DNA of 64,000 nucleotides, taken from the NCBI RefSeq assembly GCF_018128245.1, contig NZ_CP072378.1:124001-188000 (forward strand), in the 5' to 3' direction. Origin of the DNA: Leptotrichia sp. oral taxon 221 (GTDB taxonomy: Bacteria > Fusobacteriota > Fusobacteriia > Fusobacteriales > Leptotrichiaceae). Below are positions 1 to 64,000 of this stretch, piece after piece (positions within the stretch are counted from its first letter, which is position 1; each line of letters begins with the position of its first letter). Both the position numbers and the translations under genes were made by a program. Below the pieces are notes generated by a model that saw only the letters and a program-made list of their open reading frames with translations, was not told the origin of the DNA and did not search any database.

Positions 1-1507
<1,507 letters not shown>

Positions 1508-1556
1508 ATTCTTTTTACCATACTATTTATTTCTCATTGTCTTTATTAAATTTTAA

Positions 1557-1670
1557 GTTTGGTGACAATAGCGACAGGGATACACCTGGTTACATTTCGA
1601 ACCCAGTAGTTAAGTCTGTTTACGCCGAAGATACTTAGAGTTATCTAGGGAAAATAGGAAATTGCCAAAC
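1557..1670 (+). rRNA. rrf: 5S ribosomal RNA
   Basis: About 114 nt between 23S rRNA and tRNA-Asn. The ends pair (GTTTGG at 1557 with CCAAAC ending at 1670) to form the terminal stem, and the loop region with CGAACCCAGTAGTTAAG is the conserved 5S core. Spacing of about 50 nt after 23S fits the rRNA operon order 23S-5S-tRNA. Exact ends are inferred from the stem. Confidence 0.93.
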
Positions 1671-1701
1671 TTTTTAATATATATTCTTATTAAAAAAGAG
1701 T

Positions 1702-1778
1702 GTCTCCGTAGCTCAGCTGGTTAGAGCATCTGACTGTTAATCAGAGGGTCGTTGGTTCGAGTCCAACCGGGGACGCCA
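1702..1778 (+). tRNA. tRNA-Asn (anticodon GTT)
   Basis: Cloverleaf is complete: a 7-bp acceptor stem GTCTCCG/CGGGGAC with one G-U pair, D-loop, anticodon stem with loop CTGTTAA (anticodon GTT), T-arm with GGTTCGAGTCC, discriminator G and an encoded CCA ending at 1778. It lies about 30 nt after 5S rRNA and is probably co-transcribed with it. A T-run follows directly, which may help end the transcript. Confidence 0.97.
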
Positions 1779-2258
1779 TTTTTTTATTTGTAAAGAAATT
1801 AGAATAACGTTTTAATATTTTTAAATGGAATATTTAGATAAATAATTATTAGTTCGATATATTATAGCAAGACTTTATTAGAACCAAAAGAAAGAACTGT
1901 GTCTATTCTATTTAATTTTTGAATTTATACATTCTTTAAATTTCTAGTAATTTAATTTTAAACGAGTATTTCTATTTTATAATTAAATAGGTTTTACTGT
2001 AGTATGATTAAAGTAATTAAATAATAATTGAAGTAGTACTGATTGTCATTTGAGAACCGATATCAGCTTTTATCAGATAACCTGTTCCTCTTGTATAAAC
2101 ACCGATAGGTTCATTTTCAATAGTAATAAATTAACAAAATGAATAAAGATAAGTATATAGAATCGATTTAAAATAAAATTACTAAAATTCTATAAATTTA
2201 AGTTTTGACTATAATGGTCATAGCTTTTAGGTTTGGTTTTAAAGTAGTTTCACTATAA
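1779..2258. other. Intergenic stretch without an intact gene
   Basis: About 480 nt of very AT-rich DNA between the rRNA operon and the cyclase-family gene. No intact gene of useful length is seen. It contains one short open stretch on the minus strand (2017-2130, listed separately) that looks like a protein remnant, and a second possible minus-strand remnant near 1860-1905. Confidence 0.5.
2017..2130 (-). pseudogene. Possible decayed coding fragment
   Basis: Read on the minus strand this gives 37 codons between two stops. The composition looks protein-like, including the string ENEPIGVYTRGTGYLIKAD, and has no obvious start codon or ribosome site. About 110 nt further downstream another short minus-strand stretch (about 1860-1905) reads IDTVLSFGSNKVLL. 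Together they could be the broken end of a former gene. I do not recognise the family. Chance is a real alternative. Confidence 0.25.
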
Positions 2259-2309
2259 AAATAAGGATTGACTTTTGTTTTTTTATGTAGCAAGAATCAA
2301 TCCTTATTT
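2259..2309 (-). terminator. Hairpin terminator after the cyclase-family gene
   Basis: Perfect 13-nt inverted arms AAATAAGGATTGA (2259-2271) and TCAATCCTTATTT (2297-2309), starting about 50 nt beyond the stop codon at 2358. In the minus direction it is followed by TTTTATAG, a modest U-tract. Confidence 0.7.
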
Positions 2310-2357
2310 ATTTGGGTTATTAATAAATTGTATTTATCAGATTTTTTGAGAAGTTAG

Positions 2358-3101
2358 TTAGACAATTGCCCAAACTCTTACTGGTAATCCGTTTGCATCG
2401 CTAATTCTAGGTGCAGCTATGAATATAATTGCTCCTATTGGTGGTAATTTATCTAAATTATTTAATACTTCAACTTGGAATTTATCTCTTCCTAGAATGT
2501 ATCTTTCTCCTGCTAAGTCTCCGTTTTTAGCGCATGTAACGGCAGCATCTGTATCAAATGTTTCGTGTCCAACTCCAGCAATATTTCGGTTATCGAATAA
2601 AAATTCTAGGGTAGGAATTGGCCATCCAGGTGTATGTGCATTTCCATTTTCATCAGCATTTTCTAATGCTTTTAAATTAGGCCATCTTTTACTCCAATCA
2701 CTTCTAAATGCAACAAAAGAATTTTCTGGGATTTTTCCATATTTTTCTTCAAATTCTAAAATATCTTCGATACTAATTTCGTAATCATTATTTTCTTTTA
2801 CTTTTTCACTAAGATCAATAACGACAAGAGGTAAGATAGTATCAGAAATATTAAAATCTTTTGCTAAACGAGCATTTTGTATAAAATGTCCTGGATAATC
2901 GATGTGAGTACCAAATTGTCCTGGGAATTTGAAAGTTTGTATTCTTAAATTCATTTCTGAGAAATCTATAACAGTTTTATTAAGTTCTAAAACACCTTTA
3001 GGCATCCCTTGCCAATAAGGGCTTTCATTTGATAATTCATGTGATAATTCAATCCATTGATGATTTTTTAATGTTTCTAGTGTTTTCCATAAATTTGACA
3101 T
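2358..3101 (-). CDS. Cyclase family / kynurenine formamidase-like metal hydrolase
   Basis: A 247-residue protein of the cyclase family (PF04199), which includes KynB-type arylformamidases and related Zn/Mn-dependent amidohydrolases. The diagnostic metal-binding segment GTHIDYPGHF lies at about residues 63-72, and a second family element, AGVGHETFDTD, sits near residue 178. Length is normal for the family. The start ATG is preceded by a good site, AAGGAGTG, about 6 nt upstream. It is monocistronic, with a hairpin terminator downstream and an ISL3-type element inserted about 190 nt upstream of its start. The substrate cannot be told from sequence; no other tryptophan-catabolism gene is near. 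Confidence 0.85.
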   Translation of the reverse strand: MSNLWKTLETLKNHQWIELSHELSNESPYWQGMPKGVLELNKTVIDFSEMNLRIQTFKFPGQFGTHIDYPGHFIQNARLAKDFNISDTILPLVVIDLSEKVKENNDYEISIEDILEFEEKYGKIPENSFVAFRSDWSKRWPNLKALENADENGNAHTPGWPIPTLEFLFDNRNIAGVGHETFDTDAAVTCAKNGDLAGERYILGRDKFQVEVLNNLDKLPPIGAIIFIAAPRISDANGLPVRVWAIV

Positions 3102-3293
3102 AAAATCACTCCTTTGTTATATTTTATTTTGATAATTTATTATTCAAATATTTATTTAATACTATTGTATCATAAGAGTGAAAATTTGTATAGTAAAATT
3201 ACTATTTATGAGAAAAAAGAATAATTGAATATATATAATAAATGTTTTGAAATAGGAAGAGTTAAAATTTTTTAATATTGAGAGAGAGTTTTA

Positions 3294-3301
3294 GTAATAA
3301 A
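3294..3301. repeat. Left 8-bp target-site duplication of the ISL3-type element
   Basis: GTAATAAA lies directly before the left inverted repeat and is repeated exactly at 4450-4457 after the right one. Eight base pairs is the duplication length typical of ISL3 elements. Confidence 0.85.
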
Positions 3302-4449
3302 GGCTCTATAATATTTATGGGGGTGGAAAAAGAAATAAAAAAAGTGGAACACCTACCATGTATATGGAATAAGAACTGATATAAGTCAGAACTGCTGTGG
3401 CAGAAAAATGAATATACATGACTACAGGACTGTTACAATAAGAAGCCTTAGCTACGGAAACAGGAAAGTTATCCTCCATATAGAAAAACAGAGGTATGTA
3501 TGTCCTTATGCAGTAAAAGAACGACTTCCTCAATAGATATTGTGGACAGGAACTGCAGCATCTCAAACGAAGTCAAGGATGAGATAAGAAGAAAACTTTC
3601 TGAGATGAAGTCATTCACTCAGATAGGAAGGGAAGAAAATACGAGCATATCAACTGTCATGAGGATATTTCATGACATTGAAGTTCCTCATAAGGAGCTG
3701 GACTATGAAACTGTATACCTTGATGAATTTAAGGGGAATGCAGATAAAGAAAAGTACCAGCTGGCAATATATGATACAAACCATATCCTTATAGATATTT
3801 TAAAGGACAGGAAATCATCAACCATAAGGGAATTCCTTCTCTGTCATAAGGACAGTATAAAAAAGGTTGGAATGGACATGTTTATGCAGTTCGGGAATAC
3901 AGTGTACTCCTGTCTTCCACATGTTGATATTGTGGCAGACAAATATCATGTCATAAGGCAGGCAAACTGGATGATAGGGGATGTGAGGATAAGATTATTC
4001 AATTCAGATGCAAAGTACAGGGAATACAAAAAATACTGAAAGCTATAGCAAAGAATCCAAACAGTGCATTCAGTCCTTCACAGAAGAAGAGGCTAAAGAA
4101 ACTGAAGAACCTTTCAGAGATATTCTCAAGGGCTTATGATCTTAGGACAAAATTTTTCAGTATATTTGAAATAAAGGATGTCACTATATTCAGTTATGAA
4201 CTGAAGAATCTGATAGGAGAGTTGAAGGAATCAGGAAAAAAGGAATTATTAAGTTAGGGGAAACATTATCAAACTGGGAAAAAGAAATAAATAATATACA
4301 AAAATATAATATAAATAATGGATTTGTTGAAGGTAAAAATAACAAGATAAAAGTAATAAAAAGGCAATCTTATGGGATAAAAAAATTCGACAACCTTAAA
4401 AAGCTTATTCGTTACCGAACTTTTTCCACCCCACTCTTGACAAAGAGCT
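3302..4449 (+). mobile_element. ISL3-family insertion sequence, complete ends, inactive
   Basis: An element of about 1148 bp with imperfect terminal inverted repeats of about 30 nt: left end GGCTCT...GGGGTGGAAAAAG (3302-3332), right end complement AGCTCT...GGGGTGGAAAAAG (4449-4420). The inner 13 nt are perfect. It is flanked by an exact 8-bp duplication. The GGCTCT-type tip and the transposase remnants identify ISL3. It landed between the cyclase gene and rpmB. The base composition is slightly richer in G and C than its surroundings, consistent with import. Confidence 0.88.
3340..4432 (+). pseudogene. ISL3-family transposase, three frameshifts
   Basis: Transposase reading frame interrupted at about 3508 (frame loss at TATGCAG), about 4035, and about 4253. 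Piecing the frames together gives an N-terminal zinc-ribbon-like part with a CC pair, a central DDE domain containing VYLDEFKGNADKEKY and DIVADKYHVIRQANW (two catalytic Asp regions), and a C-terminal GFVEGKNNKIKVIKRQSYG with the catalytic Glu. No full-length product can be made. The longest surviving piece (3500-4039) holds the first two catalytic blocks. The start region is unclear. Confidence 0.88.
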
Positions 4450-4457
4450 GTAATAAA
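4450..4457. repeat. Right 8-bp target-site duplication of the ISL3-type element
   Basis: GTAATAAA, an exact copy of 3294-3301, directly after the right inverted repeat. Confidence 0.85.
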
Positions 4458-4488
4458 GAAATAAAAAAAGTAAGTTTTACAAAAAAAC

Positions 4489-4752
4489 TTACTTAACTGA
4501 AAATAATGCTTTAGCTACTCTTGGGCTTAAATTTTCTTTGTTAGCTAATAATATTTTTTTAATTTGATCGTCATTTTTACCTTTTAAAGTTTTCATTGCT
4601 TTTGTAGAAACTCTTACTTTAACTTCTTCACCATTGATATTTAATTTCATAGCTTGAAGATTAGGTCTCCAGATTCTTTTAGTAGCTCTTTTAGAGTGAC
4701 TTACATTATTTCCGTGACTCACTTTAGTTCCAAAAATTTCACATCTTTGCAT
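4489..4752 (-). CDS. rpmB: 50S ribosomal protein L28
   Basis: An 87-residue basic protein with the bL28 signature at its N-terminus: RCEIFGTKVSHGNNVSHSKR followed by TKRIWRPNLQ. It is a structural protein of the large ribosomal subunit. The start at 4752 fits family alignments, but there is no normal Shine-Dalgarno close to it: the strong AAAGGAGA lies about 38 nt upstream, separated by a hairpin (see the leader feature). The gene stands alone, about 30 nt from the right end of the ISL3-type element on its downstream side. Confidence 0.95.
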   Translation of the reverse strand: MQRCEIFGTKVSHGNNVSHSKRATKRIWRPNLQAMKLNINGEEVKVRVSTKAMKTLKGKNDDQIKKILLANKENLSPRVAKALFSVK

Positions 4753-4798
4753 AATATTCTACGTTCTACTTAAACTAAAAAATTAAGTAGTCTCCTTT
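4753..4798 (-). promoter_or_regulatory. rpmB leader: Shine-Dalgarno and start codon separated by a hairpin
   Basis: On the minus strand AAAGGAGA (4798-4791) is followed at once by CTACTTAA (4790-4783), a 9-nt loop, the complement TTAAGTAG (4773-4766), 13 nt, and then ATG at 4752. If the 8-bp stem forms, the ribosome site and the start codon come within about 14 nt. An in-frame TAG lies just upstream of the ATG, so translation cannot start earlier. A similar arrangement precedes the TPR gene at 51274. Function is inferred. Confidence 0.55.
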
Positions 4799-5030
4799 CC
4801 TTTTTAATTTATTTATAGCTTTTGCTATGGGTTTTTAACTATTAATTAGTGTATATGAATTTACTACATGAAATTTCAAATAATTAACTATAATTTTAAT
4901 TATTTTTTTTAATAATTAAATGTAGTTACCTTCACTTCAAATATCGGTTTATATTTTAACATATTTTTTGAATTATTACAAGAAAATATGAAAAAAATTT
5001 GAAAAAATCTTTGTCGTGGTACAATACATA

Positions 5031-5853
5031 TGTGACAAAAAAGAAGAAAAAAAGAAAGGTTTCTGATATAATGTAAGCCAACCAAAACTACATAAGGAGA
5101 AACCTTTCTATGAATAGTATATCAGAAGAGTACCGTGTTCGTTAACGGGCAGTTGAGTATGCAATAAAACATAACAATAATTCAAAGGCGGCATTAAAAT
5201 ATAAAACATCAAGACAGCAGATTAAGAGATGGCGTGACAGATATGACGGAACAGTGCAGTCACTAATGCCAAAAAGCAGAAGACCTAAAAGTCATCCAAA
5301 TCAACATACTCAGGAAGAAATAGATTTAATTATGAAAAAATACAGGAGATTTTCATATGAAGGACTGGCACAGGTATATACCGAAGCTAGAAAACTGGGA
5401 TACAGCCGTTCTTATGGAACTATGTGCAAAATAATAAGAAAAATTAGGGATCATAAGCCCAAAAAGCTTAAAAGACTTTAAAATAGAAAAAATACAAAGT
5501 GATAACGGCAGGGAGTTTATGAATTCGGAAAATGGCAAAAAGACACTATTTGAGTTAAAGCTGGAAGAACTAGGGATAGAATACATGAGAACAAGACCGT
5601 ATTCGCTGTGGCAGAACGGAAAAGTGGAAAGGAGCCACAGGCTAGATAGCAATTATTATTTAGGAAAAAGATTTAGAAGTCTGGAAGAATTAAGAAGGTT
5701 AGTAAAAAGATATTGCAGTAGATACAATAATATATCAAGAAAAGTATTAAATTTTAAAAATCCAAATGAAATGCTGAAAGAATACAGGACAAACAATTAG
5801 GCTAAGACATTAGTAAGATAACTTTTCTATTTATTTTTAAAGTTTTTGTAACA
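5031..5853 (+). mobile_element. Internally deleted insertion sequence with rve-type integrase
   Basis: Possible ends are TGTGACAAAAAAG at 5031 and CTTTTTGTAACA ending at 5853, imperfect inverted repeats in the TG...CA style. Inside are remnants of a transposase with N-terminal helix-turn-helix and C-terminal integrase core, as in IS3/IS150- or IS481-like elements. The family assignment is not secure. No clear target duplication is seen. The right end abuts the remains of a tnpB gene. Confidence 0.6.
5111..5800 (+). pseudogene. Integrase-type transposase remnant (internal deletion, stops)
   Basis: The first codons after ATG at 5111 meet an early stop (TAA within CGTTAACGG at about 5142). The frame then reads a helix-turn-helix block (KTSRQQIKRWRDRYDG), a linker, and a second helical block ending at 5481. 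The catalytic core resumes at about 5490 with IQSDNGREF and PYSLWQNGKVERSHR, the second Asp and the Glu of the DDE triad. The region that should carry the first catalytic Asp is missing, so this is an internal deletion. It cannot encode an active enzyme. Confidence 0.75.
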
Positions 5854-5855
5854 AA

Positions 5856-6014
5856 TGTTTGGCAACTATATACAGTAAATGTGGAAACGTTAAAGAGGAA
5901 CTGAAATGATTAGAAAGAAGTTATAAATGTGAGTGCTGTGGAATTGAAATTGATAGAGATTACAATGTGGCACTAAATATAAGAGATGTTGGAAAATTGA
6001 TGTTGGAATATTAG
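5856..6014 (+). pseudogene. TnpB (IS200/IS605) C-terminal remnant
   Basis: The last roughly 50 codons of a TnpB-type RNA-guided nuclease accessory protein. The zinc-ribbon reads SKCGNVKEELK, then an in-frame TGA, then SYKCECCGIEIDRDYNVALNIRD with the conserved CxxC and the DRDxNxAxNI end. The first cysteine of the ribbon's first CxxC is also lost. The 5' portion is gone, cut off at the right end of the integrase-type element at 5853. Stop at 6012-6014. Confidence 0.75.
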
Positions 6015-6126
6015 GAAAATAAAAAAACAGGGTAGGAACTATTCGAAGAGCTTGATAAATATATTTGGCTAGCAAAAGCAGATACTTCCCAAGAAACTCC
6101 CGCTTCTAAAAGCGGGAGTAGTTCAC
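6015..6126 (+). other. IS200/IS605 right end with terminal hairpin (possible omega-RNA relic)
   Basis: Directly after the tnpB stop lies a stretch typical of the IS605-group right end, finishing with a perfect 9-bp stem CTCCCGCTT (6097-6105) / AAGCGGGAG (6110-6118), 4-nt loop, then TAGTTCAC. In active elements this 3' region both serves as the transposon end and supplies the scaffold of the TnpB guide RNA. Here tnpB is broken, so it is most likely a relic. The exact end of the element is a guess. Confidence 0.6.
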
Positions 6127-6303
6127 CTGTGCTATTTTGAATGTTGAATAAATAGTTTTGTTTAACTATTAATGTATTTACTTCAATGTTTTTACTCAAT
6201 CTATTTAAGATTAAACTGTTAAAATTGTATAAATTTACTTTTTAAGTAAATAACCAAAGTTTTTGAGTTTGGTTTTAAAATAAGTTTTATTGTAATTGAG
6301 TAA

Positions 6304-9102
6304 TTATCCACTATTACGAAGACCTGTTGCCAGTCCGTTTATTGAAATGTGGATTGCTTTTTTTAGATCTTCTGATGTATCTCCACCTCTCGCTCTTTTG
6401 ATTAATTCGATTTGTAAGTAATTCATTGAATCGAAGTAAGCTAAACGGTTTGAAAGGCTGCTTGCCAATTCAGGGTTGTCAGCTAAAAGAACGTCGTTTC
6501 CTGTGATCTTTTTCAAGACGTCGATTGTTAATTCCCATTCTTTTACGATTTCTTTGAAAATATGTTGTGCTACTTCTTGGTTTGAAGCTAATTTTACATA
6601 TTCAGAGAAAATTCCTAAATCTGATTTTGAAAGCACCATATCAACATTTGAAATTGTTGATTTAAAGAATGGCCATTCGTTGTACATTTTTTTCAATGTT
6701 TCAAGTCTGTTTTCGTCGTTGTTTATCCATTTTGTGAATGCAGTTCCAACACCGTACCAACCTGGTAACATGATACGAGCTTGTGACCATGAGAATACCC
6801 AAGGGATTGCTCTTAAACTTTCTAATGTTTGTGTTTTCTTACGAGAAGAAGGTCTAGAACCAATGTTTAATCCTGCAATGAAGTTTATTGGTGTAACTTC
6901 AAAGAAGAATTCTGAGAAGCCATCTGTGTTATAAACTAAATCACGATAAGAATCGTAACTTAAATCAGATATTTCAGCAACGATCTTTTCGTAAGGTTCC
7001 CAACTTGCATCAGCAGTAGTTAAAGCACTTGATTCTAAAGCGGCTGAAACTAGAGCTTCTAAGTTTTTGAATCCTAAATCAGGATTTCCGTATTTGGCAC
7101 CGATTACTTCTCCTTGTTCTGTTAAACGGATAGTTCCGTCAGCACTTCCTTCTGGTTGCGCTAAAATGGCTTCATAGCTAGGTCCTCCACCACGACCAAC
7201 AGTTCCTCCTCTACCATGGAAGAATGAAATTTGAACATCAAATTCTTTTCCGACAGCTGTTAATTCTTTTTGAGCTTTGTATAATGACCAACTTGAACTT
7301 AGATATCCACCATCTTTGTTACTGTCTGAGTAACCAAGCATAACTTCTTGTTTTCTACCACTTTTTGTCATCCATTTTCTAATTAATGGTAATGAGAACC
7401 ATTTTTTTAAAACTTCAGGAGCAGCTTCTAAATCTTCAACTGTTTCAAATAATGGAACAATTTGTAAATCACAAAATTCATTTCCAGCAGTTCCTCTAGC
7501 TAAGTTTGCTTCTTTCAACAAAATTGCGATTTCAAGCATGTCAGAAACATTCATTGCGTGAGAAATCAAATTCTTTTCAATAATTTTACTACCAAATCTG
7601 TCTTTCAATGATTTAGCTTTTTTGTAAATAGCAAGTTCAGATGCTAATAATTCGCTTTTTGGAATATTTTCGTCGCTTAATGGACGAGGATCTTGTTCTA
7701 ATTCTCTAATTAATACTTCGCAACGTTCTCCTTCAGATAATTCTAAATAATTATCAATAATATTGGCACTTTTTAGTAATTCAGCAACACAAACTTCATG
7801 TATGCTTGAATCTTGTCTTAAATCGATAGTTGCTAAATGGAATCCAAATATTTTTGTAGCAGTTATTAAGTTAAGTAATTTTCCTTTAACTAAAAGGCTG
7901 CTATTATTTTTTGCCAAAGAATCCGCTATGATTTGTAAATCTTTTGTGAATTCTTCTGAATATTTATATGGATTATTTGAAGCATTTTCTCTTTTTGGTG
8001 GTAAAAATTCTGTATTTTCACACAAATTGTAAGCTGTTGCTAAAAGTCTGTCTTTGATTGTTGTTAAGGCACGACGGTAAGGTTCGTTTGTACGGTGAGG
8101 AGATACTTCTCCTGAAGCTTCAGCTAATTCTTTTACTTCTTCAGAAACATTTGTCATTGTGATAGACATTGATAAATCACGATAAAGAAGTTGGATTTCA
8201 GCTAAGTAATGTTGGAATAATTTTAATGCTTGAGCTTGAGCTGATTTTTCCAATGTTTCTACAGTAACGTAAGGGTTTCCATCTCTATCTCCACCAATCC
8301 ACATTCCCATTGTTAATGGTGTTAATGTTTCAGATTTTTCAGGATCAGTTCCTAATTTTTTTGATAATTCGTGAAATTTGTTTGTTAATTTAGGAATTTC
8401 ATTGAAAAAAGTGATATCATAATAGCTTAAAGCATTATTTATTTCGTCAGTAACTCTTAATTTTGAAGTTCTTAACATAGAAGTTTGCCAAAGTATTTGG
8501 ATTTTTCTGTTTAAATCTTCAATCCATTCAACTTCATCAATTTGAAAATTTCTAACATTATCGTGTTGGTCTAACAAATCAGTAATTTTTTTATTCAAAT
8601 CAAGAATACTTTTTCTTTGTACTTGTGTTGGATGTGCAGTTAGCACTGGTACAATCGAAACATTTTCCATTGCTTTAGCCATTTTTTCTCTATTAATTCC
8701 TTTTGCTTTTAAATTATTTAGAGATTTTTCTAAAGTTCCTAATTGCAATTTATTGGAAAATTTTATTGCACGTTGTTCTTGAGTTTGGTAAACATCTTCG
8801 GCAATATTTGCTAATAATGAAAAATGTGAAAAGCTTCTGATTACACGTAAAATTTCAGAATCAGAAAGATCAGAACACAATTTAGAAAGATTTTTACGGC
8901 TTTCTTGAGTTTGATTTTTATAAAATTCGACTGAAGCATTTTTTAACGCTTCTGTAACTTGATAAATATGCAGTCCTGCATATGAAAAAATAGTTTCACC
9001 TAAAAGACCACCTAGTAATCTGTTGTGTTCTAATAAAGTTTCTTGCCTTTCATCTCGATTAACCGAGAGTAAGGGTGTTACAGGTAAATTTTGGTAACTC
9101 AT
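6304..9102 (-). CDS. ppc: Phosphoenolpyruvate carboxylase
   Basis: A 932-residue enzyme that fixes bicarbonate onto phosphoenolpyruvate to give oxaloacetate, the anaplerotic feed for aspartate and succinate synthesis. Diagnostic motifs are present in order: VLTAHPTQVQRKS (first active-site His), MWIGGDRDGNPYVT, GYSDSNKDGGYLSSSW, FFHGRGGTVGRGGGP (second active-site His and glycine loop), GEVIGAKYGNP, and the C-terminal GLRNSG. Length is usual for bacterial enzymes. An upstream in-frame ATG at 9138 exists, but the start at 9102 is chosen because AAAGGTGG lies 9 nt before it and the product then begins MSYQNLPV. It appears monocistronic. No clear promoter was found. Confidence 0.96.
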   Translation of the reverse strand: MSYQNLPVTPLLSVNRDERQETLLEHNRLLGGLLGETIFSYAGLHIYQVTEALKNASVEFYKNQTQESRKNLSKLCSDLSDSEILRVIRSFSHFSLLANIAEDVYQTQEQRAIKFSNKLQLGTLEKSLNNLKAKGINREKMAKAMENVSIVPVLTAHPTQVQRKSILDLNKKITDLLDQHDNVRNFQIDEVEWIEDLNRKIQILWQTSMLRTSKLRVTDEINNALSYYDITFFNEIPKLTNKFHELSKKLGTDPEKSETLTPLTMGMWIGGDRDGNPYVTVETLEKSAQAQALKLFQHYLAEIQLLYRDLSMSITMTNVSEEVKELAEASGEVSPHRTNEPYRRALTTIKDRLLATAYNLCENTEFLPPKRENASNNPYKYSEEFTKDLQIIADSLAKNNSSLLVKGKLLNLITATKIFGFHLATIDLRQDSSIHEVCVAELLKSANIIDNYLELSEGERCEVLIRELEQDPRPLSDENIPKSELLASELAIYKKAKSLKDRFGSKIIEKNLISHAMNVSDMLEIAILLKEANLARGTAGNEFCDLQIVPLFETVEDLEAAPEVLKKWFSLPLIRKWMTKSGRKQEVMLGYSDSNKDGGYLSSSWSLYKAQKELTAVGKEFDVQISFFHGRGGTVGRGGGPSYEAILAQPEGSADGTIRLTEQGEVIGAKYGNPDLGFKNLEALVSAALESSALTTADASWEPYEKIVAEISDLSYDSYRDLVYNTDGFSEFFFEVTPINFIAGLNIGSRPSSRKKTQTLESLRAIPWVFSWSQARIMLPGWYGVGTAFTKWINNDENRLETLKKMYNEWPFFKSTISNVDMVLSKSDLGIFSEYVKLASNQEVAQHIFKEIVKEWELTIDVLKKITGNDVLLADNPELASSLSNRLAYFDSMNYLQIELIKRARGGDTSEDLKKAIHISINGLATGLRNSG

Positions 9103-9468
9103 AAATATTAACCACCTTTGTATAAATTTATTTTTCAAAGTATAATTTGTAATTTTGATACAAATATATAGTCATACCGCTTAAGTAATCAAACTGAGAA
9201 TAATGACTATTAGCCTCAAACTCCAGTATTTTTTGAAAATTTATTTGTTTGATTTTAAAAGAGGTCGAGTATACATTGAAATTCTATAATTTATTATAGA
9301 ATAAAACGAGATATTTTTCTAGCACTATTTTTAAAAAATTATAAATTTATAATTGAGTATATATGTTATTAATGATTAGATAAAGAAATTTTTATTAACT
9401 AGATTTCAATTATAAAATATTATAAATAATTATTAGATTTTATTATTTAAAGAAGATTTATAAAAAAA
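9103..9468. other. Intergenic region upstream of ppc
   Basis: About 360 nt of AT-rich sequence between the start of ppc and the terminator of the efe-tat operon. It should hold the minus-strand ppc promoter, which I cannot place with confidence. It includes a perfect 9-bp hairpin, ATTCTATAA/TTATAGAAT (9281-9302, loop TTTA), without a following U-tract in either direction. No gene is seen. Confidence 0.5.
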
Positions 9469-9469
9469 T

Positions 9470-9546
9470 GGAACTGTCTAATAAGTCCAAAATTTTATAG
9501 CTATAATTTTTTTATATAGTAATTTATTAACTTATTAAGACAGTCC
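9470..9546 (-). terminator. Terminator of the efe-tat operon
   Basis: Inverted arms GGAACTGTCTAATAAG (9470-9485) and CTTATTAAGACAGTCCC (9531-9547) pair with small mismatches. In the minus direction the stem is followed by CCATTTTTTTA. It sits just past the tatA stop at 9565. Confidence 0.75.
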
Positions 9547-9564
9547 CTTTAAAAAAATAAATTT

Positions 9565-9774
9565 TTAGTTATTTTTCTCTTCTTTATCATTTTCGTTTTT
9601 TTCATCTTTTTTATCAATTTTGTTTTCTATATCAGATACAGATTTTTTAAATTCACGTATCATTTTACCAATGGCTTCCCCTAATTCAGGAAGTCTTTTA
9701 GGTCCAAAAATTAATAATGCACCGAGAATTAAAATAATAACACCAGGTGCTCCAATATCTCTAAAAATTCCCAT
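9565..9774 (-). CDS. tatA: Twin-arginine translocase subunit TatA
   Basis: A 69-residue protein with a single N-terminal membrane helix (PGVIILILGALLIFG, about residues 10-24), the conserved FGPKRLPELG hinge, an amphipathic helix, and a highly charged Lys/Glu/Asn tail. TatA forms the pore of the twin-arginine translocase, which exports folded proteins. It follows tatC by 2 nt, with the ribosome site AAAAGGAGAT inside the end of tatC. In this operon the obvious client is the Dyp peroxidase EfeB, which has a Tat signal. There is no separate TatB here, so a minimal TatAC system is likely. Confidence 0.93.
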   Translation of the reverse strand: MGIFRDIGAPGVIILILGALLIFGPKRLPELGEAIGKMIREFKKSVSDIENKIDKKDEKNENDKEEKNN

Positions 9775-9776
9775 TT

Positions 9777-10484
9777 TTATCTCCTTTTATTATAAATATA
9801 TTTACTAATAAGAACACTTACTTCATATAATAGAATCAACGGTGCCGTCATTGTCAAATCACTTATAAAATCAGCTGGAGTTAGGACAACTGCTAAAACG
9901 AGTAGTAGAAAATATCCGTATCGTCTGTTTTTTATAAGAAATTTTGGCGTTATAATGTGTAGTGATGTTAAGAATGCCGCAATAACGGGAAGTTCAAATA
10001 TTACTCCTAAAGGGAGTGAAGTATGTAATACAAATGTAAGGTAGTTATTTGCAGTTAATTGTACGTTAAATAGATTTTCTCCAAGAGAAAGTAGAACATT
10101 TAAAAGTACAGGTGTTATGAAGAAAAATCCAAATGCAAGTCCTGTGATAAACAGTACAAAGGTTGCTGGTACATAGGAAAGTATTATTTTGGCTTCTTTG
10201 TCTTCAAGTGCTGGACGAACAAATGCCCATATTTGATAGCTTGCAAAGGGTAAAGTCACACTAAAGGCACAGATTCCTGCAATAGTTAGATAAATTCCTA
10301 AAATATCATCAGGCCCTAAAACAACTAATTTTTGATTAAAGGAGGAAGTTAACATTTTGTATATATCTGAACAGAAGGTAAGACTTATTATGAAAGTTAG
10401 AATAAAAAATATTATTGTAAATATAAATCTTTTTCTAAATTCAGTTAGATGTTCTACTAGAGTTTGATCATTAATATTTTGCAT
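9777..10484 (-). CDS. tatC: Twin-arginine translocase subunit TatC
   Basis: A 235-residue polytopic membrane protein with about six hydrophobic segments. The N-terminal LVEHLTEFRKRF and the FASYQIWAFVRPAL block are characteristic of TatC, the receptor that binds twin-arginine signal peptides. The start is supported by AAGGAGGAAAACA before ATG. It lies 31 nt after the FTR1-type permease gene and 2 nt before tatA. Placement behind the Tat-dependent peroxidase suggests the exporter is carried together with its client. Confidence 0.95.
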   Translation of the reverse strand: MQNINDQTLVEHLTEFRKRFIFTIIFFILTFIISLTFCSDIYKMLTSSFNQKLVVLGPDDILGIYLTIAGICAFSVTLPFASYQIWAFVRPALEDKEAKIILSYVPATFVLFITGLAFGFFFITPVLLNVLLSLGENLFNVQLTANNYLTFVLHTSLPLGVIFELPVIAAFLTSLHIITPKFLIKNRRYGYFLLLVLAVVLTPADFISDLTMTAPLILLYEVSVLISKYIYNKRR

Positions 10485-10515
10485 TGTTTTCCTCCTTTTT
10501 TGTTTTATTTATATT

Positions 10516-12210
10516 TTATTTTTTGATATTTTTTTTCAATGTAGCTATAACTATTACAACAATTAATATTAATTGACTGACAAAGACTTCAACATTTGCG
10601 TATATTCCTAGCATTTCTATAGTTGGAACAAAATGTATTACATGTAATGGTAAAATTCCTACAACTTGTAACATGTGAATACTTGTACCAAGCATCTTGA
10701 ATGCAAGGAAATAAATTGTCCATGTAAGTACGAAAAATACTTGGTGTATTTTTATTTTAGATGAAGCATATATAAGTACAAATGCAATTATAACTAGTAT
10801 AATAATAGCGCTAAGAATACCAATTATCAAATTTTGTAATGAAATCAATGGTAAAATTCCCACATAAAATAGAATTGTTTCAGCTCCTTCTCTAAAGACT
10901 GCTAAAAAACTCAAAATAAACATTGATACAAAACTTCCAGTACTTAAAACGATATTCATTTTTTTGTCAATATAATTCTTCCATGATTTTAAAGAAGATT
11001 TACTGTGTAGCCAAAAGCCAATTCCTATCATCATCAATACGGCAAAAATTCCTACGAAACCTTCTAAAATTTCACGGTTTGTTCCAGAAGATACAGTTGG
11101 GAATAATGCTTGAAGTACAAATGCTATAATAATGCTTGCTAGTATACCAGCAGTTGCTCCAGCGTAGACCCATCTAAGACCTTTTTTCTGATTTGCAGCT
11201 TTTAGGCTACTTACAAGTGCTAATACTATAAGTAATGCTTCCACACCTTCACGCAGAAGAATAAACATTGCATCTAAAAAGGTATAATGAGCTTTTGTGT
11301 CAATTTGTGACAGTTCAGTTATAAGATTTTGAAGTTGATCTTGATACTGTTTTTCAGTTCCTTTTACCATAATAATTGGTGTTTGTGTTTCTACTTTTGT
11401 ATAAAGTGCTGAATTACGAGTGCTTACATCTCCTTCAACTGTTGGCCAAACTTGTATAAATTGTTTAACTTTAGATTGTCCTGTAGCTTTATCACCGTTT
11501 TTAAAAGATTTAAGAGCATCTTTTAACATATTCACGGCATCTTTAAGTGTAACAGTTTTAGAAACATTATTTTCTATTTTTTTCCCATCCAAATAATCTT
11601 GAATACTTGATTTTAACTCATTAAAAGAATTTATTGTATTTTCATAGTCGAAAGGTTCTACTTCCATAGCACTTCTAAGAAATGACATTGCAGTTTCCAC
11701 TTTTCCATAGTAAGCAATATCTTTATTTCTAATAAAACTTTCATTTCTAGTCCATACACTATTATATTTTAAGTATTCTTTTTTCATAAGTTCTACATTT
11801 TTTGTTTTGATAGATTTTTCAAGTACTTCAAGTGCTGGATACATTTTAGATTTAAAGTTTTTCTTTTCCTCTTCTTCATTGACTGGATTTTGCTCTTTTT
11901 CAAATGCAAGAAGAGCAGAAGTTACTTCTTTTAGATCATTTTCTGAAAGTGTAACCTTATTTTTTTCTAAAAGTTCTTTTACTTTCTTTCCTTGTGGCGA
12001 GTTAGAATTTTTTACTTTTTCAAATTCGTTCTTTACTTCAGAAAAAATTTTTTTAGCTTCATTTTGATTATTATTTTTTAATGCAGTTGTAGCATCAGTT
12101 ATTTTTATATAAATTTCACTATAACTTTCTTTCGCAATAATTGTTGTAAATGAAAGAATAAGGCATAGAATAATCATTAATGATATTTTATTCAAATAAT
12201 TTTTGACCAA
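10516..12210 (-). CDS. efeU: FTR1/EfeU-type iron permease with N-terminal extracytoplasmic domain
   Basis: A 564-residue protein. Residues 1-25 form a signal/anchor helix. About 26-300 is a hydrophilic extracytoplasmic helical region. About 305-560 is an FTR1-like permease with seven hydrophobic segments and two iron-binding RExxE motifs, REGVEALLIV and REGAETILFY. In the EfeUOB system it takes up iron delivered by EfeO and the peroxidase. The start codon is TTG at 12210, inside the end of efeB (23-nt overlap), chosen because AAAGGAG lies 6 nt before it; this suggests translational coupling. The symbol follows family context; long versions like this one are common in anaerobes. Confidence 0.9.
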   Translation of the reverse strand: MVKNYLNKISLMIILCLILSFTTIIAKESYSEIYIKITDATTALKNNNQNEAKKIFSEVKNEFEKVKNSNSPQGKKVKELLEKNKVTLSENDLKEVTSALLAFEKEQNPVNEEEEKKNFKSKMYPALEVLEKSIKTKNVELMKKEYLKYNSVWTRNESFIRNKDIAYYGKVETAMSFLRSAMEVEPFDYENTINSFNELKSSIQDYLDGKKIENNVSKTVTLKDAVNMLKDALKSFKNGDKATGQSKVKQFIQVWPTVEGDVSTRNSALYTKVETQTPIIMVKGTEKQYQDQLQNLITELSQIDTKAHYTFLDAMFILLREGVEALLIVLALVSSLKAANQKKGLRWVYAGATAGILASIIIAFVLQALFPTVSSGTNREILEGFVGIFAVLMMIGIGFWLHSKSSLKSWKNYIDKKMNIVLSTGSFVSMFILSFLAVFREGAETILFYVGILPLISLQNLIIGILSAIIILVIIAFVLIYASSKIKIHQVFFVLTWTIYFLAFKMLGTSIHMLQVVGILPLHVIHFVPTIEMLGIYANVEVFVSQLILIVVIVIATLKKNIKK

Positions 12211-13426
12211 TGTATTCTCCTTTCTTTACTCCTCCAAAGCACGCAAAAATTCCTGTTCCAACGTGAGTAATGTATTCGTTTAATTTATCTTCATTTCCAA
12301 GACTATTTTGGATTTTAATAAATTGTTCAGGATCTTTTTGGAAACATAAGAATAAAAGTCCAGCATCAAATTGACCACTTATTTCATCAATTCCATTTGA
12401 ATATGAGAAAGCACGACGACATATTTTAGTACCAGCTTTTTTTGCAAGATATACGTGAGAATCAATAGGAATTATAGGTTTTCCGTCTGAACCTTTTTTC
12501 TCTATATCAATTGTAGCAAATTCGTCTTTTTCTCCAAATGGAGCTCCACTTTCTTTATATCTCCCAAAAGTATTTTCCTGCTCTTGCAAGTTTGTACGAT
12601 CCCAAGTTTCCAAGTGCATCTGAATACGTCTAACGATAAGGTATGTACCATTTTTCAACCAATTATTTTTATCATACCAAACGACATTTTTGAAATCATT
12701 TTTATTTTTGGGATTTTCTGTACCATCTTTAAAGCCAAATAAATTTCTTGGAGTTTCTTTTCCGTTTCCAATTGGAAGAAATCCAGATTGTGTCCATTTT
12801 AAATCAATTAATGAACGTCCTTTACGTACAAGGTTTCTTACAGCATGAAAAGCTACTTGAGCATCATCTGCACACGCTTGAATACAAATGTCCCCACCTT
12901 TATATTTATCTTTTATTTGATCTCTTGGAAAATGTGGTAAATCTTTAAATTCAGGTAATTTCTTACTGTCTAGTTTTAATTTATCAAGAAAAGTAGGACT
13001 TATTCCAAAAGTTACTGTTAATCTATAAGGATTTAATCCAACGGTTTCTCCCGTGTCTGCAGGTGGAAGCAGATGATTTTTAAGTTCAGGTGCAACTAGT
13101 TCTCCACTCATAAGTTTTTCTGTGTAATCAGTCCAGTCCTTAAACATTTGCTTGATTTCTTCTAATTCAATAGAACGTAAATCAAGTACTGCAAAATAAA
13201 CGTTTTTTTGAACTGGAGTTGCAATTCCAGATTGGTGTTCCCCATAAAATGAAATTTCTTCATTTCCAATAAGTTGTCCAGATGTACCATTTATCATTTT
13301 TGCTAAAATTCCACTAGCACCACTAGCTCCGATAGCAACTCCTGCTCCAGCTATACCAGCTTTTTTTAGAAAATCTCGACGAGATATTTTTTTTTCAAAC
13401 CATTTTTTATCATTTTCGTTACTCAT
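12188..13426 (-). CDS. efeB: Dyp-type peroxidase EfeB, Tat-exported
   Basis: A 412-residue heme peroxidase of the deferrochelatase/EfeB group. The N-terminus has a twin-arginine signal, SRRDFLKK at about residues 15-22, followed by an Ala/Gly-rich hydrophobic stretch. The catalytic DGTEN motif (GFKDGTENPKN) is at about residues 234-244, and the proximal His-containing region near RIQMHLETWDR follows. It acts outside the cytoplasm, where EfeB oxidises ferrous iron or releases iron from heme. It lies between the imelysin-type lipoprotein and the permease, the usual efe grouping, and the Tat genes are in the same operon. Confidence 0.94.
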   Translation of the reverse strand: MSNENDKKWFEKKISRRDFLKKAGIAGAGVAIGASGASGILAKMINGTSGQLIGNEEISFYGEHQSGIATPVQKNVYFAVLDLRSIELEEIKQMFKDWTDYTEKLMSGELVAPELKNHLLPPADTGETVGLNPYRLTVTFGISPTFLDKLKLDSKKLPEFKDLPHFPRDQIKDKYKGGDICIQACADDAQVAFHAVRNLVRKGRSLIDLKWTQSGFLPIGNGKETPRNLFGFKDGTENPKNKNDFKNVVWYDKNNWLKNGTYLIVRRIQMHLETWDRTNLQEQENTFGRYKESGAPFGEKDEFATIDIEKKGSDGKPIIPIDSHVYLAKKAGTKICRRAFSYSNGIDEISGQFDAGLLFLCFQKDPEQFIKIQNSLGNEDKLNEYITHVGTGIFACFGGVKKGEYIGQKLFE

Positions 13427-13447
13427 TATTTTTACCTCTTTATTTAA

Positions 13448-14329
13448 TTATTTTTCACTTACATCCATAATGATACCCATTTGTGATAAAGGTTCACCTA
13501 ATTTAGTTACAGCTTCAGCAAGAGCTTTTGTATCTTCTTTTGTAAGTTCTGTGTATAATTTGTAATGTTTGTCATCAGTCATGTATTTATTTAATAGATC
13601 ATTTACAGCTTTAAATTCTGAATCTAAAGTTGTTACAAGTTTAGCATCTTTTTTTTCAAGTTTAGGTCTAAATAATTCAAATATTTTTTGTGCTCCTTCA
13701 ATATTAGCTCTGAAATCATATAAATCGGTGTGAGAATAAACTTCTTCTTCCCCTGTTATTTTTGAAGTTGATACTTCGTTAAGTAAATCAATAGCACCTG
13801 TAACCATTAAATCTGGAGTAACTTCTACAGTAGCAATTTTTGCTTTTAATTCCTTAATATCTTTTACTAACTGATCAGCATATTTTTCTGTCCCTTTTGT
13901 TGTATTTTGCTCCCATAATATTCTTTCAATTCTATGAAAACCTCTCCATCCCTCTTCAGTTTTCTTTTCTTCTTTAAAATCAACTAAACGGAAATCTATG
14001 TTAACATCTGATTCTCCGAAACTTTCAGCAATAGGTTCTGATCTTTCATAAGCCATACGAATTAACGGATATACTTTTTTAGCTTCTTCCAATTTTCCTT
14101 CTTTCAAAAGTTGTGCAAAATTTTTGGTATCCTTTAAAAGCATATCTATTTGATCTTCTACAAATTTTTTATACTCAGTAGTTTCTTTACTTAGATCTAC
14201 TTTTCCATTTTTTTGTGATTGTTGCGAAACAGATGAATCTGCTTTTCCGTTATCTTTTGTTTCCCCATTTTTACCACAGCTTACTGCAAGTAATGCTCCT
14301 AATAATAATAAAGTTCCTATTTTTTTCAT
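13448..14329 (-). CDS. efeO: EfeO/EfeM-like imelysin-domain iron-binding lipoprotein
   Basis: A 293-residue protein with a lipoprotein signal (lipobox LAVSC, Cys at about residue 18), a short Ser/Lys-rich linker and an imelysin/peptidase M75 domain. The family motif GxHxxE appears as GFHRIERILWEQN near residue 130, the presumed iron site. It probably captures iron outside the inner membrane and hands it to the permease. First gene of the operon; ribosome site AGGAGG at good distance, and a clear promoter lies 30-60 nt upstream. It lacks the cupredoxin domain of longer EfeO proteins, so EfeM is an equally good name. Confidence 0.88.
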   Translation of the reverse strand: MKKIGTLLLLGALLAVSCGKNGETKDNGKADSSVSQQSQKNGKVDLSKETTEYKKFVEDQIDMLLKDTKNFAQLLKEGKLEEAKKVYPLIRMAYERSEPIAESFGESDVNIDFRLVDFKEEKKTEEGWRGFHRIERILWEQNTTKGTEKYADQLVKDIKELKAKIATVEVTPDLMVTGAIDLLNEVSTSKITGEEEVYSHTDLYDFRANIEGAQKIFELFRPKLEKKDAKLVTTLDSEFKAVNDLLNKYMTDDKHYKLYTELTKEDTKALAEAVTKLGEPLSQMGIIMDVSEK

Positions 14330-14357
14330 AAAAATCCTCCTATTTTTTGTTGTTACA

Positions 14358-14386
14358 ATTATACTTGTTATTTTTTTATTTGTAAA
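14358..14386 (-). promoter_or_regulatory. Promoter of the efe-tat operon
   Basis: On the minus strand, -35 TTTACA (14386-14381) and -10 TATAAT (14363-14358) are separated by exactly 17 nt. They lie 29 nt before the efeO start. A Fur-like operator was looked for, and no convincing one was found. Confidence 0.75.
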
Positions 14387-14507
14387 GTAAAAATATTTGA
14401 TTATTAAAATATTTTTTTTAAAAAATAATAATTTTTTTGTAAAATAAGTAAAATAAAGATATACTTTTATCAGATTTCAAAAAATTTTATAAAAATATGA
14501 AAAAGTA

Positions 14508-14516
14508 TGATATAAT
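14508..14516 (+). promoter_or_regulatory. Extended -10 promoter upstream of mutS2
   Basis: TGATATAAT (TG, one base, TATAAT at 14511-14516) 76 nt before the mutS2 start. No good -35 hexamer. The same TATGATATAAT string occurs before mreB, suggesting a common housekeeping promoter style. Confidence 0.5.
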
Positions 14517-14591
14517 CTTAAATAAAATAGAATTTTAAGAAAATAAAAAATGAATAAATAAATTGATAATTTTTTAGAAAAGGAAGTAAAA

Positions 14592-16934
14592 ATGGAAAAA
14601 AGATACGATGTTTTAGAATTTTACAAAATAGTTAATGAGCTTATCGATTTATCAAGATTGGAAAATACGAAAGAAAAGTTTTTAGATATAGATATTATTA
14701 AAGAAAAATCGACTTTGGATAAAGAGTTGATGTTAATGGGAGAAATGATAGATTTTTACAAGTATGATGATGGTTTTGAACTGGCTGGATTATCGGATAT
14801 TCAAAGATTTATGAGAAATGTTGAAGTGATTGGATCATACTTGAGTTCTGAAGATTTAGCAAATTTGAAGAGAAATTTGACAATTTTTAGGGTTTCAAAA
14901 AGTCGAGCTAAAAATGTGCGGGATAAATATAAAAATATTTGGCAATTATTTGCAAATATTGAGGAAGTTAAGGATATTGAACAATTTATTGATGATGCGG
15001 TTAGAGAAGATGGGACATTGAAGGATGATGCATCACTTGGATTGAGAGATGTTCGTAGACAAAAGCAAAATATAAATGCGAATATTAAAGAAAAATTTGA
15101 TGATTTAATGAATGGAAAAGATACGCAAAAAGCGGTTTCAGAGAGAATAATTACTCAAAGAAATGATAGATTTGTAATTGCAGTGAAGACTGATTTTAAA
15201 GGTTTGATTAAAGGGATTGAACATGATAGATCAGCTACGGGGAGTACTGTTTACATTGAGCCGTTGAATGTTGTTTCGTTGAATAATAAGTTGAGAGAGT
15301 ATGAGGCGAGAGAAAGAGAAGAAATTAGAAAAATTTTACTTAGATTGACAGAATTAATTCGTGGTAGAAAAGAGGAAATTTTAGAAATAAAGGAAATTTT
15401 GGAAAAATTAGATTTTATTGATGCGAAAACGAATTATGGGATTTCTAAAAAGGCAATAATTCCTAAAATTATTAATAAAGAGTATTTGAAATTGGTTGAA
15501 GCTAGACATCCGTTGATTGATGAAAATGTGGTTGTGCCAATTAATTTTGAGCTTGGAAATCCTGAAAGCATAATGCTTATTACAGGTCCGAATACTGGAG
15601 GGAAAACGGTTACGCTAAAAGTTGCAGGATTGTTGACGATAATGGCGCTTTCGGGAATACCGATTCCTGCTGGAGAAAAGACAGAAATTGGACATTTTCA
15701 AAATGTATTAGCGGATATTGGAGACGAGCAAAGTTTGGAGCAAAATTTATCTTCATTTTCGGGGCATGTTAGCAAAATTAAGGATATCATGGAGCATGCA
15801 AACAGTAAATCGCTTGTGTTGATGGATGAGCTTGGAAGTGGAACTGATCCGATGGAAGGAGCAGCTTTTGCGATGTCGATTATTGATTATTTGAATAAGA
15901 AACACGTAACTTCGATAATTACGACACATTATAGTGAAGTCAAGGCTCATGCGTTTAATTCGACTGGGATAAAAAGTGCTTCGATGGAATTTGATGTGGA
16001 AACATTGTCGCCTACGTATAGATTATTGGAGGGAATTCCTGGAGAAAGTAATGCATTGATTATTGCTAGAAAATATGGGATTAGTGATGAAATCATTGAA
16101 AATGCGAAAACTTACATAAGTGAGGAAAATCAAAAAGTAGAGGAAATGATTAAGTCGATTAAAGAGAAAAACGATGAGTTGGAAATCTTGAAGGCTGAAT
16201 TGGAAAACTCTAAAAGAGAATTGGAAGAGCAAAAATCAGATTATAATCAAAAATTGACGCAGTTGGAAAATGATAAAAATAATGTAATTAAAAAGGCATA
16301 TGAAGAAGCTGATGAATATTTGAAAAATGTTCAGGCAAAGGCTAGAAGTCTGGTTGATAAAATTAGTAAGGACGAATTGAAGAAGGAAGAAGCGAAGAGT
16401 ACGCAAAGAAGTCTGAATATGCTTAGAAATTCGTTCATTGAGGATAAGAAGAAAAATGTTAAAGAGAAAAAAGTGTTTTCTAAAGACATTGATATTCATG
16501 AAGGAGAAGAAGTGCTGGTAAAATCATTGAATCAAAATGGAAAAGTGCTTCGTGTGATTGCCAATACTGGAAATGTTCAAGTTCAAGCGGGAATCTTGAA
16601 ATTAGTTGTTCCAATTGAAGATTTAGTGAAAATTAAGAAGAAAAAAGTTAATAAATTTAAGAATTTTGCTTCATTGAAACGAACTTCGCAAGTACGAGGA
16701 GAAATTGATTTGCGTGGAATGACAGCTGATGAAGCGATTGCTGATTTGGAAACATATTTGGATAGAGCGATGTTAACTGGATATCATGAGGTTTATATCA
16801 TTCATGGAAAAGGAACAATGGTTTTGAGAAAGAAAATACACGAATATTTAAGAACTTCAAAATATGTAACAGAATTTAAAGATGCCAATCAAAATGAAGG
16901 TGGAATTGGGTGTACAGTGGCTACTTTGAAATAA
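14592..16934 (+). CDS. mutS2: MutS2 family ATPase/endonuclease
   Basis: A 780-residue protein with a MutS-like core and C-terminal nuclease. Visible parts: helical lever domain, Walker A GPNTGGKT near residue 333, the SSFSGHVSKI segment, Walker B LMDELGSGTDP near 412, a long coiled coil at about 510-620, and a C-terminal Smr domain (about 705-780) with DLRGMTADEA and IIHGKGT. In other bacteria MutS2 suppresses recombination or splits collided ribosomes (RqcU role). Ribosome site AAAAGGAAG. It has its own promoter and is followed after 38 nt by the Septu-like pair. Confidence 0.95.
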   Translation: MEKRYDVLEFYKIVNELIDLSRLENTKEKFLDIDIIKEKSTLDKELMLMGEMIDFYKYDDGFELAGLSDIQRFMRNVEVIGSYLSSEDLANLKRNLTIFRVSKSRAKNVRDKYKNIWQLFANIEEVKDIEQFIDDAVREDGTLKDDASLGLRDVRRQKQNINANIKEKFDDLMNGKDTQKAVSERIITQRNDRFVIAVKTDFKGLIKGIEHDRSATGSTVYIEPLNVVSLNNKLREYEAREREEIRKILLRLTELIRGRKEEILEIKEILEKLDFIDAKTNYGISKKAIIPKIINKEYLKLVEARHPLIDENVVVPINFELGNPESIMLITGPNTGGKTVTLKVAGLLTIMALSGIPIPAGEKTEIGHFQNVLADIGDEQSLEQNLSSFSGHVSKIKDIMEHANSKSLVLMDELGSGTDPMEGAAFAMSIIDYLNKKHVTSIITTHYSEVKAHAFNSTGIKSASMEFDVETLSPTYRLLEGIPGESNALIIARKYGISDEIIENAKTYISEENQKVEEMIKSIKEKNDELEILKAELENSKRELEEQKSDYNQKLTQLENDKNNVIKKAYEEADEYLKNVQAKARSLVDKISKDELKKEEAKSTQRSLNMLRNSFIEDKKKNVKEKKVFSKDIDIHEGEEVLVKSLNQNGKVLRVIANTGNVQVQAGILKLVVPIEDLVKIKKKKVNKFKNFASLKRTSQVRGEIDLRGMTADEAIADLETYLDRAMLTGYHEVYIIHGKGTMVLRKKIHEYLRTSKYVTEFKDANQNEGGIGCTVATLK

Positions 16935-16972
16935 TTTTTTAGAATTTAGGATTAAAGGGATGATTAAAATAT

Positions 16973-18220
16973 ATGAAAATTGAGAAAATTTATATTTCTA
17001 ATTATAAAAATTTGAAAAATTTGGAAATGGATTTTAAGAAAGATAATAAGATTTTAGATTTAGTTATCTTGACTGGATCGAATGGAAGTGGAAAAACTCG
17101 TATACTGGAGTGTATACTCAATTGTTTTGAAGATTATATAAATTCTAATTATAGAGAAGACAAAAATCGATTGGATATTTATTTTCAAGAAAATGAGAAA
17201 AAATGTTTTAATGAAAGTTTTGATTTAGAAATGTTTTTTAAAGTATTGAACAGATATAACTGGAAGAAAGTAGAACCTTTTGTGTTGGGAGGTAACTATA
17301 AAAAGGATGATTTTTTTGAAAAAGGAAAAATATTGAAAGAAAAATTAGAAGTACTTCCTAAAATAATTTATGTTCCGACTGAAATAAATTTCCAAAAAAT
17401 GGATACAGCATCGACGACTTTAGTTCAAAAATATAAATTTATTAATATTGTAGACACAAATTTGATAAAAGACATTCCTTCTTTCATTGCTACGAAAATA
17501 ATTACTACGATATTTCAAAACAAAAATGAAAAAGTTGGAGATGTGCAGAAAAAGGTTTTTGATGAGATAAATGAAATATTCGAAATTTTGGAAATAAATG
17601 TAAAGGTTGAAGATATTTCACAAGATGGTAGAAATATACCAATTTTTAAAAATTCAGCAGGAGAAAAGTTTGACATAAATGAACTTTCTTCTGGGGAAAA
17701 ACAGTTGTTTTTACGAACGTTGGCAATAAAAATGTTGAATCCTGAAAATTCAATTATTTTGATTGATGAACCTGAGCTTTCGTTACATCCAAAGTGGCAA
17801 CAACAAATTGTCGATGTTTATAAAAAAATTGGGAAGAATAATCAGATAATTATTGCGACACATTCTCCGCATATTTTGGGGAGTGTAAAAAAAGAAAATA
17901 TTATCTTATTAGATAGAAGCGATGATGGCAAAATTATGATTAAGACTGACGAAGATTTATATGATTCTTATGGACAGCCGACAGATAGAGTGTTGAAGGA
18001 CATTATGGGATTGGAAAGCACTCGTAATCCAAAAATATCCAAATTATTGAAAGAAGCTGGGGAATTGATAGATAAGAATGAATATGAAAGTGAAGAATTT
18101 AAAAATAAATATAATGAGTTGAGGGAAATGTTAGGAAGTAAAGATGAGGATTTACTTTTGATGGATATGGATATTCAAATTAGGAAAAAAAGAGGTTCTA
18201 AAAATGTTGAAAATAAATAA
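16973..18220 (+). CDS. ptuA: Septu-like anti-phage ATPase (PtuA-type)
   Basis: A 415-residue AAA15/21-type (ABC-like) ATPase. Walker A GSNGSGKT lies at residues 35-42, the ABC signature ELSSGEKQ at about 236-243, Walker B ILIDEPELSLHP at about 262-273, and a switch His in IATHSPHIL near 297. It overlaps the downstream HNH nuclease gene by 17 nt, so the two products are made together. An SMC-like ATPase coupled to an HNH nuclease is the architecture of Septu defence and of Septu-type retron effectors. No reverse transcriptase or msr/msd region is visible, so plain Septu is favoured. The identification rests on domain pairing. Confidence 0.8.
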   Translation: MKIEKIYISNYKNLKNLEMDFKKDNKILDLVILTGSNGSGKTRILECILNCFEDYINSNYREDKNRLDIYFQENEKKCFNESFDLEMFFKVLNRYNWKKVEPFVLGGNYKKDDFFEKGKILKEKLEVLPKIIYVPTEINFQKMDTASTTLVQKYKFINIVDTNLIKDIPSFIATKIITTIFQNKNEKVGDVQKKVFDEINEIFEILEINVKVEDISQDGRNIPIFKNSAGEKFDINELSSGEKQLFLRTLAIKMLNPENSIILIDEPELSLHPKWQQQIVDVYKKIGKNNQIIIATHSPHILGSVKKENIILLDRSDDGKIMIKTDEDLYDSYGQPTDRVLKDIMGLESTRNPKISKLLKEAGELIDKNEYESEEFKNKYNELREMLGSKDEDLLLMDMDIQIRKKRGSKNVENK

Positions 18221-18818
18221 AAAAGAGGAACCAGAGTTTTTTTCAAAGTTTAAAAAGAAAGAAAAACCTAAAAATTGGGGAGATTTTGATTTTAGGCTAA
18301 AAAATAAATTGAAAGAATATATGTTGGAAAATGAACAGAAAATTGGGAAAGAGAAATATTGTCCATATTGTGAATTAAAAATTTTATTGGAAAATAGTCA
18401 GATAGAACATTTGAAACCGAAAGATAAATTTCCAGAATTATTTTCTAATTATGAAAATTTTATAGTTGGATGTGTGGATAAAAAAACTTGTGGGCAAGCA
18501 AAAGGTAATAAGTGGGACAGATTATTTATTAATCCAGTTATGGAAAATCCGCAAGAATATTTTTCTTACAGATTAAGAACAGGTGAAATAATACCTAAGA
18601 TAGATGACGGATTAGAATATAAAAAAGCTATAAAAACAATTGAAATTTTGAATTTAAATGAAAGAAAATTATGTGATTATAGAAAAGTTTATATAAATCA
18701 GATAATAAATATTTCTAAAGATTTGAAAGAAGAAGAGAAAATAGGAATTATAAAATATTTTGATGAATTTCCAACATTAAAGGAATTTTTGATAGAGAAT
18801 ATTGAAATTTTGAAATAA
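18204..18818 (+). CDS. ptuB: Septu-like HNH nuclease (PtuB-type)
   Basis: A 204-residue protein with an HNH fold. KYCPYCE gives C53 and C56, IEHLKPKDKF gives the catalytic H69, NFIVGC and KKTCGQAKGNKWD give C90, C96 and the final HNH element. The second zinc pair is spaced more widely than in textbook HNH domains but matches the group annotated as retron/Septu HNH nucleases. Start ATG lies inside ptuA (17-nt overlap), with AAAAGAGG just upstream. It presumably cuts nucleic acid once the ATPase partner senses infection. Followed by the cysS promoter. Confidence 0.8.
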   Translation: MLKINKKEEPEFFSKFKKKEKPKNWGDFDFRLKNKLKEYMLENEQKIGKEKYCPYCELKILLENSQIEHLKPKDKFPELFSNYENFIVGCVDKKTCGQAKGNKWDRLFINPVMENPQEYFSYRLRTGEIIPKIDDGLEYKKAIKTIEILNLNERKLCDYRKVYINQIINISKDLKEEEKIGIIKYFDEFPTLKEFLIENIEILK

Positions 18819-18845
18819 AAATTTTAGTATTTTAGAAATAGATTT

Positions 18846-18856
18846 TATGATAAAAT
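18846..18856 (+). promoter_or_regulatory. Extended -10 element upstream of cysS
   Basis: TATGATAAAAT, with TG one base before TAAAAT, about 50 nt before the cysS start. The identical 11-mer occurs before the TPR gene at 51009-51019. Confidence 0.5.
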
Positions 18857-18907
18857 AATAAGCGATAAAATATAAATAAAAGTTTTCAGAAATAGGGAGA
18901 ATAAAAA

Positions 18908-20365
18908 ATGAAACTTTACAATACGATGACAAATGAATTAGAAGAATTTAAAACGATAGAAGAGAATAAAGTAAAAATGTATGTTTGTGGGCCTACGGTT
19001 TATAATTACATACATTTAGGGAATGCACGTCCAATTGTAGTATTTGATACGCTGGCGAGGTATTTTAAGTATAAGGGACTAGAAGTTGATTTTGTGCAGA
19101 ATTTTACGGATGTGGATGATAAAATTATAAATCGGGCAAATGAAGAAGGGATTACGCCTGAAGAATTGACGCTTAAGTATATTAATGGATTTTTTGAGGA
19201 TACAGAGGCGTTGAATATTTCACAAGATGTGAAAAGACCGAAAGTAACGGAAAATATGGATGAAATCATTGATATTATTAAAAAATTAATTGAGAATGGT
19301 TTTGCGTATGAGAAAGATGGAAATGTATTTTTTAAAGTGAAAAAATATGAGGATTATGGGAAGTTGTCGAATCAGAAAATTGATGAGTTGGAAACAGGAA
19401 TTAGGGTTTCGATTACGGAAGATAAGGATGATCCGTTGGATTTTGCGCTGTGGAAAAAGAAGAAGGATGGAGAGATTTATTGGGATTCGCCTTGGGGTCA
19501 GGGAAGACCTGGGTGGCACATTGAGTGTAGTGCGATGTCTAAAAAATATTTGGGAGACACGTTTGATATTCATGGTGGTGGACAGGATTTAATTTTTCCA
19601 CATCACGAAAATGAGATTGCTCAAAGTAGATGTGCGTATCATGGAGAATTTGCAAGATACTGGATTCATAATGGATTTGTGCAAGTTGATGGAGATAAAA
19701 TGTCGAAATCTTTGGGAAACTTTTTCTTGTTGAGAGAAGTTTTGGAGAAATTTTCTGGGAATGTTGTGAGATTATTTATTTTGAGTACGCATTACAGAAA
19801 GCCAATTAATTTTTCATTTGAGAATATGGAAGATACGAAAAAAACTTTGCAAAATGTGGTTAATTCAATTAATAAATTTGAAGAAACTATTGGGAAATTT
19901 TCTGGAAGTGAGAAAAAAGGAGAAATTTCTTCGGAAACTGAAAAATTTATTCAAAGTGTAAATGATTTTGATGAAAAATTTGTGAGTGCAATGGATGAAG
20001 ATATGAATACGCCACAAGCATTGTCGACAATTTTTAATCAGATTCGTGAGACGAATAAATTTGTGAATGAAGTATTTGAAAATGGTGAAGTTACGTTTGA
20101 AGATGTGGAAGCATTGAAAAAATCTTATGATTCATTGAAGATTAAATTGCAAAATGTGTTTGGGATTGATTTGGTGATTGAGAAAAAATCAGATAATAGT
20201 AGCGAATTGACAAATAATTTGATAGAATTGTTGTTGAAATTGAGAAGTGATGCGAGAAAAGAAAGAAATTTCAAATTGTCAGATGAGATTCGTGATGAAA
20301 TGAAGAAACTTGGAGTTGCGATAAAGGACAATAAAGATGGATCAACGAGTTTTGAAATAGAATAA
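18908..20365 (+). CDS. cysS: Cysteine--tRNA ligase
   Basis: A 485-residue class I aminoacyl-tRNA synthetase that charges tRNA-Cys. The N-terminal MYVCGPTVYNYIHLGNARP contains a zinc-ligand Cys and the HIGH-like HLGN. WHIECSAMS supplies further zinc ligands, and KMSKSLGN is the second signature. Length and domain order are standard. Ribosome site AATAGGGAGAA. It lies downstream of the Septu-like pair but has its own promoter element. Confidence 0.97.
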   Translation: MKLYNTMTNELEEFKTIEENKVKMYVCGPTVYNYIHLGNARPIVVFDTLARYFKYKGLEVDFVQNFTDVDDKIINRANEEGITPEELTLKYINGFFEDTEALNISQDVKRPKVTENMDEIIDIIKKLIENGFAYEKDGNVFFKVKKYEDYGKLSNQKIDELETGIRVSITEDKDDPLDFALWKKKKDGEIYWDSPWGQGRPGWHIECSAMSKKYLGDTFDIHGGGQDLIFPHHENEIAQSRCAYHGEFARYWIHNGFVQVDGDKMSKSLGNFFLLREVLEKFSGNVVRLFILSTHYRKPINFSFENMEDTKKTLQNVVNSINKFEETIGKFSGSEKKGEISSETEKFIQSVNDFDEKFVSAMDEDMNTPQALSTIFNQIRETNKFVNEVFENGEVTFEDVEALKKSYDSLKIKLQNVFGIDLVIEKKSDNSSELTNNLIELLLKLRSDARKERNFKLSDEIRDEMKKLGVAIKDNKDGSTSFEIE

Positions 20366-20418
20366 AATTAAAAAAAATTAAAAAAAATAAAATTTATAGT
20401 AGTTTTTATGAAAAATTA

Positions 20419-20427
20419 TGATATAAT
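20419..20427 (+). promoter_or_regulatory. Extended -10 promoter upstream of mreB
   Basis: TGATATAAT at 20419-20427, 66 nt before the mreB start. Same TATGATATAAT core as the mutS2 promoter. No strong -35. Confidence 0.5.
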
Positions 20428-20492
20428 TGTAAATAAGTAAATTTTTTAATAAAAAAGAAAAAATAAAAATAATAAAAAAATTAGGAGGAAAA

Positions 20493-21524
20493 ATGGGAGT
20501 ATTTGATGCTTTTAGAATATTCAGGGTAAATAAAAGTATATCTATAGACTTAGGAACAGCAAACATACTAATTTATGACAAACAAAGAAAAAAAATCGTT
20601 TTAAATGAGCCGTCTGTAGTGGCGAGAGACAGAAAAACTAGAAAAATAATTGCAGTTGGTAAAGAAGCAAGAGAAATGTTAGGGAAAACACCTGCAAGTA
20701 TTGAAGCTATAAAACCATTGCAAGATGGAGTAATCGCTGATATCGATTCTACAACAGAAATGATAAGTCACTTCATTCACAAAATTTATGGAAACTCATT
20801 GTTCAAACCAGAAGTAATGATTTGTGTACCAATTGAAGTAACAAGTGTTGAAAGAAAAGCATTGTTTGATGCGGTAAAAGGTGCGAAAAAAACATACATT
20901 ATCGAAGAAGGAAGAGCTGCAATTATTGGTTCTGGAGTAGATATTTCACAACCAGAAGGAAGCATGGTAATCGATATAGGTGGAGGTTCTACTGATATCG
21001 CAATATTGTCATTAGATGAAATTATTGCTAGTAAATCAATTAGAATTGCTGGAAATAAATTTGATGAAGATATCGTAAAATATGTTAAAAGAAAATATAA
21101 TTTGTTAATTGGAGACAGAACAGCTGAAAAAATTAAAAAAGAATTGGCAACTGCATTAAAAGTACAAAATCCAGAAGTTATGGAAATTAAAGGTAGAGAT
21201 TTAGAATCAGGAATACCACAAACAGTTGAAGTTAATTCTAATGAAATTTATGAAGCAATTGAAGATTCTTTATTCAAAATCGTTTCTGCGACAAAAGAAG
21301 TGTTGGAAAAATGTCCGCCTGAATTAGCAGCAGATATTTTAGATAATGGAATCGTTATGACTGGTGGAGGTTCGTTAATTAGAGAATTTATCGATATGAT
21401 GGAAAAAGAAATTAGTATAAAAGTACATTTATCACCAAATCCATTAGATTCTGTAGTGTTAGGTGGAGGAGCCGCTTTTGATAACAAAAAATTATTGAGA
21501 ACATTACAAATGAGAGAAAATTAA
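20493..21524 (+). CDS. mreB: Rod shape-determining protein MreB
   Basis: A 343-residue bacterial actin. The phosphate-1 loop ISIDLGTANILIY is at about residues 16-28, phosphate-2 VIDIGGGSTDIAIL near 159-172, and adenosine motif IVMTGGGSLI near 287. It polymerises under the inner membrane and directs sidewall synthesis, in keeping with a rod-shaped or fusiform cell. Ribosome site AGGAGG. No mreC or mreD follows, unlike many genomes. Next comes the holB-like gene, 11 nt later. Confidence 0.96.
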   Translation: MGVFDAFRIFRVNKSISIDLGTANILIYDKQRKKIVLNEPSVVARDRKTRKIIAVGKEAREMLGKTPASIEAIKPLQDGVIADIDSTTEMISHFIHKIYGNSLFKPEVMICVPIEVTSVERKALFDAVKGAKKTYIIEEGRAAIIGSGVDISQPEGSMVIDIGGGSTDIAILSLDEIIASKSIRIAGNKFDEDIVKYVKRKYNLLIGDRTAEKIKKELATALKVQNPEVMEIKGRDLESGIPQTVEVNSNEIYEAIEDSLFKIVSATKEVLEKCPPELAADILDNGIVMTGGGSLIREFIDMMEKEISIKVHLSPNPLDSVVLGGGAAFDNKKLLRTLQMREN

Positions 21525-21535
21525 TAATTGAAATT

Positions 21536-22510
21536 ATGGGAAATAATGAAATATTAAATAGATTTGAAAATGAAATAGAATTAGGAAAAGAAAGTGCAAG
21601 TTACCTTTTTTATGGAGATAAAAGAGTTGACTTGCTCTCTTATGCTTTGGAATTTTCGAAAATTGTTATGACGAAGGATATGGTTGATCCGCTTGAAATT
21701 AAAAGGGAAAAAACTTTAATAGATAGACTGCAACATCCTGATATTGAAGTGATCAATCAGCATAATGAAAATATTAAAATTGATGAAGTGCGGGAAATTA
21801 TTTTTTCTTCAGTGGAGTCAACTTTTAATTCGAGAAAAAAAATATTTATTTTATGTGGGATAGAAAATTTGAGAAAAGAATCTTCAAACGCATTATTAAA
21901 AATTTTAGAAGAACCACCTAAAGATGTCTATTTCATTTTGTTATCGAGAAGTTTGAATATTATTCCAACGATAAAATCTCGAACGATAAAATTTCATTTA
22001 AAAAGTCCATCAAATGAAGATTTGGGAGTTAGTAAAGAGATTTACTATTTTTTTGGTGGAGATGAAAAGGATATAAAGGAATTTAAAGAAAAAGGGATTG
22101 CGCTGGAAGAATATGAGAACAGAGTTGAAACGATAGATGATGTTCTTTATTATTTTATTGAAATGAAAAAATTTTTGAGCTCTAAAAAAAATGGGGAAAA
22201 TGAAGGGAACAAAATTGAAAATTCGTTGAATTTAGTTGTAGGATACAACAAAAGTATAGATTTTTTATGTAAAAAAATTCGTTTTTTCGATACGGAAGAG
22301 GTCTATTTTTTGATAAATGAAATAATTGAAGAATTTAAAGATGAGAAGGAAATTCTTTTGGATTTGTTGTCAAAAATAGTAGTTAATTCTAGAAATATTT
22401 TAGATAGCGAAGAGTTAAAAAAGTTGATTAATTTGAAGAATAGCATACGGAATAATGTAAATATTCGAAGTATTTTATTCAATTTTTTTGATATTTGTGC
22501 AAATGGTTAA
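21536..22510 (+). CDS. holB: DNA polymerase III delta-prime-like clamp-loader subunit
   Basis: A 324-residue protein resembling the AAA+ clamp-loader subunits DnaX/HolB. Recognisable pieces are HPDIEVI with the following KIDEVREI (residues about 62-85), an IFILCGIENLRKESSNALLKILEEPP segment typical of delta-prime and gamma, and SRTIKFHL (sensor 1/Arg-finger-like SR) near residue 153. There is no Walker A motif, which fits delta-prime. It probably helps open the sliding clamp. No strong ribosome site is seen; it may be coupled to mreB, 11 nt upstream. Confidence 0.82.
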   Translation: MGNNEILNRFENEIELGKESASYLFYGDKRVDLLSYALEFSKIVMTKDMVDPLEIKREKTLIDRLQHPDIEVINQHNENIKIDEVREIIFSSVESTFNSRKKIFILCGIENLRKESSNALLKILEEPPKDVYFILLSRSLNIIPTIKSRTIKFHLKSPSNEDLGVSKEIYYFFGGDEKDIKEFKEKGIALEEYENRVETIDDVLYYFIEMKKFLSSKKNGENEGNKIENSLNLVVGYNKSIDFLCKKIRFFDTEEVYFLINEIIEEFKDEKEILLDLLSKIVVNSRNILDSEELKKLINLKNSIRNNVNIRSILFNFFDICANG

Positions 22511-22612
22511 GATTTTTATTGATTATTGAAGAGAAAATCATAGTTTTAAATTTTTTAGAATAATGATGATGATAAATTGGAGTAAAAATTTTGAAAAAAT
22601 AAAAATTGTAGT

Positions 22613-22639
22613 TCACGGCGAATTTTACATTTGTCGTGA
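22613..22639 (+). terminator. Possible weak terminator after the holB-like gene
   Basis: Hairpin TCACGGC (22613-22619) / GTCGTGA (22633-22639), 7 bp with one G-U pair, followed by TTTTAAG. It separates the core genes from the EndoU cassette. The U-tract is short, so termination may be partial. Confidence 0.4.
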
Positions 22640-22657
22640 TTTTAAGATATTTAAATA

Positions 22658-23362
22658 TTGAAAAAAATTAAAATGATTGGAAAAAAGAAAATGAGAAATA
22701 TGAATGTATCAAAAGTTTTAAAAATGATGTTAGCTATAATTATTGTCTTGTTTGCGGCTAAATTTTACACGGATAAAGGTGCTGTGAAAAATGAATTGAT
22801 TGCGGCGGCAAGTGGGACTAGCAGTAAAAAAGTTGAGAAAGAGAAAGCTTTGGAAGAGGCTCAAAATTCGAAAGATGAAGATGGAAAAACATCAAAGAAA
22901 GCTAAAAATTCACAAGATAAATTTGATAAGTCCAAGAAAAATCAAGGAACGACAGGCGATAGGAAGTATAATATTGATTATGACCATGTGTTAGGTGGAG
23001 ATATAAATTATAAGTCTGGGAAAGTGACTGGAGGGCATACGTTACTAAAAGGCGATGTGAGAATTGTGAAAAAATATGGAAAACCTTCAAAAAGTGGTGT
23101 CTATAAAGCGAGTATTGAAGTGAAAACTCCAGATGGAAATTGGCAAGCAAAAACTAGTAATGGTGGCATAAATACGATGTTTCCAGAAGATTGGGATGAA
23201 GCGAGAGTTATTGATGAGATAAATTCTGCTTGGGAAAACAGAAAAGATCTAAAAGGAAGAGATTCGAATATGTGGCAAGGAATTAGTAAAAGTGGAGTTT
23301 TGATTCGTGGATATAAATCGCCTAGAATTACGGCTTATCCAGTATTTGAAGGTGATAGATAA
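22658..23362 (+). CDS. Exported EndoU-type nuclease (likely toxin)
   Basis: A protein of up to 234 residues. An N-terminal basic patch plus hydrophobic segment (about residues 19-36) is a signal peptide or anchor, then a Lys/Ser-rich linker (about 50-100), then a bacterial EndoU domain to the end. EndoU features: DHVLGGD with H110, GGHTLLKGD with H127, and NTMFPEDWDEARVIDEI, the family's T-x-FP-x-x-W element. Such domains are RNA-cutting toxins in contact-dependent and secreted systems. The start is uncertain: TTG at 22658 gives the longest form; ATG at 22673 or 22691 are alternatives, none with a clear ribosome site. The next gene overlaps by 1 nt and is probably its immunity gene. Confidence 0.78.
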   Translation: MKKIKMIGKKKMRNMNVSKVLKMMLAIIIVLFAAKFYTDKGAVKNELIAAASGTSSKKVEKEKALEEAQNSKDEDGKTSKKAKNSQDKFDKSKKNQGTTGDRKYNIDYDHVLGGDINYKSGKVTGGHTLLKGDVRIVKKYGKPSKSGVYKASIEVKTPDGNWQAKTSNGGINTMFPEDWDEARVIDEINSAWENRKDLKGRDSNMWQGISKSGVLIRGYKSPRITAYPVFEGDR

Positions 23363-23793
23363 TGATTATAAAATTTGGTTACTATAACGACGAGGATTTT
23401 GGATTGATAGAATATCCAGAGATTTTATTTTCAGAAGATGGGAAAAGTTCTGATGAATCAGAAGAAGAAACAGTGAAAAAACAAGGTTATACAAAATATT
23501 TGATTACTGGGATAATGGAAGATTTTCAGTATTATGAATTAATTGAGGATTTTTTGGAAAATTTGAAGGAATTGAAGGATGGGAAGCGAAAAAAATTAGA
23601 GTGGGATGGACAGGCATTTCAGTATGAAATTACGCTTTCAAGAGTGGAAATGGCGCATACGATTTTTGGAGAATGTGAGGAATATCCAAAATGGTCTTGT
23701 AGATTTAAGGAATTTGAGAAAGTTTTAAAGGGATGGAAGAAATTTCTTGAAATGGATAGGAGCGAGGAAAGTTTTGTAAAAGTGGAAATATAA
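23362..23793 (+). CDS. Candidate immunity protein for the EndoU nuclease
   Basis: A 143-residue acidic cytoplasmic protein without signal peptide or membrane segment. Its ATG overlaps the stop codon of the EndoU gene (TAATG), so the two are translationally coupled. Size, acidity against a basic toxin, and position right behind it are the usual marks of an immunity gene. I do not recognise the family by sequence. The assignment is inferred from context only. Confidence 0.6.
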   Translation: MIIKFGYYNDEDFGLIEYPEILFSEDGKSSDESEEETVKKQGYTKYLITGIMEDFQYYELIEDFLENLKELKDGKRKKLEWDGQAFQYEITLSRVEMAHTIFGECEEYPKWSCRFKEFEKVLKGWKKFLEMDRSEESFVKVEI

Positions 23794-23800
23794 AAAATAA

Positions 23801-23858
23801 AAGCCAATTTGAATTGACTTTAAAAATTTGAAAGTTCAGTTCATTTTGGCTCTTTTTT
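23801..23858. terminator. Bidirectional terminator between immunity gene and pspC
   Basis: Interrupted stem made of AAGCCAA..TGAA.TGACTTT (from 23801) and AAAG.TTCA.TTCA..TTGGCT (23831-23851), followed by CTTTTTTT on the plus strand, with an A-tract before it that gives a U-tract on the minus strand. It serves the two convergent genes. Confidence 0.7.
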
Positions 23859-24136
23859 TATTCTCTGTCGATTTTTTCAACTTCTTTTATATTATCGTAA
23901 TCATTGCTGTCATTGTTTTTTTTTAAAGAATCATCATAAGGTTTTTCAGTATCTTTTGGGATAATGAAACCTAAAACAAAATATATGATTAATCCTGGAA
24001 GTCCAGCAAATAGGATAATAGCAGCAGCTGCAATAATTCTAACTATAGTAGGATCCATATCAAAATATTCTGCTATTCCCCCACAAACTCCTAAAATCTT
24101 TTTATCTTTTGTTGAACAATATAATTTTTTCTTCAT
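23858..24136 (-). CDS. PspC-domain membrane protein
   Basis: A 92-residue protein with a PspC domain: LYCSTKDKKILGVCGGIAEYF DMD (residues about 5-28), then a hydrophobic helix at about 33-58 and an acidic Asp/Asn/Lys-rich tail. PspC proteins belong to phage-shock or envelope-stress responses and can sit in the membrane as sensors. No other psp genes are near, so the specific role is unknown. Ribosome site AGGGAGGAA before ATG. A minus-strand -10 TATAAT is visible at 24179-24174. Confidence 0.85.
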   Translation of the reverse strand: MKKKLYCSTKDKKILGVCGGIAEYFDMDPTIVRIIAAAAIILFAGLPGLIIYFVLGFIIPKDTEKPYDDSLKKNNDSNDYDNIKEVEKIDRE

Positions 24137-24336
24137 AAGAATTCCTCCCTATTTTTTTGTTTTTTTCGTACTTATTATATCTTATACTATAGTATATCAC
24201 ATTTTTTTTAAATTTTAAAATACTTTGAAAAAATTAAAAATATATTCTTTGAAAAATGGGAAAAATGAGTTATACTTATAATCAAAGTTGTGTTAGTTTT
24301 CAAAACATAAATTGAAGAATATAGGAGATGAAAATA

Positions 24337-24798
24337 ATGATATTTACGAATTTGAAGGATGATTTACAAAATAAAATTTTACCAGAAAATTTGCAGAAAT
24401 GTATAAATTATACGAAAGAGAATTTTGAGAAATTATTGACTGATGAATGTGGGAGTTATGATATTGGGAGTGGAATAAAAATGAATATTCTTTCATATGA
24501 AACTGGAGATGGAGAAGGAAATATTTCTGAGACGCATTTGAAAAATGTGGATGTTCAAATTACTTTGTCTGGTGGAGAGGGAATTGCAGTTAACAATATT
24601 CATAATATGAAAGTAGATAAAATTGATGAGGATAAAGATTTGATAATTCATTCTGGAGAAATGATGTTTAATGTGGTAATGAAAAGTGGAGACGTGTTAA
24701 TTCTTTTTCCAGAAGATGTTCATAAATCAGGATTGAAAAGGGAAGAGACTGGGAAAGTGAGAAAGTTAGTGTTTAAAGTACCAGTAGAGAGTTTGTAA
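24337..24798 (+). CDS. YhcH/YjgK/YiaL family protein
   Basis: A 153-residue protein of the YhcH/YjgK/YiaL (DUF386) cupin-like family, metal-binding proteins linked to sialic-acid and other sugar catabolism (also called beta-galactosidase subunit beta). Family signs are the central THLKNVDVQITLSGGEGI block, FPEDVHKSGL, and the C-terminal KLVFKV. The start at 24337 is preferred over ATG at 24328 because GGAG lies directly against the earlier ATG and 9 nt before the later one. It stands alone with a terminator behind it. No sialic-acid genes are in the window. Confidence 0.85.
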   Translation: MIFTNLKDDLQNKILPENLQKCINYTKENFEKLLTDECGSYDIGSGIKMNILSYETGDGEGNISETHLKNVDVQITLSGGEGIAVNNIHNMKVDKIDEDKDLIIHSGEMMFNVVMKSGDVLILFPEDVHKSGLKREETGKVRKLVFKVPVESL

Positions 24799-24821
24799 GA
24801 ATATTAAAATAAAAAAGTTGA

Positions 24822-24853
24822 AACTATCTCAAAAATTTGGGGATAGTTTTTTA
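24822..24853 (+). terminator. Rho-independent terminator after the yhcH-like gene
   Basis: Stem AACTATC (24822-24828) / GATAGTT (24842-24848), followed by TTTTTTATTTT. It closes the region before the microcompartment locus. Confidence 0.75.
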
Positions 24854-24915
24854 TTTTGGATAAAAGTTTTTTACACTATTTATAAATTTACTGAATTTTA
24901 TTCGATTTCAAAAAC

Positions 24916-24943
24916 TTGACAAATCAAAAAATCGAGGTAATAT
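24916..24943 (+). promoter_or_regulatory. Promoter of the pdu half of the microcompartment locus
   Basis: -35 TTGACA (24916-24921), 16-nt spacer, -10 TAATAT (24938-24943). The spacer ends ATCGAGG, so ATCGAGGTAA overlaps the -10. The same 10-mer in the same position occurs in the promoter at 33291-33318 before the shell gene. A shared regulator or an unusual promoter class is possible. Confidence 0.65.
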
Positions 24944-25017
24944 TTATATAGAAACTATAGATATATTTACAATGGGGTAAGCATATTTAATTTAAAAAAT
25001 TTCAAAAGAATAAAGGC

Positions 25018-25078
25018 GAGCAAAGAGGCTTAAAGATAGAAAACAGGTTATACAAATTGTATAAATGTTATTTTTTTT
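25018..25078 (+). promoter_or_regulatory. Leader attenuator, possible EutV (ANTAR) target
   Basis: A terminator-like hairpin AACA..TTATACA/TGTATAA.TGTT (25042-25069) is followed by ATTTTTTTT, well upstream of the first coding gene. Just before it, AGC AAAGAG GCT (25019-25030) can form a hairpin whose hexaloop has A at position 1 and G at position 4, the pattern bound by ANTAR antiterminators such as EutV. The stem is only 3-4 bp and a second clean hairpin was not found, so the EutV assignment is tentative. The terminator-like part is more secure. Confidence 0.45.
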
Positions 25079-25206
25079 AAGTGTCTTTTTTTATTTTGTA
25101 CTTGAACTCATTTAAAATCGGCTAATGAAATTGAGCAAATCTTGGGTTTAGGTAGATAGTTTTTAGATTAAATTAGTTGAAATCATTGGATGAGGAGATG
25201 ATTGTA

Positions 25207-25896
25207 ATGGTAACGGAGTTTGTAGGAACTAACAGATTAGGGGATACAATTGGGTTAGTTATTGCCAATATTGATTCGCAATTGAAAGAGAAAATGAATA
25301 TTGGTACTAGATACAATTCGATTGGGATTGTTGGTGCTAGAACAGGAGCTGGACCACATATTTTTGCGGCAGATGAGGCTGTGAAATCGACTAATTCAGA
25401 GATTTTATCAATTGAACTACCGAGAGACACTAAAGGTGGAGGAGGACATGGTTCGTTAATAATTTTTGGTGCTGATGATGTGTCTGATGTGAGAAAAGCT
25501 GTGGAAATTTGTTTAGCTGATTTGGAAAGAACATTTGGTGATGTTTATGGAAATGATGCGGGACATTTGGAATTTCAATATTCGGCTAGAGCTAGTCAGG
25601 CTTTGGTTAAAGGATTGGGAGCAGAAAAAGGTAAGGCTTTTGGGATAACAGTAGCCAGTCCAGCAGCAATTGGTGTAATTTTAGCAGATACAGCAGTGAA
25701 AGCCGCCGCCGTTGAAGTGAGAGCGTATTCTTCACCTGGTCACGGAACAAGTTACAGTAATGAAGTAATTTTGGGAATAAGTGGAGATTCAGGAGCTGTT
25801 AAACAAGCGATTATTTCGGCTAGAGAAGTTGGAATTGAACTTTTGGCAGCGATGGGAGATAGACCAGAAAGTACTACGAAACCATATATTTTGTGA
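25207..25896 (+). CDS. pduB: Microcompartment shell protein PduB (short form)
   Basis: A 229-residue trimeric (BMC-T) shell protein with two BMC domains. Near-diagnostic PduB segments are TEFVGTNRLGDTIGLVIAN, GARTGAGPHIFAADEAVK and SIELPRDTKGGGGHGSLI. The start at 25207 is chosen because GAGGAG lies 9 nt upstream; an upstream TTG start would add only 10 residues. The protein therefore matches the short PduB-prime form and lacks the roughly 37-residue extension of Salmonella PduB that links shell to cargo. First gene of the locus. Confidence 0.92.
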   Translation: MVTEFVGTNRLGDTIGLVIANIDSQLKEKMNIGTRYNSIGIVGARTGAGPHIFAADEAVKSTNSEILSIELPRDTKGGGGHGSLIIFGADDVSDVRKAVEICLADLERTFGDVYGNDAGHLEFQYSARASQALVKGLGAEKGKAFGITVASPAAIGVILADTAVKAAAVEVRAYSSPGHGTSYSNEVILGISGDSGAVKQAIISAREVGIELLAAMGDRPESTTKPYIL

Positions 25897-25975
25897 TGAA
25901 ATGAGAATTTAAGGGCAAAAAAGTAAAAAAATTGGTGATTTTGGAAGCCCTTAAATATGCGTAGGAGGAAATTGT

Positions 25976-27637
25976 ATGAAATCAAAAAGATTTGAGGCTT
26001 TGAGAAATAGACCGATAAATAAAGATGGATTTGTATTAGAGTGGGAAGAAGTAGGATTTATTGCGATGAACAGTTCGCAAGACCCGAAACCAAGTATAAA
26101 AATTGAAGGTGGGAAAATTGTTGAGTTAGATGGTAAAAAGAGAGAGGAATTCGATTCGATTGATACTTTTATAGCGAATTATGGTATTAACATTGAAAAG
26201 ACGAAAGAAGTAATGGCGATGGATTCTAAGAAAATAGCAAACATGCTTTGTGATCCTAATGTTTCAAGAAAGGAATTGGTTCAATTGACGACTGCTATGA
26301 CGCCTGCAAAAGCGGTTCAAGTTTTGGGGTATATGAATGTCGTTGAGATGATGATGGCGATGCAAAAAATGCGTGCTAGAAAGACACCGATGAATCAATG
26401 TCACGTTACTAATATAAAGGATAATCCAGCACAAATTGCAGCAGATGGAGCAGAAGCAGCATTGAGAGGATTTCCTGAACAAGAAACTACGGTAGGAATT
26501 GCAAGATATGCACCATTTAATGCGTTGAGTTTGTTAATTGGTTCGCAAGTTGGTCGTGGTGGAGTTTTGACTCAATGTTCGTTGGAAGAAGCGACTGAAT
26601 TGGCGTTGGGAATGAGAGGATTGACTTGTTATGCAGAAACAATTTCGGTGTATGGGACAGAAGATGTATTTACTGATGGAGATGACACGCCTTGGTCAAA
26701 AGGATTTTTAGCATCAGCATATGCGTCGAGAGGTTTAAAAATGCGTTTTACATCAGGAACTGGTTCAGAAGTGCAAATGGGTTATGCTGAAGGTAAATCA
26801 ATGTTGTATTTGGAAGCTAGATGTTTGTATATTACGAAGGGAGCTGGAGTTCAAGGAATACAAAATGGTTCAGTAAGTTGTATTGGTATTCCGTCAGCTG
26901 TACCAGGTGGAATTAGAGCCGTTTTAGCAGAAAACCTATTGGCAGCAATGTTAGATTTGGAATGTGCTTCTAGTAATGACCAAACTTTCACTCATTCAGA
27001 TTTGAGAAGATCAGTTAGATCGTTGATGCAAATGGCACCAGGAACTGATTTTATCTGCTCAGGATACAGTGCAACTCCAAACTACGATAATATGTTTGCT
27101 GGATCAAACTGGGATGCGGAAGATTTTGATGACTGGAATGTAATTCAAAGAGATTTGAAGATTGACGCGGGATTGAGACCTGTTTTAGAAGAAAATGTTG
27201 TGGCGGCTAGAAATAAAGCGGCTAGGGTTTTGCAAGCGGTATTTAAAGAATTAGGATTGCCTGAAATTACTGATGAAGAAGTTACTGCAGCGACTTATGC
27301 TAATGGAAGTAAAGATATGCCACCGAGAAATGTAGTTGAAGATTTGAAGGGTGCTGAAGATATGATGAAACGTGGAATTACAGGTATTGATGTAGTTAAG
27401 GCACTTTACAGATCAGGTTACAAAGAAGAAGCACAAAAGATATTGAATATGTTGAAACAAAGGGTAGCTGGGGATTATTTGCATACTTCGGCAGTAGTTG
27501 ATAAGGATTTCAATGTAATTAGTGCGGTAAACGATGTAAATGACTATGCAGGACCAGGAACAGGATATCAAATGAGCGATGAAAGATGGGATGAAATTAA
27601 AAAAATTCCAGCGGCTATAGATCCAAGTAAAATATAA
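25976..27637 (+). CDS. pduC: B12-dependent propanediol/glycerol dehydratase, large subunit
   Basis: A 553-residue alpha subunit that binds adenosylcobalamin and converts 1,2-propanediol to propionaldehyde (glycerol may also be used). The family start KRFEALRNRPINKDGFV, the barrel segments ARYAPFNALSLLIGSQ and SGTGSEVQMGYAEGKSMLYLEARC, and the C-terminal NDYAGPGTGY are all present. Ribosome site AGGAGG 7 nt before ATG. Followed after 25 nt by the medium subunit. Together with PduD and PduE it forms the heterohexameric enzyme inside the microcompartment. Confidence 0.97.
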   Translation: MKSKRFEALRNRPINKDGFVLEWEEVGFIAMNSSQDPKPSIKIEGGKIVELDGKKREEFDSIDTFIANYGINIEKTKEVMAMDSKKIANMLCDPNVSRKELVQLTTAMTPAKAVQVLGYMNVVEMMMAMQKMRARKTPMNQCHVTNIKDNPAQIAADGAEAALRGFPEQETTVGIARYAPFNALSLLIGSQVGRGGVLTQCSLEEATELALGMRGLTCYAETISVYGTEDVFTDGDDTPWSKGFLASAYASRGLKMRFTSGTGSEVQMGYAEGKSMLYLEARCLYITKGAGVQGIQNGSVSCIGIPSAVPGGIRAVLAENLLAAMLDLECASSNDQTFTHSDLRRSVRSLMQMAPGTDFICSGYSATPNYDNMFAGSNWDAEDFDDWNVIQRDLKIDAGLRPVLEENVVAARNKAARVLQAVFKELGLPEITDEEVTAATYANGSKDMPPRNVVEDLKGAEDMMKRGITGIDVVKALYRSGYKEEAQKILNMLKQRVAGDYLHTSAVVDKDFNVISAVNDVNDYAGPGTGYQMSDERWDEIKKIPAAIDPSKI

Positions 27638-27662
27638 TTTATTGGTTTAGGAGGGTAAGACC

Positions 27663-28355
27663 ATGAACATTAGTGATCAAGAATTGAAAGTATTGATAAA
27701 TAAGGTGTTACAGGAAATAGAAGATAAGAAGAATGGAAAATGTTCTTCGAAAGAATGTAAGATAGAAAGTAAAAATGTGGAAGATCCAGCAGTTCACGAA
27801 GCAGAATTGAATCGATTGGTTTTGACAGATATTGGTGAAGCGAAAAAAGGATCATCTTCAGATGAAGTTGTAATCGGAGTTGCACCAGCTTTTGGGATTT
27901 ATCAAAAGGAATCGATAACGAAAGTGCCACATTACAAGATTATTAGGGAATTGGTGGCAGGAATTGAAGAAGAAGGCTTAAAAGCTAGATTTGTTCGGAT
28001 TTTGAGAACATCAGATGTTTCGATTTTGGCGAATGATGCGGCTAAATTAAGTGGTTCAAAAATTGGAATTGGGATTCAATCGAAAGGGACAACCGTTATT
28101 CATCAGGCTGATTTACCGCCTTTGAGTAATTTGGAATTGTTTCCTCAATGTCCGTTGCTTGATTTGGAAACTTATAGAGCGATTGGTAAGAATGCAGCAA
28201 AATATGCGAAAGGTGAAGTACCTAATCCGGTTCCAGTGAAAAATGATCAAATGGTAAGACCGAGATTTCAGGCGTTGGCAGCAATTTTGCATATAAAAGA
28301 AACAGAGCATGTAATTCATCAGGCAAAACCACGAGAATTAGAAGCGAAATATTAG
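27663..28355 (+). CDS. pduD: Propanediol dehydratase, medium subunit
   Basis: A 230-residue beta subunit. The first 20 residues ([20 protein letters not shown]) form a short amphipathic helix of the type that targets cargo into microcompartments, followed by a linker and the cobalamin-binding-side domain with [10 protein letters not shown] and [20 protein letters not shown]. Ribosome site AGGAGGG. The small subunit follows directly. Confidence 0.96.
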
Positions 28356-28370
28356 ATGGAGGTCAGAATT

Positions 28371-28865
28371 ATGAACCAACAAACATTAGAACAATTAGTT
28401 AAAGAAGTATTGGAAAGTATAGAAAATCAAAAGAAATCTTCTAAAAATGGGACAAAAGTGGATGCTTCTCAATATCCCTTGGGTAAAAATAGGAAAGATT
28501 TGTTGAGAACGCCGACTAATAAGACTTTGGACGACATTACACTTGAAAGTGTTATGGATGGAACAATTACGATAGATGATGTGAAGATAACTCCAGAAGT
28601 TCTAGAATTGCAGGCACAGGTGGCTGAATCAGCGGGAAGACCAACTTTGGCAAGAAATTTTAGAAGAGCAGCAGAATTAACAAAAATACCAGATGCGAGA
28701 ATTTTGGAAATATATGATGCATTGAGACCGTTTAGATCAACAAAATCTGAATTGTTGGATATCGCTAGTGAAATTGAGAGTAAATATGATGCAAAAGTAA
28801 ATGCGGCTTTTATTCGAGAGGCAGCTGAAGTTTATGAAAAGAGAAAGAAATTGAGAGTAGATTAG
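28371..28865 (+). CDS. pduE: Propanediol dehydratase, small subunit
   Basis: A 164-residue gamma subunit. The N-terminal EQLVKEVLESIENQ looks like another encapsulation helix. The core has YPLGKNRKDLLRTPTNK and a C-terminal helical region with LRPFRSTKSELLDIA. The start at 28371 is preferred to ATG at 28356 because GGAGGT lies between them, 8 nt before the later ATG. Completes the dehydratase. Confidence 0.95.
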   Translation: MNQQTLEQLVKEVLESIENQKKSSKNGTKVDASQYPLGKNRKDLLRTPTNKTLDDITLESVMDGTITIDDVKITPEVLELQAQVAESAGRPTLARNFRRAAELTKIPDARILEIYDALRPFRSTKSELLDIASEIESKYDAKVNAAFIREAAEVYEKRKKLRVD

Positions 28866-28889
28866 TATTTATTAATAAGAGGAGCAGTT

Positions 28890-30722
28890 ATGAGATATGT
28901 TGTAGGAATAGATATTGGGAATTCAACAACAGAAGGGGCATTGGCTAGTATAGGTGATGATGAAAAAGTAATATTTTTAGCGAGTGCCATTGTGAGTACA
29001 ACTGGAATAAAAGGGACTTCGCAAAATAAATACGGTATACACGGTGTTATCAATCAATTGTTGAAAAAGGCAAATTTAACAGCAAAAGATATTGATTTAA
29101 TTAGGATAAATGAGGCGGCACCTGTAATTGGCGATGTAGCAATGGAAACAATAACAGAAACAATAATAACTGAGTCTACAATGATTGGACATAATCCAAA
29201 AACGCCGAGTGGAATTGGATTGTGTTCTGGAAAAACTGTGGATTTTAAGGATATTTTAAGTCCAAATTTTGAGGATAACGGGGATGTAATTGTTATTGTT
29301 TCAAAGGAATATGATTTTGAAGATGTTGCAAATACGTTTAATGAGGCAAATAGAAAAGGTGTTAAGATAAAAGGTGCAATTTTACAGAAGGATGATGCAG
29401 TTTTGGTGCAAAATCGATTGAATTTTAGGATTCCAATAATTGATGAAGTTGAAATGATTGAAAAAATTCCTTTGGGTGTGGAATGTGGCGTGGAAGTCGC
29501 TGAGCAAGGGAAGGTTATCGAGGAATTATCGAATCCTTATGGAATTGCGAGTATATTTAATCTAACGCCTGAGGAAACAAAAAAGGTAGTTCCAATTTCA
29601 CGAGCTTTAATGGGAAATCGATCAGCAGTAGTAATTAAGACGCCAGAAGGAGATGTGAAGGAAAGAACGATTCCAGCTGGAAAAATAATTATTAACGGAG
29701 ATGGAAAAGAAATTTTTGTGAATATTGAAGATGGTGCTGAGAAAATTATGCAGACAATTTCTAAAATTAAGAAGATTGAGGATATTAGAGGTGAAGCTGG
29801 AACAAATGTAGGTGGAATGCTTGAAAAGGTTCGACAAACAATGGCAAATCTTACGAAAAAGAAAATTTCAGATATTTGTATTCAAGATTTGTTGGCGGTT
29901 GATACTTTTAGTCCAGTGAAAGTGAAAGGTGGCTTGGCGAATGAGTTTTCGATGGAAAATGCAGTTGGAATTGCATCGATGGTTAAGTCGGATAGATTGC
30001 AGATGACAATTATTGCTGAGGAATTGGAACGAGAATTGGGGATAAAAGTTGAGATTGGTGGAGTTGAGGCTGATATGGCGATTCTAGGGTCATTGACAAC
30101 ACCAGGGACTACGCTTCCTTTAGCGATTGTAGATATGGGAGCAGGGTCTACAGATGCTTCGATTATGGATAAAAGTGGAAATATTCGTTCAGTGCATTTG
30201 GCTGGAGCTGGAAATATGGTTACGATGTTGATAAATGAAGAATTGGGACTTGAGGACACGAGTTTGGCAGAGGAAATAAAAAAATATCCATTGGCGAAAG
30301 TGGAAAGTCTGTTTCATATACGGCATGAAGACGGGACTGTTCAATTTTTTGAAGAACCGTTACCACCTGAGATTTTTTCGAGGGTTATTGTCTTGAAGCC
30401 AGAAGGAATGTACGCTATTCCAATTGAGAAATCTTTGGAAAAAATCAGAGCAACCAGAAGAAGTGCAAAAAAAAGAATTTTTGTGGAAAATACAATTAGA
30501 GCATTAAATTCAGTGAGTTTGACAGGGAATATTCGAGATATTCAGTTTGTGATTTTGGTTGGAGGATCCGCTTTAGATTTCGAAGTGCCAGAATTTGTTA
30601 CAGATAAATTGTCACAATATTCAATTGTCGCTGGAAGAGGAAATATTAGAAGCACGGAAGGGCCTAGAAATGCTGTGGCTACTGGATTGGTTCTCGATTT
30701 AGTGAGAAATAGTGGTGATTAA
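28890..30722 (+). CDS. pduG: Diol dehydratase reactivase, large subunit
   Basis: A 610-residue actin/Hsp70-like ATPase that swaps damaged cobalamin out of the dehydratase. ATP-binding motifs are VVGIDIGNSTTEGALA at the N-terminus, VDMGAGSTDASI near residue 414, and VILVGGSALDFEVPEF near the C-terminus. Length is normal. Ribosome site GAGGAG. The small subunit overlaps its end by 11 nt. Confidence 0.96.
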   Translation: MRYVVGIDIGNSTTEGALASIGDDEKVIFLASAIVSTTGIKGTSQNKYGIHGVINQLLKKANLTAKDIDLIRINEAAPVIGDVAMETITETIITESTMIGHNPKTPSGIGLCSGKTVDFKDILSPNFEDNGDVIVIVSKEYDFEDVANTFNEANRKGVKIKGAILQKDDAVLVQNRLNFRIPIIDEVEMIEKIPLGVECGVEVAEQGKVIEELSNPYGIASIFNLTPEETKKVVPISRALMGNRSAVVIKTPEGDVKERTIPAGKIIINGDGKEIFVNIEDGAEKIMQTISKIKKIEDIRGEAGTNVGGMLEKVRQTMANLTKKKISDICIQDLLAVDTFSPVKVKGGLANEFSMENAVGIASMVKSDRLQMTIIAEELERELGIKVEIGGVEADMAILGSLTTPGTTLPLAIVDMGAGSTDASIMDKSGNIRSVHLAGAGNMVTMLINEELGLEDTSLAEEIKKYPLAKVESLFHIRHEDGTVQFFEEPLPPEIFSRVIVLKPEGMYAIPIEKSLEKIRATRRSAKKRIFVENTIRALNSVSLTGNIRDIQFVILVGGSALDFEVPEFVTDKLSQYSIVAGRGNIRSTEGPRNAVATGLVLDLVRNSGD

Positions 30723-31092
30723 ATTGGCTAGAGAATTTCCAAATATAAAAATAGTAACGGTGCAAAAAAATATAGGGATAGCGAAAGAAATATCATATGG
30801 GATTGAAGAGGAGCAAATACCGTATGTGCTGGAAACTGTGTATGATTTAGATGAAAAAAATGTTGTGGAAAAGGCCTATGAGGAAGCTACCAAATCTAAA
30901 TTGTCCATAGGAATTGCTATTTGTGAGAGTAAAGCAATTTTTCATTTTTCAAGATTGAAGGTAGAGGAACCATTGTTTGTTATAAATAATGTTGAAGATA
31001 CGGAGAAAGAAGAATTGAGAGTTTACGGTAGTAATATCGCTAGAATTGTGAAGGGAATTCCCCTAAAGAGAACATTACTTAATTCATTGTAA
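30712..31092 (+). CDS. pduH: Diol dehydratase reactivase, small subunit
   Basis: A 126-residue protein resembling dehydratase beta-subunit folds, with EEEQIPYVLE and a C-terminal NIARIVKGIPLK. It partners PduG. The start is a GTG at 30712 or 30715 within the end of pduG, so translation is probably coupled; no separate ribosome site is clear. Confidence 0.88.
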   Translation: MVIKLAREFPNIKIVTVQKNIGIAKEISYGIEEEQIPYVLETVYDLDEKNVVEKAYEEATKSKLSIGIAICESKAIFHFSRLKVEEPLFVINNVEDTEKEELRVYGSNIARIVKGIPLKRTLLNSL

Positions 31093-31118
31093 GTATAGTA
31101 ATTAAAGAGGAATGAAAA

Positions 31119-31622
31119 ATGGATAACTTTGAAAAAGAAAAAATATATGACTTAATCAAAAAAGAATTAAAAAAATATATAGAAAATGAAGAAAAAATAG
31201 CTAGTAAAAAGAATTATGAAGATGTGAATCTTGAATTAGCAGAAAAATTTGTGAAAGAAGCATTAAAGTATGCAAAAGAAAAATCGTTGAATTTAAGCGT
31301 ATCGGTTGTCGATAAAGGTGGAAATTTAGTACTTTTTAAGAGAACGGATGGAGCGATTATTGCAAGTATAGATGTTTCAATGAAAAAGGCATACACGGCA
31401 TTACTTTTAAATAGTCCGACCTCTAAAGTAGATTTAGTTGAATTTCCAGGATTGGATAGGATTTTTAAAGAAAAACTTGTCACTTTTGGTGGAGGTTATC
31501 CAATAGTGTATGAAGGTAGATTAATAGGAGCGTTGGGAGTTAGTGGAGGGAGTTCGGTAGACGACGATGAAATAGCAAGAAAGACCGTAGAGAGTATCGT
31601 TGAAGGACTTAGTTGTTACTAA
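31119..31622 (+). CDS. GlcG/HbpS-family protein (PduO C-terminal-domain-like)
   Basis: A 167-residue protein. An N-terminal amphipathic helix (EKIYDLIKKELKKYI) resembles cargo-targeting tails. The rest is a GlcG/HbpS (DUF336) domain with LSVSVVDKGGNLVLFKRTDGA, ASIDVSMKKAYTA and the C-terminal GALGVSGGSSVDDDEIA. In Salmonella PduO this domain is fused to the cobalamin adenosyltransferase and binds heme; here it stands alone, the adenosyltransferase role being taken by EutT further downstream. Probably a microcompartment-associated cofactor-binding protein. Confidence 0.82.
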   Translation: MDNFEKEKIYDLIKKELKKYIENEEKIASKKNYEDVNLELAEKFVKEALKYAKEKSLNLSVSVVDKGGNLVLFKRTDGAIIASIDVSMKKAYTALLLNSPTSKVDLVEFPGLDRIFKEKLVTFGGGYPIVYEGRLIGALGVSGGSSVDDDEIARKTVESIVEGLSCY

Positions 31623-31711
31623 AAAATTACTCTTAACGGTAAAACTATAGATAATACAATAAAAAACGGCATTAGAAATTTTAAAAAGAAAATTTTGAAG
31701 CACAAGCCGAG

Positions 31712-31738
31712 TTTGAGATTGGAAAATGGAATCTCAAA
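31712..31738 (+). other. Hairpin directly upstream of pduP
   Basis: Perfect 9-bp stem TTTGAGATT (31712-31720) / AATCTCAAA (31730-31738), loop GGAAAATGG, ending just before the pduP ribosome site. No U-tract follows, so it is not a terminator; it could stabilise a processed mRNA end. Confidence 0.4.
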
Positions 31739-31756
31739 ATGAAGAAAGGTTTGGTT

Positions 31757-33154
31757 ATGGATAGAAAAAATATTGAAAATATAGTAAAAAAGGTTTTAGA
31801 AAAATTAGAAACAGAACAAAAAACAGCCAAAACAGAAGGATTAGGATTAGGAGTTTGCAGTAATATGGAAATTGCTATCGAAAAGGCTTCAAGTGCTCAA
31901 AAACATTATGAAAAATATAGTTTGAATCAAAGAGAAAAATTGATTAATCATTTGAGAAGAGAGTTGACAAATTTTGTGGAAGAGATTTCGGAAATGACGG
32001 TTAATGAGACTGGAATGGGGAAAGTGAAGGATAAAATTAAAACAAATTTGTTGGCGATTGAGAAAACTCCAGGGGTTGAAGATTTGTCGACACAGGCTTT
32101 TACTGGTGATAATGGATTGACACTCATTGAATTGTCAGCATTTGGAGTGGTTGGAAGTGTTACTCCAGTTACGAATCCGACTGAAACTATAATAAATAAT
32201 ACGATCAGTGCTTTGGCTGCTGGAAATTCGATTGTTTTTTCGCCACATCCGAATGCTTTGAAAGTGTCAAAATACTTGGTACGAGTGATTAATGAGATTA
32301 TTGAGAATTTGAAGGATTATCCTAAAAATTTGGTGACAATTTCGAAGGCTTCTGAAAAAAATGATGTTGAAGAGTTGTTTAACCATGTAGATGTGGATTT
32401 GTTGGTTGTGACAGGTGGAACAGAGATTGTAAATAAGGCTTTGAGAAGTGGGAAAAAGGTCGTTGGAGCAGGAGCTGGTAATCCGCCAGTTATAGTTGAT
32501 GAATCAGCGAATATTGTAAAAGCAGCAAAGGATATTGTTAGTGGAGCTTCATTTGATAACAATTTGTTATGCGTGTCAGAAAAATCGGTGTTAGTGATTG
32601 ATGACGTGACTGATTATTTGACATTTTGTATGCAAAAGGAAGGCGCAATTCAGATTGAGAATACTAGTGACATTGAAAAATTGCAAAACTGTATTTTGAA
32701 GGATGGAAAGCCAAATGAGAATTATGTTGGAAAAAGTCCAGCTGTGATTTTGAAAAATGCGGGAATACAATTTGAGGGAAATCCAAAATTGATAATTGTG
32801 GAAACTGATATTTTGCATCCGTTTGTGCAGGAGGAATTGTTGATGCCAGTAGTTCCTGTTGTGCGCCAAAAGGATTTTGATACAGCGTTAAAAAATGCGA
32901 TTCAAGTGGAAGGAAAGCGAAATAATACAGCGATTATCCATTCTCAAAATGTTTCAAGATTAAGTGAAGCAGCCAAAAAAATAAAAACGACGATTTTTGT
33001 GAAAAACGCTCCGTCATATGTTGGATTAGGATTTGAAGGAGAAGGATACGTTGGATTTACGATTGCTGGAAGAACAGGAGAAGGAATTGTGAGTGCGAAG
33101 GATTTTGCAAGACGTAGAAGATGTGTTTTGAGTGGAAGTTTTTCGATAAGATAA
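31757..33154 (+). CDS. pduP: CoA-acylating propionaldehyde dehydrogenase
   Basis: A 465-residue aldehyde dehydrogenase that turns propionaldehyde plus CoA and NAD into propionyl-CoA. An N-terminal encapsulation helix (RKNIENIVKKVLEKLE) precedes the enzyme core. The catalytic Cys is in SFDNNLLCVSEKS, and the substrate region NPTETIINNTISALAAGNS is typical of PduP/EutE. The start at 31757 is chosen for the AAAGG at 8 nt; an earlier ATG at 31739 has none. The locus has a second acylating dehydrogenase, EutE. Confidence 0.93.
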   Translation: MDRKNIENIVKKVLEKLETEQKTAKTEGLGLGVCSNMEIAIEKASSAQKHYEKYSLNQREKLINHLRRELTNFVEEISEMTVNETGMGKVKDKIKTNLLAIEKTPGVEDLSTQAFTGDNGLTLIELSAFGVVGSVTPVTNPTETIINNTISALAAGNSIVFSPHPNALKVSKYLVRVINEIIENLKDYPKNLVTISKASEKNDVEELFNHVDVDLLVVTGGTEIVNKALRSGKKVVGAGAGNPPVIVDESANIVKAAKDIVSGASFDNNLLCVSEKSVLVIDDVTDYLTFCMQKEGAIQIENTSDIEKLQNCILKDGKPNENYVGKSPAVILKNAGIQFEGNPKLIIVETDILHPFVQEELLMPVVPVVRQKDFDTALKNAIQVEGKRNNTAIIHSQNVSRLSEAAKKIKTTIFVKNAPSYVGLGFEGEGYVGFTIAGRTGEGIVSAKDFARRRRCVLSGSFSIR

Positions 33155-33290
33155 GAACTTTTGTTATGAAAATTTGTTAACAAAAAAATTTAGGGGAATA
33201 AAAATTCGTTGTAGAATTGTAGAAGTTAAAAACATTAGTTAAAATGGTGTAAAAAAAACAAATTAATAAATATTTTTTTTAATTAAGCAC

Positions 33291-33318
33291 TTGATATAAT
33301 TAAATATCGAGGTAAAAT
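33291..33318 (+). promoter_or_regulatory. Internal promoter before the shell genes
   Basis: -35 TTGATA (33291-33296), 16-nt spacer, -10 TAAAAT (33313-33318). The spacer ends ATCGAGG exactly as in the promoter at 24916, and the hexamer spacing is identical. It would allow separate, strong expression of shell proteins. Confidence 0.6.
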
Positions 33319-33353
33319 ATAACTGTGACAAAAATATAATCATAACAAAAAAA

Positions 33354-33414
33354 GTAGAGAGATTTATTATAATCTATGAAATTGTAACAGTTGTATTATA
33401 TAAATAGGTTTTTT
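33354..33414 (+). promoter_or_regulatory. Possible second attenuator leader
   Basis: AATCTAT (33371-33377) can pair with ATAGGTT (33404-33410), with a T-run continuing to 33414: a terminator-like element. Upstream, GTAG AGAGAT TTAT (33354-33367) could form a hairpin with an A1/G4 hexaloop as recognised by ANTAR proteins. Stems are weak and loops long, so this is tentative; it parallels the leader at 25018. Confidence 0.35.
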
Positions 33415-33458
33415 AAATTTAAAAATATAAATAAAATAAATTTTAGGAGGAAAAGACT

Positions 33459-33749
33459 ATGGCAACTTTAAATGCGTTAGGAATGATTGAAACTAGAGGA
33501 TTAGTAGGAGCGATTGAAGCAGCAGATGCGATGGTAAAAGCAGCAAATGTAACTTTAGTTGGAAAAGAACACATTGGTGGAGGATTAGTAACTGTAATGG
33601 TTAGAGGAGACGTTGGAGCTGTAAAATCAGCAACAGATGCAGGAGCAGCAGCAGCAGAAAGAGTAGGAGAATTAATTTCTGTACACGTAATTCCAAGACC
33701 ACATGATGAAATCGAAGGAATTTTACCAAAAGTTCCAACAGCTGAATAA
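33459..33749 (+). CDS. eutM: Hexameric microcompartment shell protein PduA/EutM, copy 1
   Basis: A 96-residue single BMC-domain protein that tiles the shell facets. [20 protein letters not shown] and [10 protein letters not shown] are family hallmarks. Ribosome site AGGAGGAA. It is nearly identical to the product at 35469 (one Arg/Lys change). Whether to call it PduA or EutM cannot be settled from sequence in a mixed locus. Confidence 0.95.
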
Positions 33750-33776
33750 AAAATTTAAGAAAAGGGATTTGTTAAT

Positions 33777-34124
33777 ATGGAAGAAGCAAAACAAAGGATG
33801 ATACAAGAGTATGTTCCTGGACGACAAGTGACGCTAGCTCATGTAATTGCAAATCCACAAGATGAATTGGCAAGAAAAGTAGGTCTTACGAATGAAAAAG
33901 TGGACGCTATTGGGATATTGACAATAACTCCTGGAGAAGCAGCTATAATTGCAGGTGATTTAGCTACTAAAAGTGCAGCGATTGAAATAGGATTTGTTGA
34001 TAGATTTAGTGGTTCTGTAATTTTAAATGGCGATGTATCAAGCGTTGAAGCAGCAATAAGTGATATTGTGGACTATTTCAAAAATGTTTTGAGATTTAGT
34101 GTAACAGAAATAACGAGGTCTTAA
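33777..34124 (+). CDS. eutS: Shell protein EutS/PduU
   Basis: A 115-residue BMC protein of the circularly permuted EutS/PduU type: [19 protein letters not shown] at the N-terminus and [18 protein letters not shown] in the centre. Forms hexamers with a beta-barrel cap. Lies between eutM and eutP, a classic eut order (eutSP). Confidence 0.94.
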
Positions 34125-34125
34125 A

Positions 34126-34551
34126 ATGAAGAAAATACTGTTAGTTGGAAGATCAGGTTGTGGAAAAACGACTTTGCTTCAAAGAATGAATGGATTAAAG
34201 CTGGAATACAGAAAAACACAAACAATAACTTATGAAAACAACGCTTTTGATACACCAGGAGAATATTTGGAAAATAGAAATCGATACAGTGCTTTAATTG
34301 TGAGTTCGTATGATTGTGATGTTATTGGAATGGTTCAAGCAAATGATGATGAGAGAAATCAATTTCCACCAGGTTTCTCTTCAGCATTTAATAAGCCAGT
34401 TATCGGAATAGTCACAAAAGTAGATCTTAGTGGAGATGTCGAGAGAACAAAAAGAATGTTAGAGCAAGCAGGAGCAACAAAAATATTTGTAGTAAGTTCA
34501 TATGACAACACAGGAGTGGATGAACTTGCAGAATATTTGAAATCAAATTGA
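34126..34551 (+). CDS. eutP: EutP/PduV small GTPase-like protein
   Basis: A 141-residue P-loop protein. Walker A GRSGCGKTTL at residues 8-17, DTPGEYLEN near 43, and TKVDLS near 103 match the Ras-like EutP/PduV group. Homologues associate with microcompartments, and some have acetate kinase-like activity reported. Starts 2 nt after eutS, with AACGAGG overlapping its end. Confidence 0.93.
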   Translation: MKKILLVGRSGCGKTTLLQRMNGLKLEYRKTQTITYENNAFDTPGEYLENRNRYSALIVSSYDCDVIGMVQANDDERNQFPPGFSSAFNKPVIGIVTKVDLSGDVERTKRMLEQAGATKIFVVSSYDNTGVDELAEYLKSN

Positions 34552-34629
34552 TAAAAAGATTTTGAAAAAGCTCTAGATTTTTAAGAAATTAGTTATGATT
34601 TTACTCGAGTGAGAAGGTGATAAGAAAAA

Positions 34630-35436
34630 ATGGACTCATATGGTTATATAGAAACATACGGTTATGTAGCAGCTATAACAGCAGCTGATGAAGGTTTAAA
34701 AGCAGCAAATGTAACATTGAAAAATCGTTATTTTGTAAAAGGTGGAATAGTTACAATCGAATTTTCAGGAGATGTAGCAGCTGTAATTGCCGCAGTAGAT
34801 GCTGGAGTTGAAGTAGCAAAAAGAATGGGAGCGTTCCTAACGAGTAATGTAATAGCGAGAGTTGACAATGAAACGAAAAAAATTCTTGTAAATATCGAAT
34901 CTCCAAAAGGAAATAACCCAAAGGATAAAAATCCATCTGAAATTGAGGAAAAATCAGAAGTAGAAGAAAAAACTGAAGAAAATTTAAATGAAGAAAATGT
35001 TGAAGATAATTCAATTTTAAAAAATGAATTGGAAGAAATTTCAGAAATTGAAAATGTTGAAAAAGATTTAAATTCAAATGATGATTTTGAAAAAAATTTA
35101 GAAATTGAGAATACTGAAGAAAACTCAAATACAGAGGAAATACAAGAAGAATCTAAATTAATAGAAGAAAGTGAAACAGAACAAAAGTTAATTGAAAATG
35201 TTGACCAAAAACTTTTGAGTGAAAATAAAGTTGAGAAAATCGAATATTCAGAACATGACGAAAAAAATTTGGATTCTAAAAATAAAATAGAAGATTTAAA
35301 AAAAAAATACCAGAAAATGAAAGTATCTGAACTTAAAGAAAAAGTAGAAAAACTAAAATTAGATTATAGTCCTTCTCAAATTAAGGGAATGACAAAGAAA
35401 AAATTGATAAATGTATTAATAGAACATTATAGTTAA
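34630..35436 (+). CDS. PduK/EutK-like shell protein with acidic linker and SAP/Rho-N-like tail
   Basis: A 268-residue protein in three parts: a BMC shell domain (about 1-88, YGYIETYGYVAAITAADEGL), a very acidic, Asn/Glu-rich low-complexity linker (about 90-215), and a C-terminal helical domain (about 220-268) with KVSELKEKVEKLKLD and GMTKKKLINVLIEHY, which resembles SAP or Rho-N nucleic-acid-binding motifs. EutK and PduK also pair a BMC domain with a different C-terminal module. The tail's role is unknown; RNA/DNA binding or cargo attachment are options. Ribosome site GAGAAGGTG. Confidence 0.82.
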   Translation: MDSYGYIETYGYVAAITAADEGLKAANVTLKNRYFVKGGIVTIEFSGDVAAVIAAVDAGVEVAKRMGAFLTSNVIARVDNETKKILVNIESPKGNNPKDKNPSEIEEKSEVEEKTEENLNEENVEDNSILKNELEEISEIENVEKDLNSNDDFEKNLEIENTEENSNTEEIQEESKLIEESETEQKLIENVDQKLLSENKVEKIEYSEHDEKNLDSKNKIEDLKKKYQKMKVSELKEKVEKLKLDYSPSQIKGMTKKKLINVLIEHYS

Positions 35437-35468
35437 ATTTATAAGGAAAAATTACGGAGGTAAGGATT

Positions 35469-35759
35469 ATGGCAACTTTAAATGCATTAGGAATGATAGA
35501 AACTAAAGGATTAGTAGGAGCGATTGAAGCAGCAGACGCAATGGTAAAAGCAGCAAATGTAACTTTAGTTGGAAAAGAACACATTGGTGGAGGATTAGTA
35601 ACTGTAATGGTTAGAGGAGACGTTGGTGCAGTTAAATCAGCAACAGATGCAGGAGCAGCAGCAGCAGAAAGAGTAGGAGAATTAATTTCTGTACATGTAA
35701 TTCCAAGACCACATGATGAAATCGAAGGAATTTTACCAAAAGTTCCAACAGCTGAATAA
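35469..35759 (+). CDS. eutM: Hexameric microcompartment shell protein PduA/EutM, copy 2
   Basis: A 96-residue BMC shell protein differing from the copy at 33459 only at residue 13 (Lys for Arg). The genes differ at about nine bases, eight silent. Ribosome site CGGAGGT. Tandem near-identity points to recent duplication or gene conversion, and may serve to raise the dose of the main facet protein. Confidence 0.95.
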
Positions 35760-35842
35760 AAGTTAGATAGAAAAAATTAAAAATTAACAAAATAAATTAA
35801 CGGTAGGAATGAATTTAAATTGTTTTAGAGAGGAAATGAAAA

Positions 35843-37351
35843 ATGGATAAAGATTTACAATCGATACAAGAAGCGAGAGATTTGCTAGTAGCAGCAAGTC
35901 AAGCTCAAGAAATATATGCTGGATTTTCTCAAGAACAAGTTGATGAAATAGTAAAAGAAGTAAGTGAAGAAGCAAGAAAACATGTTACAGAATTGGCAAA
36001 AATGGCTTGCGAAGAAACAGGATTTGGAAATTGGGAAGACAAAGTAATTAAAAATAAATTAGCGGCAATAGATGTTTACGAATCTTTCAAAAATGAAAAA
36101 ACAGTTGGAATTTTAAATGAATACAAAGATGAAGGAATAATTGAAATTGGAGTTCCAATGGGAGTTATTGCGGCTTTGATACCTTCTACAAATCCAACTT
36201 CAACTGCGATTTATAAAGTATTGATTTCATTGAAAGCAGGAAACGGGGTTGTAGTAAGTCCTCACCCAAATGCGAAAAACAGTATTATTAAAACAGTTGA
36301 ATATTTGATTGAAGCGGCTGAAAGAAAAGGTGCACCAAAAGGATTGATAGGAGTTATTAAAACACCTACATTACAAGCTACAAATGAATTGATGAAACAT
36401 AAATTAACATCATTGATTTTAGCAACAGGTGGAGAAGCAATGGTTAGAGCGGCATACAGTTCTGGAACACCAGCAATTGGAGTTGGACCAGGAAATGGAC
36501 CTGCATTTATTGAAAAAACAGCTGACATCAAAAAAGCAGTAAAAAGAATAGTTCAAAGTAAAACTTTTGATAACGGAGTAATTTGTGCTTCTGAACAATC
36601 AATCGTTGTGGAAAGAGAAGTAAAAGATAAAGTTGTTGAAGAATTGAAGGCACAAGGAGCTTATTTCTTGAATAGAGAAGAAAGAGATAAAGTTGGAGCA
36701 ATCTTGATGAGAGCTAACAATACAATGAATCCAAAAATTGTTGGAAGAACAGCACTTTACATAGCTTCAATGGCTGGAATAACAGTTCCAACAAATACAA
36801 AAATTTTGGTTTCAGAAGAAACAGAAGTGTCACATTTTAATCCATATTCGAGAGAAAAATTGTGTCCAGTATTAGGATTCTACTGCGAAGAAAATTGGGA
36901 AAAAGCTTGTGAAAGATGTATTGAAATATTGAAAAATGAAGGAATTGGACATACAATGTCTATGCACTCAAATAATGTTAATGTAATTAGGGAATTTGCC
37001 TTGAAAAAACCAGTTTCAAGATTGTTGGTAAATACACCAGCGACATTAGGTGGAGTAGGAGCTACAACTAACTTATTGCCAGCATTAACATTAGGATGCG
37101 GAACAGTTGGAGGAAGTTCAACTTCTGATAACATTGGACCAAAAAATTTAATAAATATTAGAACAGTTGCATATGGACAAAAAGAATTGGAAGATTTAGT
37201 TAAGAAGCCGTGTGTAAGTGAATTGTCAGATGTTGTGGGGAATGCTGTAAAAGAAGCGACAAATTTGGGAAGTAATGATGTAGATGTAACAAATGCAAAG
37301 GAAATTGAAGATATTATAAAACAAGTGTTAGATAAAATCTATCAAAAATAG
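35843..37351 (+). CDS. eutE: CoA-acylating acetaldehyde dehydrogenase
   Basis: A 502-residue enzyme making acetyl-CoA from acetaldehyde released by ethanolamine ammonia-lyase. Catalytic Cys lies in TFDNGVICASEQS, with IPSTNPTSTAIYK and the C-terminal GGSSTSDNIGPKNLINIR typical of EutE. It lacks the N-terminal basic-amphipathic helix seen on PduP, but its C-terminus ends in a helix (IEDIIKQVLDKIYQK) that could serve as a targeting tail instead. Ribosome site GAGAGGAAATG. Confidence 0.94.
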   Translation: MDKDLQSIQEARDLLVAASQAQEIYAGFSQEQVDEIVKEVSEEARKHVTELAKMACEETGFGNWEDKVIKNKLAAIDVYESFKNEKTVGILNEYKDEGIIEIGVPMGVIAALIPSTNPTSTAIYKVLISLKAGNGVVVSPHPNAKNSIIKTVEYLIEAAERKGAPKGLIGVIKTPTLQATNELMKHKLTSLILATGGEAMVRAAYSSGTPAIGVGPGNGPAFIEKTADIKKAVKRIVQSKTFDNGVICASEQSIVVEREVKDKVVEELKAQGAYFLNREERDKVGAILMRANNTMNPKIVGRTALYIASMAGITVPTNTKILVSEETEVSHFNPYSREKLCPVLGFYCEENWEKACERCIEILKNEGIGHTMSMHSNNVNVIREFALKKPVSRLLVNTPATLGGVGATTNLLPALTLGCGTVGGSSTSDNIGPKNLINIRTVAYGQKELEDLVKKPCVSELSDVVGNAVKEATNLGSNDVDVTNAKEIEDIIKQVLDKIYQK

Positions 37352-37367
37352 ATAGGGTGTGATAAAT

Positions 37368-38141
37368 ATGCCAGTAATAACTGAAGAAAAGTTAAGAAAA
37401 CTTGAAAAGGATGGCGTTTTAGACCAATTGGTTATTGAAGAAAAAGATATTCTCACACCGTCAGCAAGAGAATTTTTAAATAAAAAAAGAATTTCTTATG
37501 ATCGAAATAGAGAGAAAAAAGAAGAAAAAGAAGAAAAATTGGAAATTCAGAAAAAAGATGATAAAAAATTAGCAATGGAAGAAGCAAAACCGAAAAGACA
37601 ATATCGAGATTATGTAACAGGTGCGATTTATGATAAAAAACCTGAATTTATGACTCAGATATTTGGCGATAATCTAGTTGTTAAAAATCATAAAAGAATA
37701 ATTTTGCGTGGTAAATTTGACACTTTACAGGCTGAAACTATTAAATTTTGGAAAAAATATGAAAAAAATAAAAAGTTGGAAGCCGATTTTGCACAAGCAT
37801 ATAGATTTATAAGAGATTTATTTATTAGTGAAATGGTTGATTCAGAATTTAAAGAGAGAGATGTTCTAGGATATGATATTGACACATTAAAGGAAATTAC
37901 TCACAATACGCATAAATATTATAAAACAGGGCATTTGTTTGAAATAAATGTAGAATATGACGAAAAGGTTATTGATATAAACTGTTTGAGAGCGTTGTCT
38001 CGGGAATGTGAAATTGCAGCTGTGGATGCTTTTTATCACGAAGGGAAAACGGAAAGATTGGATATATTAAAGGCTTTGAATAGATTGAGTAGTATTTTCT
38101 ATTTAATGATGTTAAAGGCGAACAATGGAGATTATAAATAG
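37368..38141 (+). CDS. eutT: EutT-type cobalamin adenosyltransferase
   Basis: A 257-residue protein. N-terminal LTPSAREFLNKKRISYD and C-terminal ILKALNRLSSIFYLMML match EutT, which makes adenosylcobalamin from ATP and cob(II)/cob(I)alamin. The CCxxC iron-binding cluster of enterobacterial EutT is absent: there is no Cys in the expected region, as reported for some Gram-positive homologues. A Lys/Glu-rich insert lies at about 50-75. Start at 37368 chosen for AGGGTG 9 nt upstream. It likely supplies cofactor to both the diol dehydratase and ethanolamine lyase. Confidence 0.87.
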   Translation: MPVITEEKLRKLEKDGVLDQLVIEEKDILTPSAREFLNKKRISYDRNREKKEEKEEKLEIQKKDDKKLAMEEAKPKRQYRDYVTGAIYDKKPEFMTQIFGDNLVVKNHKRIILRGKFDTLQAETIKFWKKYEKNKKLEADFAQAYRFIRDLFISEMVDSEFKERDVLGYDIDTLKEITHNTHKYYKTGHLFEINVEYDEKVIDINCLRALSRECEIAAVDAFYHEGKTERLDILKALNRLSSIFYLMMLKANNGDYK

Positions 38142-38156
38142 GAACAGGAGCAAAAT

Positions 38157-38819
38157 ATGGAAAGAGCGGAATTAGAGAAAATTATTAGAGAAAAATTGAA
38201 AGAAATAATGGAAAATTCTAGCGAGCAATCTGTTTCAGAAAAAAAAGATAATTCATTTATGGTTGAGGCATCGGGAAGACATGTTCATTTGTCCAAGAAA
38301 CATCTTGAGTTCTTATTTGGAAAAGGGTATGAATTGACGAAAGTGAAGGATTTGTCTCAACCGAATCAATATGCAGCTAAAGAGAGAGTTAGAGTGATAG
38401 GACCTAGAGGTGAGTTTTCAAATGTTGTTATTTTAGGTCCTTGTAGATATTTTACTCAAGTGGAATTATCGTTGACGGATTGTAGAGATATTGGAGTGAA
38501 AGGTGTTATTCGTGAAAGTGGAGATATTAAGGGAACTCCTGGAATTTTGATAGGTGTTGGAGATAAATATTTGCAGTTAGATGAGGGAGTTATCGTTGCA
38601 AAAAGACATATTCATATGACACCAGAAGATGCAAGACGACTTAATGTAAAAGATAAAGAAATTGTAAAAGTGAAAATAAACAGTGAAAGACCTGTAATTT
38701 TTGATGATGTGCTAGTGAGAGTTAAAGATAGTTTTAGATTGGCTATGCACATTGATTATGATGAAGCTAATGCGGCTGGGTATGTTTCTGGAGTAACAGG
38801 AACTATTATCAAAGAGTAG
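38157..38819 (+). CDS. pduL: Phosphate propanoyl/acetyl transferase PduL
   Basis: A 220-residue microcompartment phosphotransacylase converting acyl-CoA to acyl-phosphate and recycling CoA inside the shell. An N-terminal encapsulation helix (ELEKIIREKLKEIMEN) is followed by VEASGRHVHLSKKHLE and VAKRHIHMTPEDA, the two zinc-binding His clusters, and by QPNQYAAKERV and GPRGEFSNVVILGPCR. There is no EutD-type enzyme in the locus, so PduL probably serves both acetyl and propionyl CoA. Confidence 0.95.
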   Translation: MERAELEKIIREKLKEIMENSSEQSVSEKKDNSFMVEASGRHVHLSKKHLEFLFGKGYELTKVKDLSQPNQYAAKERVRVIGPRGEFSNVVILGPCRYFTQVELSLTDCRDIGVKGVIRESGDIKGTPGILIGVGDKYLQLDEGVIVAKRHIHMTPEDARRLNVKDKEIVKVKINSERPVIFDDVLVRVKDSFRLAMHIDYDEANAAGYVSGVTGTIIKE

Positions 38820-38831
38820 GCGGTGATGTGT

Positions 38832-39458
38832 ATGCTCAATGAAGAAATGCTCGAAATTATTTTAAAAAAGGTGTTGGAGGAACTTTCAAGAAAAGGAATA
38901 GATATAAGCTCTAGAAAAAATCAAGAAGAAAAGCCGATAAAAGTTAGTTTTTTAGGAAAAGATAATCTTTTGAAGGATGAATTAAAAACTTATGCGAAAA
39001 TAAATGATAACATTGATTTTAAAACATTTTTTGAAAGTTTAGAAAAGGCAGATTCAGAAAAATTAGTCGTATCTGATTTAAGTATTGATGAATTGGTGGA
39101 CTTATCGCAAGGTAGAAAAAATATTGTGACAGAATTTCTTTTAAATTCGAAGGAAGTATTTTTGGTGGAAGAGGGCTTGGAGTATAAGAGATATCAGAAG
39201 CCAGAAGCTTTGATAAAAGTGTATGATAGTTATTTTCAGAATTTGAAGGAATTTGGAGTGAAAGTGCTTAAAAGAGTGGAAATCTCAAAAATGTTTACAA
39301 AACGAGAAGAATTTTCTATCAGTGGTGTGATTACAAAAGATAAATTACAAAAGTTATCGGCTGAAAATCAGAAAATTATTGTGAAAAAAGGTAGTAAAAT
39401 AACATCACTTGCAGATGAGTACATAAAATCAAATAATATACAATTAGAGTACGAATAG
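38832..39458 (+). CDS. PduM-like / TIGR02536-type microcompartment protein
   Basis: A 208-residue protein with an N-terminal amphipathic helix (EEMLEIILKKVLEELSRKG) of the cargo-targeting type. The rest resembles the ethanolamine utilisation proteins grouped as TIGR02536 and, more loosely, PduM: a C-terminal ITSLADEYIKSNNIQLEYE is the clearest shared part. PduM is needed for proper compartment assembly in Salmonella; its biochemical role is unknown. Start at 38832 is chosen over two earlier in-frame starts because GGCGG sits 8 nt upstream. Confidence 0.6.
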   Translation: MLNEEMLEIILKKVLEELSRKGIDISSRKNQEEKPIKVSFLGKDNLLKDELKTYAKINDNIDFKTFFESLEKADSEKLVVSDLSIDELVDLSQGRKNIVTEFLLNSKEVFLVEEGLEYKRYQKPEALIKVYDSYFQNLKEFGVKVLKRVEISKMFTKREEFSISGVITKDKLQKLSAENQKIIVKKGSKITSLADEYIKSNNIQLEYE

Positions 39459-39475
39459 AATGAAAGAGGGAGAAA

Positions 39476-39724
39476 ATGCTAATAGGAACAATTATTGATA
39501 ATATTTGGGCGACAAGAAAAGATGAAAAGTTAAGTGGTCTAAAACTTATGGTAGTGGCAATTGAGGGAGAAAAGAAAACAATTGTTGCGGCAGATTATAT
39601 TGGAGCTGGGATTGGCGATAGAGTGATTATCGTTACAGGCAGTTCTGCAAGAAGGGTATTTGATGCGGAAACACCAGTAGATGCAACAATTGTTGGAATT
39701 ATTGATGAGCTTGAAACTAAATAA
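39476..39724 (+). CDS. eutN: Pentameric vertex shell protein EutN/PduN
   Basis: An 82-residue EutN/CcmL protein that caps the polyhedral vertices. IGTIIDNIWATRKDEKLSG and AGIGDRVIIVTGSSAR are signature segments. Ribosome site AGAGGGAGAAA. It is the only vertex protein in the locus. Confidence 0.95.
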   Translation: MLIGTIIDNIWATRKDEKLSGLKLMVVAIEGEKKTIVAADYIGAGIGDRVIIVTGSSARRVFDAETPVDATIVGIIDELETK

Positions 39725-39790
39725 AAGTTAGATAAATCAAAGTTTTTAAGTAACAAGTCGATTGATTAAAAAATAGAAGAGGAGTAAAAA

Positions 39791-40129
39791 ATGAAAAAAA
39801 AATTAATAACAATAAAAAATTACTTGGACTATGTGTGTGACGGTAAGTTTATTGTAACAAGTGATATGATTATTACTCCAGGTGCAAAAGATAAGATTAG
39901 AGCAGCAAATTTAGAAACAATTTACGAAAAAGAAAAATGTTGTGTTGCTCATGAAAACAAAAATGAAGGAACTTGCAAAAAAAATGATTGTGAGGGAAAC
40001 AGAAACGAGATAAAAAGTAGTGAAGAATTAGAGAAAAAAATTATCGAAATTCTTTTGAAAAAATTTAATATCACGGATGTAGAAAGAGTAAAAGTAATAC
40101 TTAAAAAAGTTAAAGAGAGTATTAAATAA
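39791..40129 (+). CDS. Small Cys-containing protein with EutT-N-terminus-like segment, unknown function
   Basis: A 112-residue protein. Its first 45 residues, including IKNYLDYVCDGKFIV and ITPGAKDKIRAAN, echo the N-terminal module of EutT and EutQ-like proteins. The middle has several cysteines (KCCVAH, TCKKNDC), a possible metal site. The end (SSEELEKKIIEILLKKF) is an amphipathic helix that could target it into the compartment. Located between eutN and the alcohol dehydrogenase, 66 nt after eutN. I do not recognise a described function. Ribosome site GAGGAG. Confidence 0.6.
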   Translation: MKKKLITIKNYLDYVCDGKFIVTSDMIITPGAKDKIRAANLETIYEKEKCCVAHENKNEGTCKKNDCEGNRNEIKSSEELEKKIIEILLKKFNITDVERVKVILKKVKESIK

Positions 40130-40175
40130 TTTTAAGAACCAAAAAATGGGAATAAAAAAGAGGAGTGGTGTTTAG

Positions 40176-41294
40176 ATGAGTTTATTTCATATAAAACCAA
40201 AAATATATTACGGATCAGACTCCTTGGATATATTGAAAACTTTAGAAATGAAAAAAGTTTTTATCGTAACTGATAAGACAATGGTAAAATTAGGAGTTAT
40301 CAATAATATTACAGATATTTTGAAGGAAAGAAATGTTGAAATTGAAGTTTATTCGGATGTAAATCCAGATCCGAAAGATGAAGAAATAATAAAAGGAATG
40401 TTGGATTTTGTTTCTTTTGATCCAGATTGTGTAATAGCTTTGGGAGGAGGTTCTCCAATTGATGCTTGTAAAGGAATACTTTATTTTGTGAAAAAAATTA
40501 AAAGAGCAATGAATGAAACTGAAAAGTTAACTTTTATTGCAGTACCAACTACGAGCGGAACAGGATCAGAAGTAACAACTTATTCAGTAGTTACATCAGG
40601 TAATAAAAAAATACCTTTGAGTGATGTGGAAATGTTGCCAGATATAGCGATTTTGAATCCAGTGTTCACAGAAACATTGCCACCAGCAGTTATTGGAGAT
40701 ACAGGAATGGATGTTTTAACTCATGCAATTGAAGCATATGTTTCAGCTAATCCAAATTTGTTTTCAAGAACATTGGCGATTGGAGCAATAAGAACGGTAT
40801 TTTCTGATTTAGTGAAAAATTATGAAAATCCATCATTAGAAAAAGAACGAACAAATATGCAAATAGCGTCTTGTATGGCTGGAGTAGCTTTTAGCACTTC
40901 ATCATTAGGAATTAATCACAGTGTGGCACATTCAGTTGGAGCGTTATTCCACAAACCTCACGGAAGATTAAATGCAGTTTTAATGCCAAAAATTATAGCG
41001 TTTAATGCTAAAAATCCTGCTGCGAGAAAAGCATACTGTGAAATAGCTAGAGCATTAGATTTTATACCAAAAACTGAACAAGAAGGAGTAGAAATCTTAA
41101 TAAAAGGGATTGAAATGAGAAACGCAAAAATGGGAATTCCAAAAAGATTGAGAGATTTAGGAATACCAAAAGATGAATATTTCAAACAAATTGATAAAAT
41201 TATAAACGATATTGAAAATGATATGTGTACGGAATACAATCCTAGAAAATTTAGTTATGCAGAAATTAAAGAACTTCTTGAAGAAGTTTATTAA
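40176..41294 (+). CDS. pduQ: Iron-containing alcohol dehydrogenase (PduQ/EutG type)
   Basis: A 372-residue group III alcohol dehydrogenase reducing the aldehyde to propanol or ethanol and regenerating NAD inside the compartment. NAD-binding GGGSPIDACKG near residue 90, the PTTSGTGSEVT segment, and metal-ligand region HAIEAY with later GINHSVAHSVGALFHKPHG are intact. Ribosome site GAGGAGTGG. It is the only alcohol dehydrogenase of the locus, so it may serve both substrates; EutG is an equally valid name. Confidence 0.9.
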   Translation: MSLFHIKPKIYYGSDSLDILKTLEMKKVFIVTDKTMVKLGVINNITDILKERNVEIEVYSDVNPDPKDEEIIKGMLDFVSFDPDCVIALGGGSPIDACKGILYFVKKIKRAMNETEKLTFIAVPTTSGTGSEVTTYSVVTSGNKKIPLSDVEMLPDIAILNPVFTETLPPAVIGDTGMDVLTHAIEAYVSANPNLFSRTLAIGAIRTVFSDLVKNYENPSLEKERTNMQIASCMAGVAFSTSSLGINHSVAHSVGALFHKPHGRLNAVLMPKIIAFNAKNPAARKAYCEIARALDFIPKTEQEGVEILIKGIEMRNAKMGIPKRLRDLGIPKDEYFKQIDKIINDIENDMCTEYNPRKFSYAEIKELLEEVY

Positions 41295-41386
41295 AATTAA
41301 TTTATAAATTTGGAAGTAATAAACGATAAGAAAAATTAAAATGAAAATTTTATAGATTGAGTTTTTAATTTAAAGGAAAGATGAAG

Positions 41387-41965
41387 ATGGAGAGAATATT
41401 AGTTGTAGATGATGAACCAATAACAAGAATGGATATTTCCGAAATACTTAAAGAAGCAAATTACAATGTGGTTGGAGAAGCAAAAGACGGCTACGAAGCG
41501 ATAGAAAAATGTGAACAATATAAACCAGATTTTGTAATAATGGATGTAAAAATGCCACTTTTAGATGGTTTAAAAGCTGCAAAAGTAATAAATGAAAAGA
41601 AATTATCAAGAGGTGTTGTTTTATTGACTGCTTATTCAAATAAAGAGTTTATCGAAGAGGCAAAGAAAATAGGAATAATAGGTTATATAATAAAACCAAT
41701 TGATGAAAAATCATTTATTCCGAATCTTGAAATCATATTTAGTAAACAGGAAGAATTTGAAAAATTAGAAAAGAAATATTTAAAAACAGCACAAAAATTG
41801 GAAGATAGAAGGAAAATTGATATAGCAAAAAGTATTTTAATGAGAAACCAGAACCTATCAGAAAATGAAGCATACGAATATATTAGAAATTTGAGTATGA
41901 ACAAAAGAACTGATATGGGGAAAATAGCAGATATCATTATATTAACTGGAGAAAATAATGATTAG
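41387..41965 (+). CDS. eutV: ANTAR response regulator EutV
   Basis: A 192-residue two-component regulator. The receiver domain has acidic pocket DDEP, phosphoacceptor Asp in VIMDVKMPLLDG and Lys in YIIKPID. A coiled-coil linker leads to a C-terminal ANTAR domain (RRKIDIAKSILMRNQNLSENEAYEYIRNLSMNKR). EutV binds paired hairpins in nascent RNA and prevents termination when phosphorylated by EutW in response to ethanolamine. Overlaps eutW by 8 nt. Start at 41387 is preferred by spacing from AAAGGAAAG; 41381 is possible. Confidence 0.94.
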   Translation: MERILVVDDEPITRMDISEILKEANYNVVGEAKDGYEAIEKCEQYKPDFVIMDVKMPLLDGLKAAKVINEKKLSRGVVLLTAYSNKEFIEEAKKIGIIGYIIKPIDEKSFIPNLEIIFSKQEEFEKLEKKYLKTAQKLEDRRKIDIAKSILMRNQNLSENEAYEYIRNLSMNKRTDMGKIADIIILTGENND

Positions 41966-43358
41966 AGAAATATGCGAAAAATTTACAAATTTACCAGAAA
42001 GTAGTATCAGAAAGTTAGAAAAAATCTCAGAAGGGTTGCCAGTTTTGAGTGAGTTGTTGGAAACAGACATATTTATTGACTGTTTGGTGGATAGTGATAG
42101 AGCGATTGTTGTAGCAGAAGCAAATCCTGAGCATACTTCTAATTACACGAAAAGCGTGGTTGGAGAATATGCTTACAGAAAAAATGAACCTGCAGTGATA
42201 AGGACGCTGGAAACTGGTCATCCTTCGAGAGATTACAAGGCTTTGACGCAAGAAAGTAAATATGTTACTCAAAATGTCGTTCCAATTACAGATGATGAAA
42301 ATAAAAAGATAATTGCATCACTAATTGTGGAAGAGAAGATGAATGGAAATCAGACTAATGAAATAAAATTTTTGACGGATACGACGAAGGAAATACTGTT
42401 AAATTCATTGAAAATGTCACAAGAAAGAAAAATCATAAATTATGTGAAAGATGGAATAATTATTTTTAACGACAAGGGAATTTGTATTTATCAAAATGTG
42501 AAAATAAAAGAACTTTTTAAAGAAATTAACTACAAAACATCTATTTTAGGAGAACATTTTGATAATATAGTGCCAGATAGTATAAAATTTTCTGATCTTG
42601 TAAATAAGAAAGAAGGATGGAATACAGAAATTTTTATTGCGGATAAAGTCTTAAGATTAGAGTATTTTTTCATAAAACATGAAGTAAAAAAAAATTTAGT
42701 TTTGTTTTTGAAAGATATAACAGATATAAAAATAAAAGAAAAAGAGCTAATGTTAAAATCTGTTGCGATAAAGGAAATTCATCATCGAATAAAAAATAAT
42801 TTGCAGACGATAGCGAGTTTACTTAGAATGCAGGCACGAAAAGCGGAAGATGAATCGGTGAAAAAGATTTTAAATGACAGCATAAATAGAATTTTGAGTA
42901 TTTCAATAACTCATGAAATGTTGGCTCAAAATGGATTTGATAATTTAAAAATTCAAGAAGTTATAAAAAAAATTTTGAGAAACTCGGTTAGAGAGAATAT
43001 AAATGAAAATTTGAATTTAAAAATAAGTATCGAAGGCGATGATTTTCAGATAAATTCTGATAAAGCAACAACAATTGCATTAATTATTAACGAATTAATA
43101 GAAAATTCTGTAAAACATGCTTTCAAAAATAAAAAATGTGGTACAATTATAGTAGGAATAAAAAATGAAGGAGAAAAAGCAAGAATTTCTGTTGTCGATA
43201 ATGGAATAGGAATGGAAAATAGAAAGATAAAGAAAAATAGTTTAGGATTACAAATTGTGAAAAGTCTCGTAAAAGATAAACTTGATGGGGACCTAAATAT
43301 AAAATCGGATAATAATGGAACAAATATAAGTTTTGATGTAAAATTGGATCAAAACTAG
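41958..43358 (+). CDS. eutW: Sensor histidine kinase EutW
   Basis: A 466-residue cytoplasmic kinase without membrane helices. The N-terminal sensory domain (about 1-150) is of the type found in EutW, with [26 protein letters not shown]-like segment spans about 155-260. The HisKA_2 phosphoacceptor is in [20 protein letters not shown] near residue 275. The ATPase domain has [14 protein letters not shown] and VVDNGIGME. It senses ethanolamine and phosphorylates EutV. Confidence 0.94.
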
Positions 43359-43375
43359 AAAGAAAAGGTACGAAA

Positions 43376-44806
43376 ATGACTGAAGAGATATTGAGCGTAG
43401 GAATAGATATTGGAACATCTACATTACAACTTATATTTTCTAAAATTTATATAGAAAATAGAGGTTCATCTTTTACTGTTCCTCAAATAAAAATAATTGG
43501 AAAAGAAGTAATTTATAGAAGTGAAATCTACGAAACTCCATTAATATCGGAAACAGTGATAGATACGAAAAATGTAAAAAAAATAATTGAAAATGAATAT
43601 AAAAAAGCAAATATTAAATATGAAGATGTATCAACAGGAGCTGTTATTATAACAGGAGATACAGCTAGAAAAGAAAATGCGAAAGAAGTTTTGGAAACAT
43701 TAAGCGGAATGGCTGGAGATTTTGTTGTAGCTACGGCTGGACCTGATTTAGAAAGTATTATTGCAGGAAAAGGTTCTGGAGCATATACATTTTCTGAAGA
43801 AAAAAACACAAGTATTGTAAATTTTGATGTAGGTGGTGGTACGACAAATAATGTAATTTTTAATAGAGGTGAAGTTGAAGATACGACTTGCCTTGATATT
43901 GGTGGAAGACTTATAAAATTTGATGAAAATCGTAAAATTAAATATATTTTTGAGAAAATGTTTGAGATTGCGAAAGATGTGGATGTGAGCATCAAATTAG
44001 GCGATTATGCAGATGAAGCCAAATTTAGAAAAATTGCAAAAAGAATGGGACAATTGATATTTGAAAGTGTTGGGATTTTTCCAAAGACAGAGTTGTACAG
44101 AAAAATTGTGACAGATAAAGATTTTAGAAAAAATATTAAAGATATAAAATACTATTCATTTACAGGTGGAGTAGCTGATTTTATATACGGAAGAAAAGAA
44201 GAAGATAAATTCAAATATAATGACATCGGGGTCATTTTAGGAGAAGAAATCTTGAAAATAATTGAAGAAAAACAAATTAATTTGAAACAATTGAGTGAAA
44301 CAATTGGTGCGACTGTTGTTGGAGCTGGAAATCATACGACTGAAATAAGTGGAAGTACGATAACTTATTCAGAAGGAATTTTCCCAATTAAAAATATCCC
44401 TGTATTAAAATTAACCGAAGAAGATGAAAGTGTAAAAGGAATCGAGTTAGAAGAGATTATTAAGAGAAAATTAGAGTGGTTCAATTTGAAAAAAGAGGAT
44501 AAAAATGTTGCGATTGGGTTAAGAGGAAAGCATAATATGGACTATTTGGAAATAATGGAGTTGGCAAAAGTTTTTTCTAACATTGCAAAAAGTGAGATAA
44601 ATTCTAAATATCCAATAATAATTATTGTTGAAAATGATATGGCAAAAGTTTTAGGACAGTGTATGAAATTGGAATTAGCTGGTAGAGATATAATTTGTAT
44701 CGATAGCGTAAAGGTGCGTGACGGAGATTATATCGATATTGGAGAGCCTTTAGGAAGTGGAAATGTTTTACCCGTTGTAGTAAAAACATTAGTCTTTAGT
44801 TATTAA
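43376..44806 (+). CDS. eutA: Ethanolamine ammonia-lyase reactivase EutA
   Basis: A 476-residue actin-like ATPase that exchanges inactive cobalamin in ethanolamine ammonia-lyase. [16 protein letters not shown] at the N-terminus, [14 protein letters not shown] near 145-158 and the [17 protein letters not shown] block are typical. Directly upstream of its client eutBC. Ribosome site weak (AGAAAAGGTACGAAA). Confidence 0.95.
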
Positions 44807-44842
44807 GATTGAAAAATTAATATTTTTTGAGAGGTGGCAGTA

Positions 44843-46207
44843 ATGATATTAAAAACAAGATTATTTGGACATAGTTACGAATTTAAAAGTGTAAAAGAAG
44901 TTCTAGCAAAAGCGAATGAATATAAATCAGGAGATGAACTAGCGGGAGTGGCAGCAGCAACTGCTGAAGAAAGAGTAGCAGCAAAAGCTGTCTTAGCAGA
45001 ATTAAAATTATCAGATTTAAGAAATAATCCAGTTATACCATATGAAGAAGATGAAGTTACAAGAATCATTCAAGACGATGTAAATGAAAAAATTTATGAT
45101 GAAATAAAAAATTGGACAGTTAGTGAATTTAGAGAATGGTTATTAGATTTGAAAACTACAGGGGATAAAATTAAAAGAGTTAGTAAAGGTTTGACAAGTG
45201 AAATGGTTGCAGCTGTTGCTAAATTAATGAGTAATATGGATTTAGTTGTGGCAGCGAAAAAAATTAGAGTTAAAAAATTCTGTAACACAGAAATTGGTGG
45301 AGAAGGAATTTTGGCAGCAAGATTACAACCAAATCATACAACAGATGATCCAGATGGAATTATGTTGTCAGTTTATGAAGGATTGAGCTACGGAGTTGGA
45401 GATGCATTGTTAGGATTGAACCCAGTAGATGACAGTGTTGATAGCGTTATGAGAGTTTTACAAAGATTCCATGAAATTAAAACAAAATGGGATATACCAA
45501 CACAAATCTGTGTATTGGCACACGTAACAACACAAATGGAAGCTGTAAGAAGAGGAGCACCAACAGATTTGATTTTCCAAAGTATTGCAGGTTCGCAAAA
45601 AGGAAATGAAGCGTTTGGAATTGATGGAAAAATGATTGAAGAAGCTAGACAATTAGCTTTGAAACATGGAACAGCAACAGGACCAAATGTAATGTATTTT
45701 GAAACAGGACAAGGTTCAGAATTATCATCAGAAGCACATCACGGAGCAGACCAAGTAACATTGGAAGCTAGATGTTATGGATTCGCAAAAAGATTTGATC
45801 CATTTATTGTAAATACAGTAGTTGGATTCATTGGACCAGAATATTTGTATGACAGTAAACAAGTTATAAGAGCTGGTTTAGAAGATCACTTTATGGGTAA
45901 ATTGACAGGAATCTCAATGGGAGTTGACGCTTGTTATACAAACCACATGAAAGCGGATCAAAACGATATTGAAAACTTAGAAATGTTATTATCAATTGCA
46001 GGAGTTAACTATTTCATGGCAATTCCAGCAGGAGACGATATAATGTTAAACTATCAAACAACATCTTATCATGATGATGCAGCATTAAGAAACTTAACTA
46101 ATGCAAGACCTATAAAACCATTTGAAGAATGGTTAGAAAAAATGGGAATAATGAAAGATGGTAAACTTACAGAAAGAGCCGGAGATGCTTCAATTTTCTT
46201 AAAATAG
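44843..46207 (+). CDS. eutB: Ethanolamine ammonia-lyase, large subunit
   Basis: A 454-residue TIM-barrel subunit of the adenosylcobalamin enzyme that splits ethanolamine into acetaldehyde and ammonia. Family segments: ELAGVAAATAEERVAAK near the N-terminus, YEGLSYGVGDALLGLNPV, VLAHVTTQMEAVRRGAP and DDIMLNYQTTSYHD. Start at 44843 follows GAGGTGG at 5 nt; an upstream GTG at 44834 overlaps that ribosome site and is unlikely. Confidence 0.97.
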   Translation: MILKTRLFGHSYEFKSVKEVLAKANEYKSGDELAGVAAATAEERVAAKAVLAELKLSDLRNNPVIPYEEDEVTRIIQDDVNEKIYDEIKNWTVSEFREWLLDLKTTGDKIKRVSKGLTSEMVAAVAKLMSNMDLVVAAKKIRVKKFCNTEIGGEGILAARLQPNHTTDDPDGIMLSVYEGLSYGVGDALLGLNPVDDSVDSVMRVLQRFHEIKTKWDIPTQICVLAHVTTQMEAVRRGAPTDLIFQSIAGSQKGNEAFGIDGKMIEEARQLALKHGTATGPNVMYFETGQGSELSSEAHHGADQVTLEARCYGFAKRFDPFIVNTVVGFIGPEYLYDSKQVIRAGLEDHFMGKLTGISMGVDACYTNHMKADQNDIENLEMLLSIAGVNYFMAIPAGDDIMLNYQTTSYHDDAALRNLTNARPIKPFEEWLEKMGIMKDGKLTERAGDASIFLK

Positions 46208-46219
46208 GGAGGAAAAACA

Positions 46220-47110
46220 ATGTTATCAGATAAAGAGTTAATGGAATTAATAGAAAAAGTGGTTAAAGAAACAGGAAATATGTCAGAAAGTAAAGTAGCA
46301 GAAGTAGCCGCTAAAGTTTCTGAAAAAGTTGGTAGCGATATTGAAGATGGAGAGTTGAAAGATATAGGAAAAATCAATATAAAAGACCAATTGTTAGTTG
46401 ACAATCCAGAAGATAGAGACGAATATATGAAATTAAAACAAAGAACGTCAGCAAGATTAGGAATTGGAAGAGCTGGAACTAGATTTAAAACAGATATTTT
46501 GTTAAGATTTAGAGCTGACCATGCTGCTGCTCAAGATGCTGTGTTTAACGATGTTCCAAAAGAATTTTTAGATGAAATAGGATTGTTTGAAGTGACTACA
46601 CAATGTGAAAGTCGTGACCAATACATAACAAGACCTGATTTAGGAAGAAAAATTAGTGATGAAGGTATAAAAATAATAAATGAAAAATGCAAAAAAAATC
46701 CGAAAGTACAAATTATTGTTTCAGATGGATTGAGTTCTACAGCAATCGAAGCTAATGCTAAAAACATTTTACCAGCATTGGAAAATGGATTAAAAGGATA
46801 CGGAATTGATACAGGAACTACATTCTTTGTAAAATATGGAAGAGTTGGAGCAGGAGACCACGTAGCAGAATTAGTAAATGCCGAAGTTGTATGTATTTTG
46901 ATCGGGGAAAGACCTGGATTGACAACAGCTGAAAGTATGAGTGCTTATATTACTTACAAGGCATATGTGGGAATTCCAGAATCAAAGAGAACAGTTGTAT
47001 CAAATATTCATAGAGATGGGACACCTTCAGCAGAAGCAGGAGCTCACATTGCTACATTAATTAAGAAAATATTAGATGCTAAAGCGTCTGGACAAGATTT
47101 GAAATTATAA
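46220..47110 (+). CDS. eutC: Ethanolamine ammonia-lyase, small subunit
   Basis: A 296-residue subunit. An N-terminal helix pair (DKELMELIEKVVKET and a second) probably targets the enzyme into the compartment. The core contains TSARLGIGRAGTRFKTDILLRFRADHAAAQDAVF and IVSDGLSSTAIEANA, and near the end GERPGLTTAESMSAYITY. 12 nt after eutB; ribosome site AGGGAGGAA. Confidence 0.96.
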   Translation: MLSDKELMELIEKVVKETGNMSESKVAEVAAKVSEKVGSDIEDGELKDIGKINIKDQLLVDNPEDRDEYMKLKQRTSARLGIGRAGTRFKTDILLRFRADHAAAQDAVFNDVPKEFLDEIGLFEVTTQCESRDQYITRPDLGRKISDEGIKIINEKCKKNPKVQIIVSDGLSSTAIEANAKNILPALENGLKGYGIDTGTTFFVKYGRVGAGDHVAELVNAEVVCILIGERPGLTTAESMSAYITYKAYVGIPESKRTVVSNIHRDGTPSAEAGAHIATLIKKILDAKASGQDLKL

Positions 47111-47201
47111 AAATTTTGAAAATATAAAAAATAAATTTTTTGAATAATTTTTTTGAAATAAAAAGTTGTAAAAATTTGATTATAAAAATCAGGAGGAAAA
47201 T

Positions 47202-47852
47202 ATGAAAGGCGATAGATTGAAAGCTAGTGTATTAGCTACGAGATTAATACCAAATGTAGACCGTGGAATGGCAAAAGAATTAGGATTGTCAGAAGGTCAT
47301 AGAAGTATTGCGATTTTAACAGCTGATTGCGATGATGTAACATATACAGCATTGGATGATGCGACTAAAAAAGCCGTTGTAGAAGTTGCTTATGCGAAAT
47401 CATTTTATGGTGGTGCTGCAAATGCAAATACCAAATTAGCAGGAGAAGTAATTGGAATTTTATCAGGACCAACTCCAGCTGAAGTAAAAAGTGGACTTGA
47501 CGCAGCAGTAGACTTTATCGAAAATGAAGCTGCATTTATAAGTGCAAATGATGATGATTCAATCGCATACTACGCTCATTGTATTTCAAGAACAGGAAGC
47601 TATTTGTCAGAAGCTTGTGGAATAAAAGAAGGAGAAGCAATCGCATATTTAATTGCACCGCCATTAGAAGCAATGTATGCTTTAGACATAGCACTTAAAT
47701 CAGCAGATGTTCAATTAGTAACATTCTACGGACCACCTTCAGAAACAAACTTTGGTGGAGGTCTATTAACTGGAAGCCAAGCCGCATGTCAAGCTGCATG
47801 TGAAGCATTCGCCGACGCAGTTAAATCGGTTGCAGAAAAACCATTAGATTAA
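47202..47852 (+). CDS. eutL: Microcompartment shell protein EutL
   Basis: A 216-residue BMC-T shell protein with two BMC domains and gated pores. LATRLIPNVDRGMAKELGL, HRSIAILTADCDDVTYTALD and FYGPPSETNFGGGLLTGSQ are diagnostic. Ribosome site AGGAGG. Together with PduB it gives the shell two different trimer types. Confidence 0.95.
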   Translation: MKGDRLKASVLATRLIPNVDRGMAKELGLSEGHRSIAILTADCDDVTYTALDDATKKAVVEVAYAKSFYGGAANANTKLAGEVIGILSGPTPAEVKSGLDAAVDFIENEAAFISANDDDSIAYYAHCISRTGSYLSEACGIKEGEAIAYLIAPPLEAMYALDIALKSADVQLVTFYGPPSETNFGGGLLTGSQAACQAACEAFADAVKSVAEKPLD

Positions 47853-47881
47853 TTGATAATTCTAAAAAAAGAATTATAATA

Positions 47882-47953
47882 ATAGAATTGCCTTAAAATT
47901 TATGCAAATTCCGCTAAATTTACAAAATTTCCCTTTAAATGAGGCAATTCTAT
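47882..47953 (+). other. Long-loop inverted repeat between eutL and eutH
   Basis: Perfect 12-nt arms ATAGAATTGCCT (47882-47893) and AGGCAATTCTAT (47942-47953) enclose 48 nt and are followed by ATTTTTCTAT. It may be an intercistronic terminator or attenuator lowering eutH expression. The large loop contains AT-rich short repeats but no clear ANTAR hairpin. Confidence 0.5.
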
Positions 47954-48054
47954 ATTTTTCTATAAAACTGTGAAATTACGAAAAATTAGGAATTTTAAAA
48001 ATCAGAGTTTGAGAGCGGCGATTGAGTTCTCATAAAAAAACGGAGGGATTCAAA

Positions 48055-49188
48055 ATGGGTATAGATAAAATAATAATGTATATAATGGTAATATTCATGA
48101 TAATTGGTGGAATAGACAAATGTCTAGGAAATAAATTTGGTTACGGAGAAAAATTTGAAGAAGGAATAATGGCAATGGGATCTTTAGCCTTAGCAATGGT
48201 TGGGATAATAGCATTAGCACCAGTTTTGGGAGAAGTATTAAAACCAGTCGTAACACCTATATATAAAATGTTAGGTGCGGATCCTTCAATGTTTGCGACA
48301 ACTTTGTTAGCAACTGATATGGGTGGAACTCCACTTGCATTTAAATTGACAACAGATGTACAAGCTGCTAAATTTGCTTCATTTATTTTAGGATCAATGA
48401 TGGGACCAACAATAGTATTCACAATTCCAGTTGCATTAGGAATAATCGAAAAAGAAGATCGTCCATTTTTAGCAAAAGGAATTTTGGCAGGAATGACAAC
48501 TATACCAATAGGGTGTTTTTTTGGAGGAATTATAGCAGGAATGCCTGTAATAATGGTACTTAAAAACTTAATTCCAATAATTATATTTTCAATATTAATT
48601 TGTATAGGATTATGGAAAATACCAGAAAAAATGACAAAAGGATTTTCAATATTTGGACAAGCAGTTGTTATAATCATAACTTTAGGATTAGTTGTAGCAA
48701 TCATTCAAGCTTTAACACCTATAACAATAATACCAGGAATGGATTCAATATACACAGTTTATGATCAAGCAGCAAAAGAACTTAAAATGGGTGGAATTGA
48801 AACTATAGGTGCAATTGCAATTGTATTAGCAGGAGCATTCCCATTAGTTCATTTCATAACACAAGTATTCAAAAAACCGTTGACAGCGATAGGAAAAGGA
48901 CTTGGTATGAATGAATCTGGAGCAGCAGGGCTTGTTGCCACATTAGCAAATAATATTCCAATGTTTGGTATATTAAAAGATATGGATTCAAACGGAAAAG
49001 TAATGAATATTGCATTTGCAGTAAGTGGTGCTTTTGTATTCGGAGACCATTTAGGATTTGTAGCAGGTTACGCTAATGGAGCTTACAAAGACATGATGTT
49101 CCCAATGATAGTTGGAAAATTAGTGGCAGGAATAACAGCAATATTTGTAGCAAAAATGTTGTTTTGTAAAAAAGGAAAAAATGCATAA
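48055..49188 (+). CDS. eutH: Ethanolamine permease EutH
   Basis: A 377-residue integral membrane protein with about ten or eleven hydrophobic segments, matching EutH: MIIGGIDKCLGNKFGYGEKFEEGI at the start, LATDMGGTPLAFKLT and GDHLGFVAGYANGAYKDMM near the end. It brings ethanolamine into the cell. Start at 48055 is set by CGGAGGG; an upstream TTG at 48022 gives an unlikely hydrophilic extension. Confidence 0.94.
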   Translation: MGIDKIIMYIMVIFMIIGGIDKCLGNKFGYGEKFEEGIMAMGSLALAMVGIIALAPVLGEVLKPVVTPIYKMLGADPSMFATTLLATDMGGTPLAFKLTTDVQAAKFASFILGSMMGPTIVFTIPVALGIIEKEDRPFLAKGILAGMTTIPIGCFFGGIIAGMPVIMVLKNLIPIIIFSILICIGLWKIPEKMTKGFSIFGQAVVIIITLGLVVAIIQALTPITIIPGMDSIYTVYDQAAKELKMGGIETIGAIAIVLAGAFPLVHFITQVFKKPLTAIGKGLGMNESGAAGLVATLANNIPMFGILKDMDSNGKVMNIAFAVSGAFVFGDHLGFVAGYANGAYKDMMFPMIVGKLVAGITAIFVAKMLFCKKGKNA

Positions 49189-49241
49189 ATAATTAGTACA
49201 AATTAAAAAATTAAAATGTTCAGAAATTCGGAGGGATTCTT

Positions 49242-50375
49242 ATGTTTAAGAAAATGGCGATGGTGTTTTTGATAGCGATCTCTTTGAACGGATTAGCGGC
49301 TAATCTGGATGAAGGAAGATGGGTTCCTGAAAACAAAGAAATTTTATCAAAATTAATTGACGATAATAAAAATCAAGGAAATTATGTGGTATTCGATTGG
49401 GATTACACATCAATTTATCAAGATACACAAGAAAATTTATTTAGATATCAAATTGACAATTTGAAATTTGATATGACTCCAAAAGAGTTTGCTAAAGCGA
49501 TTAGAAAAGATATTCCTTTAGATAATTTTGCAAAAGGTTATGAAAATGCTAAAGGAGAAAAAATTAATATTACAAAAATTGGTAACGATTTAGATAAAAG
49601 ATATGCATTTTTGTATGAAAATTATATAAAAAATAAAAAGATGAGTTTGGATGAAATTAAGAAAACTGAAGAATTTAAAGATTTTAGAGGGAAATTAGCA
49701 TTTTTATATGAAGCGATAGGAGGAACTTTTTCACATGACATCGCCTATCCATGGGTATTATACTTATTCAACGGAATGACAAAAGAAGAAGTTCAAAAAT
49801 TGGCAAAAGAAGCTAATGATTATGGAATTGGAGATAAATTAGGTAAATATACAATTGAATCTAGCGATAAATTATTAGGTGAAGCTGGAAAAATAGTTTA
49901 TGAATACAAGAGTGGATTGAGAACACAACCTGAAATCGCAAATTTATTCCACGAATTTCAAAAAAATGGAATTGAAGTTTACATAGTTTCTGCATCTCTT
50001 GAAGATATCGTAAAAGTTTTTGCAAGTGATAAATCATACGGATACAATCTAAAACCAGAAAACGTGTACGGAATGAGATTGGAAATGAATAAAGATAAAT
50101 ATTTGTCTCAATATAAAAAAGGTTATCCACAAACTCAAACAAAAGGAAAAGTGGAAACAATAAATAAATTTTTAAAACCAAAACATGGAGGGAAAGACCC
50201 TATTTTAGTAGCAGGAGATAGTGGTGGAGACGAAAATATGCTTACAGAATACAAAGGAACTAAAGTTTTACTTCTTATGAAACGAAAAGGAAAATTGGAT
50301 GACGTTGCAAAAGATAAAAGAGCTTTAATTCAAAGAAGAAATGAACAAACAGGATTATTAGTTCCTGAAAATTAG
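49242..50375 (+). CDS. Secreted HAD phosphatase, phosphorylcholine/phosphoethanolamine phosphatase-like
   Basis: A 377-residue protein with an N-terminal signal peptide (hydrophobic residues about 6-18, ending LAAN) and a haloacid-dehalogenase fold. Motif I is VVFDWDYTSIY (DxDxT), motif II YIVSASLED, motif IV GDSGGDENML. This layout, with a large helical cap (about 60-220), resembles periplasmic phosphorylcholine phosphatases, which also act on phosphoethanolamine. Position directly between the ethanolamine permease and eutQ suggests that it frees ethanolamine from phosphoethanolamine outside the inner membrane. Substrate is inferred from context. Ribosome site CGGAGGG. Confidence 0.75.
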   Translation: MFKKMAMVFLIAISLNGLAANLDEGRWVPENKEILSKLIDDNKNQGNYVVFDWDYTSIYQDTQENLFRYQIDNLKFDMTPKEFAKAIRKDIPLDNFAKGYENAKGEKINITKIGNDLDKRYAFLYENYIKNKKMSLDEIKKTEEFKDFRGKLAFLYEAIGGTFSHDIAYPWVLYLFNGMTKEEVQKLAKEANDYGIGDKLGKYTIESSDKLLGEAGKIVYEYKSGLRTQPEIANLFHEFQKNGIEVYIVSASLEDIVKVFASDKSYGYNLKPENVYGMRLEMNKDKYLSQYKKGYPQTQTKGKVETINKFLKPKHGGKDPILVAGDSGGDENMLTEYKGTKVLLLMKRKGKLDDVAKDKRALIQRRNEQTGLLVPEN

Positions 50376-50445
50376 GAATGAGATAACCGATTATTATCAA
50401 AAGTAGATATATTCTCAATTTTGAGATAAGAGGAGAGATGACAAA

Positions 50446-50913
50446 ATGGGATTACAAGATTTAGATAGAGAAACTTTAGAAAAATTATTGAGAAAAGTAG
50501 TGGCAGAAGAATTAAGCAGAAAAGCTGGAGATAGTTTTGAAAAATATATGGACCCAAGCGGAGTTGGAGTTGTAAAAATACCAACTGTTAAACCAAAAAA
50601 ATTCGATACAGGAAATCCAAATGACAAAGTGTACTTAACTGATGTTTTTACAATTGATGAAAGCAAGAGATTGAGTTGCGGAGTAATGGAAATGGAAGAA
50701 TCAGCATTCGATTGGACGTTGAATTATGATGAAATTGATTATGTAATAGAAGGAACTTTAGAAATAATCGTAGATGGAAGAAAAGTTGTTGGAAATAAAG
50801 GTGAAGCAATTTTAATTCCTAAAGGTTCAAAAATTCAATTCAGCGCACCAAAATTTGCAAGATTTTTGTATGTGATTTATCCAGCTGATTGGCAAGAAAA
50901 ATTAGAAAAATAG
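50446..50913 (+). CDS. eutQ: EutQ, cupin-fold acetate kinase-like protein
   Basis: A 155-residue protein. The N-terminal ETLEKLLRKVVAEELSRK helix is a probable cargo-targeting tail; the cupin domain includes EIDYVIEGTLEIIVDGRKVVGNKGEAILIPKGSKIQF. EutQ from Salmonella has acetate kinase activity and supports compartment assembly. No other acyl kinase is in this locus, so EutQ may yield the ATP from acetyl- and propionyl-phosphate. Last gene before the terminator. Ribosome site AAGAGGAGAG. Confidence 0.92.
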   Translation: MGLQDLDRETLEKLLRKVVAEELSRKAGDSFEKYMDPSGVGVVKIPTVKPKKFDTGNPNDKVYLTDVFTIDESKRLSCGVMEMEESAFDWTLNYDEIDYVIEGTLEIIVDGRKVVGNKGEAILIPKGSKIQFSAPKFARFLYVIYPADWQEKLEK

Positions 50914-50924
50914 AATATTTTTAT

Positions 50925-50956
50925 AAGAGTAGAAAGTTTTTTCTGCTCTTTTTTTC
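50925..50956 (+). terminator. Terminator of the microcompartment locus
   Basis: Stem AAGAGTAGAA (50925-50934) / TTCTGCTCTT (50941-50950) with one T-G pair, then TTTTTT. It closes the 26-kb pdu-eut block. Confidence 0.8.
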
Positions 50957-51008
50957 TCTAAATTTCAATCTAAAAATTTTTATTTTCTGGTTTACTAAAA
51001 CCCCCATT

Positions 51009-51019
51009 TATGATAAAAT
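51009..51019 (+). promoter_or_regulatory. Extended -10 element upstream of the TPR gene
   Basis: TATGATAAAAT, identical to the element before cysS (18846-18856). It lies about 255 nt before the TPR start, so the transcript would have a long leader. Confidence 0.45.
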
Positions 51020-51165
51020 AAAGTGAGAAAAAATGTGATGATATCACTTCAAAAAAGTAATAAAAAATTGATTTTTGAAGGATTTTGAATATAAAGAATT
51101 TTAGTAAATAGGATATAGTCAAATTGTCTGTAAAAATGGAAAATACTAAAAAAGTAAAACTAATG

Positions 51166-51273
51166 AAAGGAGAGGCTACTTAAAATATTGATTGACTAAT
51201 TTTAAATTTAAAATTTAAAATTGAAAAAAATTAGAATAAAAAAATAATTAGTTAGAAGTAGCAAAAAGATATA
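51166..51273 (+). promoter_or_regulatory. TPR-gene leader: Shine-Dalgarno and start separated by a large hairpin
   Basis: AAAGGAG (51166-51172) is followed 2 nt later by GCTACTT (51175-51181), which pairs with AAGTAGC (51256-51262). A second inner stem GACTAATT (51194-51201) / AATTAGTT (51246-51253) extends it. ATG follows 11 nt after the hairpin base. Folding would place the ribosome site about 13 nt from the start codon instead of about 100. Same layout and same CTACTT stem start as the rpmB leader. Confidence 0.5.
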
Positions 51274-51852
51274 ATGCTAGAGACAATGATATTTAGAGAG
51301 ATTAGATACAATGAAAATAATGAGCAACTTCTTAAAGAAAATTTGAAAAAAATTGCTGAAAATCCAAATGATATAGAAGTTTTGCAAACATTAGCTTCGA
51401 TTTATCATGCATTAAAAGAAAATGACAAAGCAATAGAAATATACGAAAAATTAGTTAAGTTAAAACCAGAAAATTATACAATTAGAGCATTTTTAGGATA
51501 TTTGTATTACGAAACTGAAGATTTGGATAATGCGGAAAAGTGCTTTGAGGAAGTTTTGGATAATATTTCAGAACCTTTTGTAATGTTTCTTTTGGGAAAT
51601 GTTTATGCGAGGAAAGGGAAAATATCGACAGCAGTAAATTGTTATGAGTTGGCGATATTCCTTGATTTTGACATGTATATAGCGCATATTGATTTTGCGA
51701 GAAAATATGAGCATATGGGAAGACATAAAGCGGCATTGAAAGAGTATAAAGCTGCGTATGAAATTGATTCAAGAGATGAAGGATTGGTAGAAAAAATCGA
51801 ATATCTTGAAGAAAAATGTAAGAATAATACTGAGAATGAAAAGGCTCATTAA
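51274..51852 (+). CDS. Tetratricopeptide-repeat protein
   Basis: A 192-residue protein of about four TPR units, for example NDIEVLQTLASIYHALKENDKAIEIYEKL and later units to about residue 170. There is no signal peptide, so it is likely a cytoplasmic scaffold for protein contacts. The specific partner is unknown. The immediate upstream sequence has no good ribosome site; see the leader feature. Terminated by a hairpin at 51895. Confidence 0.85.
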   Translation: MLETMIFREIRYNENNEQLLKENLKKIAENPNDIEVLQTLASIYHALKENDKAIEIYEKLVKLKPENYTIRAFLGYLYYETEDLDNAEKCFEEVLDNISEPFVMFLLGNVYARKGKISTAVNCYELAIFLDFDMYIAHIDFARKYEHMGRHKAALKEYKAAYEIDSRDEGLVEKIEYLEEKCKNNTENEKAH

Positions 51853-51894
51853 TTCTGGTGTTATTTACAATTTCAAAAGTAAAAATTTTAAAAT

Positions 51895-51920
51895 CGAGCT
51901 AGTGAAAGCTCGTTTTTATT
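51895..51920 (+). terminator. Terminator after the TPR gene
   Basis: Stem CGAGCT (51895-51900) / AGCTCG (51907-51912), followed by TTTTTATTT. Confidence 0.75.
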
Positions 51921-51982
51921 TGTTAGGAAATTAAAAAATTATGGAAAATTAAAAAATAAATTTAAAATCAAAAGGAGGAAAA

Positions 51983-52834
51983 ATGGTAAATTTATTGTGT
52001 GATGCGATAATACCTGACGGGCCTATGAAAGAGGTCGATGAAATCGAAGATAGCCTGAGAACAAAGTACAAAAAGTCAATTTTATCTAAATTTTTAAAAG
52101 CAATAAATGATTTTGATCTTGTACAAGATGGCGATAAAATAGCGATTGGAGTGTCTGGTGGAAAAGATAGTTTGCTTTTAGTGAAACTGTTTCATGAATT
52201 GAAAAAGGATAGAAGAAGGAATTTTGAATTTAAGGCAGTTAGTTTAAATCCAGGATTTAGAGATAGCGATTTGAATCAATTTAAGCAAAATTTAAAGAAT
52301 TTGAACATTGATTGTGAAATAATTGATACGAATATTTGGGAAATTGCAAATGAAAAAGCAAAAGACTATCCGTGTTTTTTATGTGCAAAAATGAGAAGAG
52401 GAATTTTATACAAAAAAGTTGAAGAATTTGGGTTCAATAAATTGACATTAGGACATCATTTTGATGACGTAATTGAAACAACACTAATAAATATGCTTTA
52501 TGCAGGAACAGTTAAAACAATGACTCCAAAAGTATCATCAACTTCGGGGAAATTGGAGTTAATAAGACCATTAATTTACGTAAAGGAAGCCGATATAATT
52601 GACTATACAAAAACAAATGGAATTAGAGCGATGAACTGTGGATGTACAATAGAAGCTGGAAAAACGTCAAGCAAAAGAAGAGAAGTAAAAGATTTATTAG
52701 CAGCTCTAGAAGAAAAACATCCAGGCGTAAAACAAAGTGTCTTCAATTCTATGAGAAACATCAATTTAGATTACGTTTTCGGCTACACTCGTGGAAATAA
52801 AAGCGATAAAACTGAAGATTTGGCAGATGAATAG
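51983..52834 (+). CDS. ttcA: TtcA-family tRNA 2-thiolation protein
   Basis: A 283-residue PP-loop ATPase. SGGKDSLLLVKLF (about residues 58-70) is the ATP-binding PP-loop, CFLCAKMRRG the conserved CxxC, and a further Cys pair lies in MNCGCT. TtcA adds sulfur to C32 of certain tRNAs using an iron-sulfur cluster. The N-terminal 40 residues are a family-variable extension. Ribosome site AAAAGGAGG. The close relative TilS is less likely because of the Cys motifs. Confidence 0.83.
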   Translation: MVNLLCDAIIPDGPMKEVDEIEDSLRTKYKKSILSKFLKAINDFDLVQDGDKIAIGVSGGKDSLLLVKLFHELKKDRRRNFEFKAVSLNPGFRDSDLNQFKQNLKNLNIDCEIIDTNIWEIANEKAKDYPCFLCAKMRRGILYKKVEEFGFNKLTLGHHFDDVIETTLINMLYAGTVKTMTPKVSSTSGKLELIRPLIYVKEADIIDYTKTNGIRAMNCGCTIEAGKTSSKRREVKDLLAALEEKHPGVKQSVFNSMRNINLDYVFGYTRGNKSDKTEDLADE

Positions 52835-52909
52835 ACAATAGGTTTTGTTAGAAAATTTTACAAAATATTTAAATAAATTCAAAAAAAGAATTTTAGGAAA
52901 GGAAAAATT

Positions 52910-53731
52910 ATGTTAGAAATCATAAAAGTTTTTATACTAAGTCTAGTAGAAGGACTTACAGAATTTATACCTGTCAGTAGCACAGGTCACATGATACTTG
53001 TAGATCAATTTTTGCAATTATCAAAAAATGAGGAATTTGCAAATGCCTTTAAGATAATCATACAGTTGGGAGCAATTTTATCAGTAGTTGTATATTATTG
53101 GAAAAGAATTTTTCCATTTGCAAAAGGACTTAGTAAAAGTCAGCGAATGGATATTATTCAAATGTGGATAAAAATAGTAATTGCAGTAATTCCTGCGGTT
53201 GTTTTAGGATTATTGTTTGATGATGTTATTGACAAATTATTGTTTAATTCGGTAGTTGTAGCAATAATGCTGATTGTTTATGGAGTTATACTTATTTGGC
53301 TAGAATCTGGCAAAAAAAAGGAAGGTAAAATTACTTCAATTACTCAAATGCCTATAAAAACTGCAATTGGAGTGGGACTATTTCAATGTCTTGCAATGAT
53401 TCCTGGAACTTCAAGATCTGCAGCTACTATTATTGGAGGAGTTTTACTTGGATTGAATAGAGTACTTGCAACAGAATTTTCATTTTTCCTTGCGATTCCT
53501 ACAATGCTTGGAGCTACTCTTTTAAAATTGGTAAAACTTGGGACAGCATTAAATGGTTATGAATGGTTCTTGATTGCACTAGGTTTTGTATTATCATTTA
53601 TTTTTGCTTATGCCGTTATAAAAGTGTTTATGGATTACATCAAAAAGCATGATTTTAAAGTGTTTGGTTACTACAGAATTATTTTAGGGATTATTGTTTT
53701 ATTGTTATTTTTCATGGGAGTGATAAAATAG
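52910..53731 (+). CDS. uppP: Undecaprenyl-diphosphatase
   Basis: A 273-residue membrane enzyme with about eight hydrophobic helices that recycles the lipid carrier of peptidoglycan synthesis. Active-site motifs EGLTEFIPVSSTGHMIL near the N-terminus and IPGTSRSAATIIGG near residue 165 are intact. Loss or overproduction alters bacitracin sensitivity (BacA). Ribosome site AGGAAAGGA. The HemZ-like gene starts 4 nt after its stop. Confidence 0.96.
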   Translation: MLEIIKVFILSLVEGLTEFIPVSSTGHMILVDQFLQLSKNEEFANAFKIIIQLGAILSVVVYYWKRIFPFAKGLSKSQRMDIIQMWIKIVIAVIPAVVLGLLFDDVIDKLLFNSVVVAIMLIVYGVILIWLESGKKKEGKITSITQMPIKTAIGVGLFQCLAMIPGTSRSAATIIGGVLLGLNRVLATEFSFFLAIPTMLGATLLKLVKLGTALNGYEWFLIALGFVLSFIFAYAVIKVFMDYIKKHDFKVFGYYRIILGIIVLLLFFMGVIK

Positions 53732-53734
53732 AAA

Positions 53735-55279
53735 ATGATAATTTCGAATATAGAAATCAATAAAAATAAATTTGAAGAATTTGTAAGGGTTTTGTTACTG
53801 GAAAAGTATGAAATTTTAGATGAAAATTCTAGAAAAAATGTTTTTTTTGAAGTAATAGAAAATTTTGAAAAAATTGAAGTAAAAGCAGTTTTGACAAATG
53901 AAAAATTTTTAGAGGACAATGAAAAAGAAATTGAAGAAAATTCAAAAATAAAAATTGAGGTTTTAAAAGATTTTGAGATAAAAATGCTGGATAAGGCGAA
54001 AATATTGAAAGAGATTGATTTTTCATATGAAAAAATTTGTGATGATTATTTTGATCAGGCGGAAGTTATGATGAAAAACGTGTTGATGAAATTGTTTGGG
54101 AAGGAAAAGTCTTACAAATGGGGAACGCTGATTGGAGTGAGACCGACTAAAATTGTAGGAAGATTTTTGAAAATGGGACTTTCATATGAAAAAATTTCTG
54201 AAATATTGGAAAATATTTATTTGGTTAGCGAGATGAAACGAGATTTGCTGATTGGAATTGTGAAAAGACAAGAGCCGTATTTAGATAAGGAAACAATCGG
54301 AATTTATATTGGAATTGCTTTTTGTCCTACCAAATGTTCGTATTGTTCGTTTCCTGCATATTTGTTGCGAGGGAAGTATGCTGAGAGATATTCTGAATAT
54401 ATCGAGTCGATCTACCGAGAAATTCGTGAAATTGGCGAGTTGACACGTGAATTGAATCTAAAAATAAATACGATTTACATTGGTGGTGGGACGCCTTCAA
54501 TTTTGACAGCTGAAGAGATCAAGAAAATGTTGGAAACAATTAAAGAAAGCTATGATTTAAGTTATTTGAAGGAATTTACGTTTGAGGCTGGACGGATTGA
54601 TACGCTGAATGAGGAAAAATTGACGATTATTAAGAATTATGGGATTAACAAAATTAGTATAAATCCGCAATCGTTTAATGAGACGACATTAAAACTCGTA
54701 AATCGTTATCACGACAGAGAACAGTTTGATTTTGTTTACAAACTTGCAAAAAATCTTGGGTTAGAAATAAATATGGATTTAATTTTGGGATTGCCACGTG
54801 AGACGACGGAAGATATTTTACACACGATGGACGAAGTTGCGAAATATGACATGGAAAATTTGACAATTCATAATTTAGCAATAAAAAATGCGAGTAAACT
54901 AAATAAGGAAAATTACAAGCATAAAGATGTTTTGGATTATGAAATGATTTTTAAAAAAATTGATGAAGTTACGATGAATAAAGGATTGAAGCCATATTAT
55001 ATGTATCGTCAAAAAAATAGTTTTCAGTGGGGAGAAAATCTAGGTTACGCACTTGATAATTGTGAGTCGATTTACAATATTGAGATGATTGAGGAAAATA
55101 AGACGATTATTGGGATTGGTGCTGGTGCAATTACAAAGTTGATTTGGCAAGATGAGATGTTAAAGAAGGATAATATAAAAAGGATTGTGAATCCGAAAGA
55201 TCCGCTTGTTTGGATGAATGAATTGGATGAGCGGTTGGAAAAGAAAAAAGGGGAAATAAAAAAATTATTTAAAAAATAG
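53735..55279 (+). CDS. hemZ: HemZ-like radical SAM coproporphyrinogen dehydrogenase family protein
   Basis: A 514-residue protein. The N-terminal 150 residues are a HemZ-specific region, ending in WGTLIGVRPTKI. The radical SAM domain starts with the CPTKCSYC cluster motif near residue 198, followed by TIYIGGGTPSIL. HemZ proteins resemble the oxygen-independent coproporphyrinogen oxidase HemN, but many lack proven activity; a heme-related or other radical role is possible. Probably translated with uppP (4-nt gap, GGGAGTG in the end of uppP). Confidence 0.83.
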   Translation: MIISNIEINKNKFEEFVRVLLLEKYEILDENSRKNVFFEVIENFEKIEVKAVLTNEKFLEDNEKEIEENSKIKIEVLKDFEIKMLDKAKILKEIDFSYEKICDDYFDQAEVMMKNVLMKLFGKEKSYKWGTLIGVRPTKIVGRFLKMGLSYEKISEILENIYLVSEMKRDLLIGIVKRQEPYLDKETIGIYIGIAFCPTKCSYCSFPAYLLRGKYAERYSEYIESIYREIREIGELTRELNLKINTIYIGGGTPSILTAEEIKKMLETIKESYDLSYLKEFTFEAGRIDTLNEEKLTIIKNYGINKISINPQSFNETTLKLVNRYHDREQFDFVYKLAKNLGLEINMDLILGLPRETTEDILHTMDEVAKYDMENLTIHNLAIKNASKLNKENYKHKDVLDYEMIFKKIDEVTMNKGLKPYYMYRQKNSFQWGENLGYALDNCESIYNIEMIEENKTIIGIGAGAITKLIWQDEMLKKDNIKRIVNPKDPLVWMNELDERLEKKKGEIKKLFKK

Positions 55280-55313
55280 GAAAAATAAAAAGGTTAATTG
55301 AGGGGGAAAATTT

Positions 55314-55901
55314 ATGAAAATCAAATATTTGATTATTTTTGTGATGTTATTAATTTTAGGGAATTTTTTGAGATTGTTTGTTGAGGATAGGAATGTGCCT
55401 AAAATCGAGATTAGTGAGGAAGTTTCCTACAAAAAGGATAAAGCCAAAAAAGAAAATGATTTATCGGAAACGAATATGAAATATGATGTGAATAGTGTGA
55501 CTTACGAGGAATTGCTAAAACTCAATTTTGGTAAATCGAAGGCCCAGAAAATCATTGAGTTCAGAGATGAAATGGGAATAATTTTTGAAATGGATGAATT
55601 GAAGGGAATTCCAAAATTTGGTGAAAGTGGATTGAAATTAGCTAAAAAATATTTGTATGTAGATTCAGAAAAACTAAAAAATGTTGAAGAAAACTACAAA
55701 AAATCTAGCTTTAAGAAGTACAATATTACAAAAGCTGACGAGGAAGAACTGAAAAAAATTGGTTTTACAAAAAAGGAAATAAAAAAAATATTACCTGAAA
55801 TTGAAAATAAAAATATTCATTCAAATATAGATTTGGAGCGACTTGTAGGAAATAGTAGATATTTAGAACTAGAAAAAAGAATAAAATTCCTTGACGAATA
55901 A
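55314..55901 (+). CDS. Membrane-anchored helix-hairpin-helix protein (ComEA-like)
   Basis: A 195-residue protein with an N-terminal membrane anchor (about residues 5-23), a charged linker, and a helix-hairpin-helix domain at about 60-118 (DVNSVTYEELLKLNFGKSKA and GIPKFGESGLKLA), as in the competence DNA receptor ComEA. A second, degenerate HhH follows (about 140-190). It may bind DNA at the cell surface for uptake. Ribosome site GAGGGGGAAA. The tRNA-Leu promoter overlaps its last codons. Confidence 0.78.
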   Translation: MKIKYLIIFVMLLILGNFLRLFVEDRNVPKIEISEEVSYKKDKAKKENDLSETNMKYDVNSVTYEELLKLNFGKSKAQKIIEFRDEMGIIFEMDELKGIPKFGESGLKLAKKYLYVDSEKLKNVEENYKKSSFKKYNITKADEEELKKIGFTKKEIKKILPEIENKNIHSNIDLERLVGNSRYLELEKRIKFLDE

Positions 55902-55919
55902 AAAAAAATATGCTATACT
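55891..55919 (+). promoter_or_regulatory. Promoter of tRNA-Leu
   Basis: -35 TTGACG (55891-55896), 17-nt spacer, extended -10 TGC-TATACT (55914-55919), 15 nt before the tRNA. The -35 lies within the last codons of the ComEA-like gene. Confidence 0.75.
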
Positions 55920-55933
55920 ACTTTAGTAAGGTT

Positions 55934-56019
55934 GCCCGAGTGGTGAAATTGGTAGACGCAACGGACTCAAAATCCGTCGATTTTATATCGTGCCGGTTCG
56001 ACTCCGGCCTCGGGCACCA
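55934..56019 (+). tRNA. tRNA-Leu (anticodon CAA)
   Basis: An 86-nt class II tRNA with acceptor stem GCCCGAG/CTCGGGC, anticodon loop CTCAAAA (anticodon CAA, reading TTG), a long variable arm around 55977-55991, T-arm GGTTCGACTCC, discriminator A and encoded CCA ending at 56019. Confidence 0.97.
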
Positions 56020-56072
56020 ATTACCACTTAAAATATAAAGACTTAAAAATAATAACTTAAATATCAAACAGG

Positions 56073-56115
56073 CTATTTTATAAGTAATAATTATTACTTA
56101 TAAAATAGTTTTTTT
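56073..56115 (+). terminator. Strong terminator after tRNA-Leu
   Basis: A perfect 36-nt palindrome: arms CTATTTTATAAGTAATAA (56073-56090) and TTATTACTTATAAAATAG (56091-56108), followed by seven T residues. Confidence 0.85.
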
Positions 56116-56590
56116 GATTTATAAGGAAATTAAATTAATATTCTTTTATTAACATTATCAAAATGATTAAATAATATCAAATCTAAATTTTAAATTAGAA
56201 TGAAAGTTTTTTTGAATAATTTGGCTAGTCAAAAGTAAAAAAATAATAAATAATTAAAAATTGGAACAAAAATTTAATGTTTTAAAATTTAATTTTAATT
56301 GTATTTTAAAGCATTAATTATAAGTATTTTATTGGGTAGAAAAGGAAAATATTTATTTATAATTTTAAAGATTACTATATAAAATAAATATATAAAGGAC
56401 ATAGTTAATATATTATATATATAAGGTATTGAAAAAATTATAAATTTTTATTATAATATAACTTCGATAAAGAACTCAAAAAAATTTGTATTATCTAAAA
56501 AAATTATTATAAGATAATAGGAAATTAATTTAATAAAAAGAAAAAAGGAATTTATGAAATTAAAACAACATCTAGGAGGAAAACATAAAA
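56116..56590. other. Long AT-rich leader region of the autotransporter gene
   Basis: About 475 nt with no gene. It must hold the autotransporter promoter; several TATAAT-like boxes occur (for example near 56450) but no -35/-10 pair stands out. It ends with the ribosome site TAGGAGG at 56574-56580. Confidence 0.5.
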
Positions 56591-59500
56591 ATGACAAATA
56601 ATTTAAAACAATTATCAAAAGAATTAAAATCATTTGCGAAGAAATGTAAAGATTTTAGTTATACGGAATCGGCATTATTTTCGTTTTTGTTGACGGGAAT
56701 AGTTTCTTTGGCAAATACGGTAATAACGAAAGACAAAGAAATTAAAGAGCAAAGACAAGAGATTAATACTTCGATTGGAGAGATAAAGCAAGAATTTAAG
56801 CGAGCAAAAATTGAAAATGATAAATTGATGAAAGACTATAATTTGGAATTGGTAAAATTGATGGAGCAAGGAGATCATGTAGTAAAATCACCTTGGAGCT
56901 CATGGCAATTTGGAATCAATACATTTGCAGGGAAATGGGGAGGTTCTTACAAAGGACGTGGAGATAAAAAAGGAGATGTGATTTACAGCAGAGTTAGTAA
57001 ATTAAGTAAAGATTTTCCAGATAGAACATCAACATATGGTTCAACAACTTTGTCACATTTAACAGAGCCAGTGACATACATACCTGTGGAAATTGCAATA
57101 AATCCAAAAATAATCAACAAACCCAAAATAAATGTAAATTTACCAAATATACAAACACCACAAAAACCTAGATTGAATGTGGTTATTGATCCGATTAGGG
57201 ATGTGACTATTCCTACGGTTACAGCACCAAATAAGACGGTTTCAATAGTGGAGCCTAATGCGAAGCCATTTTCTGATTTTGGTTGGAGTTGGATGAATGG
57301 TGGAAAATTATTTCAAACTGGGTATGGATTTGTAAATTATAATTTTAAAGATGCTAATGGAAATGATAACTCAACTAAACTACCAGATAATTCAGGTTAT
57401 GGGTATCAAGGATATACTAACTGGTCGCAATATGCTATAGCTGAAAATGTTAATTTAACTAATGGGACATTTTGGTCTGGTGTTGATACTAGTGGAAATG
57501 TAGGAGCAAGTGCCACAAGTATAGCAGGATATGATGGAGCAACTTATGATCATTCATTACCTTATTCAATTGCTAATAATCCATTTAGTCAAATAAGTAG
57601 CTTATTTAATGGCGAAAGACACGATTATAGATATAGACACCAAAGTATTTTAAATCTTCATGCAGGTCCTTGGAATAATCAACCTGGATTTACTGTGAAA
57701 AATGCAACTTTCTATGTTGCTGGAAACCACGGAGATGTCAATGATAAAGATTTTGTATTGGATAAAAAAGGAAGTGGACAAGGGCTTGGAACTGAAGCAA
57801 TACATATAGTGGGAAATGCAGATTTAGACCATGTAACTGCGTATTTGTATGGAAAGTCAGCATTTATTAACAATGAAACTTTTAGAGGTGGAAAAACTAA
57901 TATAACAAATTCAAATGTATATGTTAAAAAAGATGAAAATACTATATTTAATTTAAGAACAGAATTTGGTCCTTGGCAAGATTCACCTTATTACGCAGGA
58001 GATAATCCTACTGATTACAGAGGTTGGCAACTTTCTACTAAATTTAATGCAAATGTAGATTTAACTGTAGATCATCAAAATAATACGATGTATGCTGTGA
58101 AAGGATTTGCTGGTGGACTTAGAGTAGATAGTTCTGGAAATTCTTCGTTTAATGGAGCTTCGAACATTGGATATTCTATGTTGGGATGGGTTCCTAATAA
58201 ATATAATTATATTAATGATACTTATACAATAGCTACAGGACAAAGTTTTGATACTAAACATACTTCAGGAGTTTTGGATAGAGAAGGAGAAGCTAATAGA
58301 AAAGATTATATTCCTTACGTTAAAATGCAAAATGCTCTTAACATGTACGGAGATGAAAATGTAGGAATCTTCTTTAATAAAATGGATATGAGTAATAATG
58401 GAATGGAACAACATTTTGATGTTGGTATTCACCAAGGGGAATTTGATTTGAAATTTAAAATTGGGGAACAATTAAATTCAAATGGTACAGCGACAACTCA
58501 GAATACAAAAGGGAATTTATCAGCAAAAGGATATTCAGATAAAGATGTAGATGGTAACGTGGCAGTATTTGCTAGATCTGGACAAAGAACAGGTGTAGAT
58601 GTAAAAGGACTATATCAAGAAAATGCAAATAACCACGGTTATAACGGAAGTTTCTTTGAAAAAGATCAAATACATGATTTAATATTCAGAAACTTTGACA
58701 TAACTTTTGGAAAACATTCTAAAAATGGATTTATGTTCTTGGCACAAAATGGAACAGTAGTTGATATTAGAAATGATGCAGGAACTAAATTTACAACGCC
58801 TCAAACAAGTTTTTCTGATAATAGTAGTGCTTTGACAAATGATGAAAATGCTGGACTTGGTACAGTTATTGCTTATTCAGAAGGTGTTTGGACTCATGCT
58901 GATACCGAATTGACAGAAAAATCTGGAGCTAATATAGAAGGAAAACCAACAGAAATTAAAGTAGGGCAAGACCTTAATATGGCGAGTCGTGAAGGGATTG
59001 CTTATATGGCACAAAATGGAGGAAAAGTTACTGTCGACGGAACAACGAAAGCAACAGGTAGAGCTTCTATAATTGGTTATGCTGATGGTAAAAATGGAAA
59101 TACTGCTTCAGAAATAACAATCTCAAAAGCAGTAACAGCTACTGATGATGGAGTTACAGCTAATGTAAATAAATTCAAAAACATCGGAGGATATGCTAAA
59201 AACGGAGGAAAAGTAAACATCCAAGGGAAAGCAACAATAAACGGTATCGGTGGATTTGCAAATGGAACCGGTTCGGAAGTTACTTTAGGAGCTAATAATA
59301 ATGATATTAAAGCAGGAGTTCAAACTGGATTGGCTGCTATAAATAATGGTGTGGTTAATTTCGGTGGAGGAACTATTGAAGTTAAAGATAATGTGTCTGG
59401 AGACCATGCAGCTTCTACGCCGTTCTATGCTGATTCTACTGGTAAAGTAGTTATCACTGGAGACACGACTGTTAATATGTATAATGGAATATTAGTCAGT

Positions 59501-62500
59501 GGGACTAAAAACGATTATTCAAAAAATACTGGTGGTTCTGAAAGATATCAAGGAATGGGAAAAGTTACTGCTGAGATAAAAGCAGATGGAGTAAACTTAG
59601 GAAACTACGATGGAATATCAGCAACTTGGGATGGAAATCCAACAACTTATTTGAATACAATAAATACTATACCTCAGTTTAAAGCCATCCATGATAATGG
59701 AAAATCGTATACAAGTACTCTAACAAACGGAAAATTAGATGTTACTCAAGGAACTGTCGGATTAGATGATTCAAGTAATAACTTCAATAATATTAGTATT
59801 GCAAATGAGCAAGTTACTATTTCAGGAGGTACAACAGTTACTAGTGCAAATGGAAAAGGTCTTTCAATGGGTTCTTTAAGTGGAGCAACTTCGAATGCAG
59901 TTACTGGCGCTACTGGTAATGGTATGACAAAATATATTAATGACGGAACAGTAAATATTACTGGTGGAACAACTACTGCTGGTGCTGCGGGAATTAATAT
60001 AAGTTATGGAACAATTGAAAATAATAACAAAGTTAGTGTTGATAACGGTGCTGGACTTTATGCTACAAATGGAAGTAAAATTGTAAATGCTAGTACAGGA
60101 ACAATTAATGTTACAGGAAGTGGAGTAGGAATTGCAGCTCTTGGAACGGATTCTAATGCTAAGAAAAATTATGGAACAGATACGAAAAATGCTTCAAATA
60201 TTTCAGAAAAAACAGTTGAGATTGTTAATAATGGCACTATAAATGTAGCTGGAAATGATGCGATTGCAATTTATGCGGAAAATAATACTGGAGCAGCTAG
60301 AAACTTAGTTACTGTTGACAATACTTCTAAACTTTCTGTTGGAACAAATGGAGTAGGAATTGCGTTAGTTGCAACGACTCCTAGTACAGCAGCAGGTGCA
60401 GTTAATCATGGAGCTACTAGAAATGGTGGAACAATTAATGTTACAACTACTGGTACTGGATCTGATATTGTAACTGGTGTAAATGGTAAAGGTATTTATG
60501 CAGAAAATTCAAATATTAATTTAAATGGTGGAAATTATGCAATAGAAACACTTGATAATGGAGTAGGAATTTTTGCTGAAGGAGATTCGACTGTAACTGG
60601 AACATTAGATTATAAGTATAGTGGAGCGAATAATGCTAATGGAGTAGGAATTGTTTACGATTTAGCGAATGCAACTAATAGTGCGACTAACAGCGCAAAT
60701 ATTAATTTAACAAATTCAACTATGACAACAGCTGGATTAGTAGGACTTTATACGACGGCAACAACTGGAACGCTGACTAATACAGGAAATATCACAAGTA
60801 CAACAACAGCTGCTTCAGAAAAAGAATTTGGAATTGCGTCTCGTGGAGCAAATATCGTAAATAGTGGTAATATCACTTTGGATGAGTCTACTTCTCAATC
60901 TGTTGCAAATGTTGGTATTTACAATGCAGGAGATTCAGTTGTAAATAGTGGAAATGTTACAGTTGGGAAAAATTCAATTGGAATTTATGGAAAAGGTGTA
61001 ACATTGGCTAATAGTGGAACAATTAATGCAGGAGAAAATGGAATTGGAATTTACGCTGAGGGAACAGCATCAACACCTGTAACTGTTGACGGAACAATTA
61101 ATGTTGGCGATAAACAAGCTGTCGCTATATATGCAATTGGAAATGGACAAAATATTGAAACAACAGCAAATTCTAACTTGAATATTGGAGAAGGATCATT
61201 TGGATTTATTGATGCAGGAACAGGAAATACGATTACTTCAAGAACTTCAAATGTAGGATTGCAAAAAGATTCTGTGTACATTTATCAAAATGATCATACA
61301 GGTTCTGTTTATAACTATACTAATTTAAGTTCAGTAGCAGGAACTAATTCGCCAGATGAAATTTACGGAATTTATGGAAACGGATATATAGAAAATAGAG
61401 GAAATATTGACTTTAGTAACGGTGTAGGAAATGTTGGAATTTATTCGACAGCCGGAACAGCTAAAAACTACGGAGTAATTAACGTAAGTGGTTCTAATAT
61501 CGTTAACAAACAATACGGTATTGGTATGGCGACTGGATACTATAATGATGTAACAAAAACTTCTAGTAACCAAGGTACAATCGAAAACTACGGAACAATT
61601 AATGTAAGCCAACCAAATTCATTTGGAATGTATGCAACAGGAACTGGTTCAAAAGCTGTAAACTACGGAAATATTAATTTATCAGGAAATGATACAATTG
61701 GAATGTTCATTGACCAAGGAGCAACAGGAGAAAACTGGGGTAACATTACAACAACAGCTAGTGGATTCACAAAAGTTAAAGGTATTTATGTAGCCAACGG
61801 AGGAATCGTTAAAAACTATGGTACAATCAGAATTGATTCAACTGATAAGCAAAGTGCTGGAATTTGGGCAGCAGATGGTAAAACTGCAGATAATGTAGAA
61901 GAACTTGCTACAGGAACTAATCCAAGTACTGGTGTTCACCAAACAGGAACAGCAACTCCGAAAATGGTTGTAGCAGCGTCAACAGATGAAAAAACATTAG
62001 GAGGAGTAACTATTAAAACTCCACCAAAAGCAACACCAGTATCAATAACTATTGATAAAACAGGTGAAATTATGTCAGTAGTAAATGTAGATACAGATGT
62101 GGCTAGTCCAACTCCATCGAAAGTAACAATTACAGATTTATCAAAAGGAACTGTAAATGTGTTAGATGCTACAAGCTACAATTATTCTAGCGTACCATCA
62201 TCAACAGAAGCAACATCTATTGGAATGTATGTAGATACATCAGGAATAAATTATACAAATCCTATTCAAGGACTTAATAATTTAAGCGGACTTACCGATG
62301 TTGAGTTGATTTTTGGAACTGAAGCTACGAAATATACTAATTCAAAAGCTATAGAAGTTGGAGATAATATATTAACACCGTATAATAATGCATTGGCAAG
62401 CGTAATTAGTCCTGGAGGAACAACATTAAATGCTTATTCTGGAAGTTTAACTTGGCTAGCACAACCAGTAAAATCTGTAGCAACAGGATTGCTTGATACA

Positions 62501-63649
62501 CTTTACTTAGTAAAAGTTCCGTATACAGGATTTGCTAGAAAAGGAGATAAAGATACATATAACTTCTTAGATGGATTAGAACAAAGATACGGAGTGGAAG
62601 CACTTGGTTCAAGAGAAAGAGCAGTATTTACTAAGTTAAATGATCTTGGAAATGCAGAAACTCATATTTTCACTCAAGCAGTGGATGAGATGAAAGGTCA
62701 TCAATATGCAAATACTCAACGTAGAATTTTTGAAACAGGAAATACTTTAGATAAAGAATTTAAATATTTACACGACGAATGGAGAAATCCTTCTAAACAA
62801 AATAACAAAGTTAAAATCTTTGGTATGAGAAATGAGTATAAGACAGATACAGCTGGAATTGTTGATTATACAAGTGATGCGTATGGGATAGCTTATGTAC
62901 ATGAAGATGAAACTGTTAAATTAGGAAATAGTTCAGGATGGTATGCAGGAGCTGTAAACAATAGATTTAAATTTAAAGATTTAGGTAAATCTAGAGAAAA
63001 TCAAACTATGTTAAAAGCAGGTGTATTTAAAACAATGTCGCCTTACAATGATCATAACGGTGCATTGAGATGGACAGTTGCTGGAGATGCATTTGTCGGT
63101 CTAAATGAAATGAAACGTAGATTCTTTGTAGTAGATGACGTATTCAATGCTAAAGGAGACTACACTTCATATGGTGCTGCATTCAAAACAGATTTAGGAT
63201 ACGATATTAGAATGTCTGAAAGAACGCACTTAAAACCTTATGGAGCCTTGAAAATGGAATATGGTAGATTCAGTAAGATAAAAGAGGATTCTGGAGAAAT
63301 CAGATTAGAAGTAGACGGAAATGACTATTTCTCAGTTAAACCAGAAGTTGGGTTACAATTTAAATACGTTCAACCAATGGCAGTTAGAACTCAATTATCA
63401 GTAGGATTAACAGCCGCTTACGAAAAAGAACTTGGAAGATTAGATGACGTAAACAACAAAGCTAGAGTAAGATACACAACAGCTGACTGGTACAGTCTTG
63501 GAGGAGAAAAAGAAAACAGAAAAGGAAATGGTAAATTCGATCTTAATATCGGAATTGATAACACAAGATTTGGAGTAACAGTAAATGCTGGATACGACAC
63601 TAAAGGTGAAAACATTAGAGGTGGAATTGGATTTAGAGCGATTTACTAA
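56591..63649 (+). CDS. Giant autotransporter adhesin (type Va)
   Basis: A 2352-residue protein. Residues 1-105 are the autotransporter-associated N-terminal region of fusobacterial adhesins: a long pre-sequence, a hydrophobic signal helix (about 28-45), and a charged coiled coil. The passenger (about 110-2040) is Asn/Gly/Thr-rich, from about 880 on made of imperfect beta-helix repeats with GVGIxAxG and NSGNIxV motifs. The C-terminal beta-barrel (about 2080-2352) ends GGIGFRAIY, an aromatic final residue as needed for Bam assembly. It likely mediates adherence or coaggregation, like Fusobacterium RadD/Fap2, but no binding specificity can be read. Stand-alone gene with its own terminator. Confidence 0.93.
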   Translation: MTNNLKQLSKELKSFAKKCKDFSYTESALFSFLLTGIVSLANTVITKDKEIKEQRQEINTSIGEIKQEFKRAKIENDKLMKDYNLELVKLMEQGDHVVKSPWSSWQFGINTFAGKWGGSYKGRGDKKGDVIYSRVSKLSKDFPDRTSTYGSTTLSHLTEPVTYIPVEIAINPKIINKPKINVNLPNIQTPQKPRLNVVIDPIRDVTIPTVTAPNKTVSIVEPNAKPFSDFGWSWMNGGKLFQTGYGFVNYNFKDANGNDNSTKLPDNSGYGYQGYTNWSQYAIAENVNLTNGTFWSGVDTSGNVGASATSIAGYDGATYDHSLPYSIANNPFSQISSLFNGERHDYRYRHQSILNLHAGPWNNQPGFTVKNATFYVAGNHGDVNDKDFVLDKKGSGQGLGTEAIHIVGNADLDHVTAYLYGKSAFINNETFRGGKTNITNSNVYVKKDENTIFNLRTEFGPWQDSPYYAGDNPTDYRGWQLSTKFNANVDLTVDHQNNTMYAVKGFAGGLRVDSSGNSSFNGASNIGYSMLGWVPNKYNYINDTYTIATGQSFDTKHTSGVLDREGEANRKDYIPYVKMQNALNMYGDENVGIFFNKMDMSNNGMEQHFDVGIHQGEFDLKFKIGEQLNSNGTATTQNTKGNLSAKGYSDKDVDGNVAVFARSGQRTGVDVKGLYQENANNHGYNGSFFEKDQIHDLIFRNFDITFGKHSKNGFMFLAQNGTVVDIRNDAGTKFTTPQTSFSDNSSALTNDENAGLGTVIAYSEGVWTHADTELTEKSGANIEGKPTEIKVGQDLNMASREGIAYMAQNGGKVTVDGTTKATGRASIIGYADGKNGNTASEITISKAVTATDDGVTANVNKFKNIGGYAKNGGKVNIQGKATINGIGGFANGTGSEVTLGANNNDIKAGVQTGLAAINNGVVNFGGGTIEVKDNVSGDHAASTPFYADSTGKVVITGDTTVNMYNGILVSGTKNDYSKNTGGSERYQGMGKVTAEIKADGVNLGNYDGISATWDGNPTTYLNTINTIPQFKAIHDNGKSYTSTLTNGKLDVTQGTVGLDDSSNNFNNISIANEQVTISGGTTVTSANGKGLSMGSLSGATSNAVTGATGNGMTKYINDGTVNITGGTTTAGAAGINISYGTIENNNKVSVDNGAGLYATNGSKIVNASTGTINVTGSGVGIAALGTDSNAKKNYGTDTKNASNISEKTVEIVNNGTINVAGNDAIAIYAENNTGAARNLVTVDNTSKLSVGTNGVGIALVATTPSTAAGAVNHGATRNGGTINVTTTGTGSDIVTGVNGKGIYAENSNINLNGGNYAIETLDNGVGIFAEGDSTVTGTLDYKYSGANNANGVGIVYDLANATNSATNSANINLTNSTMTTAGLVGLYTTATTGTLTNTGNITSTTTAASEKEFGIASRGANIVNSGNITLDESTSQSVANVGIYNAGDSVVNSGNVTVGKNSIGIYGKGVTLANSGTINAGENGIGIYAEGTASTPVTVDGTINVGDKQAVAIYAIGNGQNIETTANSNLNIGEGSFGFIDAGTGNTITSRTSNVGLQKDSVYIYQNDHTGSVYNYTNLSSVAGTNSPDEIYGIYGNGYIENRGNIDFSNGVGNVGIYSTAGTAKNYGVINVSGSNIVNKQYGIGMATGYYNDVTKTSSNQGTIENYGTINVSQPNSFGMYATGTGSKAVNYGNINLSGNDTIGMFIDQGATGENWGNITTTASGFTKVKGIYVANGGIVKNYGTIRIDSTDKQSAGIWAADGKTADNVEELATGTNPSTGVHQTGTATPKMVVAASTDEKTLGGVTIKTPPKATPVSITIDKTGEIMSVVNVDTDVASPTPSKVTITDLSKGTVNVLDATSYNYSSVPSSTEATSIGMYVDTSGINYTNPIQGLNNLSGLTDVELIFGTEATKYTNSKAIEVGDNILTPYNNALASVISPGGTTLNAYSGSLTWLAQPVKSVATGLLDTLYLVKVPYTGFARKGDKDTYNFLDGLEQRYGVEALGSRERAVFTKLNDLGNAETHIFTQAVDEMKGHQYANTQRRIFETGNTLDKEFKYLHDEWRNPSKQNNKVKIFGMRNEYKTDTAGIVDYTSDAYGIAYVHEDETVKLGNSSGWYAGAVNNRFKFKDLGKSRENQTMLKAGVFKTMSPYNDHNGALRWTVAGDAFVGLNEMKRRFFVVDDVFNAKGDYTSYGAAFKTDLGYDIRMSERTHLKPYGALKMEYGRFSKIKEDSGEIRLEVDGNDYFSVKPEVGLQFKYVQPMAVRTQLSVGLTAAYEKELGRLDDVNNKARVRYTTADWYSLGGEKENRKGNGKFDLNIGIDNTRFGVTVNAGYDTKGENIRGGIGFRAIY

Positions 63650-63679
63650 TTCTAAAATTGTTAAAAAAATAGAAATGAA

Positions 63680-63712
63680 AAAAGAGCAGTAATTTCACTG
63701 TTCTTTTTTTGT
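63680..63712. terminator. Terminator between autotransporter and toxin gene
   Basis: Stem AAAAGAGCAGT (63680-63690) / ACTGTTCTTTT (63697-63707), then TTT on the plus strand. The flanking A-tract gives a U-tract on the minus strand, so it can serve both convergent genes. Confidence 0.8.
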
Positions 63713-63713
63713 A

Positions 63714-63977
63714 TTATTTGTCTCTATAATGGGAACCACATTGCCATATTTCCAAAGTATCATTTACAATTTTAAAAACAATACGATTAGCTTTATCTAT
63801 TCGAACACTCCAATAACCTGCAAGATTTCCAGATAATTGTTCGGGTTTACCAATACAGTTATACCCATTTCTATCAATATTTTTAATTAGATTATTGATT
63901 CTTTTGATAATTTTTTTATCTTGAGTTTGCCAATAAAGATATTCTTCCCATGCTTCATCAGACCACACTTTTTTCAC
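63714..63977 (-). CDS. yoeB: Txe/YoeB-family mRNA-cutting toxin
   Basis: An 87-residue RelE-superfamily toxin. WSDEAWEEYLYWQTQDKK and IKRINNLIKNIDRNG are the family N-terminal helices, GKPEQLSGNLAGYWSVRIDKANRIVF the strand core, and the C-terminal QCGSHYRDK carries the catalytic His-Tyr. It cuts mRNA in the ribosome A site when free of antitoxin. Start is GTG at 63977, overlapping the antitoxin stop by 1 nt (TAGTG). Confidence 0.93.
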   Translation of the reverse strand: MKKVWSDEAWEEYLYWQTQDKKIIKRINNLIKNIDRNGYNCIGKPEQLSGNLAGYWSVRIDKANRIVFKIVNDTLEIWQCGSHYRDK

Positions 63978-64000
63978 TATTTCACCTCAATTAGTTCATG
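63977..64000 (-). CDS. yefM: YefM-type antitoxin, last codons only (runs off window)
   Basis: On the minus strand the window end reads HELIEVK then TAG, in frame and overlapping the yoeB start by 1 nt. Position and overlap are those of the antitoxin gene in yefM-yoeB pairs, but only seven codons are visible, so identity rests on context. Confidence 0.55.
   Translation of the reverse strand, partial: HELIEVK

Follow-up and report, generated by a model that had tools for sequence, protein, structure and literature searches.

A merged propanediol and ethanolamine metabolosome locus in Leptotrichia sp. oral taxon 221, with a candidate EutV antiterminator ahead of pduB

Leptotrichia sp. oral taxon 221 appears to burn propanediol and ethanolamine, both B12-dependent, in organelles that draw on one common set of shell components. 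We consider it rather likely, judging from gene content and leader sequences, that the 26-kb block described here is a merged PDU/EUT metabolosome locus with one shell-protein pool for both pathways and with the pdu genes under EutV antitermination. A shared pool is suggested because the pdu cassette brings only substrate-specific parts and the eut half supplies the generic ones. Control of propanediol catabolism by ethanolamine-sensing EutV antitermination is probable because the only exact EutV recognition 13-mer of the genome lies before pduB, EutV is the sole ANTAR protein found, and no PocR was found. The pdu/eut combination itself is not new. The PDU/EUT fusion is a published locus type whose described members include Sebaldella termitidis, of the same family (Axen et al., 2014; PMC4207490), a fact that the initial annotation had overlooked. 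What is distinctive is the pruning and rewiring of a known fusion.

Within the analysed window of 64,000 nucleotides, open reading frames, translations and family profile searches recovered every gene that the initial annotation had named, in the same order and all on the + strand, as a single co-directional block (24916..50956; Table 1). Its bounds also fit, since the block opens at a sigma-70-like -35 hexamer and closes at an intrinsic-terminator-like site. Genes that had gone unmentioned encode the HbpS/PduO-C-like protein (31119), EutP (34126), the TIGR02536 protein (38823), a 112-aa protein (39791) and an exported HAD phosphatase-like protein between eutH and eutQ (49242). Gene sets for B12 diol dehydratase and ethanolamine ammonia-lyase thus lie within one microcompartment (BMC) locus, which makes it a PDU/EUT fusion. 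The eut half has the composition of an EUT2-type BMC (EutABC, EutE with a C-terminal end peptide, EutL, EutN, EutVW, EutH and EutQ), and EUT2 is the type assigned to Leptotrichia (PMC8156839). The eight-gene cassette at 25177-33154 (pduBCDEGH, the PduO-C-like gene and pduP) consists of substrate-specific parts, namely dehydratase, reactivase, acylating dehydrogenase and its own trimer. It does not amount to a stand-alone PDU BMC, having no BMC-H, BMC-P, PduL or alcohol dehydrogenase of its own. No cobalamin riboswitch was found in the window at Rfam gathering scores, the sole Rfam matches being rRNA and tRNA.

Table 1. Features of the block and of the pduB leader, in order of position in the window.
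Feature	Position	Strand	Basis
Promoter-like site, pduB leader, holding ATCGAGGTAATAT (24931-24943)	24916..24944	+	consensus match only
P1 hairpin TTTAC-AATGGG-GTAAG; loop with A1 and G4, closed by AC/GT pairs	24966..24981	+	
P2, exact match to published EutV recognition sequence AGCAANGRRGCUY	25019..25031	+	
Predicted terminator hairpin, 5' arm over P2, then T-rich DNA	25022..25088	+	folding
pduB, BMC-T trimer; start probably ATG 25207	25177..25896	+	TIGR04501/NF011944
pduC, diol dehydratase large subunit	25976..27637	+	NF011979, 1017.7 bits
pduD, N-terminus encapsulation-peptide-like	27663..28355	+	profile match, N-terminus inspected
pduE, N-terminus encapsulation-peptide-like	28356..28865	+	profile match, N-terminus inspected
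pduG, reactivase alpha	28890..30722	+	TIGR04491
pduH, reactivase beta	30712..31092	+	PF02288
PduO C-terminal-like (HbpS) protein	31119..31622	+	PF03928; N-terminus
pduP, CoA-acylating aldehyde dehydrogenase, N-terminal encapsulation peptide	31739..33154	+	NF011927
Second promoter-like site, ATCGAGGTAANAT common to pduB promoter	33291..33318	+	consensus match
BMC-H copy 1	33459..33749	+	PF00936
Short BMC-H	33777..34124	+	PF00936
EutP/PduV GTPase	34126..34551	+	PF10662
BMC-H with acidic linker and SAP-like C-terminus (long-tailed)	34630..35436	+	profile and sequence inspection
BMC-H copy 2; 282/291 bases same as copy 1	35469..35759	+	PF00936, alignment
eutE, acetylating aldehyde dehydrogenase, C-terminal encapsulation peptide	35843..37351	+	TIGR02518
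eutT, adenosyltransferase	37359..38141	+	NF011595 (below its cut-off); PF01923
PduL-type phosphotransacylase, model BMC_EutD_Gpos; genome's only one	38157..38819	+	
TIGR02536-like eut protein	38823..39458	+	75.0 bits, below model cut-off
EutN-type vertex pentamer; genome's only one	39476..39724	+	profile
112-aa conserved protein	39791..40129	+	no Pfam match; kept in relatives
Iron-type alcohol dehydrogenase	40176..41294	+	profile
eutV, receiver and ANTAR; only ANTAR protein found in genome	41381..41965	+	profile
eutW, sensor kinase (GAF_PdtaS, HisKA_2)	41958..43358	+	profile
eutA	43376..44806	+	profile
eutB	44834..46207	+	profile
eutC	46220..47110	+	profile
eutL, BMC-T trimer	47202..47852	+	profile
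eutH, ethanolamine permease family	48022..49188	+	profile
HAD phosphatase-like protein, signal-peptide-like N-terminus, phosphorylcholine phosphatase relative	49242..50375	+	profile and structure matches
eutQ	50446..50913	+	PF06249
Terminator-like site at block end	50925..50950	+	terminator scan

A second complete shell or enzyme set elsewhere in the genome had been named as evidence that would refute a shared compartment. Profile searches of the whole genome (G000; 2.08 Mb, 2 contigs, 99.86% complete) found none. All eight PF00936 (BMC) domains (8/8) fall in this block, and the vertex protein (PF03319), PduC, EutB and PduL are each present once, so that the proposed single EutN vertex and single PduL hold genome-wide. 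Profiles likewise agreed that both trimers (PduB, EutL) and two acylating dehydrogenases (PduP, EutE) are kept. The claim of one adenosyltransferase is correct for the locus (eutT) but not for the genome, where a PF01923 PduO-type enzyme lies outside the block at C1:1533913-1534410. That of one facet protein type is loose: it describes the two near-identical BMC-H genes but leaves out the long-tailed BMC-H (34630) and the short one (33777), which we take to be EutS/PduU-like.

Comparison of gene order in relatives drew on phylum-wide searches of 98 genomes, a subset of the species, with G008 left out. The same merged layout was found in Sebaldella, collinear in G026 and G023 and, over two contig ends, in G024. 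The single vertex and the gene order are common to these three Sebaldella-group genomes, and in the pdu tree they group with the window at a support of 1.0. The pduBCDEGH...O-P order is alike in stand-alone and fused loci, the fused cassette lacking the extra BMC-H, PduL, vertex and alcohol dehydrogenase genes. Stand-alone BMC-type pdu loci of Fusobacteriota carry at least two BMC-H genes in 9/9 cases and PduL, vertex and alcohol dehydrogenase each in 8/9, the exception being G048, with a PduL fragment only. Among 80 named loci, pdu genes were found in one (L022), in a set where several stretches are short and the window's own record is possibly not included. Leptotrichia EUT2 loci resemble the window in eut gene order and in a P1/P2 leader, but showed no pdu genes over the stretches examined, and there the EutV element heads the eut shell genes, whereas in the window it precedes pduB. 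The EutV sites of Sebaldella come after pdu, ahead of the second BMC-H gene and of eutA, so the proposed EutV rewiring is not common to Sebaldella. Sebaldella further differs in that pduP and the first BMC-H gene have no promoter gap between them, the locus lacks the HAD gene, and a satellite BMC protein of two domains is encoded elsewhere; G026 also has cob genes next to the locus.

The initial reading of the locus was thus supported in part, and it had overlooked the most informative feature, the candidate EutV antiterminator before pduB. The exact P2 13-mer occurs once in 2.08 Mb, in the pduB leader, and a reversed-pattern control occurs 0 times. Since dinucleotide shuffles put the expected number of P2 matches at about 0.06 per 64 kb, or about two per genome, the match weighs by its position and not by its rarity. 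Shuffles of the leader held P2 in 5 of 20000 cases and P1 together with P2 in 0 of 20000. The fold of the leader has a z of -4.41 against shuffles, with P1 formed and the P2 consensus covered by an arm of the terminator; this terminator comes from folding and was missed by the consensus terminator scan. In an alignment of nine distinct P1 16-mers (excluding a P1-like string within eutW of G023 and the only slightly different P1 of G006/L056, a single genome), 40 of 45 cells were paired and the covariation score was equalled or exceeded by 4 of 500 shuffles, while pairs changed on both sides were not above those of 201 of 500 shuffles. A crude hexaloop scan returned 56 + strand and 15 - strand matches, with the sole close pair outside the locus; because it was uninformative, the case for the site rests on the published consensus. 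The dual-hairpin antiterminators of Ramesh et al. (2012; PMC3369931) have in common with our element the 13-nt P2 consensus, the A1/G4 hexaloops, the AC/GU closing pairs in P1 and the overlap of P2 with a terminator. Ours differs in its position, before pdu and not eut genes, and in its longer linker. The P1-P2 linker is 37 nt here versus about 64-76 in Leptotrichia and 112-120 in Sebaldella, with P1 present and conserved; in E. faecalis it is 5-12 nt, and stretching to 14 nt impaired induction (PMC3369931). EutV control of the 33155-33458 leader was rejected, as this leader has no P2 within two mismatches and no P1 pattern; its fold has a z of 0.29 and was matched or bettered by 120 of 200 shuffles. 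The element ATCGAGGTAANAT has 16 sites at two mismatches against 7.06 expected and could not be assigned to a known operator.

We propose that the propanediol cassette was set before a complete Leptotrichia-type eut locus, from which it would draw facet hexamers, vertex, PduL and alcohol dehydrogenase. EutW/EutV, presumably sensing ethanolamine, would bind the pduB leader and relieve termination, and transcription would then read through to reach pdu and continue toward the shell and eut genes. The similar promoter at 33291, where no EutV element was found, may add basal shell and eut expression and could free the eut half from EutV control. The long linker, the terminator unflagged by the scan, the P2 matches expected by chance, the two-sided P1 pair changes that do not exceed those of many shuffles, the downstream sites of Sebaldella and the separation of cargo in Salmonella all count against this proposal. 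If the leader were a relic, the cassette having landed behind it to be driven or silenced otherwise, or pdu being hardly used, a linker outside the tested range would be no surprise, and the twin promoter element does suggest some other shared control. The exact P2, the kept P1 loop and closing pairs, a fold well below shuffles and pdu reading frames that are all intact make such a relic quite unlikely. We give still less credence to an ordinary fusion of the Listeria kind, with pdu and eut as neighbours for convenience, independently regulated and with their own compartments. The Listeria pdu-eut-cob cluster, a rearranged PDU1A plus EUT2A, adjoins pdu and eut genes and has EutVW as in the window, with PocR in its pdu part and the two-component system in its eut part (PMC4207490; PMC7677406); Axen et al., in the passages that describe such fusions, argue for independent regulation in Listeria (PMC4207490), and two promoter-like sites in our block would agree. 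Separate regulators are a trait of Listeria and not a requirement of the fusion type, and the window differs: EutVW is single, the EutV element stands before pduB, and PocR (PF10114) was not found in G000, nor in G023, G024, G026 or G005, while G058, G060 and G074 have it. The one vertex and the lack of a pdu-specific PduL or BMC-H set also oppose this reading.

Whether a shared pool would mean a shared particle is a further matter. We take it as quite possible, if short of probable, that loss of redundant pdu core genes after fusion left a dual-substrate metabolosome that co-encapsulates both signature enzymes under a single ethanolamine antitermination switch, ethanolamine thereby inducing propanediol catabolism. 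The single shell and enzyme set, the Sebaldella layout and a cassette devoid of generic parts strengthen the argument for shared parts that the initial annotation had made; the second adenosyltransferase in the genome does not. Alternatively, the pool could build two kinds of particle, each with one pathway, with cargo sorted by encapsulation peptide. The locus does keep two trimers and two aldehyde dehydrogenases, and PduD end peptides from fused loci show no greater likeness to EutE than do those from stand-alone loci. PduP N-termini, however, score higher against EutE end peptides in the four fused loci (33.0-38.2, n=4) than in stand-alone ones (24.4-28.9, n=9), as do those of PduE (30.6-34.7, n=4, versus 21.8-28.0, n=8, the G074p2 PduE being left out for its wrong start), with no overlap in either case, a difference that may reflect ancestry, since each of the two sets of loci forms one clade. 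Both pathways would moreover depend on one PduL and one alcohol dehydrogenase, and we regard two particle kinds as unlikely. Salmonella strains with two BMC systems are described as having mixed shells and cargo mostly apart (PMC12866334). Co-expressed Salmonella pdu and eut shells reportedly gave faulty hybrid compartments, with regulation reported as mutually exclusive (Sturms 2015, cited in PMC12866334 and PMC11086012); induction of propanediol catabolism by ethanolamine, if true, would be the opposite. In Levilactobacillus brevis ATCC 14869 ethanolamine plus adenosylcobalamin is reported to raise eut and pdu genes alike, but there the two operons lie apart, the shell genes expressed are those of pdu, and a complete pdu operon is retained (PMC11086012). 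Transfer of a pdu gene set to EutV control would offer a clear natural example of regulatory rewiring through an antiterminator. A shared shell pool would tell the parts that have to remain specific to one pathway (trimer, aldehyde dehydrogenase and signature enzyme) from those that both can use in common (hexamer, vertex, PduL and alcohol dehydrogenase), which is a rule for the design of engineered compartments.

The HAD protein between eutH and eutQ matches 4as2 at E 2.5e-19 and 4gxt at E 3.5e-52. It carries FDWDYTS as HAD motif I and is related in sequence to the phosphorylcholine/phosphoethanolamine phosphatase (PchP) family, with one of PchP's two adjacent Glu residues aligned with Gln. 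This protein has been predicted as the phosphate acetyltransferase of fusobacterial eut loci (PMC6620236), a role we argue against and a published prediction that our result would correct: PduL accompanies the exported HAD protein in 12 of 13 close cases.

The initial annotation had described a single co-directional block of pdu and eut genes, and this was borne out by ORFs, sequences and families. ORFs and family profiles placed pduBCDEGH, a PduO-C/HbpS-like gene, pduP, BMC-H genes, eutP, eutE, eutT, PduL, a TIGR02536 protein, eutN, a 112-aa protein, an iron alcohol dehydrogenase, eutVW, eutABC, eutL, eutH, a HAD protein and eutQ on the + strand. All eight BMC domains of the genome (G000, 99.86% complete) lie in this block, and vertex protein, PduL, PduC and EutB each occur once genome-wide. 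The proposal of one adenosyltransferase holds for the locus and fails for the genome, where a PduO-type enzyme is encoded elsewhere.

Coordinates of the features discussed (window positions unless another sequence is named)
Feature	Position	Strand
EndoU-domain protein and following 143-aa ORF	22658-23793	
pdu-eut block	24916-50956	+
ATCGAGGTAANAT, pduB promoter copy	24931-24943	
P1 hairpin (predicted)	24966-24981	
P2, exact match	25019-25031	
Fused pdu cassette	25177-33154	+
ATCGAGGTAANAT, copy between pduP and BMC-H	33306-33318	
BMC-H, first of near-identical pair	33459-33749	+
BMC-H with SAP-like tail	34630-35436	+
BMC-H, second of near-identical pair	35469-35759	+
EutT	37359-38141	+
TIGR02536 protein	38823-39458	+
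112-aa protein	39791-40129	+
HAD protein	49242-50375	+
PduO-type adenosyltransferase outside locus	G000 C1:1533913-1534410	
Cobalamin/haem biosynthesis-like genes, G026	L001 2342-8913	

Two of the BMC-H genes are identical at 282 of 291 bases, which suggests a recent duplication or gene conversion. Another BMC-H protein has a long acidic linker followed by a conserved C-terminal SAP-like segment; the isolated tail matched SAP at E 8e-4, below Pfam's cut-off. This form is kept in Sebaldella and Leptotrichia and is missing from two other genomes (G060, G061), and contact with nucleic acid at the shell is possible. A short ITPxA...IxYE-like motif is common to three proteins, namely the 112-aa protein, EutT (at its N-terminus) and the TIGR02536 protein (at its C-terminus), and EutT residues 6-46 gave a TIGR02536 match in a profile search.

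Among 98 Fusobacteriota genomes, EutB was found in 35, PduC in 20 and both in 14. PduC and EutB lie less than 20 kb apart in three of these 14, namely G000 and the Sebaldella-group genomes G023 and G026; in a third Sebaldella-group genome, G024, the block is split over two contigs, and the contig ends are consistent with the same gene order. In the remaining ten, the PduC and EutB genes are widely separated or fall on different contigs; the stretches read around pduC showed no adjoining eut block. The Sebaldella loci are collinear with the window locus, which differs in its additional HAD gene. The six Leptotrichia-group genomes read (G004, G005, G006, G007, G012, G014) lack pdu and carry an eut half whose gene order matches; the HAD gene is also missing from G014. 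Genes resembling those of cobalamin/haem biosynthesis, named by eye, precede the fused locus in G026; none like them were seen just upstream of the block in the window.

Stand-alone BMC-type pdu loci (n=9: G048, G056, G057, G058, G060, G062, G074, G075, G090) share the order pduBCDEGH, BMC-H, BMC-H, PduL, vertex, PduO-C, PduP. At least two BMC-H genes are present in 9/9, and PduL, vertex protein and an upstream alcohol dehydrogenase in 8/9, the exception being G048, which has only a PduL fragment. The fused cassette has pduB, C, D, E, G, H, O-C and P in the stand-alone order, with no BMC-H, PduL, vertex or alcohol dehydrogenase gene before the eut half. Pathway-specific parts have thus been kept, while those supplied by the eut half are absent. 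At nine further pduC loci (G036, G037, G038, G041, G042, G044, G046 and one each in G074 and G090), the stretches read contained no pduB or BMC gene; some of these stretches stop at the end of a contig.

EutV recognizes AGCAANGRRGCUY, which overlaps a terminator (PMC3369931). The sole exact match to this P2 element in the window, and in the whole G000 genome, lies in the pduB leader; the reversed pattern has no match in that genome. P2 arose in 5 of 20000 dinucleotide shuffles of the leader; none of the 20000 had both P2 and a P1-like hairpin. The predicted fold (z -4.41; 0/200 shuffles as stable) contains P1, whose loop is AATGGG, and a long hairpin; the 5' arm of this hairpin passes through P2, and its 3' side is rich in T. 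The P1 string TACAATGGGGTA recurs as an identical 12-mer upstream of eut shell genes in two Leptotrichia leaders (G005 and locus L056). A P1-like string lies at most 170 nt upstream of P2 in 13 of 15 P2 rows, which include one genome twice, and one of the 13 is inside eutW. All nine distinct P1 forms have A1, G4 and AC/GT closing pairs, with 88.9% of cells paired vs 77.1% in shuffles. No ANTAR protein other than EutV was found in G000. PocR was found near pdu in G058, G060 and G074, and not found in G000, G023, G024, G026 or G005. Against EutV control, the P1-P2 linker exceeds the range tested in E. faecalis, and the leader hairpin went undetected in a simple terminator scan. The Sebaldella sites differ in position: P2 precedes the second BMC-H gene and eutA (3/3 genomes each), and none was found before pduB in the DNA read from these three genomes.

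A promoter-like site lies in the 304-base gap that separates pduP from the first BMC-H gene. Its 13-base core, ATCGAGGTAANAT, occurs exactly twice in the window (the other copy is in the pduB promoter), a count reached in 0 of 100 shuffles. The gap showed no EutV element in P1/P2 scans and no stable fold. The second promoter may give basal or separately controlled shell and eut expression, so the eut half need not depend wholly on EutV.

Motif and fold point to EutV control of pdu, and gene content to sharing of shell and enzymes. Ethanolamine, the presumed signal, would activate EutW; phosphorylated EutV would capture P1/P2 in the nascent pduB leader, thereby keeping the terminator from forming and letting polymerase read on into pdu and beyond. 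Shared hexamers, the vertex protein and two trimers would build one kind of shell. PduCDE would yield propionaldehyde and EutBC acetaldehyde, PduP and EutE would acylate these, and one PduL and one alcohol dehydrogenase would recycle CoA and NAD for both pathways. The pathway steps are established PDU and EUT biochemistry. By eye, PduD, PduE, PduP, PduL, EutC and EutQ have short amphipathic-looking N-termini and EutE a similar C-terminus, and the PduP segment IENIVKKVLEKL resembles the EutE tail IEDIIKQVLDKI. Scored on 14 EutE tails, the four fused loci ranked above every stand-alone locus for their PduP and PduE starts; for PduD starts they did not. This likeness lends weak support to a common shell, since fused and stand-alone sets are each one clade.

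A concatenated pdu tree (2146 columns) joined window and Sebaldella with support 1.0. The concatenated eut tree (2812 columns) placed the window with G002 (0.998), beside Leptotrichia and with Sebaldella outside; in G002 no pdu was found and eutVW was not detected. Path lengths, summed by hand from the trees, were 0.52 (pdu) and 0.46 (eut) for window-G023, and 0.25 and 0.21 for G023-G026. The similar pdu/eut ratios are compatible with a fusion that predates the window/Sebaldella split and with subsequent pdu loss in Leptotrichia and G002; transfer is also possible.

Ravcheev and colleagues predicted the HAD protein, 28% identical to a phosphoethanolamine/phosphocholine phosphatase, to be a third form of phosphate acetyltransferase, from its presence in fusobacterial eut clusters without PduL (PMC6620236). 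HAD matches occur in 26/98 genomes, with close homologues (at least 70% identity) in 13. PduL is encoded within about 12 kb in 12 of these 13, all but G049. In G082 (85% complete), a 48% homologue lies close to EutB and no PduL was found. These two genomes still fit the earlier pattern. The acetyltransferase reading is argued against by PduL co-occurrence and by the N-termini, of which 10/10 read by eye, without a predictor, as hydrophobic and signal-peptide-like, ill suited to a lumen enzyme. Matches were obtained to PchP 4as2 (2.5e-19) and 4gxt (3.5e-52), and we read the HAD protein as a putative exported phosphatase that would free ethanolamine (or choline) for EutH uptake.

The fused locus is real, well placed and partly known already. 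PDU/EUT fusions were named by Axen et al. 2014 (PMC4207490), with examples in Listeria, a Propionibacterium, Streptococcus sanguinis and Sebaldella termitidis; for Listeria, these authors argued that regulation is independent, since PocR belongs to the pdu half and a two-component system to the eut half. A 2021 human-microbiome survey mentions Streptococcus and Listeria as having fusions and Leptotrichia as having EUT2 (PMC8156839). In the open-licence library searched we found no description of EutV antitermination of a pdu/propanediol operon, and nothing on Sebaldella microcompartments beyond Axen et al.; supplementary files may hold a fuller account of the Sebaldella locus. New here is evidence that pruning has left the pdu half reliant on the eut shell, and that in G000 the EutV switch precedes pdu.

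Upstream of the block, a protein with an EndoU nuclease domain (PF14436) is directly followed by a 143-aa ORF without a Pfam match, and the two look like a toxin-immunity pair.
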